Source: Bacteroidaceae bacterium (GTDB taxonomy: Bacteria > Bacteroidota > Bacteroidia > Bacteroidales > Bacteroidaceae). Taken from it: a DNA stretch of 52,075 nt. Shown here in pieces: positions 1 to 52,075 of the stretch. The translations under genes and the position numbers were made by a program. The stretch covers positions 1 to 52,075 of the forward strand of contig JAKSLJ010000023.1 of assembly GCA_024401275.1 (NCBI GenBank), given 5' to 3'. The notes under the pieces were generated by a model, which was given only the letters and a program-made list of their open reading frames with translations, ran no database searches and was not told where the DNA came from. How positions within the stretch are numbered: position 1 is the first letter of the stretch; the number at the start of each line of letters is the position of its first letter.

Positions 1-1407
1 TTAGAACTTGAAGTAGTTCTTTGCGTTGTTGTAAGAGATATCCTCAACCATGCGAGAGAGGTTCTCCATGTCGTAAGGAATAAGACCGTTCTCAACATCT
101 GTTCCAAGAATGTTACAGAGAAGACGACGGAAGTACTCGTGGCGTGGGTAAGAGAGGAATGAGCGAGAGTCAGTAAGCATACCAACGAAGCGAGAAAGAA
201 GGCCGAGCACAGAGAGTGCATCCATCTGGCGACGCATACCATCAAGCTGATCGTTGAACCACCAACCAGAACCGAACTGAATCTTACCTGGGCAAGAACC
301 ATCCTGGAAGTTACCAAGCATAGTTGCGATAACCTCGTTTGCACATGGGTTGAGAGTATAGAGAATAGTCTTTGTGAGCTTACCTTCCATGTTGAGTTCG
401 TTGAGGAAGTTGCTCATTGCCTTTGCTGTAGTGAACTCGCCAATAGAATCGAAACCAGTATCAGGACCAAGGATATTGAACATCTTTGTGTTGTTATCAC
501 GGATAGCACCATAGTGATACTGCTGTGTCCATCCTGCATCGTAATCCTGCTCAGCAAAGATCTTCAGCATAGCGTGCTTGAACTGACGGATTTCAACCTT
601 AGAAAGTTCCTGCTCGCGCATAGCTTTTTCAAAGATTGTTTCAATCTGAGATTCAGTATATGGCTCATCATAGAACTCTTCAATACCATGGTCAGAAAGG
701 CGACAGCCATTCTCGTGGAAGAAGTCATGACGCTTCTGGATAGCATCGATGAAGCTCTGGAACTTAGTGATTGTAACACCTGATACTTCCTCAAGCTGAC
801 GAACATAAGCAGCAAAGTTCTTTGTATTGTCAACTGCCATTGCCTTGTCAGGACGCCATGCAGGAATCATGCGGATCTCAAAGTTGCTCTCGATTGTCTG
901 CTTGTGGTAGCGGAGGTCGTCGATTGGGTCGTCTGTTGTACATACGAGCTCAACGTTGTAGCGACGCATGAAGCCGCGAGCTGTGTACGAAGGATCGTTC
1001 TGAAGCTTATCGTTACACTCATCAAAGATTTCACGAGCAGTCTTTGGAGAGAGAAGCTTGTCGATGCCGAACGCAGTCTTGAGCTCGAGGTGTGTCCAAT
1101 GATAGAGAGGGTTACGGTAAGTGTAAGGAACAGTTTCTGCCCACTTCTCAAACTTTTCCCAATCTGTAGTATCCTTTCCTGTACAGAAGCGCTCGTCAAC
1201 GCCATTTGTACGCATAGCACGCCACTTGTAGTGGTCGCCGCCAAGCCAGAGTTCTGTGATTGACTTAAACTTGTGGTCGTTGGCTACCATTGCAGGAATA
1301 AGGTGGCAATGATAATCAATGATAGGCATTTTAGCCGCATGCTGATGGTAAAGTTCCTGCGCAACCTCATTAGGAAGGAGGAAATTTTCATCCATAAATT
1401 TCTTCAT
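1..1407 (-). CDS. uxaC: Glucuronate isomerase (uronate isomerase)
   Basis: A 468-residue protein complete from ATG at 1407 to the TAA at the window edge. It matches the uronate isomerase family along its length, with the amidohydrolase-type metal motif YHCHL (His33, His35) near the N-terminus and a length usual for UxaC. The family interconverts D-glucuronate/D-fructuronate and D-galacturonate/D-tagaturonate in the cytoplasm, the first step of hexuronate catabolism. No other hexuronate gene (uxuA, uxuB, kdgK) lies in the window, but a GH67 alpha-glucuronidase at 11276-12979 could supply the glucuronate, which is an inference. A -7 box (1492-1499, minus strand) about 85 bp upstream is a plausible promoter. 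Identity is secure; substrate preference between glucuronate and galacturonate cannot be read from the sequence. Confidence 0.95.
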   Translation of the reverse strand: MKKFMDENFLLPNEVAQELYHQHAAKMPIIDYHCHLIPAMVANDHKFKSITELWLGGDHYKWRAMRTNGVDERFCTGKDTTDWEKFEKWAETVPYTYRNPLYHWTHLELKTAFGIDKLLSPKTAREIFDECNDKLQNDPSYTARGFMRRYNVELVCTTDDPIDDLRYHKQTIESNFEIRMIPAWRPDKAMAVDNTKNFAAYVRQLEEVSGVTITKFQSFIDAIQKRHDFFHENGCRLSDHGIEEFYDEPYTESQIETIFEKAMREQELSKVEIRQFKHAMLKIFAEQDYDAGWTQQYHYGAIRDNNTKMFNILGPDTGFDSIGEFTTAKAMSNFLNELNMEGKLTKTILYTLNPCANEVIATMLGNFQDGSCPGKIQFGSGWWFNDQLDGMRRQMDALSVLGLLSRFVGMLTDSRSFLSYPRHEYFRRLLCNILGTDVENGLIPYDMENLSRMVEDISYNNAKNYFKF

Positions 1408-1491
1408 ATTGTTAGTTTTATTTGGTTATATTCTGTACTTTTTAGAATTAAAAAATGCAAACTATGATTAGCAATATCAAGGTTGTTGCTG

Positions 1492-1499
1492 CAAAGTTA
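1492..1499 (-). promoter_or_regulatory. Bacteroidetes -7 box for uxaC
   Basis: On the minus strand this reads TAACTTTG, matching the Bacteroidetes consensus TAnnTTTG. It would give uxaC a 5' leader of about 80 nt. I see no TTTG -33 box at the expected 19-21 bp spacing, so the call rests on the -7 box and its position. Confidence 0.5.
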
Positions 1500-1542
1500 T
1501 GAAATATTTCCGCAAATAAGAAAAGAAATGGCAAATAAATTA

Positions 1543-1550
1543 TATCTTTG
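1543..1550 (+). promoter_or_regulatory. Bacteroidetes -7 box for ansA
   Basis: TATCTTTG, 22 bp before the asparaginase ATG and divergent from the uxaC box in the same 165-bp spacer. The leader would be about 17 nt. No clear -33 TTTG. Confidence 0.5.
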
Positions 1551-1572
1551 CAGCTATAAAATTGATTAAGAA

Positions 1573-2622
1573 ATGGGAAACAGGCAAAATAACATCAACC
1601 ATAAACGCGTTCTTCTCATCTATACTGGCGGAACAATAGGCATGGACGAGAACCCTGAAACGGGTGCTTTGGAGCCTTTGGACTTTGAGCATCTGATAGA
1701 ATGTGTACCCGAATTCAAGCGCTTGAGCATTGAAGTTGAAATCTATCAGTTCATGCCACCAATTGATTCAAGCGACATGCATCCTGAGAAATGGGTGCAA
1801 ATGGTGGAAGTGATTGAGAAGAACTATGACAACTATTGCGGCTTTGTCATTCTACATGGCACAGACACGATGGCTTATACAGCCTCTGCCCTTTCGTTTA
1901 TGTTGGAGAATCTGACGAAACCAGTCGTACTGACAGGAAGCCAATTGCCAATTGGAAAACTTCGTACCGACGGAAAGGAGAACCTCATAACGAGCATAGA
2001 AGTTGCTGCGGCATACAAAGAAGGAAAGCCAATAGTTCCAGAAGTGTGCATCTACTTCAGCGGAAAACTACTTCGCGGCAACCGCGCTACGAAGATAAAC
2101 GCAGAGGGATTTGCAGCCTTCGACTCATTCAACTACCCGCACCTCGGTGATGCCGGAATAAACATCTGCTATCACGAACAGAACATCCTGAAACCAAACT
2201 TCGACAAACCAGTTGTATTCCATAAGGAAACTGATCCGAATGTTGTTGTATTCTCGTTATTCCCAGGCGTTCAGCCAAACATTATCAGCCATGTAACTGA
2301 TGCTCCAGAACTTCGCTCTATGGTAATGCGAACCTATGGCAGCGGTAATGCTCCTCAGCAGCCATGGATGATAGAATTGCTAAAGAAAGCCACCGATGCA
2401 GGAATAAACATCGTTAATGTCAGCCAATGCCTGGCAGGAACTGTCGAAATGTCGCGTTATGGAACAGGCTATCATCTCTCCGAATCGGGAGTCTTGAGCG
2501 GTCAGGATGCTACGGTAGAAGCTACGGTAACGAAACTGATGGTGCTGCAAGGAATGTTTGCTGACCAGAAAAAAGTCAGAGAGATGCTTCTTGTACCTCT
2601 TGCCGGAGAATTTGAAGCTTAA
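1573..2622 (+). CDS. ansA: Type I L-asparaginase
   Basis: 349 residues. The N-terminal YTGGTIGM motif (first catalytic Thr at 18, with Thr21 in the loop) and HGTDTM (Thr97-Asp98) are the two diagnostic asparaginase/glutaminase signatures. The enzyme hydrolyses L-asparagine to aspartate and ammonia. There is no signal peptide, and the length with a C-terminal allosteric-type domain fits the cytoplasmic type I (AnsA) group rather than periplasmic type II. It stands alone: uxaC is divergent upstream, and the gene ends in a spacer carrying a 22-bp palindrome array before a convergent operon. The ammonia released could be linked to the Amt transporter far downstream, but nothing here shows co-regulation. 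Confidence 0.93.
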   Translation: MGNRQNNINHKRVLLIYTGGTIGMDENPETGALEPLDFEHLIECVPEFKRLSIEVEIYQFMPPIDSSDMHPEKWVQMVEVIEKNYDNYCGFVILHGTDTMAYTASALSFMLENLTKPVVLTGSQLPIGKLRTDGKENLITSIEVAAAYKEGKPIVPEVCIYFSGKLLRGNRATKINAEGFAAFDSFNYPHLGDAGINICYHEQNILKPNFDKPVVFHKETDPNVVVFSLFPGVQPNIISHVTDAPELRSMVMRTYGSGNAPQQPWMIELLKKATDAGINIVNVSQCLAGTVEMSRYGTGYHLSESGVLSGQDATVEATVTKLMVLQGMFADQKKVREMLLVPLAGEFEA

Positions 2623-2680
2623 GTAGTAATCAAAAATCGCTAAACCACAAAGATCTTTCCGAGAACAAGCGTTACAAATT

Positions 2681-2888
2681 GTTTCCCTTTGGAAAGCAAG
2701 GTATTTCCCCTAGGGATGCGAATTGTTTTCCTTAGGGAAGCAAAACGATTTCTTACTAGAAAAGAAATGTTTTCTTACTAGAAAAGCCCCATTTTCTTAC
2801 TAGAAAAATTTTATTTTCTTATAAGAAAATGGAGCTTAAGCCTTGGGATTATTATTTATAAGCCTTAGGAATACTATTCTTAATCCTA
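2681..2888. repeat. Array of 22-bp palindromic units
   Basis: Seven successive units begin at 2681, 2703, 2725, 2747, 2769, 2791 and 2813, exactly 22 bp apart. Each has a small palindrome at its start. The palindrome changes along the array from TTTCC-CTTT-GGAAA through CCCTAGGG and TTTCC-TTA-GGGAA to TTTCTTACTAGAAA and the perfect TTTTCTTATAAGAAAA (2814-2829). Two further units (2840-2861 and 2862-2883) begin GCCTTGGG and GCCTTAGG and keep the 22-bp period. The array fills the spacer between the convergent ansA and DUF5723 genes. A related stretch lies at 13056-13107. No reading frame is conserved. Confidence 0.85.
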
Positions 2889-2896
2889 GATTAGGG

Positions 2897-4285
2897 TTAG
2901 AAATGAATATTGAAACCAGCGTTCAAACTTCCCTTTGAATTAAGCGGAATAAATTCCTTGCTCATCTTTCCCACTACATAATCCATACCGAGGAAGAGGT
3001 TGATAAACTTTGGATGGAAATTCATCATCCAACCGAAGCCTCCACCGAATGTACCGTAAGATAGGTTCATGCTGGCACTAAAGAAAGAACTTGAACGCCA
3101 ATTCATAAAGCCGCGAACTTCCGTCCAAGAGTATTCACCACGAAGGCGAGTACTGCTGAGAACACCAAAGTCAAAATACTCGTTTGTTGGGTTTGTATAT
3201 TTTGCTCCAACATTGATTGTAGTTCCGATGCCAGTAAAGCGAGAGCCCTGATCGCCATTGTCGCTAAGGTTAATGAACTCGGCTATCTGGTCGCCATAAT
3301 TATCTCTCTGGTCTCTCATGCTGTTAGGCAGATCGTCTCTTATCGCAATGTCATGGAAGCCATTGAATTCAAACTGCTTATCCTTGTTTATTGCCTGATG
3401 ATTATTTCCCCAACTGATAAAGCCAAGGTCAAGGAGCGCTGCACTAAGTTCCCAACTCTCATTTGGTTTCCATTCGGCACCAGCATCTACGCTCAAACCG
3501 AAACCGTTAATGCCTAAGCCGTCAACATTAATCTTATTGATTCTATCGTAAGTGCCAGGGAGATTATGGTATTTCTTAGCCTCGCTTTCATAGGTCAGCT
3601 GCTTCATTGAAGCATCAAGCTTAACATCGCCTGAAACTGTCCATTTGTTTGGCGCAGAAAGGTCAGCCTTCATATCTTTCATAGAGAGGTCAACATCCTC
3701 AAGACCGAAGAGTAGTTTTGCCTTAGCACCAACACGTAGTTTCTCATTTATCTGACGAGAATGTCCCGCTGCCACTTCTACAAACGACTGCACATTAGCG
3801 TACACGTCACCGATGTCGTACTTTTCATTGCCAATCTTGCGGGCAAATTCAAACAGTTCGTAAGGTGCACTTACGCCAACCTGTCCGCGAGCATTAACTT
3901 CGATGGTATTATATCCGTTCCATTTCTTGAAACCGGCAGAAACTAGCGTAGCACGCATTTCTGTTATGATGCGGTTGCCGTTTTTATTGAAGCCTTTCAT
4001 GACCTCCTCTGTAGAAAGGTAAGGACTCATGAAGGTGGTAAGCGACTTTCCGCCTCTTGGATTTCTATGAAGGATATTCTCATAACCGAAGTTACCTCGC
4101 ATGTTTACAGAGATATTTCCCACCGCAGGAACTGCGATATAAGTCGTAGAATCATTGTCCATAGCCGGGTTCAGCTCATGGCGATAAAGAAAACCGTCAA
4201 GGAAATATGCTGAGTTGATATTCTGAGCAAACGAACAAAGACTATTTGCTACAAGAACAGATGCTAAAATAATGTACTTTTTCAT
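2897..4285 (-). CDS. DUF5723 family outer-membrane protein
   Basis: 462 residues with a signal peptide (hydrophobic core followed by SFAQ at about residue 21). The N-terminal pattern (AYFLDGFLYRHELNPA) and many alternating amphipathic stretches with aromatic residues match DUF5723, a Bacteroidetes family of predicted outer-membrane beta-barrels of unknown function. The C-terminus ends in Phe (GFNIHF), usual for outer-membrane barrels. It is the second gene of a pair: the upstream lipoprotein gene stops 14 bp before this ATG, so they are probably co-transcribed. Unusually for this phylum, a canonical AGGAGG sits just before the start. No function can be given beyond probable outer-membrane location. 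Confidence 0.82.
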   Translation of the reverse strand: MKKYIILASVLVANSLCSFAQNINSAYFLDGFLYRHELNPAMDNDSTTYIAVPAVGNISVNMRGNFGYENILHRNPRGGKSLTTFMSPYLSTEEVMKGFNKNGNRIITEMRATLVSAGFKKWNGYNTIEVNARGQVGVSAPYELFEFARKIGNEKYDIGDVYANVQSFVEVAAGHSRQINEKLRVGAKAKLLFGLEDVDLSMKDMKADLSAPNKWTVSGDVKLDASMKQLTYESEAKKYHNLPGTYDRINKINVDGLGINGFGLSVDAGAEWKPNESWELSAALLDLGFISWGNNHQAINKDKQFEFNGFHDIAIRDDLPNSMRDQRDNYGDQIAEFINLSDNGDQGSRFTGIGTTINVGAKYTNPTNEYFDFGVLSSTRLRGEYSWTEVRGFMNWRSSSFFSASMNLSYGTFGGGFGWMMNFHPKFINLFLGMDYVVGKMSKEFIPLNSKGSLNAGFNIHF

Positions 4286-4292
4286 GGTTTGT

Positions 4293-4298
4293 CCTCCT
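4293..4298 (-). promoter_or_regulatory. Canonical Shine-Dalgarno before the DUF5723 gene
   Basis: On the minus strand the 14-bp gap between the two genes of the operon contains AGGAGG, 7 nt before the ATG at 4285. It supports that start. It is notable because most genes here have no such motif. Confidence 0.7.
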
Positions 4299-4299
4299 T

Positions 4300-6063
4300 T
4301 TAGTCTTTGTTAGCATTATAGATAAGCATTCCGTTGATGTTTACATTCACATCGGTAAACTCAACATACTGAGTCTTTCCGTTGAGCGTAACTCCAGTTA
4401 CAGCTTTCTGTCCGTCTGCCTTAGATTTTCCTGTTAACGAAAACTTCAATCCGTCAACCTTCTTTATTGCATTGGCAGCGCCGTCAACAATCTCAATCTT
4501 TATCTGGGCAGAAGCAGGCGTTTTACCGTCAACAGAAGCTGGAATAAGCACTTCTTCCGACTTGATTTCTATGTCGTTTATCACCTTTCCTGACCTGTCT
4601 GTCAGATAAGCCTTTGCCGTACAGTAGAGAGGAATTGTATTTACCGCCTGTGCTGTTATGGTAATTTTTGAGTCCTTGCCGAGGTCGAAGCGTTCCATGC
4701 CAGATGCCATTCCGTTGAAATTCTTCTCAAAGACCAAGACAGCCTCTTCGCCAAATGCCACATTTGTATTTACATAGTAAGATGAAGAAATGTCGTATTC
4801 CTGTCCCACTTCAATGGCTGTAGTTGTGGTGTTATCAGCGCGTCCAGTGCCTTTGAAATCAACGATGTCAGGAACCGCCTTCAGAATCTCCGAGATGTTT
4901 GGCGTTTCTATACACTGATACTTTGCCTTCATCTCCTCTGTAGCCTTACGACAGATGCAGATAAGTGTAGTTCCGTTAGCCTTTACCCTGAACTCAGGAA
5001 CATCAACTTTTGCGATAGTCACATTCTTCTTGATACCTGTGAGAGAGCCTGTCACGAATCCGTCAACAGGAAGAGAACTGTCAATCATCACATAGATGAA
5101 GATATTGTCAAAGTCGGCAACCACATTGCCATTTGTCATGAAGCTTGGCAATCCGCTATTGACGAGACGACCTATGTTTACGGCATCAAGCTTTGGAGAG
5201 AACTTTCCTACTGCGCTCTTCACAGGCACATCAGACAACTGAAGTTCAGACTTCAAAGCCTTGCCCTTCAAACCATCAATTTTCTCCATGTTAGGATTTG
5301 AAGCAAGCATCTCAACCATGACATCACAATTTACCGTAATCTTCTTGCCGTCTAAGATAACGCTGCCATTCTTGGAGTCTTTTTCCGTTAAATTGATGTC
5401 TGTAATATCAACTTCAAGAGAAAGAGCTTCGTTGGAAGGGATGTTCTTAATGGTTATGACATTGTCTTTGAATGTAGCATTTGATGTACAAGTGACATTC
5501 GCATAAGTTATAAAGCTTGGCAATGACACATTTATATAATCTATTGTAGAAACCACATCGGCCAAGCCTGTTGGATAATAGATATTCAACTTAAGTTTCG
5601 CGTCTGTCTTTACACTCTCCACCTCATCAACATCAGCTGGCAAGGTTGTGGAATAACTGAAATCCTGCAACTTTCCCGATGCGCTGATTACTTTCTCGGC
5701 TCCGACTTTTCTTGACGAGCTTGCGCTTACACTTGGAAGAACAAGGTCAACATTGTAGCCTTTTCCCATTCTTTTTGTCAGAGTGAACGGATTAACCTTA
5801 CAATGAGTTGTTGAAACCGTCTGTCCTGCTCTTTCGAACACATAGTTGCCGTCAGCATCCATGTTGATGGCATTGTCTTCCGAATTGAGGTCAAGAATGT
5901 CTGAGAGAATAATCTTGGCAGTCGAGTTCTGTGGAATGTCAAGATCATCTGCTTCCACTCCAATCGTTGCATCAATACTGCTCAAACTGTAACTCGCATC
6001 AGGAGAACAGGCCGTCATTAGCAGAAATACTGCCAACACGAATAAACAAGAAAAGTGTTTCAT
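4300..6063 (-). CDS. Lipoprotein of unknown function, partner of the DUF5723 protein
   Basis: 587 residues. The N-terminus is a lipoprotein signal peptide with lipobox LMTAC (Cys19), so the protein should be lipid-anchored to the outer membrane. The rest is rich in short beta-type segments, with several stretches that look like Ig-like or greek-key repeats (for example around residues 150-260 and 430-580), but I recognise no named domain. The gene lies 14 bp upstream of the DUF5723 gene and shares its transcript, so the two may form a barrel/lipoprotein complex, which is inference. A full Bacteroidetes promoter is visible at 6138-6169. Confidence 0.8.
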   Translation of the reverse strand: MKHFSCLFVLAVFLLMTACSPDASYSLSSIDATIGVEADDLDIPQNSTAKIILSDILDLNSEDNAINMDADGNYVFERAGQTVSTTHCKVNPFTLTKRMGKGYNVDLVLPSVSASSSRKVGAEKVISASGKLQDFSYSTTLPADVDEVESVKTDAKLKLNIYYPTGLADVVSTIDYINVSLPSFITYANVTCTSNATFKDNVITIKNIPSNEALSLEVDITDINLTEKDSKNGSVILDGKKITVNCDVMVEMLASNPNMEKIDGLKGKALKSELQLSDVPVKSAVGKFSPKLDAVNIGRLVNSGLPSFMTNGNVVADFDNIFIYVMIDSSLPVDGFVTGSLTGIKKNVTIAKVDVPEFRVKANGTTLICICRKATEEMKAKYQCIETPNISEILKAVPDIVDFKGTGRADNTTTTAIEVGQEYDISSSYYVNTNVAFGEEAVLVFEKNFNGMASGMERFDLGKDSKITITAQAVNTIPLYCTAKAYLTDRSGKVINDIEIKSEEVLIPASVDGKTPASAQIKIEIVDGAANAIKKVDGLKFSLTGKSKADGQKAVTGVTLNGKTQYVEFTDVNVNINGMLIYNANKD

Positions 6064-6137
6064 TAATAAAATAATTAAGGTATTGGAAAGAAATTATCGT
6101 TTGTATTTTTAGTTTTTTTGTTTGCTTTTACGCTCTG

Positions 6138-6169
6138 CAAAGTTACAAAACCAATTGATATGTAGCAAA
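6138..6169 (-). promoter_or_regulatory. Promoter of the lipoprotein/DUF5723 operon
   Basis: Read on the minus strand: TTTG (6169-6166), 20 bp spacer, TAACTTTG (6145-6138). This matches the Bacteroidetes sigma-ABfr consensus TTTG-N19-21-TAnnTTTG. The start codon at 6063 lies 75 bp downstream. Confidence 0.7.
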
Positions 6170-6260
6170 CAATTCCCAAGTTTTTTTCAAAAAAGATGGA
6201 TTTTTCTTCTTCTGCAAAACAAAAAACACTTTTTTTTTCAAAAATAATACAAATAAATTG

Positions 6261-6268
6261 TAACTTTG
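6261..6268 (+). promoter_or_regulatory. -7 box for the flippase-like gene
   Basis: TAACTTTG, 32 bp before the ATG at 6301. A T-tract replaces the -33 TTTG. Confidence 0.5.
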
Positions 6269-6300
6269 CGCAAGATAAACATGTTAATGCATAACAATAG

Positions 6301-7296
6301 ATGAATTTATTACAGAAAATATTGAAGATTATACTGCCACTTATTCTCGGTGGCGGAATTCTCTATTGGATGTATCGCAACACCGACTTTGAGTCTTTGA
6401 AGCACATGTTTCTTGAGGAAATGAACTGGTGGTGGATGCTACTTTCTTTCCCATTCGGAATACTCGCGCAAATGTTTCGCGGATGGCGTTGGAAGCAGAC
6501 TTTGGAACCTATCGGCGAGAATCCTCGCACCTCCACAGCCATAAATTCCATTTTTCTCTCTTATGCGGCTTCGCTCGTCATACCTCGCATAGGCGAGTTC
6601 ACTCGTTGCGGCGTTCTGAAGAAGCAGGATGGCATATCATTTACAAAATCTCTCGGCACAGTTGTTACGGAAAGAGCTGTCGATGCGCTTATTATGGGCA
6701 TAATGACTGCCATCATACTCCTTTCGCAGATGCCGGTCTTTGCCTCATTCTTCATGAAGACAGGCACAAAGATTGACACCATCTTCACGATGTTCACGAC
6801 TACGGGTTGGCTCGTTACCTTAATCTGTGGCGTGGCAGCCATCATCGGACTATGGGTATTCCGCAAGCACCTGGTGTTCTACGATAAAGTAAAGACTTCC
6901 GTCGAAGGCATTCTCGAAGGCGTGATGTCTCTGAAGAAAGTAAAGAATGTGCCGCTGTTCATCTTCTACAGCCTCGGCATCTGGGTAAGCTATTTCCTGC
7001 ATTACTACCTCACATTTTTCTGCTTCGATTTCACCGCACAACTTGGACTTGACGCCGCTTTCGTAACATTCATCGTCGGAACCGTTGCGGTCATCGTACC
7101 AACTCCAAATGGGGCTGGTCCTTGGCATTTCGCTGTTAAGACCATGCTCGTTCTCTATGGCGTGGCAGAAGCTAATGCACTCGGCTTTGTTCTCGTCGTT
7201 CATACAGTACAGACCATGCTAGTCGTAGCTCTCGGACTCTATGCCTTGGCGCATCTCTCCTTGACAGAGAAGAAGCAAAATCAAATAAAATCATAA
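6301..7296 (+). CDS. LPG_synthase_TM (UPF0104) family membrane protein, flippase-like
   Basis: 331 residues with about eight hydrophobic segments and a short cytoplasmic tail ending KKQNQIKS. The pattern RGWRWKQTLEPIG, SYAASLVIPRIGEFTR and EEMNWWWML is typical of the lysylphosphatidylglycerol synthase transmembrane-domain family (AglD/MprF-like integral domain). Bacterial homologues without a synthase domain are predicted lipid flippases or of unknown function. This one lacks the soluble aminoacyl-transfer domain, so it should not be called an LPG synthase. It is followed by a 23-bp tandem repeat and then pepD; whether these are co-transcribed is unclear. Confidence 0.82.
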   Translation: MNLLQKILKIILPLILGGGILYWMYRNTDFESLKHMFLEEMNWWWMLLSFPFGILAQMFRGWRWKQTLEPIGENPRTSTAINSIFLSYAASLVIPRIGEFTRCGVLKKQDGISFTKSLGTVVTERAVDALIMGIMTAIILLSQMPVFASFFMKTGTKIDTIFTMFTTTGWLVTLICGVAAIIGLWVFRKHLVFYDKVKTSVEGILEGVMSLKKVKNVPLFIFYSLGIWVSYFLHYYLTFFCFDFTAQLGLDAAFVTFIVGTVAVIVPTPNGAGPWHFAVKTMLVLYGVAEANALGFVLVVHTVQTMLVVALGLYALAHLSLTEKKQNQIKS

Positions 7297-7302
7297 ATCA
7301 AT

Positions 7303-7394
7303 AAAGCGTTAATTCATAAATAAACAAAGCGTTAATTCGTAAATCAACAAAGCGTTAATTCGTAAATCAACAAAGCGTTAATTCGTAAATCAAT
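7303..7394. repeat. Four tandem copies of a 23-bp repeat
   Basis: Units starting with AAAGCGTTAATTC begin at 7303, 7326, 7349 and 7372, an exact 23-bp period. The first unit carries a few substitutions and the last two are nearly identical. They fill the gap between the flippase-like gene and pepD. There are no unique spacers, so this is not a CRISPR. The array is AT-rich with stop codons in several frames. Confidence 0.9.
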
Positions 7395-7408
7395 AAAATC
7401 TTATAGCA

Positions 7409-8863
7409 ATGGAAAACCTTAATCCTAAATGCGTCTTCAAGAATTTCAAGGCGCTCACACAAGTTCCAAGACCTTCTGGTCATCTTGAGAAAATCCAGCA
7501 GTACCTTCTCGAATTCGGAAAGAACTGCGGCGTAGAAACATTCCTTGATCCTGCCGGCAATGTCGTTATGCGCAAGCCTGCTACTCCTGGCATGGAAGAT
7601 CGTCAGGGCGTTATCCTTCAGGCTCACATGGACATGGTGCCACAGAAGGAAACTTCTTCAAACCATAATTTCGAAACAGATCCTATCGAAGCTCGCGTTT
7701 GCGAAGACGGTTGGATTCGTGCCAACAACACAACTCTCGGTTCTGACGACGGTATTGGTGTAGCTGCCATCATGGCCATCATGGAGTCTAAGGACCTCAA
7801 GCATGGTCCAGTAGAAGGTCTCATCACAGCTGATGAAGAGACTGGCCTTTACGGAGCAGAGAACCTTCCTGCCGGCCAGATGCAGGGCAAGATTCTTCTC
7901 AACCTCGACACAGAGGATTGGGGCGAACTCATCATCGGTTCTGCTGGTGGTATGGACGTTACAGCTACTCTCGATTACAAGGAAGAGGAAACTTCTGCCG
8001 ATGATGCTGCCGTTAAGATCACAATATCTGGTCTCCTTGGCGGTCACTCTGGCATTCAGATTCCTCTCGGTCGTGGTAATGCAAACAAGATGATGGTTCG
8101 CATTCTTCGTGAAGCTATCGCAGACGACGACGCTCGTCTCGTTTCATGGCATGGCGGCAATATGCGCAACGCTATCCCTCGCGAAGCTTCTGTTGTCGTT
8201 ACTCTTCCAAAGGAGAACCTTGCTGACATCAAGGAACTCTGTGCTACATACGCAGAGACTTTCAACGAGGAGTACAAGTACATCGAAACTGAGGAAATCA
8301 AGGTTACTGTTGAAGAAGTGGCTCTTCCTGCTATGCAGACTCCAGAAGAGATTCAGGACAATCTCGTTGATGCCATCTATGCTTGCCACGACGGCGTATG
8401 GCGTTACATTCCAAGTATGCCTGAGAAGGTTGAGACTTCTTCTAACCTCGCCATTATCAACATCGAAGGCGGCAAGGCTTCAATCGCTATTCTCGCACGC
8501 TCTTCTTCAGACACAAAGAAGGACGAACTCTGCACATCACTAGAAAGCTGCTTCTCTATGGCAGGCATGAAGGTAGTCCTTTCTGGCGGCTACGACGGTT
8601 GGAATCCTAACCCAGAGAGCCCAGTCCTCAAGGCTATGGTTGAGCAGTACAAGAAGCTCAACGGCGAAGAGCCTATCGTGAGCGTCGTTCACGCTGGTCT
8701 CGAGTGCTCTATCATCATGGCTAAGTACCCGGGCATGGATGTCGTTTCTTTCGGACCTACTCTCCAGTACCCTCACACACCTTCAGAGCAGCTTAAGATT
8801 GATACCGTTGAGCCATTCTGGAACCTCATCGTAGCTACTCTCGAAAACGCTCCTAAGAAATAG
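7409..8863 (+). CDS. pepD: Aminoacyl-histidine dipeptidase (peptidase D, M20C)
   Basis: 484 residues, the usual PepD length. Metal-binding and catalytic motifs are visible in order: QAHMDMV (His73, catalytic Asp75), GSDDGIG (Asp113-Asp114), TADEETGL (Glu143-Glu144) and a C-terminal HAGLECS motif. A dimerisation or lid domain (about residues 200-380) is inserted between the halves of the catalytic domain, as in the M20 family. The enzyme cleaves Xaa-His dipeptides such as carnosine, with broader dipeptidase activity, in the cytoplasm. The stop codon TAG at 8861-8863 is the first element of a hairpin repeat array that fills the spacer to relA. Confidence 0.95.
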   Translation: MENLNPKCVFKNFKALTQVPRPSGHLEKIQQYLLEFGKNCGVETFLDPAGNVVMRKPATPGMEDRQGVILQAHMDMVPQKETSSNHNFETDPIEARVCEDGWIRANNTTLGSDDGIGVAAIMAIMESKDLKHGPVEGLITADEETGLYGAENLPAGQMQGKILLNLDTEDWGELIIGSAGGMDVTATLDYKEEETSADDAAVKITISGLLGGHSGIQIPLGRGNANKMMVRILREAIADDDARLVSWHGGNMRNAIPREASVVVTLPKENLADIKELCATYAETFNEEYKYIETEEIKVTVEEVALPAMQTPEEIQDNLVDAIYACHDGVWRYIPSMPEKVETSSNLAIINIEGGKASIAILARSSSDTKKDELCTSLESCFSMAGMKVVLSGGYDGWNPNPESPVLKAMVEQYKKLNGEEPIVSVVHAGLECSIIMAKYPGMDVVSFGPTLQYPHTPSEQLKIDTVEPFWNLIVATLENAPKK

Positions 8864-8974
8864 CCACAGTTCCCCGGCGTTTCTCCGCCGGCTATAATCG
8901 CCACAGTTCCCGGCAGTTCTGCTGCCGGGCAATAACCGCCACAGTTCCCGGCGCCTTTCCGCCGGGCTTCTACC
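8863..8974 (+). repeat. REP-like hairpin array, three units of about 37 bp
   Basis: Units begin GCCACAGTTCCC at 8863, 8900 and 8938. Each consists of that 5' block, a hairpin and a 6-8 nt tail. The stems differ but pair: CCGGCG/CGCCGG (8874-8891), CCCGGCAG/CTGCCGGG (8909-8929), CCCGGCG/CGCCGGG (8947-8966). The first unit overlaps the G of the pepD TAG stop. The same family follows relA (11150-11260) and the ATP-grasp gene (36534-36600). It may act as 3'-end hairpins (termination or mRNA protection), which is an inference. Confidence 0.88.
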
Positions 8975-8978
8975 CATC

Positions 8979-11150
8979 ATGATGAACTACCTATCGGAAG
9001 ACGACAACCGTCTTGTCTCACAATATCTATTAAAAGCGGAGGAGGAAGGCAAGATAAAGCCTGACTGGCTCGGCAGAAACCCAATTGAGAGTTGCCATCG
9101 CGTTTGCAAGATAGCGAAGGAAGAACTCGGATTGGGCAGAAACTCCGTTGTTGCCATTCTCCTCTCGCCTTGTTTCTCTGATGCCAACGATGAAGGATTG
9201 GAGAAGGTTCGCAAGGATTTCGGCGAAGCTTCCTACATCATCCTTGTCAGCTATCTGAAGATCAGGGCGATGTACACAAAGAAGACTCAGGTCATCGGAA
9301 ACGAGAATTTCCGAAATCTCCTCATGTCTCTTTGCGAAGACATCCGCGTCATCCTTATTGTGATAGCCGAAACGGTAGCCTTCCTTCGTGGTGTGCCGGA
9401 GCTCGATCGTGTGCCTACGGAAACCATACAGGACTCTGCCCTACTCTATGCTCCTCTTGCCCATAAGCTCGGACTCTATCAGATAAAGAGCGAGATAGAA
9501 GACCTCTCGCTCAAATACCTTGAGCACGATGCCTACTACCACATCAAGGACAAGCTGAACGCAACGAAGCAAGCCCGCGACAAGTACATCGAGGAGTTTA
9601 TTGCGCCTATTTCCAAGCTGCTTATGGATGCCGGACTCAAGTTCCATATCAAGGGACGCACAAAGTCCATCCACTCTATCTGGCAGAAGATGAAGAAGCA
9701 GAACTGCCCGTTCGAGGGCGTTTACGACCTCTTCGCCATTCGTATCATCCTCGACTCTCCTCTCGACCAGGAGAAGGTACAATGCTGGCAGAGCTTTGCG
9801 CTTATTACAAATATGTACCAGTCAAACCCTAAGCGTATGCGCGACTGGCTCAGCGTGCCAAAGTCCAACGGCTACGAGTGCCTCCACATTACTGTTCTCG
9901 GACCGCAACAGAAGTGGGTAGAGGTGCAGATTCGTACTGAGCGCATGGACGAGATTGCTGAGCGCGGTCTCGCTGCCCATTGGCGTTATAAGGGCATCAA
10001 GGGCGAAGGTGGCATCGACCAATGGCTCGGACAGATTCGTCAGGCTCTTGAAACATCTGACAACATCGATCTCTACGACAACTTCTCCATGGGAACATAC
10101 GAGAAGGAAGTCTTCGTCTTCACGCCTAAGGGCGAACTGAAGAAGTTCCCTAAAGGAGCCACCGTGCTCGACTTTGCCTATTCCATCCATTCCAAGGTGG
10201 GCAACTCATGCACAGGCGCGAAGATTAATGGCAAGGCTGTTCCTTTCCGCTACGAGCTCCAGAGTGGCGACAATGTGGAGATAAACACTTCTGCCCAGCA
10301 GAAGCCTAAGCAGGACTGGCTCAACATGGTTGTTACTGGTCGTGCTCGCAACAAGATAAAGCTCGCCCTTAAAGAGACGCAGATTAAGGACGGACTCTAT
10401 GCCAAGGAGATGCTTGAGCGCCGTCTCAAGAACCGCAAGATAGAACTCTCTGAGCAGACCATCTCCCATCTGCTTAAGAAGCTCGGCTACAAGGAGACTG
10501 CCGATTTCTACCGCGATGTGGCTAACGCATCGCTCGACATCTCTCATGTCATCGATAAGTATATCGAGACAAAGAACGAAGAAGAGGGCATCCATACTGC
10601 CGACAGCTCTCAGCAGAACGACGAACAGCGTAGCGCAGACAAGTTCGTCATGGATAGTAATGCCGTCAATAGCGCCATGAAGTCGCACTTTGCGGCTCAG
10701 GGCGAGGATGTTCTCGTCATAGACCAGAACCTCAAGGGCGTTGACTATACCCTTGCCCGCTGCTGTAGCCCTATTTATGGCGACGATGTCTTTGGCTTCA
10801 TTACCATCAACGACGGCATAAAGATTCACCGTTGCGACTGTCCTAATGCAAAGGACATGCACACTCGCTACGGCTACCGAATAGTAAAAGCCGTATGGAG
10901 CGGCAAGGGAACTGCTCAGTACGACATCACTATTCGCATCATCGGAAACGACGACATCGGTATCGTTTCTAACATTTCCAATGTAATAAGCAAGGAGGAG
11001 AACATCCTCATGCGCTCAATCAACATCAACTCCCACGACGGTCTCTTCTCCGGTCAGATTACCATCTCCGTTGAAGGTCAGCAGCGCCTCAGCCTTCTGA
11101 TGAAGAAACTTCAGCAGGTCAAGGGCGTAAAGCAAGTTACCCGCCTATAG
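8979..11150 (+). CDS. relA: RelA-type (p)ppGpp synthetase with degenerate hydrolase domain
   Basis: 723 residues with the long-RSH architecture. An N-terminal HD-like region (about 35-180) is followed by the synthetase (about 210-380; GRTKSIHSIW, VYDLFAIRI, PKSNGYECLH and VEVQIRT..MDEIAERGLAAHW are intact), a TGS domain (EVFVFTPKGELKKFPKGATVLDFAY), a conserved-cysteine region (DYTLARCCSP...CDCP) and a C-terminal ACT domain. The hydrolase signature, normally HD inside a LLHDvvEDT-like block, is replaced by LLSPCFSDAN near residue 62. Hydrolase activity is probably lost, so this is a RelA-like synthetase; a separate SpoT/Rel should exist elsewhere. It makes (p)ppGpp from ATP and GTP/GDP during amino-acid starvation at the ribosome. 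Adjacent ATG codons at 8979 and 8982 make the exact start ambiguous by one residue. Confidence 0.93.
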   Translation: MMNYLSEDDNRLVSQYLLKAEEEGKIKPDWLGRNPIESCHRVCKIAKEELGLGRNSVVAILLSPCFSDANDEGLEKVRKDFGEASYIILVSYLKIRAMYTKKTQVIGNENFRNLLMSLCEDIRVILIVIAETVAFLRGVPELDRVPTETIQDSALLYAPLAHKLGLYQIKSEIEDLSLKYLEHDAYYHIKDKLNATKQARDKYIEEFIAPISKLLMDAGLKFHIKGRTKSIHSIWQKMKKQNCPFEGVYDLFAIRIILDSPLDQEKVQCWQSFALITNMYQSNPKRMRDWLSVPKSNGYECLHITVLGPQQKWVEVQIRTERMDEIAERGLAAHWRYKGIKGEGGIDQWLGQIRQALETSDNIDLYDNFSMGTYEKEVFVFTPKGELKKFPKGATVLDFAYSIHSKVGNSCTGAKINGKAVPFRYELQSGDNVEINTSAQQKPKQDWLNMVVTGRARNKIKLALKETQIKDGLYAKEMLERRLKNRKIELSEQTISHLLKKLGYKETADFYRDVANASLDISHVIDKYIETKNEEEGIHTADSSQQNDEQRSADKFVMDSNAVNSAMKSHFAAQGEDVLVIDQNLKGVDYTLARCCSPIYGDDVFGFITINDGIKIHRCDCPNAKDMHTRYGYRIVKAVWSGKGTAQYDITIRIIGNDDIGIVSNISNVISKEENILMRSININSHDGLFSGQITISVEGQQRLSLLMKKLQQVKGVKQVTRL

Positions 11151-11260
11151 CCACCGTTCCCAGCAGTTTTGCTGCTGGTCTATCCCGCCACCGTTCCCAG
11201 CAGTTTTGCTGCTGGTCTATCCCGCCACCGTTCCCGGCGCTTTTCCGCCGGGCTCCTAAC
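11150..11260 (+). repeat. REP-like hairpin array after relA, three 37-bp units
   Basis: Units begin at 11150, 11187 and 11224, each GCCACCGTTCCC plus a hairpin. Units one and two are identical, with stem CCAGCAG/CTGCTGG and loop TTTTG. Unit three has stem CCCGGCG/CGCCGGG. As after pepD, the first unit begins at the G of the TAG stop codon. Confidence 0.9.
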
Positions 11261-11275
11261 TACCTTTTACCAACT

Positions 11276-12979
11276 ATGACAAAACTTTTCCTTACCCTCA
11301 TTCTCTCCCTCGCGTCGCTAGCCACATTCGCAGCCGACGCTATCCAGCTCCGCCTTCTCAACCATTGGGACAATCTTGATGGTACCGTAGAGCGCGGCTA
11401 TGCTGGCCGCAGTATCTTCTGGAACAATGCCATGAACTACGACTATGCCAAGTATGCTCGCGAACTACAGTCAGAAGGCATCAACGGCACAGTCCTCAAC
11501 AACGTCAACGCATCTCCAAAGATGCTTTCTACCGAATATCTTGACTCTGTCAAGGTCTTTGCCGACATCTTCCGTCCTTATGGCGTGAAGGTCTATCTCT
11601 CAGTAAACTTCGCTTCTCCTCAGGTTATTGGTGGACTCAAGACAGCCGACCCACTCGACAAGAATGTTGTCAAATGGTGGAAGAACAAGGCAAAGGAAAT
11701 ATACAAGAAGATTCCTGACTTCGGCGGTTTCCTCGTAAAGGCAAACTCTGAAGGACAGCCTGGACCGATGGATTTCGGTCGCACACATGCCGACGGCGCA
11801 AACATGCTTGCCGATGCTCTCAAGCCATACAAGGGCATCGTCATGTGGCGTGCCTTCGTCTATAGCCAGAACGACCCAGACCGCGCCAAGCAGGCTTATA
11901 TCGAGTTCAAGGACCTCGACGGACAGTTCCGCGACAACGTCATCATACAGATAAAGAACGGCCCTATCGACTTCCAGCCACGCGAGCCAATCTCTCCACT
12001 CTTCTACGCTATGCCAAAGACTAAGGTCATGGCAGAATTCCAGATTACTCAGGAGTACCTTGGCCACGCAAACCATGTTAACTACCTCGCACCTATCTGG
12101 AAGGAGATGCTCGACGACATGTACCGCTACGGCAAAGACATCAACTACGTCGGAGCAGCCGGCGTATCAAACCGCGGTAACGATCCTAAGGCAAACCACA
12201 TCATCGCCGAGCTCAACGAATACGCCTTCGCAAAACTTGCTGCCGACCCAAAGGCTGACTGCCGCCAGATTGTAAACAACTGGATGCAGAACCGCTTCGG
12301 CTACAGCGGACCAGAGACACAGGAGTTCGTTGATATGCTCATGATGTCTCGCGAGGCAACAGTAAACTTCATGATGCCTCTCGGTCTTCATCACCTCTTC
12401 GCTTGGGGCCACCACTACGGACCAGAGCCTTGGTGCAAGATTGAGGGCGGTCGTCCTGACTGGATGCCTTCTTACTATCATCGTGCCGACGCAGAAGGTC
12501 TTGGCTTCAACCGCTCTTCTACCGGCTCCAACGCAACTGCGCAATATCCGGAAGCTTTTGGCAAGCTCCTCGACTCTCGCGCCACATGTCCTGACGAACT
12601 TGTGCTTTGGTTCCACCATGTAGGTTGGAACGACAAGCTTCACAGCGGTCGTACGCTCTGGAACGAACTCTGCTATCGTTACCAGCATGGCGTTGACATG
12701 GTTCGCCAGATGCAGGTTAAGTGGGCAGCCTTCCAGGACATGGCACAAATGGCAGAATCTGCCGGCTACCTTCCAAAAGGCACATTCGGCGACATCAAGA
12801 ACCGCCTCGCCATCGAGGAGCACGACGCCATCTGGTGGCGCGACGCCTGCCTGCAGTATTTCCAGACATTCTCAAAGCAGCCATTCCCAGACTATTGCGA
12901 GAAGCCACAGCGCACCCTCGACGAGCTGAAGAAATTCAAACTCAACATCGACAACTACACTAACGCCATGCCATATTAA
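11276..12979 (+). CDS. aguA: Alpha-glucuronidase, GH67, lacking the usual N-terminal domain
   Basis: 567 residues: a signal peptide (MTKLFLTLILSLASLATFAA) followed almost at once by the GH67 core LLNHWDNLDGTVERGYAG. Candidate catalytic residues are Glu159 (KANSEGQPGP, acid), Asp232 (IKNGPIDFQ) and Glu260 (FQITQEYLG). Their spacings of 73 and 28 residues equal those I recall for Cellvibrio japonicus GlcA67A (Glu292, Asp365, Glu393). The offset of 133 residues means the family's N-terminal beta-rich domain is absent. Upstream there is only the relA repeat array, so a frameshift does not explain it. The enzyme removes 4-O-methyl-glucuronic acid from xylo-oligosaccharides, probably in the periplasm; UxaC at the window start could use the product. 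Confidence 0.92.
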   Translation: MTKLFLTLILSLASLATFAADAIQLRLLNHWDNLDGTVERGYAGRSIFWNNAMNYDYAKYARELQSEGINGTVLNNVNASPKMLSTEYLDSVKVFADIFRPYGVKVYLSVNFASPQVIGGLKTADPLDKNVVKWWKNKAKEIYKKIPDFGGFLVKANSEGQPGPMDFGRTHADGANMLADALKPYKGIVMWRAFVYSQNDPDRAKQAYIEFKDLDGQFRDNVIIQIKNGPIDFQPREPISPLFYAMPKTKVMAEFQITQEYLGHANHVNYLAPIWKEMLDDMYRYGKDINYVGAAGVSNRGNDPKANHIIAELNEYAFAKLAADPKADCRQIVNNWMQNRFGYSGPETQEFVDMLMMSREATVNFMMPLGLHHLFAWGHHYGPEPWCKIEGGRPDWMPSYYHRADAEGLGFNRSSTGSNATAQYPEAFGKLLDSRATCPDELVLWFHHVGWNDKLHSGRTLWNELCYRYQHGVDMVRQMQVKWAAFQDMAQMAESAGYLPKGTFGDIKNRLAIEEHDAIWWRDACLQYFQTFSKQPFPDYCEKPQRTLDELKKFKLNIDNYTNAMPY

Positions 12980-13020
12980 TCACTGATATTAATACATTTT
13001 TTGCAGACGGACATAAAAAT

Positions 13021-13051
13021 ATATAAGCCCAATATTGTATTGGGCTTATAT
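13021..13051. terminator. Bidirectional terminator hairpin
   Basis: A perfect 14-bp stem (13021-13034 with 13038-13051) and a 3-nt loop TTG, containing AAGCCCAATA/TATTGGGCTT. It lies between the convergent aguA and purine permease genes. T-runs are short, so efficiency is uncertain. Confidence 0.75.
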
Positions 13052-13055
13052 TATA

Positions 13056-13107
13056 ATTTATAAACCTTAGGAATTCTATTCGTAATCCTTGGAAATACTT
13101 TTCGGAT
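13056..13107. repeat. 22-bp periodic repeat related to 2840-2888
   Basis: The stretch ACCTTAGGAATTCTATTCGT and the next unit beginning ATCCTTGG repeat every 22 bp and closely match the units at 2862-2888 (GCCTTAGGAATACTATTC). As at 2.7 kb, it lies between convergent genes, just beyond the stop of a minus-strand gene. Confidence 0.65.
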
Positions 13108-13144
13108 GCCTTATGAGCGGATCTTTCAGTGTAGTGATAACGCT

Positions 13145-14434
13145 CTATAGGAAAGCGTATTTCAGGACAAAGAGCAGAGCGAGAATATAAGAACCGATGT
13201 TCACTTCCTTCCACTTGCCCGCACAAACATGAAGGAGAACATAGACGATCAAGCTGAGGAGAATGCCGTCGGAAATGCTGTATGTCAGAGGCATGAAGGC
13301 GATGCAGACAAAGCATGGTATTGCCGTGATATAAACGCTGAAATCGACCTTGCGGATGTCATGCATCATCATTACTCCAACAAGCACAAGGGCTGGCGCC
13401 GTAGCCTCTGACGGAATGGAAAGGAAGAGCGGAGCAAGGAAGAGAGCAAGTGCGAAGCAAACGGCTGAGGTGAACGAGGTCAGTCCGCTGCGACCACCCA
13501 CATTAACGCCCGAAGCGCTCTCGACATAGGTTGTAACGGTAGATGTGCCAAGGAGAGCACCGATGGTGGTGCCAACAGCATCTGCCATGAAAGCTTTCTT
13601 AAGTCCCGGAATGCTTCCGTCCTCATTGACCATTCCTGCACGGTTGCTGACACCGATGAGTGTGCCGATGGTGTCAAACATATCAATGAAGAGGAATGTA
13701 AGCACGCAGACGAGCATGTCAACGGAGAGGATGCTCTCCCACTCGAATTGGCAGAACACTGGTGCAAGGCTTGGCGGCGTGCTGAAAACGGAAGTGAGGT
13801 TAGTAACGCTCAAAGGAATGCCAACGACAGCCGTAACGAGTATTCCGATAAGCAAAGCACCTGTTACCTTGCGAACAAGCAATACGGAAGAGAGTAATAT
13901 GCCGAAACAAGCTATGAGAACCGATGGCGAATGCAGATCGCCCAATGTGACGAAGGTGGATTCGCTGGCGGAAACTATGCCGGCATTCTTCAGTCCGATG
14001 AAGGCAATAAAGAGTCCGATACCTGGCGATATGGAGCGACGCAGAATGAGCGGCATGGAATCGACTATGCGCTGGCGCAAACCGGTGAGCGTCAACAGGA
14101 TAAAGATTAATCCCTCGACGAAGACGGCTGTAAGTGCGAACTGCCAGCTATAGCCCATCGTCAAGACTATGGTAAAGGCGAAGAATGCGTTGAGTCCCAT
14201 GCCCGGAGCAAGAACGAAAGGCAACTTGGCATAGAACGCCATGACGAGAGTAGCGGCGACGGCAGAGATGACTGTAGCCGTGAAGATAGCTCCCTTGTCC
14301 ATACCCGTGTTGCCGAGTATGTCTGGGTTAACAGCAAGGATGTATGCCATGGTGAGGAATGTTGTCAGACCTCCCATCAGCTCTTTCTTGACACTCATGG
14401 TCTCTTTTTTGAAACCGAACAATTTCTGTAGCAT
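13145..14434 (-). CDS. NCS2/AzgA-type purine permease
   Basis: 429 residues from the ATG at 14434, with about 12-14 hydrophobic segments. The blocks GGLTTFLTMAYILAVNP, APGMGLNAFF, GLFIAFIGLKNAG, LFIDMFDTIGTLIGVSNRAG and GTSTVTTYVESASGV are hallmarks of the AzgA/PbuG hypoxanthine-guanine-adenine permease group. A longer in-frame start at 14476 exists, but the extra 14 codons (MGQPFSCFFKHIKL) are read through the GH51 terminator hairpin and are unlike the family, so I use 14434. Probably proton-coupled purine uptake across the inner membrane. Start codon and GH51 stop are 64 bp apart; the terminator between them implies separate transcription or read-through. Confidence 0.9.
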   Translation of the reverse strand: MLQKLFGFKKETMSVKKELMGGLTTFLTMAYILAVNPDILGNTGMDKGAIFTATVISAVAATLVMAFYAKLPFVLAPGMGLNAFFAFTIVLTMGYSWQFALTAVFVEGLIFILLTLTGLRQRIVDSMPLILRRSISPGIGLFIAFIGLKNAGIVSASESTFVTLGDLHSPSVLIACFGILLSSVLLVRKVTGALLIGILVTAVVGIPLSVTNLTSVFSTPPSLAPVFCQFEWESILSVDMLVCVLTFLFIDMFDTIGTLIGVSNRAGMVNEDGSIPGLKKAFMADAVGTTIGALLGTSTVTTYVESASGVNVGGRSGLTSFTSAVCFALALFLAPLFLSIPSEATAPALVLVGVMMMHDIRKVDFSVYITAIPCFVCIAFMPLTYSISDGILLSLIVYVLLHVCAGKWKEVNIGSYILALLFVLKYAFL

Positions 14435-14448
14435 AAGTTTGATATGTT

Positions 14449-14492
14449 TGAAAAAACAAGAAAAGGGCTGCCCCATTCAGAATCAGCCCTTT
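14449..14492 (-). terminator. Rho-independent terminator of the GH51 gene
   Basis: On the minus strand a 9-bp stem AAAGGGCTG/CAGCCCTTT (14492-14484 with 14470-14462) is followed by TTCTTGTTTTTTC, just after the GH51 stop at 14499. It argues against the longer permease start at 14476. Confidence 0.85.
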
Positions 14493-14498
14493 ATATTT

Positions 14499-16520
14499 TT
14501 ACTTAATGCGATAAACCTTGAAGCTCATTGGCTTGAGTTCGTCGTTGAGGACAGGCGTCTTACCGTTCATTTCAACAGCGAGTGTTGACTTTCTAGGCGC
14601 AATCTTGCCTGGAACCTTGATAGAGTTCTCGTCATCCATGTTCTTGTGGTAGAGCGTAGTAACATCAGCAGAAGTTGCAGCCTTGAGACCGCTAAGCTGG
14701 ATGTTGATCTTCTGTGCCTCTTTCGAAACATTTGCGACCTTAACGATAATGCTGCCGTCAGCCTTGTCGTAAACAGCGCTTGCCTCAAGACCGTCCTGAC
14801 CAGGAAGATTGGCAACAGGCTTCTTGTCCATAGTGAGCGTAAGCATGTTTGTACCCTTGTTCATGGCATAGAGCTGCTGAACATAGTAGCTGCAAGTCTT
14901 GAAGGTAGAGAGGTTGTTGTACCAGATGAGGTCTGGACGCCACTGCCAACCTTCAACATGAGCGAGAAGAGGTGCATAAGCTGTCATGTGAACAACATCA
15001 GCATTGCGCTCGAAATCTGTCATGAAACCAGCCTCGAGGATAGCTGCCTCGTAATGGTTCCACTTCTTGCCCTTTCCGTGGCAAGCATATTCGCCGGCGA
15101 AGATCTTTGGACCCTTGCGGTCATAGTTTTCGTAACGGAGAGTGTTTGTGTTGTCAAGGAACCATGACTCAGGACGATAGAAATGCTCGTCAACGAGGTC
15201 AACCTTCATATCCTTCATCTTTGGCTTGAGGATGTCAAACTTCCAACCTTCAGAGTCAGGACCTGTAGTGCCGACAATCTTGATTTCAGGATGCTGCTTG
15301 CGAAGAACCTTCATGAAAGCGTCAAGACGTTCTGTGTAAGCGGCGTTATCTTCATAGTCCCACTGTTCGTTACCAACGCCGAGCATCTTGAGGTTGAATG
15401 GCTCTGGATGGCCCATATCTGCGCGAAGCTTACCCCACTTTGTGCTTGTGCTACCATTTGCGAACTCAATAAGGTCGAGTGCGTCCTGAATGTATGGATC
15501 AAGGTCGGCTACAGCTACATGAGCGCCGGCAACATAACCTGTAGCAGCGTCCTTTGCTGCAGGATCGCCATTCTGGAACTGACATGCAAGACCGCAGCTG
15601 ACTACTGGGAGAGGCTCTGCGCCGATGTCTTCAGAAAGCTGGAAGAACTCGAAGAAACCGAGTCCGTAGCTCTGGTAATAGTCTGGGAAGTAACGATTGT
15701 CGAAAGTATATTCCCAACGGTTCTGGTTGAGAGGACGATTCTCTACAGGACCAACGGTGTTCTTCCACTGATAGCGAGTTGCGAGGTCAAGGCCCTCAAC
15801 GATGCAACCGCCAGGGAAACGGAAGACGCCAGGATGGCAGTCAGCGAGTGCCTGAGCGATATCAGCACGACAGCCGTTCTCACGATTCTTGAATGTATTT
15901 ACAGGGAAGAGACTTATATGCTCAAGAGAAACCTCATTGCTGCCAGCGAGATAGATGCGAAGCTGTGCCTTCTCGAAGGTCTGGTTGCAATTGATTACAA
16001 CTGTGTATTTCTTCCATTCAGGAGAAGTAATGTTGAGCTTATTCTCTGTGAACTGCTGATCCTCACCCATAGAAGCTGGATCGATGAGCTGAACGCGGAT
16101 GGCAGAATTGCCCTTTGGAGCCTTTGCCCAAACAGAGAACATATATCTCTCACCCTTCTTTACGCCAATGCCGAAATAGCCTTCATTGACAAGACCTGTA
16201 CGACGGTGGATATGGCCAGGATCAGAGAGTGTGATGTAGTGAGGACACTTCTCGAACGGGCCATCATCCTTAATGGCATATTTACCGAAAGCCTGCCAGC
16301 CCATGAGTGTCTGTGGGAACTCGAACGAGCGGTTCTTAATGAGTTCTCCGTAGAGACCTCCGTCGGCAGCATAGTTGATGTCCTCAAAGAACATTCCGTA
16401 CATAGTGCTCTGGATAGGTGCGCCGATCTTCTTTGCATTTACATCCAGTGTGTGCGTCTGGGCAGGAAGCATAGTGGCAGCAGCCAGCGCAAGAGACGAA
16501 AGGAAGAGTCTTTTCTTCAT
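14499..16520 (-). CDS. Alpha-L-arabinofuranosidase, GH51
   Basis: 673 residues with a signal peptide (cleavage near MLPAQ, residue 20). It begins with the GH51 N-terminal pattern MYGMFFEDINYAADGGLYGELIKNRSFE. A carbohydrate-binding-like beta-sandwich (about 90-215) precedes the (beta/alpha)8 barrel. The acid/base Glu lies in GVGNEQW (about residue 383) and the nucleophile Glu in FAGEYACH (about 474). A C-terminal beta domain completes the family layout. It removes terminal arabinofuranosyl residues from arabinan, arabinoxylan or their oligomers, probably in the periplasm. It is divergent from the SusC/SusD operon across a 357-bp spacer, so it likely belongs to the same polysaccharide locus. 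Confidence 0.93.
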   Translation of the reverse strand: MKKRLFLSSLALAAATMLPAQTHTLDVNAKKIGAPIQSTMYGMFFEDINYAADGGLYGELIKNRSFEFPQTLMGWQAFGKYAIKDDGPFEKCPHYITLSDPGHIHRRTGLVNEGYFGIGVKKGERYMFSVWAKAPKGNSAIRVQLIDPASMGEDQQFTENKLNITSPEWKKYTVVINCNQTFEKAQLRIYLAGSNEVSLEHISLFPVNTFKNRENGCRADIAQALADCHPGVFRFPGGCIVEGLDLATRYQWKNTVGPVENRPLNQNRWEYTFDNRYFPDYYQSYGLGFFEFFQLSEDIGAEPLPVVSCGLACQFQNGDPAAKDAATGYVAGAHVAVADLDPYIQDALDLIEFANGSTSTKWGKLRADMGHPEPFNLKMLGVGNEQWDYEDNAAYTERLDAFMKVLRKQHPEIKIVGTTGPDSEGWKFDILKPKMKDMKVDLVDEHFYRPESWFLDNTNTLRYENYDRKGPKIFAGEYACHGKGKKWNHYEAAILEAGFMTDFERNADVVHMTAYAPLLAHVEGWQWRPDLIWYNNLSTFKTCSYYVQQLYAMNKGTNMLTLTMDKKPVANLPGQDGLEASAVYDKADGSIIVKVANVSKEAQKINIQLSGLKAATSADVTTLYHKNMDDENSIKVPGKIAPRKSTLAVEMNGKTPVLNDELKPMSFKVYRIK

Positions 16521-16640
16521 GATATGTTAGTTTTGTTAGTTATGGATTAGCTTGTAATAATATCAAAAACTGAAGCAGTAATTGATACAATTTTGTCAAA
16601 ACGAGGTCAAATTCGTACTTCTTATGTTTAAATTTTGGCA

Positions 16641-16648
16641 CAAAAGTA
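16641..16648 (-). promoter_or_regulatory. -7 box for the GH51 gene
   Basis: Minus-strand TACTTTTG, about 120 bp upstream of the GH51 start. No clear -33 box. Confidence 0.4.
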
Positions 16649-16690
16649 TACATTTTTTTTAAAATTAAGAAATTATAACATTTATTTCTT

Positions 16691-16698
16691 TACTTTTG
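16691..16698 (+). promoter_or_regulatory. -7 box for the susC operon
   Basis: TACTTTTG, 180 bp upstream of the susC ATG, which would give a long leader containing the ACCCACGCG repeats. No -33 TTTG, as is common at activator-dependent promoters. Confidence 0.4.
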
Positions 16699-16877
16699 CA
16701 GTGATTTTTTAAGAATGGATATAACTTTTGATGAAAAATTCAATGCTTTTCCAATCTTAATTTTCATATACCAAGAGACACCCACGCGTCACCCACGCGC
16801 TGCACACTCGCAGCCCTTACGCGCGAACATAATATTTATTAGAATAAGCTAAAATTATAACTAACTAATCTCACAAA

Positions 16878-19800
16878 ATGAAAAAAGCAGTCATGTCAAT
16901 GGCCGTTCTCGCTATGCTTGCCTCAGCTCCTTCAGCTATGGCAAACGGCACTAACGAGGTCATGGCCACTCAACAGTCGGAAGTAACTGTTACCGGACAG
17001 GTTGTAGACCAGGACGGTGAGCCTATGATTGGTGCAACAGTAGTTGTTGACGGTACTTCACAAGGAGCCATTACCGATTTCGACGGTAATTTTACCATCA
17101 AGGTTCCTGCAAATGCAAATCTTAAGATTTCGTCTATCGGCTACAAGAGCAAGATCGTCAAGGCAAAGAATGGTAGCATCGGTGTTATCACACTTGAGTC
17201 TGACAACACTGAGCTCGACCAGGTTGTTGTAGTAGGTTACGGTGTTCAGAAGAAGGCAGACCTTACAGGTTCTGTGTCTATCGTGAACGCTGAGGAAATG
17301 AAGAAGGTTTCAAACTCAAACATTTCTACAATGCTTGAGGGTAAGGTTGCCGGTGTTCAGATTACATCTGACGGTCAGCCTGGTGCAGACCCTTCAGTTC
17401 GCATCCGTGGTATCGGTTCTTTCGGTAGCACAGCTCCTCTCTACGTAATCGACGGTGTGCCAATGGGTACAACAATCCGCGACTTCTCTCCAAACGATAT
17501 CGAGACAATCCAGATCCTCAAGGATGCTGCTGCCGGTGCCATCTACGGTTCTCGTGCTGCAAACGGTGTCGTTATCATCACTACAAAGAGCGGTAAGAAA
17601 GATCAGCCTCTCCGCGTTGACTACTCTGGCTACTTCGGTGCCGACATGATTCCAAGCGATGTTTATGAGGTAATGAACGCTGATCAGTACAGCAATCACC
17701 TCGGCATCTCTGCTAACAACTCAGGTACTGTACTTCCTGGCGGTTATTCATTCAACGCTGAGACAGGCAAGTATCAGTTCCAGGACAACACAAATACAGA
17801 CTGGTTCAAGGAAGTCTTCAAGACTGGTATCCGTCAGGACCACAACGTAAACCTCTCAGGTGGTGGTGCTAACAATACTTACAACATCGGTCTTGACTAC
17901 TTCTCACAGAAGGGTACTCTCGAAGGTGCAGGTCCTAACTACGACCGTTTCACAGCTACTGTCAACAACACAATGGACACTAAGTTCGTGAAATTCCGCA
18001 CAAGCTTGAAGTACTCTCACTCTAACCAGGACAACATGGGTCTTTCAAATGCCTCTGAGTATGTTCAGGGTCTCTATGGCGACGTGACAAACGTTCTCCG
18101 TGGTACTCTCCTCATGCAGCCAACTATCAAGGCATACGATCCAAATACATGGGTTCTTGATGACAAGGTAGGTGCTGCCAACGGCTACAATTACGATGCT
18201 TACGGCTACGGTGTTTACTATGACTATGTTCATGGTGATATCTCAGCTTCTAACCCATTGCTCGTAAACAATCTCCTCCAGCGCAACACTATCGTTGACC
18301 GTGTGCTCGCTACAGGTTCTGCCGACGTTGACCTCTTCAACCTCTTCGGCATCAAGAGCAAGAACCACAGCATCCACTACAACCTCAACCTCTCTTACTC
18401 TAAGACTCACGCTCAGGACAACACATTCATCTCTGCATGGATTCAGTCTAACCGTGTTTATCTTGACAAGAGTAACGAGCGCTTGACAAAGTCTTCTCGT
18501 ACTTACGCAGACTATCTCATTGAGAACACAATCAACTACAACGGCAAGATTGGTCTTCACAACATCGACCTCGTTGCAGGTATGACTTACGAGGAGGAGA
18601 ACTCTAATACTCTCTCTGCTTGGGGTATCAATCTCAACGAGCCTTACTTCCTCCAGATTCAGAATGCAAAGGAAACTCACGGCGAGTCATTCGAGTTCAA
18701 GCACGCTCTCGCTTCTTACATCGCTCGTTTGAACTACAACTACGACGAGAAGTATCTTCTCTCTGTAATCGTTCGTCGTGACGGTTCTTCACGCCTTAAC
18801 CCTAAGAGCAACTGGGAAACATTCCCATCAATTTCTGTAGGTTGGCGTTTCGACCGTGAGAAGTTCTTCCCATTCGACCACAATGTAGTTAACCTCTTCA
18901 AGGTTCGTGGTAGCTACGGTGTACTCGGTAACGAAAACATCGGTGAGTATATCTACCAGGCTACAATGATGCGTAACAACATGACTTACTCATTCGGCAA
19001 TACTCCTGTAACAGGTTCTGCTGTTTCTACTTATGTTAACGACAACCTCCGTTGGGAAAAGAAGAAGACTGCCAACGTAGGTATCGATATCGCAATGTGG
19101 AACAACCGCTTGGAGTTCACTGCTGAGTGGTACAAGAACATCTCTGAGGACCTTCTCTACGCTGTTCCAGTGCCTACAAATGCCGGTGTATCAAACACTT
19201 CTGTAACAATGAACGCTGCTACAATGGAGAACAGCGGTTTCGAGTTCTCTGCAACTTATCGTAACCACGACCACCCATTGAAGTTCGATATCTCAGCTAA
19301 CCTCTCTACTCTCAACAACAAGGTTACAAAGCTCGGTTTCGGTAACGAGAAGTCTATCAACGGTACTTCTATCACTTACGTAGGTAAGGAGCTCGGTCAG
19401 TTCTACGGTTGGGTATATCAGGGAATTATCCGCACAGCAGATGACATCCCTTATTACACTGACCCAGAAACAAAGGAAGTTCGTGAGGTTCAGCCAGGTG
19501 CTCAGGTAGGTGACTGCCTCTACAAGGATGTTAACAACGACGGTATCATCAACGGTGACGACCAGGTTGTTCTCGGCAACGCAATGCCACGCATGAACTT
19601 CGGTCTCTCTGCTCGTTTCGAGTATAAGGGCTTCGACCTCAGCATCTCTACTTTCGGTGCTCTCAACTACCACGTTACAGACGACATCTACAACTCACTC
19701 AACTCTTGCTACGGTTGGGGTAACAAGTCAACAGAAATGCTCGATGCAAACCGTTGGTCTGAGGATGGCACAACTTACCTCTCAAGCGTTCCACGCACAT

Positions 19801-20102
19801 ATGTTGACCGTCCTGCAGGTGCAAGCGAGAACTGGAACGACCTCTTCTCTGATCGCAAGATTCAGAACGCAGCTTACTGGAAGATTGCTAACGTAGAACT
19901 TGGCTACAACTTCAAGGACGCATGGTTCGGCGGTGCTGTAAAGGGAGCTCGCATCTATGTTTCTGGTCAGAACCTTTACACATTCACAGGTTACCACGGA
20001 TACAATGTTGACTACGCTGGTGGCACATTCACTCCTGGTTACAACTTCTGTTCATTCCCAACTCCACGCACATTCATGGCTGGTGTCCGTTTCTCTTTCT
20101 AA
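16878..20102 (+). CDS. SusC/RagA-type TonB-dependent glycan importer
   Basis: 1074 residues. A signal peptide (to about residue 23) is followed by a carboxypeptidase-regulatory-like domain (VTVTGQVVDQDGEPMIGATVVV...LKISSIGYKS, about 35-112). Then come the SusC signature TELDQVVVVGYGVQKKADLTGSV, the plug with VRIRGIGSFGSTAPLYVIDGVP, and a 22-strand barrel ending in aromatic Phe (AGVRFSF). It should import oligosaccharides across the outer membrane, capped by the SusD lipoprotein encoded 23 bp downstream. Codon use is strongly biased (GGT, CGT, CTC, AAG), suggesting high expression. The neighbouring GH51 and GH43 suggest arabinan or arabinoxylan oligosaccharides, but the sugar is not readable from the barrel. 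Confidence 0.96.
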   Translation: MKKAVMSMAVLAMLASAPSAMANGTNEVMATQQSEVTVTGQVVDQDGEPMIGATVVVDGTSQGAITDFDGNFTIKVPANANLKISSIGYKSKIVKAKNGSIGVITLESDNTELDQVVVVGYGVQKKADLTGSVSIVNAEEMKKVSNSNISTMLEGKVAGVQITSDGQPGADPSVRIRGIGSFGSTAPLYVIDGVPMGTTIRDFSPNDIETIQILKDAAAGAIYGSRAANGVVIITTKSGKKDQPLRVDYSGYFGADMIPSDVYEVMNADQYSNHLGISANNSGTVLPGGYSFNAETGKYQFQDNTNTDWFKEVFKTGIRQDHNVNLSGGGANNTYNIGLDYFSQKGTLEGAGPNYDRFTATVNNTMDTKFVKFRTSLKYSHSNQDNMGLSNASEYVQGLYGDVTNVLRGTLLMQPTIKAYDPNTWVLDDKVGAANGYNYDAYGYGVYYDYVHGDISASNPLLVNNLLQRNTIVDRVLATGSADVDLFNLFGIKSKNHSIHYNLNLSYSKTHAQDNTFISAWIQSNRVYLDKSNERLTKSSRTYADYLIENTINYNGKIGLHNIDLVAGMTYEEENSNTLSAWGINLNEPYFLQIQNAKETHGESFEFKHALASYIARLNYNYDEKYLLSVIVRRDGSSRLNPKSNWETFPSISVGWRFDREKFFPFDHNVVNLFKVRGSYGVLGNENIGEYIYQATMMRNNMTYSFGNTPVTGSAVSTYVNDNLRWEKKKTANVGIDIAMWNNRLEFTAEWYKNISEDLLYAVPVPTNAGVSNTSVTMNAATMENSGFEFSATYRNHDHPLKFDISANLSTLNNKVTKLGFGNEKSINGTSITYVGKELGQFYGWVYQGIIRTADDIPYYTDPETKEVREVQPGAQVGDCLYKDVNNDGIINGDDQVVLGNAMPRMNFGLSARFEYKGFDLSISTFGALNYHVTDDIYNSLNSCYGWGNKSTEMLDANRWSEDGTTYLSSVPRTYVDRPAGASENWNDLFSDRKIQNAAYWKIANVELGYNFKDAWFGGAVKGARIYVSGQNLYTFTGYHGYNVDYAGGTFTPGYNFCSFPTPRTFMAGVRFSF

Positions 20103-20125
20103 TATAATATATAAGAATATTCATT

Positions 20126-21928
20126 ATGAAACTACATAAAATAACTCTTGCCCTGTTGATGGGCATCAGCACTCTCACGTCTTGCGACGACAAGCTGGAA
20201 CTGACTAACCCAAACCAGCAGACAACCGCTACCTTCGGTAACAATGCCAAGGAGCTTGAGGAGTGCGTTATAGCTGCTTACAACCATACTCGTATGGAAG
20301 GCTCTTACGGTCGTGTAGGTTACAATATCGACGTATGCCGTGGTGATGAGGCTTGGAACTCTTCACAGGTTTGGTACCTTCCTTTCGATGACCTCAATGT
20401 TTCTGCTCTTGACGAAATCTGTATGTGGTCTTGGCGCGAGTGGTACTACACTATCAATGTATGTAACTACGTAACTTCTAAGGTTGAGGCAATGTCCGAA
20501 CCTTCAGAGGCTATCAACCGTTGCTACGGTCAGGCACTCTTCCTCCGTGGTCTTGCTTACTTCAACCTCGCTACTTATTATCAGAACCCAGCTCTCATCA
20601 CTGACTATAGCCAGTACTCAAGCCTTGATGGTCTTTATGCTTCAAACAAGGTTGAAGGTTCTGACGATCCTAATGCTCAGTTCGACCTCGTAATGGATCA
20701 GGTTGAGGCTGACCTCTATAAGGCTATGGAACTTCTTCCATCACGCGACGCTGGTGGCGAATGGGCTAAGGGACGTGCTACTTGCGGTGCTGCTGCCGGC
20801 TATTATGCTCGTGTCCTCATGCAGCGTCATAAGTACACTGAGGCTCTTAACGTTCTCAGGGACATCATGAACAACGAAGATGGTGGTAACCAGAAATATG
20901 GTGCTTATAAGCTCATGCCTAACTATGGCGACAACTTCCGCGAAGGTGCTGCTTACGAGAACAATGAAGAGAGTCTTTACGAAGTTCAGTTCCTCGACAA
21001 GGATCAGCAGGGTACTGACGATGAGTGGACTCCAGTAAACACTTCTCCTAACGCTACTCAGGGTTCTGCTATCGAGTCTAACTTCTGTCCTGGCGACCTT
21101 GGTGGTTGGGCAGATATCTCAGCAACTCCATGGCTCTATCAGCTCTTCAAGGCTGAGCGTACAAAGGACGGCAAGCTTGACCCACGTCTCTACTGGACTA
21201 TCGGTACTTACGAGACTGACTGGGAAGGCTTCGAGTTCGGTAATGTCGCTTACCAGCAGCCAATGTCTTCAGACAACATCATCGTTACAAACAACAACAA
21301 TGGTGGTCTTCCAATCGCTAAGTGGACTCACTTCCGTACAGGCGAATACGACAAGGTCGTTACTGGTCTTCACGATGGTATAAACCTCCGCTTGATGCGT
21401 TACTCTGACGTTCTTCTCCGTGCCGCAGAGTGTATCAACGAGTTGGGTAGCAATAATGAAGAGGCTATCAAGCTTATCAACACTGTTCGCCGTCGTGCTA
21501 ATCTCCCTGATCTTAAGTACGAAGACTTTGCAGGTAAGAATGAAAAGCTCTTCGAGCAGATTGCCAATGTAGAGCGTCCTAAGGAGTTCGGTTGTGAGTA
21601 CGGTCGTGGTCTTGACCTCCTCCGTTGGGGTTGGTTCCATGATGCAGGTCGTCTCCAGCAGCTCAAGGAGCATAACGCCTTCAATCTTTGGACAAAGGCA
21701 GCTTATGACGAAGGTTCAATCACATACACTCCAAAAGATCCTGTAGAGTACTCAACTTGCTCAAAGAGTTCTTACGACAACTATCTCCCAGGTCATGAGT
21801 TCCTACCAATCTTCCAGAGCACTCTCAATGACAACTCTAACCTTGTAGGCAACTCTGCCAACAACGGTACAGACAACTCAAGCTACTTCTCTTCAAAGGG
21901 CTGGAAGATTCATCCTGTCGTAAAATAA
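20126..21928 (+). CDS. SusD/RagB-type surface glycan-binding lipoprotein
   Basis: 600 residues. Lipoprotein signal with LTSC (Cys20) and an acidic CDDK start of the mature chain, compatible with surface export. The SusD-like N-terminal region (about 40-230; EECVIAAYNHTRMEGSYGR, YGQALFLRGLAYFNLATYYQNP) has the TPR-like helices, and the RagB C-terminal region has LRLMRYSDVLLRAAECINELG and the FGCEYGRGLDLLRWGW block. It forms the lid of the SusC complex and binds the polysaccharide at the cell surface. It follows susC by 23 bp and precedes the SGBP gene by about 100 bp. Confidence 0.96.
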   Translation: MKLHKITLALLMGISTLTSCDDKLELTNPNQQTTATFGNNAKELEECVIAAYNHTRMEGSYGRVGYNIDVCRGDEAWNSSQVWYLPFDDLNVSALDEICMWSWREWYYTINVCNYVTSKVEAMSEPSEAINRCYGQALFLRGLAYFNLATYYQNPALITDYSQYSSLDGLYASNKVEGSDDPNAQFDLVMDQVEADLYKAMELLPSRDAGGEWAKGRATCGAAAGYYARVLMQRHKYTEALNVLRDIMNNEDGGNQKYGAYKLMPNYGDNFREGAAYENNEESLYEVQFLDKDQQGTDDEWTPVNTSPNATQGSAIESNFCPGDLGGWADISATPWLYQLFKAERTKDGKLDPRLYWTIGTYETDWEGFEFGNVAYQQPMSSDNIIVTNNNNGGLPIAKWTHFRTGEYDKVVTGLHDGINLRLMRYSDVLLRAAECINELGSNNEEAIKLINTVRRRANLPDLKYEDFAGKNEKLFEQIANVERPKEFGCEYGRGLDLLRWGWFHDAGRLQQLKEHNAFNLWTKAAYDEGSITYTPKDPVEYSTCSKSSYDNYLPGHEFLPIFQSTLNDNSNLVGNSANNGTDNSSYFSSKGWKIHPVVK

Positions 21929-21939
21929 TAATTAATATA

Positions 21940-22028
21940 GGTTTTGAGCTTTTGGTTTTTAGTTTTTAGTTGTTACCTTAATAAACTATTAACCCAAAGC
22001 CTAAAACCTAAAACCCAAAACAAAAATT
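21940..22028 (+). repeat. T-rich/A-rich inverted leader element upstream of the SGBP gene
   Basis: A T-rich arm with repeated TTTTTAG, a core AGTTGTTACC...AACTATTAACC, then an A-rich arm with repeated CTAAAACC, directly before the ATG at 22031. The arms are roughly complementary. The same layout with a related core (AGTTGCTACC...AACTAATAGCC) precedes tpiA at 28998-29118, and an A-rich version precedes the PFOR gene. Confidence 0.6.
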
Positions 22029-22030
22029 CT

Positions 22031-24016
22031 ATGAAATATCTTAATAAAATAGCAACAGGTCTCTTCTCTCTTGCCCTTGGCGTGATGGCAATGACGAGCT
22101 GTGAGGGCGGCGACCTTTACGGAGTTGATTCTCCTGATTGGATTCAAAACAAGATAGACTCCATTGCAAACAACAAGCCTTCCAATACAGAAGAGATTGA
22201 TGGGCTCATGGAAGATGTTTACACCATCGGTGCTGTGGATTACTCAACAGGTTGGTGGGCACAGTTCTCCAAGTACTATGTTATTCCAAAGGATCAGAAG
22301 TGGTACGCTCAGTTCAATCTGAACATCAATCCTGCTGCAACAAACACATATAAGAACTTCGCTCTCATCATCACCAACGACGTTGATCGTGGTGGCGTAG
22401 GCTATACAGAGTACGGAGCAATCCGTTTCGACAATCAGCCAAGCGGTAACTCTGAGTGGGGAGACTATATCGACCGCAGCTGTGTAGAGAGTTCTCTTAC
22501 TTTCGCCACAGACACTGATCCTGGTGTTGACAAGCTCGGTGGTCTCGTAACTCTTTCCATTGACCGTACAGATGCCAACCAGTTCATCGTGAAGATGACT
22601 AACGGTAATGTTACCAAGACTTACACTCAGAAGTCTCCACTTGTAAACCTCAATTCTGATGCAGCAAACGAGAATATCCGTGCATTCCTCGTTCCGGAAG
22701 GTTCGTACATCGGCTTCCTCAGAACAACTATCGAGCCTATCGGTGGATGCACTTCAGCCGAGGATAAGCAGCCTCTCTCAATGACTCTCAACAACACTCC
22801 TAAGAAGGTCATGGTTGGCACAGAATTCCAGGAAATCATCAAGAACATCACTGCTACAATCCAGTTCGAGACTGGCGTTGCCAAGGATGCTTCTAATGCA
22901 GAACTTTCATTCGTTCCTGTAGGCGACTTCAACACTGTTGGTGAAAAGAGCATTGTTGTCATCTTCAACAAGACTTACAAGGGCGAGAACTGTGCGTCTC
23001 CAATAACTGCGACATTCAAGGTTCAAGTTGTGGATAAGATGTTCAATTCTGTCGGTGCTACTGACTACTCAACAGGTTGGTGGGGTGCTCATTCAGCTGA
23101 CATTCCGGTTGCTCCTGGCGAGACATTCGTTTCTCAGTTCACTAACTACTCTAGTGGCGCAAACAACTGGAACAACTTCTGTATTGTAATGAGTCGTGCT
23201 GACATGAGCGAATGTGCAGTCGTTCGCGCTGACAACTACGGTTGGGGCGACGGTTACGCTGCTTGCACAGCTATAGGTACTCAGGGTGACTGGGGAACAT
23301 GGCTTGCTGCAATGGACGGCGCAAAGGTTACCACATACGTTACAAACAATGGTGACGGCACTGCTGACATCAAGGCTGTAATGGTTGGCAACAACGGTGA
23401 GACCTACACTCAGGAGTACAACGGCATCAACACATTCGGCGCAAACGAGAACATCTTCTTCCGCTACACTGTTGACAACTGCTATATCGAGTTCAGCCAG
23501 GTTGTCGGTAACGAAGATAACACTACAGGTTGGTGGACAGCTCATTCAGACCTCTTCGTTGTGAAGCCAGGTAAGAAGACTACTACTACATTCATCAACC
23601 ACACTAACGGCGCTACTAACTGGAACAACTTCTGTGTCGTTCTCAACAATGCTGATATGAGCACTGAGTATGGTGTTGTTCGTGCAGACAACTACGGATG
23701 GGGTTCTGCTTACGAGAATAACCCTAACCTCGTTCTCTCAGGCGGCCAGGAAGACTGGGGTGAGTGGCTTGCTGCCATGGATGATGCTCGCGTAACAGTT
23801 ACTGTTTCCAACAATGGTGACGGTTCTGCTGACATTTACGCTAAGATGCTTGGCAACAACGGCAAGCTCTACGAGCAGTCATATAAGGGCCTCAACCTCG
23901 GAGGTTCTACAGACCTCGCCTTCCGTCTGACTATTGAAGGTGGTCACATCGTCTTCGACAACTCAAACGGTGCAGATAAGAGCTTTGCTAAGAGAAAGTC
24001 TTCTCGTCGCAAGTAA
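22031..24016 (+). CDS. Surface glycan-binding lipoprotein with three repeated GWW modules
   Basis: 661 residues from ATG 22031; an upstream in-frame start at 21944 would translate the repeat leader and displace the lipobox, so I reject it. Lipobox MTSC (Cys24). Three homologous modules start with TGWW: about 67-245 (divergent), 340-493 and 494-645. Modules two and three share NWNNFC, VRADNYGWG, WG.WLAAMD.A, and NNGDG.ADI. An Ig-like domain (about 255-338) separates modules one and two. The C-terminus is oddly basic (FAKRKSSRRK). Position after susD and aromatic-rich modules suggest a SusE/F- or SGBP-like polysaccharide binder. I do not recognise the modules as a named CBM family. Confidence 0.8.
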   Translation: MKYLNKIATGLFSLALGVMAMTSCEGGDLYGVDSPDWIQNKIDSIANNKPSNTEEIDGLMEDVYTIGAVDYSTGWWAQFSKYYVIPKDQKWYAQFNLNINPAATNTYKNFALIITNDVDRGGVGYTEYGAIRFDNQPSGNSEWGDYIDRSCVESSLTFATDTDPGVDKLGGLVTLSIDRTDANQFIVKMTNGNVTKTYTQKSPLVNLNSDAANENIRAFLVPEGSYIGFLRTTIEPIGGCTSAEDKQPLSMTLNNTPKKVMVGTEFQEIIKNITATIQFETGVAKDASNAELSFVPVGDFNTVGEKSIVVIFNKTYKGENCASPITATFKVQVVDKMFNSVGATDYSTGWWGAHSADIPVAPGETFVSQFTNYSSGANNWNNFCIVMSRADMSECAVVRADNYGWGDGYAACTAIGTQGDWGTWLAAMDGAKVTTYVTNNGDGTADIKAVMVGNNGETYTQEYNGINTFGANENIFFRYTVDNCYIEFSQVVGNEDNTTGWWTAHSDLFVVKPGKKTTTTFINHTNGATNWNNFCVVLNNADMSTEYGVVRADNYGWGSAYENNPNLVLSGGQEDWGEWLAAMDDARVTVTVSNNGDGSADIYAKMLGNNGKLYEQSYKGLNLGGSTDLAFRLTIEGGHIVFDNSNGADKSFAKRKSSRRK

Positions 24017-24033
24017 TAATCAATTTAATAACA

Positions 24034-24107
24034 TGTAGGGCGAGGATTTCCGAGCCGTTTTGCGGGGGATAAAACCTGAATCGCGGCTCGGAAATCCTCG
24101 CCCTACA
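24034..24107. terminator. Long hairpin of the GTAGGGCGAGG repeat family
   Basis: Perfect 24-bp inverted arms (24034-24057 and 24084-24107) read TGTAGGGCGAGGATTTCC..., enclosing a 26-nt loop and followed by a T-run. The hairpin could terminate or attenuate transcription between the SGBP and GH43 genes. The arm sequence recurs at 25865-25892, 31302-31330 and 49471-49496. Confidence 0.7.
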
Positions 24108-24124
24108 ATTTTTTTAACGAAAAT

Positions 24125-25837
24125 ATGAAACACAAACTAACCTCTCTTGCAATCTTTCTTCTGGCAGGTTTAGCCTTCACCGCTTGTGGAGACGATGACC
24201 CTACGGATCCAACGCCACAGCCACAGCCACAGCCTCAACCGGATCCTGAACCAGACCCAACTCCAGATCCAACGCCTGACACATACAAGGCTCCTACCTA
24301 TCCTGACGACTACACAAGTGTCAGCACATGGCCACTGCGCTTCAAATGGAACCTTGGCAATGTCCATGACCCTAGCGTAATGCTTGCTGATGATGGCTAT
24401 TACTATATGTATCAGACAGATGCTGGCTACGGAAATCCACACGACCAGGACGTTGTAAATAACAAGCACGGTCACTTCTACTGCCGCCGCTCTAAGAACC
24501 TCGTCGATTGGGAGTTCCTTGGCCCTACCATGCGCGGACTTCCAGCTTGGATCAAGGATAAGCACAACGAGATTCGCGCAGCCATGGGACTTGGCGAGTC
24601 TTCTCTCAACTACACAAAGGATGGCGCTGACTCAGGCTTCGGCTACTGGGCTCCTGTTGTTCGTAAGGTAGGTAATGTCTATCGCATGTACTACTCAATA
24701 AACATGCCTGCCGTTGACAATGATAAGATGACTGCAAACGGCTTCAATCCTAACGTCATCGGTATGATGGAGACCACTACTCCAGACAAGGTCACTTCAT
24801 GGGTTGATAAGGGCTTTGTCATCAGCCAATACTCTGACCAAGGCAAGAACTACAACGGCAAGAGTGTTTGGGGCGGGTACTGGAAGTACAACGCCATCGA
24901 CCCTACTTACATAGAGACAAAGGAAGGCAAGCACTGGCTCATCTACGGTTCTTGGCACAGCGGTTTCGCTGCTGTTGAGATTGATCCTGCTACTGGTAAG
25001 ACTAAGGCCACTCTCGGCGAACCTTGGGGCGCAGCAAACGAAGCTGCTTACGGCAAGCGCGTCTTCACTCGAATCAATGGCGACCGCTGGCAGGGAAGTG
25101 AAGGACCGGAAGTTGTCTATCGCGACGGCTACTACTACATGTTCATTGCTTACGGACAGCTCGCCGTTGCATACAACACTCGCGTTGTTCGTGCCACAAG
25201 TCCTGACGGTCCATACAAGGACATTCTCGGCAAGGACTTCACAAATGGTCAGACTGGCGGAAACGCTTATCCTATCGTTACTCACGCCTACAAGTTTGGC
25301 AACGACCACGGTTGGGTAGGTATCAGCCACTGCGCTGTTTGGGATGACCAGAAGGGCAACTACTTCTACGCTTCTCAGCAGCGTTATCCTGCAAACTACA
25401 ATGGTAACCAATACAGCAACGCTATCATGCTTGGCGGTGTTCGTTCTATCATTTGGACTGAGGACGGTTGGCCACTCGTTCTTCCTGAGCGCTATGGTGC
25501 TGTACCACAGACTGCCATCAAGGAAGCTGACCTCGTAGGAAAGTGGCAGAACATCTCTCTCGGTGGCTGTACTGACATCTGGGATGCAAACTGCAAGATG
25601 GCTACTTCCGTTGACTTCGAACTCGGTTCAGACCATAAGGTTACAGCTGACTCAAAGTGGAGCGCTGGCCAGCCTTGGAATTTCGACGCTACGAAGAACA
25701 TCCTCACCGTCAACGGCATAAAGCTCTACCTCAAGCGCGAACTCGACTGGGAGGTAAACCCACGCGTTCCAACAATAGTTTATGCCGGTCTCAGTACCGA
25801 CAAGAAGACTACTCTCTGGGGTAAGAAGGTAAAGTAA
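24125..25837 (+). CDS. GH43 arabinan-degrading enzyme, surface lipoprotein
   Basis: 570 residues. Lipobox FTAC (Cys21) followed by GDDD, an acidic motif like the Bacteroidetes surface-export signal, then a Pro-Gln/Pro-Asp linker (about 27-55). The five-bladed propeller carries the three GH43 acids in order: base Asp in VHDPSVM (about 82), pKa-modulating Asp in NAIDPTYI (about 258) and acid Glu in GSEGPEVVY (about 325). The layout HDPS, with YWAP and a C-terminal 110-residue lipocalin-like beta domain (LVGKWQNISLGG...), is typical of endo-1,5-arabinanase-type GH43. It probably cuts arabinan or arabinoxylan at the cell surface for SusCD uptake. Exact subfamily and linkage are uncertain. Confidence 0.9.
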   Translation: MKHKLTSLAIFLLAGLAFTACGDDDPTDPTPQPQPQPQPDPEPDPTPDPTPDTYKAPTYPDDYTSVSTWPLRFKWNLGNVHDPSVMLADDGYYYMYQTDAGYGNPHDQDVVNNKHGHFYCRRSKNLVDWEFLGPTMRGLPAWIKDKHNEIRAAMGLGESSLNYTKDGADSGFGYWAPVVRKVGNVYRMYYSINMPAVDNDKMTANGFNPNVIGMMETTTPDKVTSWVDKGFVISQYSDQGKNYNGKSVWGGYWKYNAIDPTYIETKEGKHWLIYGSWHSGFAAVEIDPATGKTKATLGEPWGAANEAAYGKRVFTRINGDRWQGSEGPEVVYRDGYYYMFIAYGQLAVAYNTRVVRATSPDGPYKDILGKDFTNGQTGGNAYPIVTHAYKFGNDHGWVGISHCAVWDDQKGNYFYASQQRYPANYNGNQYSNAIMLGGVRSIIWTEDGWPLVLPERYGAVPQTAIKEADLVGKWQNISLGGCTDIWDANCKMATSVDFELGSDHKVTADSKWSAGQPWNFDATKNILTVNGIKLYLKRELDWEVNPRVPTIVYAGLSTDKKTTLWGKKVK

Positions 25838-25864
25838 AGGCACTCACATAACTATAAACAAAGT

Positions 25865-25892
25865 TGTAGGGCGAGGATTTCCTCGCCCTACA
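25865..25892. terminator. Bidirectional terminator of the GTAGGGCGAGG family
   Basis: A perfect 13-bp stem (25865-25877 with 25880-25892) with a 2-nt loop TT, followed by TTTTTC. It lies between the convergent GH43 and queE genes. Confidence 0.85.
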
Positions 25893-25897
25893 TTTTT

Positions 25898-26467
25898 CTA
25901 TCTCACATTCAATATCTTATGCGTTTGAAGAGAGAGTTTCCATTTCGGATGTTTCAGGATATAATCTATCGTGCTTTCCACATTCAGCCTATTCTGCTGC
26001 TCGTTTCCGGAGTCTAGCGGTTGCAGGCGATATTCCGTTGCATTTAGGCTGTCATACTGCGACATATCTTGTCCCATGAAGACCACTTTCAGTTCGTCAA
26101 TGCGCTGGATAATCACTGCCCCACCCTCTTTCGGCGAACATGTTATCCAGTCTAACTCAGCACCCTCAGGAAGCTTGCGACTGCCGTTTGTCTCGATATG
26201 TATGGCGAAGCCGGCAGAGTGAAGAAGCTGCGTGAGCGATGCTGTCAATTGCAGCAAAGGTTCGCCGCCAGTTACAACCACCACGCGGGCTGGGAAAGCA
26301 GAAACCTGCTCAACGATTTCCTGCTCCGTCATTTCCGTAAATTCCTCATGCTGAGTATCACAAAACGGGCATTTAAGGTTACAGCCGGAAAGACGCAGGA
26401 AAACAGCGGGAGTGCCTGTGTGCAAGCCCTCGCCCTGTAGTGAATAGAAGATTTCGTTTACTCTCAT
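25898..26467 (-). CDS. queE: 7-carboxy-7-deazaguanine synthase
   Basis: 189 residues. Radical-SAM enzyme with CNLKCPFC (Cys29, Cys33, Cys36) and the N-terminal FYSLQGEGLHTGTPAVFLRLSGC typical of QueE. It converts 6-carboxy-tetrahydropterin to 7-carboxy-7-deazaguanine in queuosine biosynthesis. It lies 30 bp after queD on the same strand, so QueD makes its substrate from the same transcript. QueC and QueF are not in the window. Confidence 0.95.
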   Translation of the reverse strand: MRVNEIFYSLQGEGLHTGTPAVFLRLSGCNLKCPFCDTQHEEFTEMTEQEIVEQVSAFPARVVVVTGGEPLLQLTASLTQLLHSAGFAIHIETNGSRKLPEGAELDWITCSPKEGGAVIIQRIDELKVVFMGQDMSQYDSLNATEYRLQPLDSGNEQQNRLNVESTIDYILKHPKWKLSLQTHKILNVR

Positions 26468-26497
26468 TTTTTACAATTCTGAATTCTGAATTACCCT

Positions 26498-26830
26498 TTA
26501 ATCTTCCTCATAAACAGCAAGATTACCTTCGCTCTCCTGCACTTCCACTCGCCAGCAAGTCGGAATCTGCTCGCAAATCCAGCGCGCAATGTTCTCTGCT
26601 GTCGGATTGAAAGGCAAAAGCTCGTTGAAGTTTCCGTGGTCAAGATAACCATGGATGCGATTCTTCACTTCAGTGAAATCCACCACCATGCCGTCGGCAT
26701 TAAGTTCGCGCGACTTGCAATGAACAGTTACAACCCAGTTATGGCCGTGCAGCTGACTGCACTTGCTTGGGTAAGACAATTTGAGACTGTGGCAACCAGC
26801 AATCTCCATTCGTTTTGTGATGTAGTACAT
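26498..26830 (-). CDS. queD: 6-carboxy-5,6,7,8-tetrahydropterin synthase
   Basis: 110 residues from ATG 26830, the usual QueD length. Zinc and catalytic residues are visible: HSLKLSYPSKCSQLHGHNW (Cys24; His28 and His30 of LHGH), with DFTEVK and LDHGNFNELLPFNPTAENIARWI further on. It makes 6-carboxy-tetrahydropterin from dihydroneopterin triphosphate. The frame stays open upstream to 27058, but that stretch is the translated tRNA-Arg (GPVAQLNRASDSGSAGRG...), so it is not coding. The next ATG at 26809 is a less likely start. Confidence 0.93.
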   Translation of the reverse strand: MYYITKRMEIAGCHSLKLSYPSKCSQLHGHNWVVTVHCKSRELNADGMVVDFTEVKNRIHGYLDHGNFNELLPFNPTAENIARWICEQIPTCWRVEVQESEGNLAVYEED

Positions 26831-26888
26831 AATTAAGTTTTTTCTATAGGGTTTTCTTCTACCTATCAGCCACAATGGGCTAAAATTG

Positions 26889-26962
26889 TGACCCGGGCGG
26901 GGCTCAAACCCGCGACCTGCAGAACCGGAATCTGACGCTCTATTCAACTGAGCTACCGGGCC
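26889..26962 (-). tRNA. tRNA-Arg (anticodon CCG)
   Basis: 74 nt on the minus strand. Acceptor arms GGCCCGG and CCGGGTC pair, the D arm is GCTC/GAGC, the anticodon loop is TTCCGGT with anticodon CCG, and the T arm is GCGGG/CCCGC with loop TTTGAGC. The discriminator is A and CCA is not encoded. The anticodon stem has one mismatch at its top pair (U27-C43). It lies 58 bp upstream of queD on the same strand. Confidence 0.95.
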
Positions 26963-26982
26963 ATGACGCATCTTACGCCGTG

Positions 26983-26990
26983 CAAAAATA
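26983..26990 (-). promoter_or_regulatory. -7 box for tRNA-Arg
   Basis: Minus-strand TATTTTTG, about 20 bp before the tRNA 5' end. It could also drive queD-queE by read-through, which is an inference. Confidence 0.4.
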
Positions 26991-27096
26991 CAAAAAAATG
27001 GAAAGTACAGTTGTAAAAATCGCTTAATATAAATAATAAAAAGTGCACATAATAGCATTTTTCTGCCTTTTCAGCCCGTTTTCCACTATATTTTCG

Positions 27097-27104
27097 TAAC
27101 TTTG
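27097..27104 (+). promoter_or_regulatory. -7 box directly before the DUF1599 gene
   Basis: TAACTTTG ends 8 bp before the ATG at 27113. Transcription would then begin within a few nt of the start codon, giving a leaderless or near-leaderless mRNA. Confidence 0.5.
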
Positions 27105-27112
27105 CCGCGATT

Positions 27113-27661
27113 ATGGAACAAAGTCTATTACATACAGAACAGCAGTTTCGCGACGCAATGGCTTCATGCCGAGACATTTTCTCAAAGAAACTGCAGGACT
27201 ATGGAGCTTCGTGGCGCATCTTGCGCGCATCATCGCTCACAGACCAGCTCTACATCAAAGCAAAGCGCATCCGCAGTCTTGAGATACAGAAGGAAGCGTG
27301 GGTGGAAGAAGGCATTCTGCCGGAGTTCATCGCGCTCATCAACTACGGCATCGTCGGACTCATACAGCTCGACAAGGGTTTTGTTGACGAGGTTGACATG
27401 AATCCCGAAGAGGCGCTCCAGCTCTACGACACTTATGCCGACAAGTCTCTGCAACTCATGCTCCGTAAGAATCACGACTACAACGAGGCATGGCGAGGAA
27501 TGCGCGTAAGCAGCTATACGGACCTCATCCTCACCAAGCTGCAACGCATCAAGGAAATAGAGAATTCCAACGGACAGACCATCGTCAGCGAAGGAATTGA
27601 CTCAAACTACATGGACATCATCAACTACGCTACCTTCGGCGTCATCAAGTTGACTGAATAA
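27113..27661 (+). CDS. DUF1599 protein, two tandem domains
   Basis: 182 residues made of two copies of the same domain: KKLQDYGASWRILRASSLTDQLYIKAKRIRSLE (in the first half) aligns with RKNHDYNEAWRGMRVSSYTDLILTKLQRIKEIE (in the second), each followed by a helix containing (I/A)LINYGIVGLIQL or DIINYATFGVIKL. This is DUF1599, also called nucleotide modification associated domain 1. Its function is unknown; the helical repeat and Asp/Glu pattern recall all-alpha NTP pyrophosphatases, but that is only a resemblance. It probably heads an operon with the DoxX-like gene (19 bp gap) and perhaps tpiA. Confidence 0.85.
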   Translation: MEQSLLHTEQQFRDAMASCRDIFSKKLQDYGASWRILRASSLTDQLYIKAKRIRSLEIQKEAWVEEGILPEFIALINYGIVGLIQLDKGFVDEVDMNPEEALQLYDTYADKSLQLMLRKNHDYNEAWRGMRVSSYTDLILTKLQRIKEIENSNGQTIVSEGIDSNYMDIINYATFGVIKLTE

Positions 27662-27680
27662 TAAGCGAAAACTCAGATCT

Positions 27681-28979
27681 TTGAAAACAGCTCTTGTTAA
27701 CATATCGCGCCTGATTCTCGCCCTGACCTTCATCTTTTCAGGATTCGTAAAAGCCGTTGACCCGCTTGGAGTCCAGTACAAGATACAAGACTATGTGGCG
27801 GCTGTCACCGACGCTTACAACACCGGCTTCATCCACGATTGGGGAACGCTCATCGCTGCCGTTCTCCTGGCGGCATTCGAGTTCGTGCTTGGCATCAATC
27901 TGCTCTTTGCCATCCGTCGCCGACTGACATCGAAGATTGTCCTCCTCTTCATGATCGTGATGACCTGCGTGACGGTGTGGATCTACGCAGCTGACCCTGT
28001 CAGCGACTGCGGCTGTTTCGGCGATGCCCTCGTTCTCACCAACGGACAAACGCTGCTGAAGAACATCGTACTCCTCACGCTTTCGGGCATCATAGCATGG
28101 CAACCGACACTGATGGTCCGACTGATAAGCAAGACAAACCAGTGGATAGTCTCCAACTATTCGGCACTCTACATACTTGGAGTCAGTGTTTACTGCCTTG
28201 CAAAACTGCCTATCATGGACTTCCGCCCATACAGCATCGGCACAAACATTCATGAGGGAATGCAGATTCCAGAAGATGCCGAACAGCCACAGTTCAAGAC
28301 CACGCTCATCTATGAGAAAGACGGCGAGAAGAAGGAGTTTACGATGGAGAATCTACCGGATTCCACATGGACCTTTGTCGATTCAAAATCAGAGCAGATA
28401 AGCGAAGGCTATGTTCCGCCTATCCACGATTTCGAAATATCATACAACGGCGACGACATCACTGAGGACATTCTTCAAGACGATAACTACACGTTTCTAA
28501 TGGTAGCACCTCATCTGGAGACTGCCGACCAGTCGCAGTTCGGAAAGATAAACATCATAGCCGAATATGCCAAGCGCAACGGCTATCGCTTCGTCTGCCT
28601 CACGGCAAGCAACGAGAAAGCCATTCAGGAATGGGCTGACATCACGGGCGCTGAATACCTCTTCGCCAAGACTGACGAGACTACGCTCAAGACCATTATC
28701 CGTTCCTCACCGGGACTCCTCCTTCTGAACAAAGGCACAATCTATCAGAAGTGGAGCCACAACTTCCTCCCAAAGCTTGACGAGAAATCGCCAGCTCTTG
28801 AAGAGACACCTTACGGCATCATGGCTCTCGACGAAAACAGGGATTCAACGGCAAAAACCATTGCTTGGTACTGCATTCCGCTCCTAATCCTCACCCTCTT
28901 CGACCGTCTCGTAGCCGGCATCATCGCCTTGGTGAAAATGCTCAGAAGGAAGAAGGTTACACCAAAAACCGAAAGCTAA
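27681..28979 (+). CDS. DoxX-like membrane protein (BT_3928 family), TTG start
   Basis: 432 residues. The N-terminus (RLILALTFIFSGFVKAVDPLGVQYKIQDYV) is typical of Bacteroidetes DoxX/MauE-like proteins; there are four to five membrane segments within residues 1-180 and another near 395-420. A conserved SDCGCFGD motif lies at about residues 110-117. The periplasmic or soluble part (about 260-370) looks thioredoxin-like (VAPHLETADQSQFGKINIIAEYAKRNGYRFVCLTAS). No ATG fits the family start; translation must begin at the TTG at 27681. Function is unknown; a redox or quinone role is suggested only by the MauE-like motif. Confidence 0.82.
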   Translation: MKTALVNISRLILALTFIFSGFVKAVDPLGVQYKIQDYVAAVTDAYNTGFIHDWGTLIAAVLLAAFEFVLGINLLFAIRRRLTSKIVLLFMIVMTCVTVWIYAADPVSDCGCFGDALVLTNGQTLLKNIVLLTLSGIIAWQPTLMVRLISKTNQWIVSNYSALYILGVSVYCLAKLPIMDFRPYSIGTNIHEGMQIPEDAEQPQFKTTLIYEKDGEKKEFTMENLPDSTWTFVDSKSEQISEGYVPPIHDFEISYNGDDITEDILQDDNYTFLMVAPHLETADQSQFGKINIIAEYAKRNGYRFVCLTASNEKAIQEWADITGAEYLFAKTDETTLKTIIRSSPGLLLLNKGTIYQKWSHNFLPKLDEKSPALEETPYGIMALDENRDSTAKTIAWYCIPLLILTLFDRLVAGIIALVKMLRRKKVTPKTES

Positions 28980-28997
28980 TAGCCCAAAACGACAAGA

Positions 28998-29118
28998 GGT
29001 TTTAAGTTTTTAGTTTTAAGTTTTTAGTTGCTACCCAAGCGAACTAATAGCCGAAAACCAAAAACCGAAAACCAAAAACCCCAAAAAACAAAACCAAAAA
29101 CCAAAAACCAAAAATAAG
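28998..29118 (+). repeat. T-rich/A-rich inverted leader element upstream of tpiA
   Basis: T-rich arm with repeated TTTTTAG, core AGTTGCTACC...AACTAATAGCC, then an A-rich arm with seven or so CCAAAAACC-like repeats ending 11 bp before the tpiA ATG. It is related to the element at 21940-22028 by layout and core. Confidence 0.65.
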
Positions 29119-29128
29119 TATTACAACT

Positions 29129-29881
29129 ATGAGAAAAAAGATTGTAGCAGGCAACTGGAAAATGAACATGAACCTGCAGGAAGGCATTAGCCTCGTAAAA
29201 GAAGTAGTAGCTAACAACGCAGAGAAGCCAAACTGCGACGTTATCGTTTGTACTCCATTCATTCACCTCGCAACAGTAGCTCCAATGATGAACGAGAACG
29301 TTGCTCTTGGTGCTGAGAACTGCGCTGACAAGGCTAAGGGTGCTTACACTGGCGAAGTATCTGCTGAGATGGTTAAGTCAACTGGTGCTCAGTATGTTAT
29401 CCTCGGCCACTCAGAGCGTCGCGAGTACTACAACGAGACTCCAGAGATCCTCAAGGAGAAGGTTGACCTCGCTCTCGCTAACGGTCTTAAGATCCTCTTC
29501 TGCATCGGTGAGTCACTCGAGCAGCGTGAGGCTAACGAGCAGGAGGCTGTTTGCAAGGCTGAGCTCGAAGGTTCTGTATTCCACCTCACAGCAGAGCAGT
29601 TCGCTAACATCGTTATCGCTTACGAGCCAATCTGGGCTATCGGTACAGGTAAGACTGCTACTTCAGACCAGGCAGAGGAAATCCACGCTTACATCCGTTC
29701 TATCGTAGCTGAGAAGTACGGTCAGGAAGTTGCTGACAACACTTCTATCCTCTACGGTGGTTCTTGCAAGGCTTCTAACGCTCCTGAGCTCTTCGCTAAG
29801 CCAGACATCGACGGTGGTCTCATCGGTGGCGCTTCTCTCAAGGCTGCTGATTTCCAGGGCATCATCGACGCTTGGAAGTAA
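29129..29881 (+). CDS. tpiA: Triosephosphate isomerase
   Basis: 250 residues, full length. Motifs: AGNWKMN (substrate Lys11), GHSERRE (electrophile His), [15 protein letters not shown] (catalytic Glu and loop 6) and YGGSCKASN. It interconverts dihydroxyacetone phosphate and glyceraldehyde 3-phosphate. The codon set is very biased (GCT, CTC, ATC, AAG), as in the PFOR gene, suggesting high expression. It is preceded by the A-rich leader element and followed by short palindromic repeats. Confidence 0.98.
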
Positions 29882-29888
29882 TCCTATA

Positions 29889-30018
29889 ATAATGCTGAAT
29901 GCAGAATTCAGAATGCAGAATTAACTGAACCGCAGCACAATTCTGCATTCTGCATTAACTTAGATTCTGCATTCTGCATTCAAAATTCTGCATTTAACTT
30001 AGATTCTGCATTAATCTA
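29889..30018. repeat. Repeated TTCTGCAT motifs in both orientations
   Basis: The spacer between tpiA and the SPOR gene contains at least ten copies of ATTCTGCATT or its complement (AATGCAGAAT), so that the left third can pair with the right part. AACTTAGATTCTGCATT is repeated twice. No reading frame. It is a short intergenic repeat of unknown role. Confidence 0.75.
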
Positions 30019-30027
30019 GATTCCCAA

Positions 30028-30786
30028 ATGAAAAGAATATCCGCTCTACTCGTTACATTCTGCATAGCCCTCGCATCCTTTGCGCAGGGTTCCGTAACGG
30101 TTACACAGTCGTCGGCAATCACTGATATTGTAAACAACAATACAGCCAAGCCAAAGACTCAGACTCAGGCTCCTGCCAAGCCTCAGACACAAGCACCTGC
30201 CAAGCCTCAGACACAAGCACCTGCCAAGCCTCAGACACAGGCACCTGCCAAGCCTCAGACTCCGGCACAGCCACAGCCTCAGGTACAGGCTCAGCCACAG
30301 CAGCCAGCTGCAACAGCTGAGACAAATAGCGCAGCAGCAACAGATGGCGCAGCAGCACCAGCGACAAGCGCTGCTCCTCGTCCTACTCAGGTTCACACTT
30401 ACACAGCTCCTAAAAAGCTGAAGTTGGACGCTGACGGCAACCCAGACGGAGAAATGCTACAGTCGCATGGCGTTGACTATCACACGCCAGACCATGTCAA
30501 GGGTCCGAAGATTGTCAAGGGTGCTCACAAGGCTGCCGGATGGAGAATCCAGATCTACAATGGCGGAAACAAGCGTCAGGACAGACAGGAAGCAGAGCGA
30601 TTGGCGAAATTGGCGAAGAAGAAGTTCCCAGGCATGCCTATCTATGTCCACTTCTATTCACCACGCTGGATGACAAAGTGCGGAAATTTCAGAACTCACA
30701 AGGAAGCAGAACCTATCAAGAAGGAGTTCATCAATGCGGGATTCAAGAATGTAAGTATCGTAAGACAGCAAATCGTTGTTGAATAA
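30028..30786 (+). CDS. Secreted SPOR-domain protein with Pro-Gln-Ala repeats
   Basis: 252 residues. Signal peptide ending SFAQ (about residue 20), a low-complexity linker (about 40-115) built on APAKPQTQ, and a C-terminal SPOR-like domain (about 168-250; GWRIQIYNGGNKRQDRQEAERLAK...CGNFRTHKEAEPIKKEFINAGFKNVSIVRQQI). SPOR domains bind glycan strands stripped of stem peptides at division sites, so periplasmic peptidoglycan binding is likely. The linker could span the periplasm from a membrane partner. It ends with a strong terminator and then the first array-bounded element. Confidence 0.87.
   Translation: MKRISALLVTFCIALASFAQGSVTVTQSSAITDIVNNNTAKPKTQTQAPAKPQTQAPAKPQTQAPAKPQTQAPAKPQTPAQPQPQVQAQPQQPAATAETNSAAATDGAAAPATSAAPRPTQVHTYTAPKKLKLDADGNPDGEMLQSHGVDYHTPDHVKGPKIVKGAHKAAGWRIQIYNGGNKRQDRQEAERLAKLAKKKFPGMPIYVHFYSPRWMTKCGNFRTHKEAEPIKKEFINAGFKNVSIVRQQIVVE
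30145..30264 (+). repeat. Five in-frame 24-bp repeats coding APAKPQTQ
   Basis: Units start at 30145 (degenerate), 30169, 30193, 30217 and 30241, each coding eight residues. The near-identity of the middle copies suggests copy number can vary between strains. Confidence 0.9.
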
Positions 30787-30806
30787 ACAACAGCACACAT
30801 ACAAAG

Positions 30807-30837
30807 GTGCGTTACAGAAATGTAGCGCACTTTTTTT
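30807..30837 (+). terminator. Rho-independent terminator of the SPOR gene
   Basis: 10-bp stem GTGCGTTACA/TGTAGCGCAC (30807-30816 with 30821-30830, one G-U pair), loop GAAA, then seven T. The T-run merges directly into the first ATTT array of the mobile-like element. Confidence 0.92.
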
Positions 30838-31157
30838 ATTTATTTATTGATTTATTGATTTTTCCCCTCCCCAACAATAAAATAAATAAGTAAATAAATA
30901 AAAAATTTCACATACATATTTTGGCTTACACATCTATTATATATTATATTTAATTAAGGAATTACTTACTAATAGGAATAGCCCCGTGTGTGGAGTATAT
31001 ATTATTTTATTTATTTATTTATTTATTGATTCCCCTTACAGATTGTCACTTTGCTCTTTGTCAGGATTTTCCCTCAGATAATTCCAGCCTCTCTATCCCA
31101 CCCTTTAATTTTTAATTTTTAATCTTTAATTCCATGCCCTTCAGTCTTTAATTATTG

Positions 31158-31512
31158 GCTTTTTGTCTTTAATTTAAGCCCAATTTGGGCACCCTATGCA
31201 AAACTCCCTGCAAAACGATTCGTTTCCCTATGCCTTTCAATGCGAAACTGCCGCCGTTTTAGTGCCAAACTGACCGCCTTTTTCAGCTGTATGGCGCATT
31301 GTAGGGCGAACATTTGTGAGCCGTTTGCGCCGCAAAGCTATAATCTTCCGCCCCACCCCTCCTAACCCCTTGATTATCAACTCTATTCACATCCCCTTTC
31401 TCCTTTCCATATTCCCCGCCAAACATCTTCACCCCCAAAATACGCCCTTCTCACGCACATACGAGAAAGCAAAGTGTAAGCAAAATCGGCTTTTTAGTTA
31501 CAAAAGGGGAGC
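31158..31512. repeat. Conserved non-coding block, inverted copy at 49288-49626
   Basis: About 340 bp, roughly 85-90% identical by eye to the reverse complement of 49288-49626. Landmarks in order are GCCCAATTTGGGCACC, CAATGCGAAACTGCCGCC, GTAGGGCGA, CCGCCCCACCCCTCCTAACC and CTTCTCACGCACATACG. Short open frames in the two copies diverge by frameshifts after their first dozen codons, so it is not coding. Confidence 0.88.
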
Positions 31513-31588
31513 CTAACCAAGCCTTCCCAAAGGGAAGGATGTTAAATACTTCAACCCGCAGAAAGGAGCAACAAGTCGCCGCATTGGA

Positions 31589-32152
31589 AACGACGCCCCA
31601 TGGCGTCGTTAGGAAGCGAACATGAAACTGCCACTAAAGCCCACCGCAACTACTCGCCGCAAAACAAATTTCCCCCCTTGAAGAAGCCATGGGGCTTCTT
31701 CTCCAAATCACCGCATTGGAAACGACGCCCCATGGCGTCGTTAGGAAGCGAACATGAAACTGCCGCTAAAGCCCACCCCTGAGCAAACAAAAAGGCTGAA
31801 AGCCTTAAACACTCTAGCCTAGGGCATCGCCCTAGGTTATTGAATCGTAGCCGGTTGGAACTCGCTGCAACGCAGCAATGACATTATGCCATAGCCCAAA
31901 CCAATTGTCGCCAGTTCGGGCTAGGCAATCATCTTATTGCCGCGTTGCGGCGAATGTTCCGCCACCGCAATCATGGTCCTAGGGCGTTGCCCTAGGCTAC
32001 AATGTTAACGGCCTTCAGCCGTACAGGTCCGCAAAGCCATACTCGCCCCTTGAAGAAGCCATGGGGCTTCTTCTCCAAAGTCGCGCATTGGAAACGACGC
32101 CCCATGGCGTCGTTAAACCGCCGCAAAGCCCGCAGCAATGGCCTTCAGCCAT
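31589..32152. repeat. Palindrome-rich zone with several hairpin families
   Basis: Hairpins with stem AACGACGCC/GGCGTCGTT lie at 31589-31610, 31721-31742 and 32093-32114. Stem GAAGAAGCC/GGCTTCTTC lies at 31680-31701 and 32052-32073. CCTAGGGC/GCCCTAGG hairpins with 3-nt loops ATC and GTT lie at 31818-31836 and 31978-31996. ACGGC-CTTCA-GCCGT (32008-32022) and ATGGC-CTTCA-GCCAT (32138-32152) share a loop and differ by paired stem changes. The CCATGG-centred ones recur at 42784-42805, 49115-49133, 49154-49175 and 49245-49266. No gene is credible in 30787-32262. Confidence 0.85.
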
Positions 32153-32223
32153 AAACGCCCCTAAAACCACATCTAATTATTAACCTATTAAAACGGCTTA
32201 ACCCCTCAGCCGCAAGACATATT

Positions 32224-32262
32224 CTTCCTCCCCTAAAAAGGGGGAGGTTAGGAGGGGGTCCT
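32224..32262 (+). repeat. G-rich palindrome abutting a start codon
   Basis: CTTCCTCCCC-TAAAAA-GGGGGAGG followed by TTAGGAGGGGGTCCT and then the ATG at 32263. The repeat provides a purine-rich, Shine-Dalgarno-like leader for the VirE-like gene. A related arrangement precedes rpiB. Confidence 0.7.
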
Positions 32263-34701
32263 ATGATAACCTATCTACAAACAATCAAAGACACCAAGAC
32301 GCAGCGTCTGACTCCCGAGATTTGGGAGAGCCTCACAACCTCTCCACAGACGCAGCTCTACATCACAGAATTCCGCAAGAGTGGAAATCTGGACATGAAG
32401 CAACGACTGCCAGCAGTCAACTTCCAGGGCTATGACCCTAAAGTCCTCAAAGGACTTGAAGGCTCACGAAAGCAAGCAGACATGCTACCTACTGGACTCT
32501 TCATGCTTGATATTGACCACATTGATAACCCAAAAGCCGTTTGGGAAAAGTTCAAGCAGAGACTCAACCCCCTACCCCCCCAAGGGGGAACTCTTAATAG
32601 TTCCAAGGCGAACAGCACCGCAGAAGGTAATAACAACCTCCCCCTCGGGGGGATTGAGGGGGTCGTCGCACTCGTCCACATCACACCATCGGGCGAAGGA
32701 CTCCGAATCGTGATGAAACCTCTTGCCGGCGGCCCTATCGCTGCCGACCAAGAGATTCTTGCAAGAGAACTTGGCGTGAAGCACGATGTATGCACAAAAG
32801 ACCTCTCACGCTGGTCTTTCGTTCCACAAGCCAAAGACATCCTATTTATTAACCCTAAAATACTTTTTAGCCCCACCCCAACCCTCCCCCCAGGGGGAGG
32901 GGGAGTAAAAAATGACTCTGCGGATGTCAACCCTTACGCCAGGGCTTATGCAAACAAAACGCAAACGGCCAACGAAAACTCCCAGTCAAATTCCATTGAT
33001 AATCTCTCCCCCACTGGGGGGGGAGCCGGAGGGGGGCTATTTCCCTCAACCTACCGCGGCATTTCGTACGAAAAAATCGTTGAAGCGCTCATCCAGTACC
33101 ACGGCGGCACGCCAGAAGTCGGAGAACGTCACCACACAATCATCGCTCTCGCCAACGATCTCCGCTCCATCACAGACTCCAACGTCGATTGGCTCGTATC
33201 GCTCATTCCTAACTTCGATAAGCCTGACTATGAGAAGCGTGATGCTGTCACTTGGGCTGTTCAGCACAACTCTCTTCGCAGGACTAAGGCGCTGGCTGCT
33301 GTCCTTGATTGGCTGCAGAACGGAAAAAAGTTTACTCCAGAACAGGCATTAGAGGAGGAAATCAATGACCTTGATGAAGAGGCAGAAGATAACCGCAAGA
33401 GCGAAGCCCTCAAAGCTATTCCGCAGATGCCCGAAAAGCTTCCAAAACTCGTAGAGCTGCTAACATCAAAGGTCATGCCGTTTCAGAAGCCTGCCGTGGC
33501 ACAGATGATATTCCCACCTCTCGCGGCTCATGTGGCTGACAGCATCTTCATCAACAACGAGAACAAGAAATTCGAACTCGCGCTCATGGGAGTTGTCGTA
33601 GGCATGCAATCAGTCGGAAAAGGCTGCATAGACGCACCTACAGAATGCATCATCCAGAGCATCATTGATGAGGACGAACAGGCACGCGAGGAACTACGAG
33701 CATGGTCAGAGAGTCAGCAAAGCAAGGCTTCAAACGACAAGGGAACAAAACGCCCGGAGAAGCCTATCCGAATATTCAACACTGACACGACTCCTGCTGC
33801 GCTGCTTGCAAACCTCTATAATGCAGAGCATTTCGGTTACGCCAAGAACCTCTGCTGCTTCACCAAGAGCGAAGAGATTGAGGAATTGTACGACATGTCT
33901 CCGACTTCAGGACGTTCCAAGATTGCGCAGCTCATCAAGAAGACCTACGACCGTGGTCGCATTGGTTCGGAGCGCTATACTTCCTCCGCTGCCAACTACA
34001 CTACTGTACTGCGATGGAACTGGGTTACGGCTTGTACTCCCGACAAGGCAAAAGCATTCTTCAAGCGTGTACTCGTTGATGGAACACTCTCGCGCGTTGA
34101 TTTCGCAACGATCATCTCAGCTGAGGAAGACATCAAGTTTGTCTATGGCGACTACGACGAAGCCTTCGAGCAAGCTCTGGAGCCTTACATCCAGAACCTT
34201 CGCAACTTCCGCTGCGAGCATGACAAAAGGGGCAGACTTGTTCCGTTCCGACTTGAACAGCTCGTGCGCATAGAGGAAGAAATGGACGACTACATCCGCG
34301 AATACTCAAAGCTGATGCCAGACGACACTTGGCGCAACTTTGCTTGGCGCACGAAGCTAAACGCCCTCAAGAAGATCATCGTCTTGTATATTGCCAACGG
34401 CGGCAAGTGGGAAGAGTCGTTCGAACCTTTCTGCTGGTGGTCATTCTACTACGCAATGTGGGTGAAGATGAACCTCTTCTACGAAAAGGCTTCCGAAGCG
34501 TTCGGAGAAGAAAACATCGTGGCTAATGTATGGACGAGAAGTCCATTGGAACTTGTTAGCGAAGAGTTTACACGAAAGCAAATCTATGAAGCTTTCCGTC
34601 AGTGTGGCAGGACATCGCCAGGTGCCTCTCTTTTGAATTACTACGAAAAGCATGGTGTTGTCAAGAGAGTCGGCAAAGATGAATTCAAGAAGTTAAAATA
34701 A
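32263..34701 (+). CDS. VirE_N (BT4734-like)/DUF3987 primase-helicase-like protein
   Basis: 812 residues. The N-terminal domain (about 45-200) has MLDIDHID (Asp83, Asp85, His86), HITPSGEGLRIV and DVCTKDLSRWSF, resembling archaeo-eukaryotic primase-like VirE_N. The C-terminal DUF3987 part has a P-loop-like GMQSVGKG (447-454), CCFTKSEEIEELYD and GRSKIAQLIKKTYDRGRIGSER. The last 55 residues (LELVSEEFTRKQIYEAFRQCG...YYEKHGVVKRV) look like a winged helix. Three Pro/Gly-rich insertions (about 102-133, 203-214, 247-261) are coded by G/C-rich palindromic repeats kept in frame. The stop lies in the element's terminal array. Function unproven; relatives are often in integrated elements. Confidence 0.85.
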   Translation: MITYLQTIKDTKTQRLTPEIWESLTTSPQTQLYITEFRKSGNLDMKQRLPAVNFQGYDPKVLKGLEGSRKQADMLPTGLFMLDIDHIDNPKAVWEKFKQRLNPLPPQGGTLNSSKANSTAEGNNNLPLGGIEGVVALVHITPSGEGLRIVMKPLAGGPIAADQEILARELGVKHDVCTKDLSRWSFVPQAKDILFINPKILFSPTPTLPPGGGGVKNDSADVNPYARAYANKTQTANENSQSNSIDNLSPTGGGAGGGLFPSTYRGISYEKIVEALIQYHGGTPEVGERHHTIIALANDLRSITDSNVDWLVSLIPNFDKPDYEKRDAVTWAVQHNSLRRTKALAAVLDWLQNGKKFTPEQALEEEINDLDEEAEDNRKSEALKAIPQMPEKLPKLVELLTSKVMPFQKPAVAQMIFPPLAAHVADSIFINNENKKFELALMGVVVGMQSVGKGCIDAPTECIIQSIIDEDEQAREELRAWSESQQSKASNDKGTKRPEKPIRIFNTDTTPAALLANLYNAEHFGYAKNLCCFTKSEEIEELYDMSPTSGRSKIAQLIKKTYDRGRIGSERYTSSAANYTTVLRWNWVTACTPDKAKAFFKRVLVDGTLSRVDFATIISAEEDIKFVYGDYDEAFEQALEPYIQNLRNFRCEHDKRGRLVPFRLEQLVRIEEEMDDYIREYSKLMPDDTWRNFAWRTKLNALKKIIVLYIANGGKWEESFEPFCWWSFYYAMWVKMNLFYEKASEAFGEENIVANVWTRSPLELVSEEFTRKQIYEAFRQCGRTSPGASLLNYYEKHGVVKRVGKDEFKKLK
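32566..32662 (+). repeat. In-frame palindromic repeat insertion 1 in the VirE-like gene
   Basis: Two G/C palindromes, CCCCCTACCCCCCCAAGGGGG near the left and CCTCCCCCTCGGGGGGATTG near the right, flank about 40 nt. Together they code about 32 residues (NPLPPQGG...NLPLGGIEG) between the conserved segments KFKQRL and VVALVHIT. Confidence 0.8.
32869..32913 (+). repeat. In-frame palindromic repeat insertion 2
   Basis: CCCCACCCCAACCCTCCCCC followed by CAGGGGGAGGGGGAGT, coding SPTPTLPPGGGG just after the VirE_N domain. Same family as the 32224 and 32566 repeats. Confidence 0.75.
33003..33043 (+). repeat. In-frame palindromic repeat insertion 3
   Basis: CTCTCCCCCACTGGGGGGGG then AGCCGGAGGGGGGCTA, coding NLSPTGGGAGGG in the linker before YRGISYEKIVEAL. 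Confidence 0.75.
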
Positions 34702-34729
34702 ATAAATTAATAAATAAATAAAATAAAGT

Positions 34730-34761
34730 AAGGGCATGTCAGTTTGTTTTGACATGCCCTT
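34730..34761. terminator. Bidirectional terminator
   Basis: 12-bp perfect stem AAGGGCATGTCA/TGACATGCCCTT (34730-34741 with 34750-34761), loop GTTTGTTT. It lies between the end of element A and the convergent GH43 gene. Confidence 0.85.
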
Positions 34762-34775
34762 TGATTATATCCTAC

Positions 34776-36518
34776 TTACTTCGTTATCCGGAACCAGTCG
34801 ATGTCCATCCAACCGCGGACTTTCTTACCGGCAGGCTCAGCAGCGCAGAAACCGACCTTGGCTCCTACCCACTTGCCTTGACGCATGGTGAGAGGTTCGC
34901 CGCATGGCTTGAACTTCTTGCCGTCCTGCGAATAGAAGAAGGTAACCTTCGCCTCGTGCTTGTTGTCACCTTCGTCAGTAGTTCCACCGATGTATTCAAC
35001 CTTCAGACGGAAGTACATGTCGCAATGGATTGAAGGCTGGTAGTTGACCTTATCAACCGAAGTTGGCTTGAAGGTTGCAATGTCGGTGATCTTCTCTGCC
35101 TTATCCTTGTCGGCTGACTTGCACGAAATCTGTTGAAGCTTGAACTCATCCCCCACTCTACGGAGAACGATGCTGCTGTAATCCATGCCGAAACAGATGA
35201 GACCGCCGTACTGACCTTCGTCCTTGGCTGACACTGTAACCTTGGCTGTTGCGGTGAAGTTGTCGGCAGGAGTCTTTTGAAGAAGGAGATTGCCCGCTTC
35301 CCAAAGGTTCTTGAAATCGGCACTCTGACGATGACAGAAAAGACGGAAATAGCCGTCGGAAGTAGGCATGCCGAAAGTCTGGTCGTAGTTGGCATTCCAC
35401 TGCCACTGCTTGCCGAGCTTAACGGAACTGAACTCGTCGTTCTCAACAGGATTGTTTATAGCGTAAGTCTTGCCGACATTAGGCTTCTTGTATGTCATAA
35501 CCGGCTGTCCGCAATACTTATCGAGAGTTGGCAGATTAGGATTATACATCTTGTTCTGCTTTGAAGGCTTGAGAGGTTCACCCATGACAGGCCAGTTGTC
35601 AACCCATTTTACAGGCTCGAGCCATACCACGCGACCGTAAGCCTCCTTGTCCTGGAAATGCAAGAACCAGTCTTCGCCCTGAGCAGTATGAACCCAGCCG
35701 CCCTGATGAGGACCATTGATGCCAGTATCACCCTTGGCAAGAACAACCTTATATTCGTAAGGACCGTAAGGCGACTTCGAGCGCATTGCCACCTGATGAC
35801 CAGTAGGAACGCCACCAGCAGGGAACATCACCCAATACCAGCCGTCACGCTTATAGAACTTCGGACCTTCAGCTGTGCGATGCGGAGTGCCGTTGCCGTC
35901 GAATACAATTACCGGATTTCCGATAGCCTTCATGCCATCAGCTGACATCTCACGAACAGTAAGAACGGAATTGAACTGACAGCGGGAATTGGCCCAGCCA
36001 TTCACGAGATAGCACTTGCCATCCTCATCCCAGAGAGGAGAAGTATCAATCATGCCCTTGCCTTCGATTATGCACTTTGGCTCAGTCCATTCTCCGGCAG
36101 GATCCTTTGCCGTAACGACGAAAACGCCAAGGTCAGGGTCGCCCCAGTAGATGTAGTAGAGCTGGTTGTACTTGTTGTATCGGATGCAAGGAGCCCAAAC
36201 GCCGTTGCCGTGTTGAGGAACGTTGTAGCGATCGTAAGGCGGCAATGCCTTCACGGCGTGGTTGATTATCTCCCAGTTGACGAGGTCTTTTGAATGAAGA
36301 ATAGGAAGACCAGGAAGATGCGAGAATGAGGAAGCCGTAAGATAGAAGTCTTCGCCGGAAGCGCCTACACAGACGTCAGGGTCGGAGTAGTCGGCGTTGA
36401 TGACAGGGTTAGTGAAGGTGCCGTCGCCATTGTCGGGACACCATACCTGCGACTTGTATTGAGCCGAGACAGTAAGGGTCAGGACGGCAAAGGCTGCGAG
36501 TAAGAGAGTTTTTTTCAT
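34776..36518 (-). CDS. GH43 beta-xylosidase/alpha-L-arabinofuranosidase (XynB-like)
   Basis: 580 residues. Signal peptide (LTVSAQ, residue 20). GH43 propeller acids: Asp46 in YSDPDVC (base), Asp158 in GMIDTSPLW and Glu217 in AEGPKFY (acid). Conserved SSFSHLPGLPILHSKDLVNW and HGNGVWAPCIRY place it in the XynB/GH43_12-like group. A C-terminal concanavalin-like domain (about 370-578) completes the XynB layout. It probably acts in the periplasm on xylo- or arabinoxylo-oligosaccharides, complementing the GH67 enzyme. The upstream ATP-grasp gene is 82 bp away across two hairpin repeats; shared transcription is possible but not shown. Confidence 0.9.
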   Translation of the reverse strand: MKKTLLLAAFAVLTLTVSAQYKSQVWCPDNGDGTFTNPVINADYSDPDVCVGASGEDFYLTASSFSHLPGLPILHSKDLVNWEIINHAVKALPPYDRYNVPQHGNGVWAPCIRYNKYNQLYYIYWGDPDLGVFVVTAKDPAGEWTEPKCIIEGKGMIDTSPLWDEDGKCYLVNGWANSRCQFNSVLTVREMSADGMKAIGNPVIVFDGNGTPHRTAEGPKFYKRDGWYWVMFPAGGVPTGHQVAMRSKSPYGPYEYKVVLAKGDTGINGPHQGGWVHTAQGEDWFLHFQDKEAYGRVVWLEPVKWVDNWPVMGEPLKPSKQNKMYNPNLPTLDKYCGQPVMTYKKPNVGKTYAINNPVENDEFSSVKLGKQWQWNANYDQTFGMPTSDGYFRLFCHRQSADFKNLWEAGNLLLQKTPADNFTATAKVTVSAKDEGQYGGLICFGMDYSSIVLRRVGDEFKLQQISCKSADKDKAEKITDIATFKPTSVDKVNYQPSIHCDMYFRLKVEYIGGTTDEGDNKHEAKVTFFYSQDGKKFKPCGEPLTMRQGKWVGAKVGFCAAEPAGKKVRGWMDIDWFRITK

Positions 36519-36533
36519 CCTTAATATTAAAAT

Positions 36534-36600
36534 AACCCGGCGGAAAAGCGCCGGGAACTGTGGCTAGAGACCGAAAGCAAACTTTCGGGAACTGTGGCCG
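36534..36600 (-). repeat. REP-like hairpin array after the ATP-grasp gene, two units
   Basis: On the minus strand, two GCCACAGTTCCC units follow the TAG stop of the upstream gene. The first has stem CCGAAAG/CTTTCGG, the second CCCGGCG/CGCCGGG. They belong to the family at 8863 and 11150; the CCGAAAG stem is a fully compensated variant. Confidence 0.85.
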
Positions 36601-37656
36601 CTACTTTACCTTCAATTCGAAATTGCGGGCGAAGTCAATAATCATATTGCGGTCTGGGGTGAGGTCATCGGAATGGAAGTTGAGGGCTACATGTCCCATG
36701 GTGCGACGGAAGTTTATCTCTACGCAAGGATGCAAGAGGAAGCCAGCTCCGTTCTTCACAATCATCATATCAACGCCGATGCCGCCCTCGTAACCATCAG
36801 GAATGATCGAGGCGAGATAGTCTTCAAGACAAGAAACGGTCTCGTCAATCTGACTTGGGAAGATATACTGCTCAAGAATCTCGCGCTTATGTTCTTCTGT
36901 GGTTATGAGCGAAGAAGAATATGCCGTGTAGCAAGTGTCGAAGATGGAGAAACCGCAGAAATGCACTACTCCACCGACAGCTTCGAACTCCATGGCGAAG
37001 TCGCGCAGCTTATCGTACTTTGGTTCAACCATGAGCGAGCCTTGCTGATTGATGACATTATCAATCCAACGAAGAAGCGAAGGCGCACAATTCTCCTTAG
37101 TAACAAACCTTATTCCGCGTCCGCTACAACTCCATGGCGCTTTCAGCACCACCTCGCCATACTTCTCAATAAGCTGGAGAAGTTCGTTGATGGTGGTAAT
37201 CTCGAAGGCAACAAAGTCAGAAGCGACATGCTCGAGGAACTGCTTTGCCGTACGACGGTGAGAGATTTCCCTTACCTGGTCAATAAATTCCTCAGAAGGA
37301 AGTCGCTCTGCCGGCCATCCGAGAGACTTGAAGAGGTGCAATACGGTCTTGTCCCATCCCCAAGGAGCAGGCATGAGGTCAAAATGACGACGCTGGATTT
37401 TCTCTCTGATGATAGATCGCATCCTGTTGAAACCAACGAATCTTACATCTTTATATATATATGGAGCGAGCTTGTCTGCCGCCTTATACGCATATTCAAT
37501 ATCCTCAACGAGCACCATGTCACCATCATCTGCCCAAAGAACAGGCATGAAGGCTAACTCACGACGCATCTTCACCACATTATGAGATGGGGTGAAACAG
37601 TCTTTGTTCATTGCCAAAGCAATCTCGTGTTCTGGATTGAAAATGTGAAGTTTCAT
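36601..37656 (-). CDS. ATP-grasp-like protein of unknown function
   Basis: 351 residues. An N-terminal region typical of a Bacteroidetes conserved family (MKLHIFNPEHEIALAMN; WGWDKTVLHLFKSLGWPAERLPS) is followed by an ATP-grasp pattern: GEVVLKAPWSCSGRGIRFV (glycine-rich lid), LMVEPKYDKLRDFAMEF (metal/ATP side) and GGIGVDMMIVKNG...LHPCVEINFRRTMGHVA (Glu-x-Asn metal ligands). No membrane segment or signal peptide. ATP-grasp enzymes ligate carboxylates to amines or thiols; neither substrate nor partner is apparent. The stop TAG is followed at once by hairpin repeats, then GH43. Confidence 0.75.
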   Translation of the reverse strand: MKLHIFNPEHEIALAMNKDCFTPSHNVVKMRRELAFMPVLWADDGDMVLVEDIEYAYKAADKLAPYIYKDVRFVGFNRMRSIIREKIQRRHFDLMPAPWGWDKTVLHLFKSLGWPAERLPSEEFIDQVREISHRRTAKQFLEHVASDFVAFEITTINELLQLIEKYGEVVLKAPWSCSGRGIRFVTKENCAPSLLRWIDNVINQQGSLMVEPKYDKLRDFAMEFEAVGGVVHFCGFSIFDTCYTAYSSSLITTEEHKREILEQYIFPSQIDETVSCLEDYLASIIPDGYEGGIGVDMMIVKNGAGFLLHPCVEINFRRTMGHVALNFHSDDLTPDRNMIIDFARNFELKVK

Positions 37657-37691
37657 GGAGAAAAAATGGTTGTGTTATGATTATATCGGTG

Positions 37692-37699
37692 CAAAATTA
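37692..37699 (-). promoter_or_regulatory. -7 box for the ATP-grasp gene
   Basis: Minus-strand TAATTTTG, 35 bp before the ATG. A TTTG lies 23 bp further upstream (37726-37723), slightly too far for the consensus. Confidence 0.45.
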
Positions 37700-37770
37700 G
37701 CAAAAAAATGATGAACATAGAACAAAAATCAAAAATATTTGCCTTTTTTGTCATTTTTTGTAAACTATAG

Positions 37771-37801
37771 TTTGCAATATGTGATTTTTTTTATAACTTT
37801 G
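37771..37801 (+). promoter_or_regulatory. Promoter of the AAA ATPase gene
   Basis: TTTG (37771-37774), 19-bp spacer, TAACTTTG (37794-37801), a full match to the Bacteroidetes consensus. The leader would be only about 10 nt. Confidence 0.75.
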
Positions 37802-37815
37802 CACACGATTTTATT

Positions 37816-39006
37816 ATGATGGAAGCATTCTATAGAACACATAAATACTTAGTGGAGCATGTAAATGCCCCGCTGAGACGCTACTTGAACGACGAGATAG
37901 ACTGGAGTGCCCGTCTCATCGGTATCAAGGGAACAAGAGGCGTTGGAAAAACCACTTTCCTCCTTCAATATGCCAAGGAGAACTATGGTCCTTCCAACCG
38001 TCACTGTCTGTATGTCAACCTCAACAATTTCTACTTCCAGGGCCACACTCTCGTGGAATTTGCCGGAAAGTTTGTTGAAGATGGCGGTCAGGTTCTTCTC
38101 ATTGACCAGGTGTTCAAGATGCCAAATTGGAGTCAGCAACTTCGTGCTTGCTACGACAGTTATCCAGCACTGCAGATTGTATTTACCGGTTCAAGCGTGA
38201 TGCGCCTGAAAGAAGAGAACACGGAAATCGGCGGCATCGTAAAGAGCTACAATCTTCGCGGCCTTTCTTTCCGCGAATATCTTACGCTGCAGACAGGCAT
38301 CACCTTCCCAGTATTCTCTTTGCAGGACATTATCAGCAATCATGAGCTCATAGTGCGCCAGATACTGCAGAAGGTTACTCCATCCGTTCACTTCAAGAAC
38401 TATCTGCACCACGGCTTCTACCCATTCTTCATGGAGAAGCGCAACTACTCTGAGAACCTGCTTGCAACGATGAGCATGATGATAGAGGTGGACATTCTTG
38501 TAATCAAGCAGATAGAGCTGAAGTATCTTACTCGCATAAAGAAACTGTTCTACGAACTTGCCATCAACGCAGGCAAGGCGCCAAACATCAGCAAGCTTGC
38601 CGTGGATGTGGATACATCAAGAGCAACGGTAATGAACTACATCAAGAACCTTGCCGACGCGCGTCTCATAAACATCATTCATCCTGTAGGCGAGGTTCAT
38701 CCGAAGAAGCCTACGAAGATAATGCTCCACAACTCAAACCTCATGTACGCCATCTACCCGATAAATGTCGAGCTGCATGACGTGATGGAGACTTTCGCCG
38801 TCAACTGCCTCTGGAAAGACCATAAGGTAAACCAGGCTGCCCACGACAAGCACTTCATCATAGACGAGGAGATAAAGAGCCGCGTCATCGATGCAAAACG
38901 CCAGACAAAGACAAGGACAGACGCCAACACCATCTATTTCAGATACAACACGGAAGTGGGTGCCGGCAATCAGATTCCAATCTGGCTCTTGGGCTTTATG
39001 TATTAA
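37816..39006 (+). CDS. AAA_14/DUF4143-type ATPase
   Basis: 396 residues. Walker A GIKGTRGVGKTTFLL (Gly38-Thr46). The Walker B position reads VLLIDQVFKM: Asp97 is kept but the usual catalytic Glu is Gln98. Sensor-like FTGSS follows. The C-terminal half has a winged-helix part (ISKLAVDVDTSRATVMNYIKNLADARLINII) and a DUF4143 nuclease-fold-like region. These ATPases are common in Bacteroidetes, some beside toxins or mobile DNA, but their function is mostly unknown. The Gln suggests slow or absent hydrolysis. Start codons at 37816 and 37819 are equivalent. It is monocistronic or read into the PFOR gene. Confidence 0.8.
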   Translation: MMEAFYRTHKYLVEHVNAPLRRYLNDEIDWSARLIGIKGTRGVGKTTFLLQYAKENYGPSNRHCLYVNLNNFYFQGHTLVEFAGKFVEDGGQVLLIDQVFKMPNWSQQLRACYDSYPALQIVFTGSSVMRLKEENTEIGGIVKSYNLRGLSFREYLTLQTGITFPVFSLQDIISNHELIVRQILQKVTPSVHFKNYLHHGFYPFFMEKRNYSENLLATMSMMIEVDILVIKQIELKYLTRIKKLFYELAINAGKAPNISKLAVDVDTSRATVMNYIKNLADARLINIIHPVGEVHPKKPTKIMLHNSNLMYAIYPINVELHDVMETFAVNCLWKDHKVNQAAHDKHFIIDEEIKSRVIDAKRQTKTRTDANTIYFRYNTEVGAGNQIPIWLLGFMY

Positions 39007-39039
39007 AACCCGGGAAGGATGTTTTATAGTTTTACGGTG

Positions 39040-39100
39040 ATTAAACCAAAAACCAAAAACTACAAACCAAAAAACAAAACTAAAAACCAACATTATAAAT
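39040..39100 (+). repeat. A-rich CCAAAAACC leader upstream of the PFOR gene
   Basis: Repeated AAACCAAAAAC-type motifs fill most of the 105-bp spacer before the ATG at 39112. It resembles the A-rich arms before tpiA and the SGBP gene. Confidence 0.5.
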
Positions 39101-39111
39101 TTAAATTTAAA

Positions 39112-42100
39112 ATGGCTAAAGAAAAAAAGTTTATCACTTGTGATGGTAACGAGGCTGCTGCTCACGTGAGCTATATGTTCACAGAAGTAGCTGCTATCTA
39201 TCCTATCACTCCATCGTCTCCAATGGCAGAGCACACTGACGACTGGGCAGCTCGTGGTCGTGTCAACATGTGGGGACAGAAAGTTCTCGTTCAGGAAATG
39301 CAGTCTGAAGGTGGTGCTGCTGGTGCAGTTCACGGTTCTCTTCAGGCTGGTGCTTTGACAACAACTTACACAGCTTCTCAGGGTCTTCTCCTCATGATTC
39401 CTAACATGTACAAGATCGCTGGTGAGCTTCTCCCATGTGTATTCAATGTTTCAGCTCGTACATTGGCTTCACACTCTCTCTGTATCTTCGGTGACCATCA
39501 GGACGTAATGGCTTGTCGTCAGACAGGTTTCGCTATGTTCGCTTCTTCATCAGTACAGGAGGTTATGGACCTTACAGCTGTTCCTCACCTCGCTACTCTC
39601 GAGACAAAGGTTCCTTTCGTGAACTTCTTCGACGGTTTCCGTACTTCTCACGAGTATCATAAGGTAGAGGTTATGGATATGGAAGACATCAAGGCTATCA
39701 CCCCAATGGAGTATGTTGAGGACTTCCGTAACCGTGCTCTTACTCCAGAGCGCCCTGTAACACGCGGTACTGCTGAGAACCCTAACGAGTTCTTCACTCA
39801 CCGTGAGGCTTGCAACACATACTATGACGCTATCCCAGATGTAGTTGAGAAGTACTGCCAGAAGATTTCTGAGATCACTGGCCGCGAGTACCACTGTTTC
39901 AACTACTACGGAGCTCAGGACGCTGAGAACGTAATCATCCTCATGGGTTCTGCTTGTGAGGCTGCTAAGGAAGCTATCGACCACCTCGTAGCTGAAGGCA
40001 AGAAGGTTGGTATGGTTAACGTTCACCTCTATCGTCCATTCTCAGTTAAGTACCTCCTCGCTGCAGTACCTAAGACAGCTAAGAAGATCGCTGTTCTCGA
40101 CCGTACTAAGGAGCCAGGTGCAGAGGGCGAACCCCTCTACCTCGACGTTAAGTCTGCATTCTATGACGTAGAGAACCGTCCATTGATCGTTGGCGGTCGC
40201 TACGGTCTTGGTTCTGCTGAGGTTACTCCTGCTAAGGTTATCTCTGTATTCAACAACCTCGAGCTCGACGAGCCTAAGAACCACTTCACAGTTGGTATCG
40301 TTGACGACGTTACTAACCTCTCACTCCCTGTAGTAGAGGAAATGGCTCTCGGTGGCGCTTCTATCCAGGAGTGTAAGTTCTTCGGTCTTGGTGCTGACGG
40401 TACTGTTGGTGCTAACAAGAACTCAGTTAAGATCATCGGTGAGTCAACAGACAAGTACTGCCAGGCATACTTCTCTTACGACTCTAAGAAGTCAGGTGGT
40501 TTCACTTGTTCACACCTCCGCTTCGGTGACGAGCCTATCCGCTCTACATACCAGATCACTACTCCTAACTTCGTAGCTTGCCATGTTCAGGCATACCTCA
40601 ACATGTATGACGTAACTCGTGGTATCCGCGAGAACGGTTCATTCCTCCTCAACACAATCTTCGAAGGCGACGAACTCGTTAACTTCATCCCTAACAAGGT
40701 AAAGAAGGTATTCGCTGAGAAGAACATCAAGGTTTACTACATCAACGCTACTAAGATTGCTCAGGAAATCGGTCTCGGTAACCGTACAAATACTATCCTC
40801 CAGTCAGCATTCTTCCGCATCTCAGAGGTTATCCCTGTAGATCTCGCTATCGAGCAGATGAAGGCATTCGCTAAGAAGTCTTACGGCAAGAAGGGTGATG
40901 ATGTTGTTAACATGAACTGGGCTGCTATCGACCGCGGTGGTGAGTACAAGACTCTCGAAGTTGATCCAGCATGGGCTAACCTCCCAGCAGATCCAGAGAA
41001 GGAAGACGACGCTCCAGCATTCGTTAAGGAACTCGTTCGTCCTATCAACGCTCAGGCAGGCGACCTCCTCAAGGTTTCTGACTTCGTTAAGCACAACACT
41101 GTTGACGGTACTTGGATGAACGGTACTGCTGCTTACGAGAAGCGTGGTGTTGCAGCATTCGTTCCAGAATGGGATGCAGAGAACTGTATCGAGTGTAACA
41201 AGTGTGCTTACGTTTGTCCTCACGCTTGTATCCGTCCATTCGCAATGACTGCTGAAGAGAACGCTGCTCTCGGCGCTCCTTCACGCGAAATGAAGGCTCC
41301 TGCTGCTCTCAAGGGCATGTTCTTCCGTATGCAGGTAGGCGTTCTCGACTGTCTCGGTTGCGGTAACTGTGTTGACGTTTGTCCTGGCAAGCCTTCTAAG
41401 GATGCTGAGGGTAACCGCGTTCTCACTAAGGCTCTCAAGATGGTTGCATACGACCCAACTTCAGAGAAGGACGTTAAGGAAGCTCAGAACTGGGAATACT
41501 GCGTTAAGAACGTTAAGACTAAGCAGGATCTCATCGACATCACTTCTAACGTAAAGAACTCTCAGTTCGCTACTCCACTCTTCGAGTTCTCAGGCGCTTG
41601 CTCTGGTTGTGGTGAGACTCCTTACGTTAAGCTCATCTCTCAGCTCTTCGGTGATCGTCAGATGGTAGCTAACGCTACAGGTTGTTCTTCAATCTACTCT
41701 GCTTCTATCCCATCAACTCCATACACTACTAACGAAAAGGGACAGGGTCCTGCATTCGACAACTCACTCTTCGAGGACTTCTGCGAGTTCGGTCTCGGTA
41801 TGCACATCGGTAACAAGAAGATGAAGGAGCGCGTAGCTATCCTCCTCCAGAAGGTTATCGAGATGGACGAGCCATCTGCAGAGTTCAAGGCTGCAGCTGC
41901 TGAATGGATTGAGAAGTGCAACGATGCTGCTGAAACAAAGCGTCTCGCTGCTATCCTCAAGCCAATGATCGCTGACTGCGCTGCTAAGGGTTGCCCTGTA
42001 TGCACAGAACTCAAGACTCTCGACCACTACCTCATCAAGCGTTCACAGTGGATCATCGGTGGTGACGGTGCTTCTTACGACATCGGTTACGGCGGTCTCG

Positions 42101-42714
42101 ACCACGTTATCGCTTCTGGCGAGGATGTAAACGTATTCGTTATCGATACAGAGGTTTACTCTAACACTGGTGGTCAGGCTTCTAAGGCTACTCCTCTCGG
42201 CGCTATCGCTCAGTTCGCTGCTCAGGGTAAGCGCGTTCGCAAGAAGGACCTCGGTATGATCGCTACTACTTACGGTTATGTTTACGTAGCTCAGATCGCT
42301 ATGGGTGCTGACCAGGCTCAGACTCTCAAGGCATTCCGTGAGGCAGAGGCTTACCCAGGACCATCACTCGTTATCGCTTACGCTCCATGTATCAACCACG
42401 GTCTTAAGGCTAAGGGCGGTATGGGTAAGAGCCAGGCAGAAGAGGCTAAGGCTGTTGAGTGCGGTTACTGGCACCTCTGGCGTTACAACCCACAGCTCGC
42501 TGAAGAAGGCAAGAACCCATTCACACTCGACTCTAAGGAGCCACAGTGGGATAAGTTCCAGGACTTCCTCGACGGTGAGGTTCGTTACCTCTCAGTGAAG
42601 AAGGCATACCCAACAGAGGCTGCTGAACTCTTCGCAGAGGCTAAGAAGATGGCTCAGATCCGTTACAACTCTTACGTTCGTAAGGCTAACGAAGACTGGT
42701 CAAACGCTGAATAA
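39112..42714 (+). CDS. nifJ: Pyruvate:ferredoxin (flavodoxin) oxidoreductase
   Basis: 1200 residues from ATG 39112; an upstream start at 39019 would translate the A-rich leader and is unlikely. Domains: pyruvate-binding N-terminal domain (YPITPSSPMAEHTDDW), CoA/transketolase-like domain 2, an EKR region, two ferredoxin-like clusters (CIECNKCAYVCPHAC, about 692; CLGCGNCVDVCPGKP, about 745), and a C-terminal TPP domain (CSGCGETPYVK with GDGASYDIGYGGLDH and EVYSNTGGQASKATP). The cysteines for all three 4Fe-4S clusters are present. It oxidises pyruvate and CoA to acetyl-CoA, CO2 and reduced ferredoxin in anaerobic metabolism. Codon bias is extreme, so expression should be very high. Confidence 0.97.
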   Translation: MAKEKKFITCDGNEAAAHVSYMFTEVAAIYPITPSSPMAEHTDDWAARGRVNMWGQKVLVQEMQSEGGAAGAVHGSLQAGALTTTYTASQGLLLMIPNMYKIAGELLPCVFNVSARTLASHSLCIFGDHQDVMACRQTGFAMFASSSVQEVMDLTAVPHLATLETKVPFVNFFDGFRTSHEYHKVEVMDMEDIKAITPMEYVEDFRNRALTPERPVTRGTAENPNEFFTHREACNTYYDAIPDVVEKYCQKISEITGREYHCFNYYGAQDAENVIILMGSACEAAKEAIDHLVAEGKKVGMVNVHLYRPFSVKYLLAAVPKTAKKIAVLDRTKEPGAEGEPLYLDVKSAFYDVENRPLIVGGRYGLGSAEVTPAKVISVFNNLELDEPKNHFTVGIVDDVTNLSLPVVEEMALGGASIQECKFFGLGADGTVGANKNSVKIIGESTDKYCQAYFSYDSKKSGGFTCSHLRFGDEPIRSTYQITTPNFVACHVQAYLNMYDVTRGIRENGSFLLNTIFEGDELVNFIPNKVKKVFAEKNIKVYYINATKIAQEIGLGNRTNTILQSAFFRISEVIPVDLAIEQMKAFAKKSYGKKGDDVVNMNWAAIDRGGEYKTLEVDPAWANLPADPEKEDDAPAFVKELVRPINAQAGDLLKVSDFVKHNTVDGTWMNGTAAYEKRGVAAFVPEWDAENCIECNKCAYVCPHACIRPFAMTAEENAALGAPSREMKAPAALKGMFFRMQVGVLDCLGCGNCVDVCPGKPSKDAEGNRVLTKALKMVAYDPTSEKDVKEAQNWEYCVKNVKTKQDLIDITSNVKNSQFATPLFEFSGACSGCGETPYVKLISQLFGDRQMVANATGCSSIYSASIPSTPYTTNEKGQGPAFDNSLFEDFCEFGLGMHIGNKKMKERVAILLQKVIEMDEPSAEFKAAAAEWIEKCNDAAETKRLAAILKPMIADCAAKGCPVCTELKTLDHYLIKRSQWIIGGDGASYDIGYGGLDHVIASGEDVNVFVIDTEVYSNTGGQASKATPLGAIAQFAAQGKRVRKKDLGMIATTYGYVYVAQIAMGADQAQTLKAFREAEAYPGPSLVIAYAPCINHGLKAKGGMGKSQAEEAKAVECGYWHLWRYNPQLAEEGKNPFTLDSKEPQWDKFQDFLDGEVRYLSVKKAYPTEAAELFAEAKKMAQIRYNSYVRKANEDWSNAE

Positions 42715-42737
42715 TCATTATTCAAACAGATAAAATT

Positions 42738-42770
42738 AAAGGCTGCAACCGATTTGGCTGCAGCCTTTTT
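42738..42770 (+). terminator. Terminator of the PFOR gene
   Basis: 10-bp stem AAAGGCTGCA/TGCAGCCTTT (42738-42747 with 42759-42768) followed by a short T-run. Confidence 0.88.
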
Positions 42771-42783
42771 CTGTTTTAATGGA

Positions 42784-42805
42784 AACGATGCCCCATGGCA
42801 TCGTT
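42784..42805. repeat. CCATGG-centred hairpin outside the elements
   Basis: Stem AACGATGCC/GGCATCGTT with loop CCAT, flanked by GGA and AAACCGCCGCAA. It is the AACGACGCC hairpin of the 31-32 kb zone with a compensated C-to-T/G-to-A change in both arms. The rest of the 42715-42978 spacer is an AT-rich CAAAGAAA/TTTCTTTG stretch. Confidence 0.8.
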
Positions 42806-42978
42806 AAACCGCCGCAATACATGTCTCAAAGTTTTTCTTTGTTTTTTTACTCAAAGAAAACTAAAGAAAAGAAAGAAATTTTATCGCCAAATAAGTTTCT
42901 TTTGTTTCTTATCCAATTTCTTTGAGCTACATATTATCTTGGAGATGTGCGGTTGTAGGGCAAAGAGTATATAGTCTC

Positions 42979-43899
42979 CTATTTCTTACCTTTATTAATC
43001 ACATAAATTCCAACGGCGGCAAGTGTTCCTGCTATGACATATTTCCAATAGAAAGTTTCTCCTAAGCAGAGGCAGGAAGTAACTGCTCCAACAACAGGAA
43101 TAAGCGAATTGAAGATGGTTACCTTTCCGACAGGATTACAGCTAAGTAGCTTATTATAAAGCCCAAAACCGGTTGTAGAGATTCCGATAAGCAGCAACAA
43201 ATAGATGATTCCGCGAACGGTAACATTCGGCAAAGAGCCGCCAATCAGCAATCCTGGAACAATGAGCAAAGCTCCTCCTACTGCGAGCGCATAGCCAGTG
43301 CCGACAAAAACATCTATTCGTTTGCTCAAACCACGAGTCATAAGTGAGGCGGCAGCACTGCACAAAGCATTGAGGATGATAAAGCCATCGCCCAAAAGAG
43401 TGAATTGTCCACTCTCCTTGCCACCAAGATTAAGGGCAAGAATTCCAATGAAACCAAGCAAACAACCAATGATTTTTCGCATAGTCATCTTGTCGCTTTT
43501 GAAGAAAATACAGGCAAGAATGACAACAGAGAAAACGCTCATGGAGTTGAGAATCGCAGAGCGTGAACCTTCTGCGTGAGACAAGCCGATATAAAAGAAG
43601 AGGTAATGGAGTGTGGTATTCAGAAGCGAAAACAGCAGAACATACCACCAATGGCGCTTAAAATCAAAAGCCAGTGACTTGCCTTTCGTCTGCGCCATAG
43701 CCAAGATGATAAGTCCTGATATGCAGAATCTTATACCCGCAAACAGCATCTTGCTGCCAGTCATGTCCTGAGTAATCTGAAATTCCCCGAAACCGAGTTT
43801 TATGAGAGGATATGCCCATCCCCAAACCACGGCTGCGGTAAGGGCGAAAAGAGCCACCCAGAAAGGGCGTTGGAATATACTGATATTTTCTTTTTTCAT
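42979..43899 (-). CDS. EamA/DMT-family transporter
   Basis: 306 residues with about ten membrane segments in two EamA repeats. Conserved features are VVWGWAYPLIKLG in the first helix, HYLFFYIGLSHAEGSRSAILNSMSVFSVVI at the end of repeat one and GISTTGFGLYNKLL...IPVVGAVTSCLCLGE in repeat two. DMT members export or import metabolites such as amino acids; the substrate is not readable. It is convergent with the PFOR gene and divergent from the SDR gene. Confidence 0.88.
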   Translation of the reverse strand: MKKENISIFQRPFWVALFALTAAVVWGWAYPLIKLGFGEFQITQDMTGSKMLFAGIRFCISGLIILAMAQTKGKSLAFDFKRHWWYVLLFSLLNTTLHYLFFYIGLSHAEGSRSAILNSMSVFSVVILACIFFKSDKMTMRKIIGCLLGFIGILALNLGGKESGQFTLLGDGFIILNALCSAAASLMTRGLSKRIDVFVGTGYALAVGGALLIVPGLLIGGSLPNVTVRGIIYLLLLIGISTTGFGLYNKLLSCNPVGKVTIFNSLIPVVGAVTSCLCLGETFYWKYVIAGTLAAVGIYVINKGKK

Positions 43900-43948
43900 G
43901 CTATGGTTTGACTGAATAAATCGTTATGGCATAGGAGATAAAACGATG

Positions 43949-43956
43949 CAAAGGTA
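43949..43956 (-). promoter_or_regulatory. -7 box for the DMT transporter
   Basis: Minus-strand TACCTTTG, 50 bp before the start. Confidence 0.45.
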
Positions 43957-44040
43957 CGACATTTTATATAATTATAACGAGATTTTAGGAAAAAGCGAAA
44001 AAAAAATCAGCGTTTCTTGCTCATTATAAAAGAAAAATCG

Positions 44041-44048
44041 TAAATTTG
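44041..44048 (+). promoter_or_regulatory. -7 box for the SDR gene
   Basis: TAAATTTG, 48 bp before the ATG at 44096. Confidence 0.45.
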
Positions 44049-44095
44049 CCGAAAGAAAAACAAAAACCAGAAACAAAGAATAAAACTGAAATACA

Positions 44096-44857
44096 ATGAA
44101 AAAGATAGCCCTGATAACAGGTGCCACAAGTGGCATCGGAGAAGCTTGCGCAAGAAAGTTTGCAGAAGGCGGATACAATCTGATTCTCACAGCACGACGC
44201 GGCGAATTGCTAGAAAACTTAAAGGCTGAGCTTGAGGCTACAGGCGCAAAGGTCAAGAATCTTGTGTTTGATGTTCGCGATGCAGAAGCTGCAAAGAAGG
44301 CAGTGGAGTCACTTGAAGAAGAATGGCAGAACATTGATGTTCTCATCAACAACGCGGGACTTGCTCTAGGTCTTGAAAAAGAGTACGAGGGCGACCTGGA
44401 TGAATGGAGCACAATGATTGACACAAACATCAAGGGACTGCTTACCATGACACGACTCATCGTTCCTCGCATGATAGAACGCAACGAAGGCCATGTGATA
44501 AATGTTGGTAGCGTGGCTGGTGATGCGGCTTATGCTGGCGGCAATGTTTATTGTGCCACAAAAGCGGCTGTCAAGGCAATAACAGACGGACTGCGAATAG
44601 ATGTGGCAGAATCTGCGGTTCGCGTAACAAACCTTAAGCCAGGACTCGTTGAGACTCATTTCAGCAATGTGCGTTTCCGCGGAGATGACGAACGTGCGGA
44701 CAATGTTTACAAAGGCATCAAACCTCTCACAGGAGAAGACATCGCGGATGTGGCGTTCTATGCTGCCAGCGCTCCTAAGCATGTGCAGATAGCGGAAGTG
44801 CTTATCCTTGCAACTCACCAAGCTAGCGGAAGTGTGATACATAGAAGTGAAAAATGA
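44096..44857 (+). CDS. Short-chain dehydrogenase/reductase (YdfG-like)
   Basis: 253 residues. Classical SDR: TGATSGIG cofactor loop (8-15), ARR at the end of beta-2 (NADP preference likely), LINNAG, and the catalytic Ser...Tyr-x3-Lys (GSVAGDAAYAGGNVYCATKAA). PGLVETHFSNVRF and DDERADNVYKGI are like the E. coli YdfG (3-hydroxy acid/serine dehydrogenase) group. Probable substrates are small hydroxy acids, but not certain. It is 57 bp before the MFS gene on the same strand; the gap has two AAAGTGGAAA repeats. Confidence 0.9.
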   Translation: MKKIALITGATSGIGEACARKFAEGGYNLILTARRGELLENLKAELEATGAKVKNLVFDVRDAEAAKKAVESLEEEWQNIDVLINNAGLALGLEKEYEGDLDEWSTMIDTNIKGLLTMTRLIVPRMIERNEGHVINVGSVAGDAAYAGGNVYCATKAAVKAITDGLRIDVAESAVRVTNLKPGLVETHFSNVRFRGDDERADNVYKGIKPLTGEDIADVAFYAASAPKHVQIAEVLILATHQASGSVIHRSEK

Positions 44858-44914
44858 AAAGAGAAAAGCTTAAAGTGGAAAAACGAAAAGCATAAAGTGG
44901 AAAGCAGGAATTGC

Positions 44915-46099
44915 ATGAAACCGAACGAAGGAATAGCGTCATGGCTGGTTCTTCTGCTCGCTATCATGGCAGGAGTGTCAGTAGCTAACTTATACTACTG
45001 CCAGCCATTGCTGAACCTAATACGAGAAGACATGGGATTGACGGAGTTTCAGGTAAATCTCATGCCGGTTTGTACACAGGTTGGCTATGCTCTCGGTTTG
45101 CTTTTCATCATTCCGATGGGCGACCTCTACAACCGTCGCACCACGATAACAGCTTGCTTTCTCTGCCTTATAGTGTCGCTCTGCGACATTGCGCTCACCC
45201 ACAATGTCTTGTTGCTACTTTTGGCATCGCTGATAACCGGTTTCTGTTCTGTTGCGCCACAAGTGTTCATTCCTTTTGTCACGCTCTATTCTAAGCCTCA
45301 TGAGAAGGCAAAGAAGGCGGGTTTCATTCTTACAGGATTGCTCTGCGGAATATTAGGTTCCCGAGTTGTCAGCGGATATGTTGGAAACTTATTTGGATGG
45401 CGAATAATTTACTATGTAGCAGCTATGGCAATATTCATCTCTGCATTACTGACGCTACGATTCTTCCCAAATGTAGAGCCGACATATAAAGGAAAGTTCC
45501 ACACCCTGATGACTTCCATAGTAGCATTAGGCAAACAGCATCCTCGCGCCCTACTCTATTCCGTCCGTTCCGCATTGACTTTCGGTTCTATACTCGGCAT
45601 GTGGGCATGCCTTGCCTTCCTTATGGCAGAAGCGCCGTTCCATCAGGGCAGCGACACAGTCGGACTACTCGGACTCTGCGGAGTTGCGGGAGCTTTGACA
45701 GCATCAAATGTAGGACGCTATGTTCCTCGTTTTGGCGTAGAACGAATAAACATATTTGGCATTATCCTCGTCTTGATGGCATGGATTATAATGGCAGTAT
45801 TTCACAACACTTACGCAGGAATCATAGCTGGAGTTATCATCATAGACATCGGAATGCAATGCGTGCAGCTTTCCAACCAAACTGCGACAATACAGCTTTC
45901 GCCAGAAGCTTCTAGCCGCATGAACACCATCTACATGACAACCTATTTCATTGGCGGTTCGCTCGGTACTTTCCTTGCAGGATCACTCTGGAGCCAATTC
46001 GGCTGGTTTGGAACTGTTGCAGCAGGTGCGGGCATGGCAATATTGGCAATGGCGATATCAGTAATTTCAAAAACTAAAACTAAACTAGTAAATCAATAA
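44915..46099 (+). CDS. Major facilitator superfamily transporter
   Basis: 394 residues from ATG 44915 (a GTG six codons upstream is less likely). Twelve membrane segments are expected. MFS motif A is recognisable as GDLYNRRTTI after helix 2, and QPLLNLIREDMGLTEFQVNLMPV and GSLGTFLAGSLWSQFGWFG resemble the YnfM/CynX-like drug:H+ antiporter groups. The substrate is unknown. Its stop codon lies inside a tetranucleotide array (46090-46123) that resembles element A's arrays. Confidence 0.87.
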   Translation: MKPNEGIASWLVLLLAIMAGVSVANLYYCQPLLNLIREDMGLTEFQVNLMPVCTQVGYALGLLFIIPMGDLYNRRTTITACFLCLIVSLCDIALTHNVLLLLLASLITGFCSVAPQVFIPFVTLYSKPHEKAKKAGFILTGLLCGILGSRVVSGYVGNLFGWRIIYYVAAMAIFISALLTLRFFPNVEPTYKGKFHTLMTSIVALGKQHPRALLYSVRSALTFGSILGMWACLAFLMAEAPFHQGSDTVGLLGLCGVAGALTASNVGRYVPRFGVERINIFGIILVLMAWIIMAVFHNTYAGIIAGVIIIDIGMQCVQLSNQTATIQLSPEASSRMNTIYMTTYFIGGSLGTFLAGSLWSQFGWFGTVAAGAGMAILAMAISVISKTKTKLVNQ

Positions 46100-46123
46100 A
46101 TAAATAAATCAATAAATAAAAAA
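46090..46123. repeat. Solo AAAT-type tetranucleotide array
   Basis: AATC-(AATA)3-AATC-(AATA)2, complementary to ATTT/ATTG arrays like those of element A. It contains the MFS stop codon and fills the 26-bp gap to the next gene. It could be a footprint of a lost element or a simple repeat. Confidence 0.55.
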
Positions 46124-46125
46124 AG

Positions 46126-46710
46126 ATGACACAAGAAGAATTCTACAACATTAACTGGCATCGTGGCAACATTGTCAGATTGGAAAATGGCAAGGAGTAT
46201 GAAGTAAAGGGAACCAAGAGCCATGGCAGATTCCTTCTGCTCTTTTCCGAGGAATACGAAAAATGCTTTGTTGCAGATCACAACATCGTTGACATCCGCA
46301 TCTCTGATTACGAAGAACCTGAGGAAGTCTATCTTGAGCATAAACGCCAAAGGCAAGCAGAGGCGCAAGCTAGAAGAGAAGCCGAGAAGCAGGAATATCT
46401 TCGCCTGAAAAGAGAGCGCAAGCAGAAAAACATTCAAGAGCAAGAGCGCATGCATCTGGAAGCCGTGGCTAGAAAGGCTGCTAAGGCAGAGGCTAGAGCT
46501 CTGGCAGCACAACAAGCCGCAGCAGAAAAAGCAAAAAAGGCAATAGCACCTGCACCAACCAGGTCAATTCCGTCAAAACCGGAACCTTTCCCTGAAACAT
46601 CTTTCACTCCAAAAACCGTTGCCGCTTCAGAAACAGCCGCTAATCCAGAACAGCCAAAGCGCAAACGTCAGCGCATAAAAATCAGCCACCCAACAAAATT
46701 AAAATGGTAA
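46126..46710 (+). CDS. Hypothetical basic coiled-coil protein
   Basis: 194 residues. The N-terminal 65 form a small beta-type domain (HRGNIVRLENGKEYEVKGTKSHGRFLLLFSEEYEKCFVADHNIVDIR), followed by a highly charged helix or coiled coil (about 68-140, rich in Glu, Arg, Lys, Ala) and a basic Pro-rich tail (KRKRQRIKISHPTKLKW). No signal peptide or recognised family. The tail could bind nucleic acid, which is a guess. It is 6 bp upstream of the next gene, so they are co-transcribed. Confidence 0.75.
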   Translation: MTQEEFYNINWHRGNIVRLENGKEYEVKGTKSHGRFLLLFSEEYEKCFVADHNIVDIRISDYEEPEEVYLEHKRQRQAEAQARREAEKQEYLRLKRERKQKNIQEQERMHLEAVARKAAKAEARALAAQQAAAEKAKKAIAPAPTRSIPSKPEPFPETSFTPKTVAASETAANPEQPKRKRQRIKISHPTKLKW

Positions 46711-46716
46711 GTATAT

Positions 46717-47250
46717 ATGGCAGAAATTTTTTATGAGAGTCAATTCGGATCATACCTCTATGGCATTATATTTGCAGTCGTATTTGCATTTGCTACTGGA
46801 TGCGTTGTCCAGAAGTTGCGCAAGGACCACAGAAACCTGGAGGGATGGCAGAAGGCGGTTCTCGGCGGCTTTGGTGTCCTGTTCGCCTTCATCACAATTT
46901 ACAGCCTTGTCTCTATGACAGACTCGGTGGAAGGTAGTGTATCAATTACGGAGAAGGAGATTGTCATACACAAGAGTGATGGAGACGAACTTGTCATACC
47001 CAAGGAACATGTTATCACCTGGGGCATGAAGCCACACGTAAGGTCGGACGAGGCAGACAAGGAGATATGGGAACCTAATGTAGTGGGATATGACAACCTT
47101 CGCATCACATATTACGAATCTGCTGCCGCAGCTGCCTCATACGACAACCATGGCGTTGAAGAATACTACAACCTCATGCTCTACAGCGGTGAGGACCAGC
47201 TCAGGATGCACGACCTGATGGAGATGTACTATCCACGCACGAAAGATTAA
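46717..47250 (+). CDS. Hypothetical two-helix membrane protein
   Basis: 177 residues. Two hydrophobic segments at about 12-30 and 45-66 (LYGIIFAVVFAFATGCVV; AVLGGFGVLFAFITIYSLV) precede a soluble beta-rich domain (68-177; SVSITEKEIVIHKSDGDELVIPKEHVITW...) with an acidic C-terminal part. No family recognised. It forms a pair with the preceding gene and ends with a terminator shared with amt. Confidence 0.75.
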   Translation: MAEIFYESQFGSYLYGIIFAVVFAFATGCVVQKLRKDHRNLEGWQKAVLGGFGVLFAFITIYSLVSMTDSVEGSVSITEKEIVIHKSDGDELVIPKEHVITWGMKPHVRSDEADKEIWEPNVVGYDNLRITYYESAAAAASYDNHGVEEYYNLMLYSGEDQLRMHDLMEMYYPRTKD

Positions 47251-47264
47251 GCCGAACCAAAAAA

Positions 47265-47294
47265 CTGGCAGGTTCTTTCACAAGAATCTGCCAG
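47265..47294. terminator. Bidirectional terminator
   Basis: 13-bp stem CTGGCAGGTTCTT/AAGAATCTGCCAG (one G-U) with a 4-nt loop, between the convergent hypothetical gene and amt. Confidence 0.82.
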
Positions 47295-47321
47295 CTAATT
47301 GAGAAGCATTCGTGCTGATGC

Positions 47322-48695
47322 TTATCCTTTTGACTTAATATGCTCCTCGTATTCGGCAATTTCCCTTTCGCCTACGTGAGCAAGTCCGTAATGTTCGTCA
47401 TGCTGTGAGAAGTCAAGGCCGACAACCTCACTCTCATGGCTTACGCGCATCGGTATCATCTTGTCTATCAGCCAGTAACCAAAGTAGCTGACAACAAATG
47501 TATAGATAAATACAATAACAACAGCAAGAATGTGGTAGAGGAAGACTACGACACCTTCAGAAGTGCCAGAGATAAGACCTTCCTGAATGAAGATACCCGT
47601 GAGTACTGTTCCGAGAATACCACCAGTACCGTGTGTTGGGAACACATCGAGAGCATCGTCAACATTCGTCTTCTTCTCACGCCAATAAACAGCAATGTTA
47701 CAGCAGATAGCGATTACGAAAGAGATGAAAGTAGCCTGACCTACAGTAACATAGGCAGCAGAAGGAGTGATAGCAACAAGACCGACAACGCAACCCACTG
47801 AAGCACCCATTGCCGAAGGCTTTCTGCCGCGCAAACAGTCAAAGAAAATCCAAGTCATCATCGCCGTTCCGCTGGCAACAGTCGTGTTGAGGAAAGCCTT
47901 TACAGCCATGCCGTCAGCATGGAGCGAACTACCAGCGTTGAAGCCGAACCATCCGAGCCAGAGCATGGCAGCACCGAGGAGGACAAACGGAATATTTGCA
48001 GGTTCAGATTTCTTCGTCGTTCTTCTTCCAAGGAAAATGGCACCGGCAAGGGCTGCAACACCAGAAGAAGCATGTACCACGATACCACCGGCAAAGTCAA
48101 CGACACCCCATTTCAGGAAAAGTCCGTCCGGATGCCATGTCATGTGCGCGAGCGGACAATAAATAACGATAAAGAAGAAAATCATGAAAAACAGATAGCC
48201 TGAAAAACGCACGCGCTCAGCAAAGCTACCAGTGATAAGCGACGGAGTGATGATGGCAAACTTCATCTGGAAAAGACAGAACAAGGCGAGCGGAATAGTT
48301 GCACCGCCTACAATGTTGCCTGTAGGAGCCGTATAAACTTCAGCACCAACGTTCTCCAGCATGAGGAATGTCGTAGGATCGCCAATGATGCCGCCAATGT
48401 CGTCGCCGAAAGCAAGACTGAAGCCGAACGCCATCCACATCACGCAGATAATACCCATTGCAATAAAGCTCTGCAGCATGGTGCTGATAACATTCTTGGC
48501 ACCAACCATACCGCCATAGAAGAATGAAAGACCAGGAGTCATCATAAGCACGAAAATCGTTGCCGTGATAAGCCACGCAACGTCAGCGCGATCTATCACG
48601 CTCCAGTCACACTCGAAAGTTGGTTCTTTCGCAAACAAGCCGGCTATAGCTATCAGAGTCATTGCCGACATAAGGATAAGCCATCTTTTTTTCAT
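47322..48695 (-). CDS. amt: Ammonium transporter (Amt/MEP/Rh family)
   Basis: 457 residues with an N-terminal hydrophobic segment and 11 membrane helices. Signatures: DVAWLITATIFVLMMTPGLSFFYGGMV, the F-gate/S1 region, DFAGGIVVHASSGVAALAGAIFLG (pore His), AAMLWLGWFGFNAGSS and the second pore His in FPTHGTGGILGT. The C-terminal tail (IPMRVSHESEVVGLDFSQHDEHYG) is the usual GlnK-interacting motif. It conducts NH4+/NH3 across the inner membrane under nitrogen limitation. No glnK or glnB is adjacent; the nearest downstream gene is convergent. Confidence 0.96.
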   Translation of the reverse strand: MKKRWLILMSAMTLIAIAGLFAKEPTFECDWSVIDRADVAWLITATIFVLMMTPGLSFFYGGMVGAKNVISTMLQSFIAMGIICVMWMAFGFSLAFGDDIGGIIGDPTTFLMLENVGAEVYTAPTGNIVGGATIPLALFCLFQMKFAIITPSLITGSFAERVRFSGYLFFMIFFFIVIYCPLAHMTWHPDGLFLKWGVVDFAGGIVVHASSGVAALAGAIFLGRRTTKKSEPANIPFVLLGAAMLWLGWFGFNAGSSLHADGMAVKAFLNTTVASGTAMMTWIFFDCLRGRKPSAMGASVGCVVGLVAITPSAAYVTVGQATFISFVIAICCNIAVYWREKKTNVDDALDVFPTHGTGGILGTVLTGIFIQEGLISGTSEGVVVFLYHILAVVIVFIYTFVVSYFGYWLIDKMIPMRVSHESEVVGLDFSQHDEHYGLAHVGEREIAEYEEHIKSKG

Positions 48696-48731
48696 CTTTT
48701 TTAAGTTGTAGTTTAGTTTTTGTGTTGTTTA

Positions 48732-48768
48732 AGTCGAAACAATCTTTTTGTTTTCGACTGCAAAATTA
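48732..48768 (-). promoter_or_regulatory. -7 box and leader hairpin of amt
   Basis: Minus-strand TAATTTTG (48768-48761) is followed by a hairpin AGTCGAAA/TTTCGACT (48759-48752 with 48739-48732) in the amt leader. The hairpin could affect translation. No -33 box. Confidence 0.45.
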
Positions 48769-48938
48769 CAGCTTTCCTTTCACACTTTCAGCACCAGAGA
48801 CACACTTTCAAAAAACATTTTTCGCCAACTTACTATCCGAAAGCCATATTGCCCAAAAGACTTACAGATAGAAAGTTGGCGAAAAAAATAATAAAAAAGA
48901 ATAAAAAGATGAAGAGCGCAAAATACTTACTTACTGAC

Positions 48939-49112
48939 TTACTTACTTATCTTTTCAAAGTTGTTTTTGTCAATGCGTCTTATTTTACCTTCTTTCTCGT
49001 AGTATCTAACCAAAGGCGCTCCTTTAGTCTTTTTACCACACATCTTAATAGCGTCATAAAGTTCATTGCGAGTAAACTTGTCGCCCACCAATTCCAGAGC
49101 TTTAGCGGTGGC
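48939..49112 (-). pseudogene. C-terminal remnant of a VirE/DUF3987-like gene
   Basis: The frame 49097-48939 codes LELVGDKFTRNELYDAIKMC followed by GKKTKGAPLVRYYEKEGKIR and RIDKNNFEKISK. It aligns without gaps to the last 52 residues of the intact gene at 32263-34701, sharing LELV, FTR, CG, GA, YYEK and other positions (about 45% identical by eye). Upstream the frame hits TAA at 49113-49115, inside a truncated palindromic repeat. The stop codon TAA lies in the terminal array, as in the intact gene. The rest of the gene is missing. Confidence 0.85.
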
Positions 49113-49114
49113 TT

Positions 49115-49266
49115 AACGACATGGGGCGTCGTTTCCAATGCGGCGAGTTTGGAGAAGAAGCCTCATGGCTTCTTCAATGGGGCGAATATGGCTTTGCGGC
49201 GAGTTGTTGCGGTGGGCTCTTACGGCGAGCTTTTGCGGCGGTTTAACGACGCTATGAGGCGTCGTT
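49115..49266. repeat. CCATGG-family hairpins in element B
   Basis: Hairpins at 49115-49133 (shortened AACGAC/GTCGTT), 49154-49175 (GAAGAAGCC/GGCTTCTTC, loop TCAT) and 49245-49266 (AACGACGC/GCGTCGTT). The first joins directly to the gene remnant, marking the deletion endpoint. Confidence 0.82.
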
Positions 49267-49287
49267 TCCAATGCGGCGACTCGTAGC

Positions 49288-49626
49288 TCCTTTTTGTAAC
49301 TAAAATGGGGGATTTGCTTACACTTTGCTTTCGCGTATGTGCGTGAGAAGGGCGTATTTCGGGGGTGAAGATATTTGGCGGGAAATATGGAAAGGAGAGA
49401 GAGATTGGGGATGTGCTGATTATCAAGGGGTTAGGAGGGGTGGGGCGGAAGGTTATAGCTTTGCGGCGCAAACGGCTCGGAAATCCTCGCCCTACAATGC
49501 GCCATACAGCGGAAAAAGGCGGTCAGTTTTGCATTAAAACGGCGGCAGTTTCGCATTGAAACGCCAAAGGAGACGAATCGTTTCGTAGGGAGTTTTGCAT
49601 AGGGTGCCCAAATTGGCCTGAAATTA
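49288..49626. repeat. Conserved non-coding block, inverted copy of 31158-31512
   Basis: Same landmarks in reverse order as in element A, including CCCTACAATGCGCCATACAGC, which here retains the full GAAATCCTCGCCCTACA arm (49479-49495) of the GTAGGGCGAGG family. Confidence 0.88.
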
Positions 49627-50027
49627 AAGATTAAAATTAAAATAAAAGACTGAAGGGCTAGATTAAAGACTAAAAATTAAAAAATAAAGGGTGCGGAGAA
49701 TTATCTGAGGGAAAAAGCTGACAAAGGCTGAACTTACGGTTTGAAAGGCTGCGGGTAAGTAAGTCAGTAAGTAAGTATTTCGCTCTCCGCCCCTACCCTA
49801 TTCCTTATAATAAGTATTTCCTTAATTATATTATATATATAATAGATGTGTAAGCGTAAGAAAGTTGTGCGAGAAACTTACTTACTGACTTACTTATTTA
49901 CCCAAAATATCCCCCAAAAGGGTAAGTTGGCAATAGGTAATTGGTGCGAAAAAGCGTGCAAAAAGGATAAGTAAGTAAGTCAGTAAGTAAGTATTTCGCT
50001 CTTTATGGAAGCTCCCCCTCCCCCACC

Positions 50028-50561
50028 TTAGAAGTAGATGTCAACGTAATCAACGCATTCGTCAACAGGATTCTGCATGTCCTGGAGGCGCCAGAACTTT
50101 CTGCCTTGTGTAGAGAGGAACACGAATTCGCCTTCGCGCACTACGTTCTCACCGCCATTGATGTGGTAAACGCGGGTGATAATGGTGCCATTGAAGATGA
50201 GGGTCTTGTCGTCTTCCTTGCGGATGGTTCCCTCAATGGAAACGAAGTCGCCATTGTCTCGTCCTTTGTACTCATCGCAACATTCAGTGCCTTGGCGACC
50301 GCTGATGTTGTATGTGTTGGCATCAGCTCCCTTTGTGATAACGACTTTGCCGAACTTCTTCCATGAAATCCACTGGAGGGAGAACATGTGGTTGCCTTCA
50401 AAAGACTTCTTCACTGCAGTCTTCTTGGCAGCAGTGGTCTTTTTGGTAGTCTTCTTCTTTGGAGTCTGCTGCTCAGTGTTGTTTCTTACAGACTCTGTGT
50501 TCGCTGCATGAATGTTGCTTGCACCGAATGCGAGCAGGAGGGTAAAGAGTAAGTTCTTCAT
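50028..50561 (-). CDS. Secreted basic-linker protein of unknown function
   Basis: 177 residues. Signal peptide (MKNLLFTLLLAFGASNIHAA), a Lys/Thr/Ala-rich linker (about 33-55), then a small beta-type domain (FSLQWISWKKFGKVVITKGADANTYNISGRQ...DFVSIEGTIRKEDDKTLIFNGTIITRVYHINGGE) with a Cys pair (CC) and a late Cys. No named family recognised. It should be periplasmic or surface-exposed. It begins 48 bp downstream of the PrsW-like gene on the same strand, so the two may share a transcript. Confidence 0.78.
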   Translation of the reverse strand: MKNLLFTLLLAFGASNIHAANTESVRNNTEQQTPKKKTTKKTTAAKKTAVKKSFEGNHMFSLQWISWKKFGKVVITKGADANTYNISGRQGTECCDEYKGRDNGDFVSIEGTIRKEDDKTLIFNGTIITRVYHINGGENVVREGEFVFLSTQGRKFWRLQDMQNPVDECVDYVDIYF

Positions 50562-50609
50562 AATTTGAATACTAGAGATAATGGATAATGGAATTGATGA
50601 TTAGCGGGG

Positions 50610-51314
50610 TTATTTACCCTGCAGTTCCTTGATTCTGCTTTTTCCTTTCTTCATCAGCTTGTAGCAGAAGAAGCAGAAGAGGAGCATGAGTATTGCGGCA
50701 AGTCCGTCATCAACACTCATTGAGAAGAGTAAGCCGTCGTAAATGCCGTGGGCTGTGATCGGAGCCAGAAGTATCATCAGCTTCGTCACAAAACTTCGAT
50801 TTACATCAAAATGATAGACGGAGTAGTAATATCCCATGAGCACTCCGAAGAGCATATGGCCCGGAACAGAGAACATGGCACGAGTGATGCCGAGACTCAC
50901 CCAATCGTCGCTCTCAAACAAATACAGCACATTCTCCAGTCCTGCGAATCCTAGACCGACACAAACAGCATAGACAATGCCATCAAACTGCTCGTCGAAA
51001 TGGGGATTCTTCTTCAGGAGTAGCCATAGCATAATGAGCTTTGCCAATTCCTCAGGAATAGCTGCCGAGCAGAACGCATCGACGAAAGCGTCAAAAACGG
51101 AAGAATACTGCTCGTTCGCAACCTCGGTTCCGAATATCGCACTTAACGGGGTTGAAAAACAGAAGGACAGAAAGGTTGACAGGATGCCATAGAAGAATGC
51201 TTTCATCAACCATCCTGTAGGCTCTGGCTGCTCGCTGTCTTTCTTGCAAATGTAGCCGAACAGAAGGACTACTGGCAGGAGTGCTGCTATGACGATGTAG
51301 ATTAGCTCCATCAT
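50610..51314 (-). CDS. PrsW-like intramembrane metalloprotease
   Basis: 234 residues from ATG 51314 (51311 is equally possible). An upstream start at 51380 would translate the AATTGATAATGGATAA repeat leader, so I reject it. About seven membrane segments. Motifs of the PrsW/CPBP-type family: PEELAKLIMLW (Glu88-Glu89), GLGFAGLENVLYL, VPGHMLFGVLMGYYY (His) and APITAHGIYDGLL (His). In Bacillus, PrsW cleaves an anti-sigma factor; the substrate here is unknown. Confidence 0.87.
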   Translation of the reverse strand: MMELIYIVIAALLPVVLLFGYICKKDSEQPEPTGWLMKAFFYGILSTFLSFCFSTPLSAIFGTEVANEQYSSVFDAFVDAFCSAAIPEELAKLIMLWLLLKKNPHFDEQFDGIVYAVCVGLGFAGLENVLYLFESDDWVSLGITRAMFSVPGHMLFGVLMGYYYSVYHFDVNRSFVTKLMILLAPITAHGIYDGLLFSMSVDDGLAAILMLLFCFFCYKLMKKGKSRIKELQGK

Positions 51315-51317
51315 TAA

Positions 51318-51405
51318 TAGAATTGAAAAATGGATAATTGAGAATTGACAATTATTTAGCGGCGAACGCTTAATTATCAATTATCCATTATCCATTATCA
51401 ATTAA
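51318..51405. repeat. Repeated AT-rich ATTATCCATTATCAATT motif
   Basis: Copies of AATTATCCAT or its complement ATGGATAATT lie on both sides of GCGGCGAACGC, giving a large imperfect hairpin between rpiB and the PrsW gene. Similar motifs lie at 50568-50600. Confidence 0.7.
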
Positions 51406-51411
51406 AAAAAA

Positions 51412-51840
51412 TCACTTTACAGGTATGTCCTCAATACGCTGCTGATGGCGACCACCTGCAAACTCTGTATTGAAGAACTCATCGAGACACTGGCGGCACA
51501 CTTCCTCTGTGATGAAGCGACCTGGGAAGACGATGACATTCGCATTGTTGTGCTCACGGATAAGGTGGGCAATCTCTGGCTGCCAAACAAGACCGGCACG
51601 AATCTGCTGGTGCTTGTTGAGAGTCATGGAGATACCTTCGCCTGAGCCGCACATTGCGATACCACATTCAACCTCGCCCTTCTCGATGCCCTCAGCAAGA
51701 GCATGTCCGTAAGTGGCGTAGTTGCATGAGTCTTCGGTGTATGTGCCGTAGTCTTTATATTCAACGCCCTTCTCCTCCAAGTAGCTCTTTACGAACTGCT
51801 TGAGAGGAAAAGCAGCGTGATCTGAAGCTAAACCGATCAT
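51412..51840 (-). CDS. rpiB: Ribose-5-phosphate isomerase B
   Basis: 142 residues. LASDHAAFPLK (Asp7-His8 substrate loop), the catalytic Cys in CGIAMCGSGEGISMTLNK (Cys64) and the anion-binding HNNANVIVFPGRF are the RpiB signature. It interconverts ribose 5-phosphate and ribulose 5-phosphate. It lies directly downstream of tkt, the usual Bacteroidetes pairing, which fits pentose use from xylan and arabinan. The ATG is abutted by an arm of a 38-bp inverted repeat, so its leader may fold into a long hairpin. Confidence 0.95.
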   Translation of the reverse strand: MIGLASDHAAFPLKQFVKSYLEEKGVEYKDYGTYTEDSCNYATYGHALAEGIEKGEVECGIAMCGSGEGISMTLNKHQQIRAGLVWQPEIAHLIREHNNANVIVFPGRFITEEVCRQCLDEFFNTEFAGGRHQQRIEDIPVK

Positions 51841-51841
51841 A

Positions 51842-52018
51842 GACCTTCCCCCGACCCCTTCCTTTCAGGACGGGGAGTAAAATGTTTATACTCCGCGGGG
51901 GTATTTGGAGTTCTAAAATGGTTATTAATATGATGACTCCCCCAACTGCTTAATTCAGTGCGGGGAACAGTAATGGTAACTACTCCCCGTCCTGAAAGGA
52001 AGGGGTTGGGGGAAGGTC
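51842..52018. repeat. MITE-like unit with 38-bp inverted ends between tkt and rpiB
   Basis: Arms 51842-51879 and 51981-52018 are reverse complements with one mismatch and contain CCGACCCCTTCCTTTCAGGA. The central 101 bp has its own hairpin TACTCC-GCG-GGGGTA. It fills the tkt-rpiB gap completely, from 3 bp after the tkt stop to 1 bp before the rpiB ATG. It is related in composition to the C/G palindromes of the VirE-like gene. Confidence 0.85.
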
Positions 52019-52021
52019 ATC

Positions 52022-52075
52022 TTAGAGCATGCTCTTTACCTGGTTGTAAACGTTCTCTGCTGTGTAGCCGAGCTT
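52022..52075 (-). CDS. tkt: Transketolase, C-terminal 17 residues (partial)
   Basis: The minus-strand frame from the window edge reads KLGYTAENVYNQVKSML and stops at TAA (52024-52022). This matches the C-terminal helix of bacterial transketolases (G-T-ENV-.-V), and tkt next to rpiB is standard in Bacteroidales. Only the end is in the window, so the call rests on the short match and context. Confidence 0.75.
   Translation of the reverse strand, partial: KLGYTAENVYNQVKSML

Follow-up and report, generated by a model that had tools for sequence, protein, structure and literature searches.

Matching short-repeat arrays and a VirE-like primase-helicase suggest P4/PICI-like integrated replicons in a Bacteroidaceae bacterium

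We analyzed a 52,075-bp stretch of DNA from a Bacteroidaceae bacterium (contig JAKSLJ010000023.1, hereafter the window), in which two related elements, A and B, carry four arrays each of a short tandem repeat. The arrays within an element share one repeat unit, the units differ between elements, the anatomy around an AT-rich core resembles a replication origin, and a further repeat site lies at the 3′ end of the gene for a VirE-like primase-helicase. We consider it probable that these elements are P4/PICI-like integrated replicons, with the VirE-like protein as initiator and the arrays as its cognate iterons. Binding to the arrays, replication, action in trans, and excision or spread are activities that we infer for them.

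Reading of the sequence recovered all eight arrays that an earlier note on this DNA had listed for A and B, at positions no more than 1–2 bases from those it gave. In element A, array 1 (30838..30861, plus strand; unit ATTT with ATTG odd units) is followed by array 2 with the inverted ATTT unit (30880..30899, minus strand), the AT-rich core common to 12 elements (30920..30965, plus strand; CTTACACATCT...AATTAAGGAAT), array 3 (31009..31031, plus strand; ATTT) and a conserved non-coding block 3′ of array 3 (31040..31512, plus strand). The VirE-like gene (32263..34701, plus strand) encodes 812 amino acids and is the proposed initiator gene; its stop codon is overlapped by array 4 (34696..34722, minus strand).

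Element B has the same layout with an ACTT unit and lies on the minus strand of the window. It comprises array 1 (49968..49993, minus strand), array 2 (49876..49901, plus strand), which is inverted relative to array 3, the AT-rich core (49818..49852, minus strand), array 3 (49755..49777, minus strand), the conserved non-coding block (49116..49754, minus strand), a VirE-like remnant (48948..49109, minus strand) and array 4 with an ACTG odd unit (48924..48949, plus strand). In the orientation of each element, the strands of arrays 1 to 4 thus alternate + − + − in A as well as in B.

Block 31040..31512 of A recurs wholly or partly in B and in four further elements of the same genome (C5, C34, C12 and C20). 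The DNA between the arrays had been put at 85–90% identity between A and B; we measured about 80–83% over the aligned parts. The proposal that an odd unit keeps a fixed place holds for B, where ACTG is the third unit in all four arrays, but not for A, where the odd units are ATTG, ACTT, ATTG or ATTA at varying positions. A lone ATTT-type array lies between two genes of the window (46091..46124, minus strand). Further tetranucleotide arrays occur elsewhere in the same genome, outside the core-bearing elements.

With a detector score of at least 12 as the cut-off for window and controls alike, the window yielded 9 arrays, 8 of them in A and B, whereas 20 stretches from other genomes of the genus (326,988 bp) yielded none. 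The arrays of A and B are therefore not due to chance. They are real and far from chance expectation, and the pattern generalizes to other elements.

Searched as a pattern, the AT-rich core was found at 12 sites in 2 of 398 same-genus genomes, the genome of the window included. Seven of these sites are in that genome (A, B, C5, C34, C20, C12 and C2) and five in one other genome of the genus (H143, H144, H149, H151 and H152). Copies in the genome of the window had first been located by a search with the left part of A, and their units were obtained by array scans. The unit is GAGT/GAAT in C5, ACTT/ACTG in C34, ATTT in C20, GTCC in C12 and TGAC in C2; the five elements of the second genome have TGTC, GTTC (three elements) and GTTA.

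Altogether 43 arrays were read in the 12 elements, most of them from a periodicity scan, with the C2 arrays and array 3 of C12 read by eye. Four arrays each were found in A, B, C5, C34, C2, H143, H144 and H149, three each in C20, C12 and H152, and two in H151; the spacing between arrays 1 and 2 is 16–66 bp in the 11 elements for which both could be read. We scored concordance by the commonest tetranucleotide of each array. The earlier note's central observation, that the arrays within an element match, extended to the whole set: 55 of 58 within-element array pairs agree, despite eight element-level units, and the three discordant pairs all involve one mixed array (array 2 of H149). When units were shuffled among arrays, agreeing pairs averaged 7.0 and reached 20 at most, and none of 20,000 shuffles reached 55.

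A single C-to-T switch at all arrays, as had been suggested for A and B, does not fit the relationships of the cores. A core tree, whose support is weak, joins A to C20, another ATTT element, and B (ACTT) to C5 (GAGT), with C34, the other ACTT element, placed away from B. Judged from this tree and the distribution of units, unit changes seem to have occurred several times, each time in all arrays of an element.

Among the 12 elements, only A carries an intact VirE-like (BT4734/DUF3987-type) primase-helicase gene. Its protein has a BT4734-like N-terminal region, with a Pfam match below the cut-off. The matches to BT4734-like_N (E 0.001) and DUF3987 (E 2e-5) are weak, both below cut-off; against the curated cut-off in bits, A scored 19.7 versus 22.4 and the protein of locus L217 24.3 versus 27, and that of L226 gave no match. 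In six aligned VirE-like proteins, a Walker-A-like G452-K453 is invariant, as are the acidic residues D83 and D85, which fit the hhhDhD primase motif given in PMC5862659. That paper names the BT4734 family and primase motifs, and the term “iterons” is absent from its text. A helix-turn-helix-like tail was recognized by eye at the C terminus of the A protein. The structure model of its C-terminal 123 residues was too poor to use (pLDDT 51), and the VirE profile matched none of the solved structures.

In C5 the VirE-like gene is split by an insertion, and B has lost nearly all of it, keeping the last ~54 codons (44% identical to A). A search with nine VirE-like proteins gave no VirE-like gene in the examined stretches of the other nine elements; in the second genome, one VirE-like match lies elsewhere. 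Nor was an intact VirE found for the ACTT, GAGT, GTCC and TGAC types in the genome of the window, which is 91% complete. With the gene intact in 1 of 12 elements, the arrays evidently persist without it. VirE-like proteins as such are common in the genus, with 181 of 398 genomes carrying one at E ≤ 1e-20, mostly 27–35% identical to that of A. In contrast, a profile search of 247 genomes drawn from the order gave only two matches beyond the genome of the window at E ≤ 1e-30.

We also examined the surroundings of VirE-like genes in this wider family, at loci hand-picked from a ranked list, many of them from draft genomes. A scan for tetranucleotides only, covering 29 VirE loci with 1.5 kb flanks, gave two short arrays, both of CGAAC repeats close to the end of VirE (L119 and L125). 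With other periods included, the sequence at the VirE 3′ end recurred upstream in 21 of 55 loci, compared to 23 of 391 other ORF ends.

For an origin-like pair, we then required two inverted arms with a score of at least 15, located no more than 9.5 kb upstream of VirE and separated by 70–330 bp that include a 40-bp stretch with an A+T content of ≥85%. Such a pair was present in 31 of 56 evaluable VirE loci of the first set, during whose inspection the criterion was set, and in 10 of 20 loci of a second set, which was chosen after the criterion had been fixed and in which VirE was located with a broader query set. Overall, 41 of 76 VirE loci have a pair and 35 do not, compared to 1 of 40 control windows; as all loci were chosen by VirE, the primase-helicase is present in them by construction. 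Two loci of the second set come from outside the genus and gave no pair.

The arms are usually direct repeats of 6–9 bp, with units such as AACGGT/AACAGT (L238), CAGTTGA (L226), CTCAAAT (L206) and TTGTGACAA (L216), and 19 of 31 passed a strict threshold for periodicity, compared to 0.3% of shuffled arms. A perfect AT palindrome of 20–42 bp lies between the arms in 21 of 30 pairs. Arrays 2 and 3 of A and of B likewise flank an AT-rich core, in which perfect palindromes (as in the core of C5) are only 8–16 bp long.

A site in the genome of the window links the two layouts. At C34:128810-129045, inverted ACTT arrays surround a 32-bp AT palindrome without the core of the tetranucleotide family, and the occurrence of the ACTT unit in both layouts of one genome hints at a shared reader. 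In C17 of the same genome, AAAC arrays surround an AT-rich tract.

Further, an arm of the pair recurs at the 3′ end of VirE, in a region from −160 to +200 around the stop codon, in 15 of 31 pairs of the first set and 8 of 10 of the second. All 23 third copies are in plus orientation, compared to 53 of 2,050 anchor points placed at random in these loci as background; the copy is missing in 18 of the 41 pairs. In the first set, 12 of 15 copies start 44–59 bases before the stop, within the coding sequence, and the other three are 3′ of it. A copy within the VirE gene itself, ~1.64–1.71 kb before the stop and always in plus orientation, occurs in nine loci, which represent three iteron classes; three of these nine also have the copy at the gene end. 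Array 4 of A, C5 and B, which abuts or overlaps the VirE 3′ end, occupies the same place as this third copy.

The concordance within elements, the upstream pairs and the third copies together make iterons matched to a VirE-like initiator the best reading of these data, in line with what the earlier note had suspected. Two observations count against this reading: the gene is intact in only one core-bearing element, and the C-terminal helix-turn-helix shows no covariation with the iteron over and above that of the remaining protein. Across 30 wider-family loci and A, iteron similarity tracks VirE similarity when the C-terminal region is left out of the protein comparison (r 0.46, reached by none of 2,000 permutations), which indicates that the VirE-like gene and its iterons are inherited together. 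The C-terminal helix-turn-helix added no correlation (partial r −0.07, 1,640 of 2,000 permutations as high), and the idea that it is the iteron reader was thus not supported.

We propose that the VirE-like protein would assemble on the inverted iteron arrays that flank the AT-rich tract, which would serve as the origin. The initiator would melt this tract, and its primase-helicase would prime synthesis. The third set of iterons, located where the initiator gene ends, may act in cis with the origin, as crr of P4 does with ori1. Iteron sequence and unit length (4 bp in the tetranucleotide elements; 6, 7, 8 or 9 bp in relatives) would be private to each element and would have to change at all sites together. 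Under this model, A would be an autonomous ATTT-type member and B a non-autonomous deletion derivative of an ACTT-type member, and elements that combine this core with different cargo would be non-autonomous as well.

Alternatively, the arrays could be terminal or subterminal sites of a recombinase that acts in trans, as in MITE-like transposon ends, with VirE as cargo. Arrays 1 and 4 are inverted and outermost, the elements are dispersed, and two of them are short and gene-poor (H143 and H144, each <0.7 kb). Cargo is variable, and no gene is common to all core-bearing elements. A carries the VirE-like gene only; C5 a BspA-type LRR protein (by sequence likeness), a Bro-N/ANT protein, an HU-type protein and an M15 peptidase; and C34 two BspA-type LRR proteins and a Sel1-repeat protein. 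Candidate defense genes are found in C2, whose proteins match the candidate phage-defense models PDC-M09A and, weakly, PDC-M09B, next to a sigma-like protein matching MzaA, a WYL protein and a HATPase, and in H149, which carries a NUDIX protein, an XRE-type regulator and a partner matching PDC-M64 models.

However, we could not confirm the arrays as element boundaries, as the earlier note had described them. A check for an empty site of A by its DNA flanks in 60 genomes placed the flanks on separate contigs or places, with no shared locus, and no target-site duplication was seen by eye at the elements. The only recombinase among the scanned proteins is the resolvase-family gene in the insertion that splits the VirE-like gene of C5, and no integrase, attachment-site, phage-induction or packaging genes were recognized among the scanned proteins of A, B, C34, C2 and H149. 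Array 4 is present in 8 of 12 elements and was not found in the examined stretches of C12, C20, H151 and H152. In the wider family, the third copy lies inside or just after VirE, with element-like genes behind it in places (a DUF5675 gene behind VirE in L248, and similar gene starts in other loci), so that this site does not have to mark the boundary of an element there. A role of the arrays as mobile-element ends is thus not established, and we regard recombinase sites as an unlikely explanation of the arrays.

With the L217 protein as query, plasmids yielded no match and phages one candidate, a 4.1-kb fecal scaffold with a similar cluster and a 9-bp iteron after VirE. In viral contigs, the core pattern matched two contigs, both without matched arrays, and VirE alignment confirmed none of 62 candidates. 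Across genome contigs, the core pattern gave 12 stretches, of which five, from one horse-feces genome, have arrays; the seven without arrays were taken as chance matches. No Rfam family came near its gathering score in 30600–32300, and we found no description of such arrays in a search of open-access papers.

We consider it rather improbable that an element-specific repressor uses the arrays as its operators or stoperators, a kind of immunity group that would force all sites to match. Repressor-stoperator systems do have concerted, element-specific motifs at many sites, and the AT-rich core could hold a promoter. Against this, the ORF lists hold no repressor gene common to the elements, A carries the VirE-like gene alone, one site lies within the VirE coding end in many relatives, and inverted arrays around a perfect AT palindrome resemble an origin. 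Mutual pairing of the arrays in hairpins or strand exchange, with recombination or slippage keeping them alike without a reader protein, is less probable again: simple repeats mutate fast, the + − + − alternation lets any plus array pair with any minus array, and arrays 1 and 2 are close together, but pairing does not require the unit to be repeated at a length of 4, 6, 7, 8 or 9 bp, or a further copy to sit at the VirE end in a constant position and orientation.

The reading of a VirE-like initiator with cognate iterons can be compared to known systems. In P4, crr is a second repeat-bearing cis site away from ori1; the primase of pRN1 ORF904 is of the archaeo-eukaryotic type; and a parvovirus genome can carry its arrays at two or more sites. 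The VirE elements share with the alpha/ori1/crr arrangement an extra repeat set apart from the origin, which 23 of 41 pairs have, and this is a likeness of layout only. P4 alpha, as described in PMC4234260, is a single primase-helicase whose winged-helix domain binds the origin repeats. Its primase is of the Toprim type according to the same paper, whereas the primase region of the VirE-like proteins is BT4734-like; no Toprim-type primase domain was found in them, only the weak BT4734-like_N and DUF3987 matches. Also unlike P4, iteron type and length vary between the VirE elements, and no integrase or P2-like helper was found among their scanned proteins.

Origins of PICIs (SaPI, EcCI) consist of two iteron sets flanking an AT-rich region and are served by a Pri-Rep protein, according to PMC6092414. 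Two flanking sets are likewise present in 41 of 76 VirE loci and in A and B. However, the PICI origin lies 3′ of rep, whereas here the pair is upstream of VirE with a copy at the gene end, and none of the PICI genes int, alpA and those for packaging was found among the scanned proteins. Like the VirE-like protein, pRN1 ORF904 joins a primase to a helicase, with a C-terminal winged helix, and a site 3′ of its gene is required (PMC4234260); in contrast to the VirE elements, its origin has no iterons and consists of a stem-loop. On the tetranucleotide arrays of parvoviruses, one Rep monomer binds every four nucleotides (PMC2809752), which makes a 4-bp unit plausible and implies no kinship. The likeness to these Rep-binding elements is one of binding-site grammar, and we do not claim homology; parvovirus Rep is an HUH nuclease that acts at viral terminal repeats, unlike the VirE elements.

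More tentatively, the pattern could extend further than we are inclined to believe at present: replicons of this kind may occur genus-wide, with a private 4- to 9-bp code at the origin pair and the initiator end that is switched often and always together, and non-autonomous elements with surface-protein or candidate defense genes may borrow a code-matched initiator. It is an open question in replicon evolution how the specificity of an initiator can change jointly with that of its dispersed binding sites. The eight tetranucleotide versions in two genomes and the many longer-unit versions in the genus offer a natural series for the study of cognate binding. If the proposed reading is true, it would give a role to the VirE-like gene clusters of 181 of 398 genomes of the genus, and it would explain how elements without a recognized recombinase or initiator persist, including their carriage of candidate defense genes.

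The intact VirE-like gene of element A, which carries four ATTT arrays, contains GC-rich palindromic repeats (CCCTCCCCC...GGGGGAGGG) in frame at window positions 32565-33050. A genome search returned weak matches to residues ~200-260 of the encoded protein at other places in the genome, and these look like the same dispersed repeat. Palindromic repeats of a dispersed type, such as CATTGGAAACGACGCCCCATGGCGTCGTT, also form a tract at window positions 31550-32160, for which a separate search gave dozens more matches in the genome.

In C5, another core-bearing element of the same genome, an insertion of ~8.5 kb (G000 C5:42809-51290, L041) interrupts the VirE-like gene near residue 709. This insertion encodes a resolvase-family recombinase together with a BT4734-like protein of its own. 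At C2, a third such element, a NUDIX gene lies immediately outside array 1, the outermost upstream array (L167, 3885-4280). It is closely similar to a NUDIX gene located inside H149, an element of a second genome, from horse faeces (L149, 5299-5709).

Arrays were also observed outside the twelve elements that combine the common AT-rich core with matched arrays. A single ATTT-type array (window 46091-46124), with no element surrounding it, lies in the interval that separates the end of an MFS gene from the following ORF. Additionally, arrays of AAAC/GTTT units occur at several places in the genome (L050, L051, L052, L053, L054, and L056); these are mostly single, and one inverted pair flanks an AT-rich tract (C17).

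The human faecal sequence MT839699.1 (L272), an unverified, linear scaffold of 4.1 kb deposited as "Bacteriophage sp.", encodes DUF3127-like (score below the cut-off), VirE-like, and DUF5675-like (named by eye) proteins, and a 9-bp iteron, the element-specific repeat, is found downstream of its VirE-like gene. Among wider-family VirE loci of the genus to which the window belongs, an iteron copy was also detected within the gene itself, ~1.64-1.71 kb upstream of the VirE stop codon (L198, L199, L200, L209, L212, L214, L216, L231, and L239). This intragenic copy is common to three iteron classes, and its orientation is constant in all nine loci.
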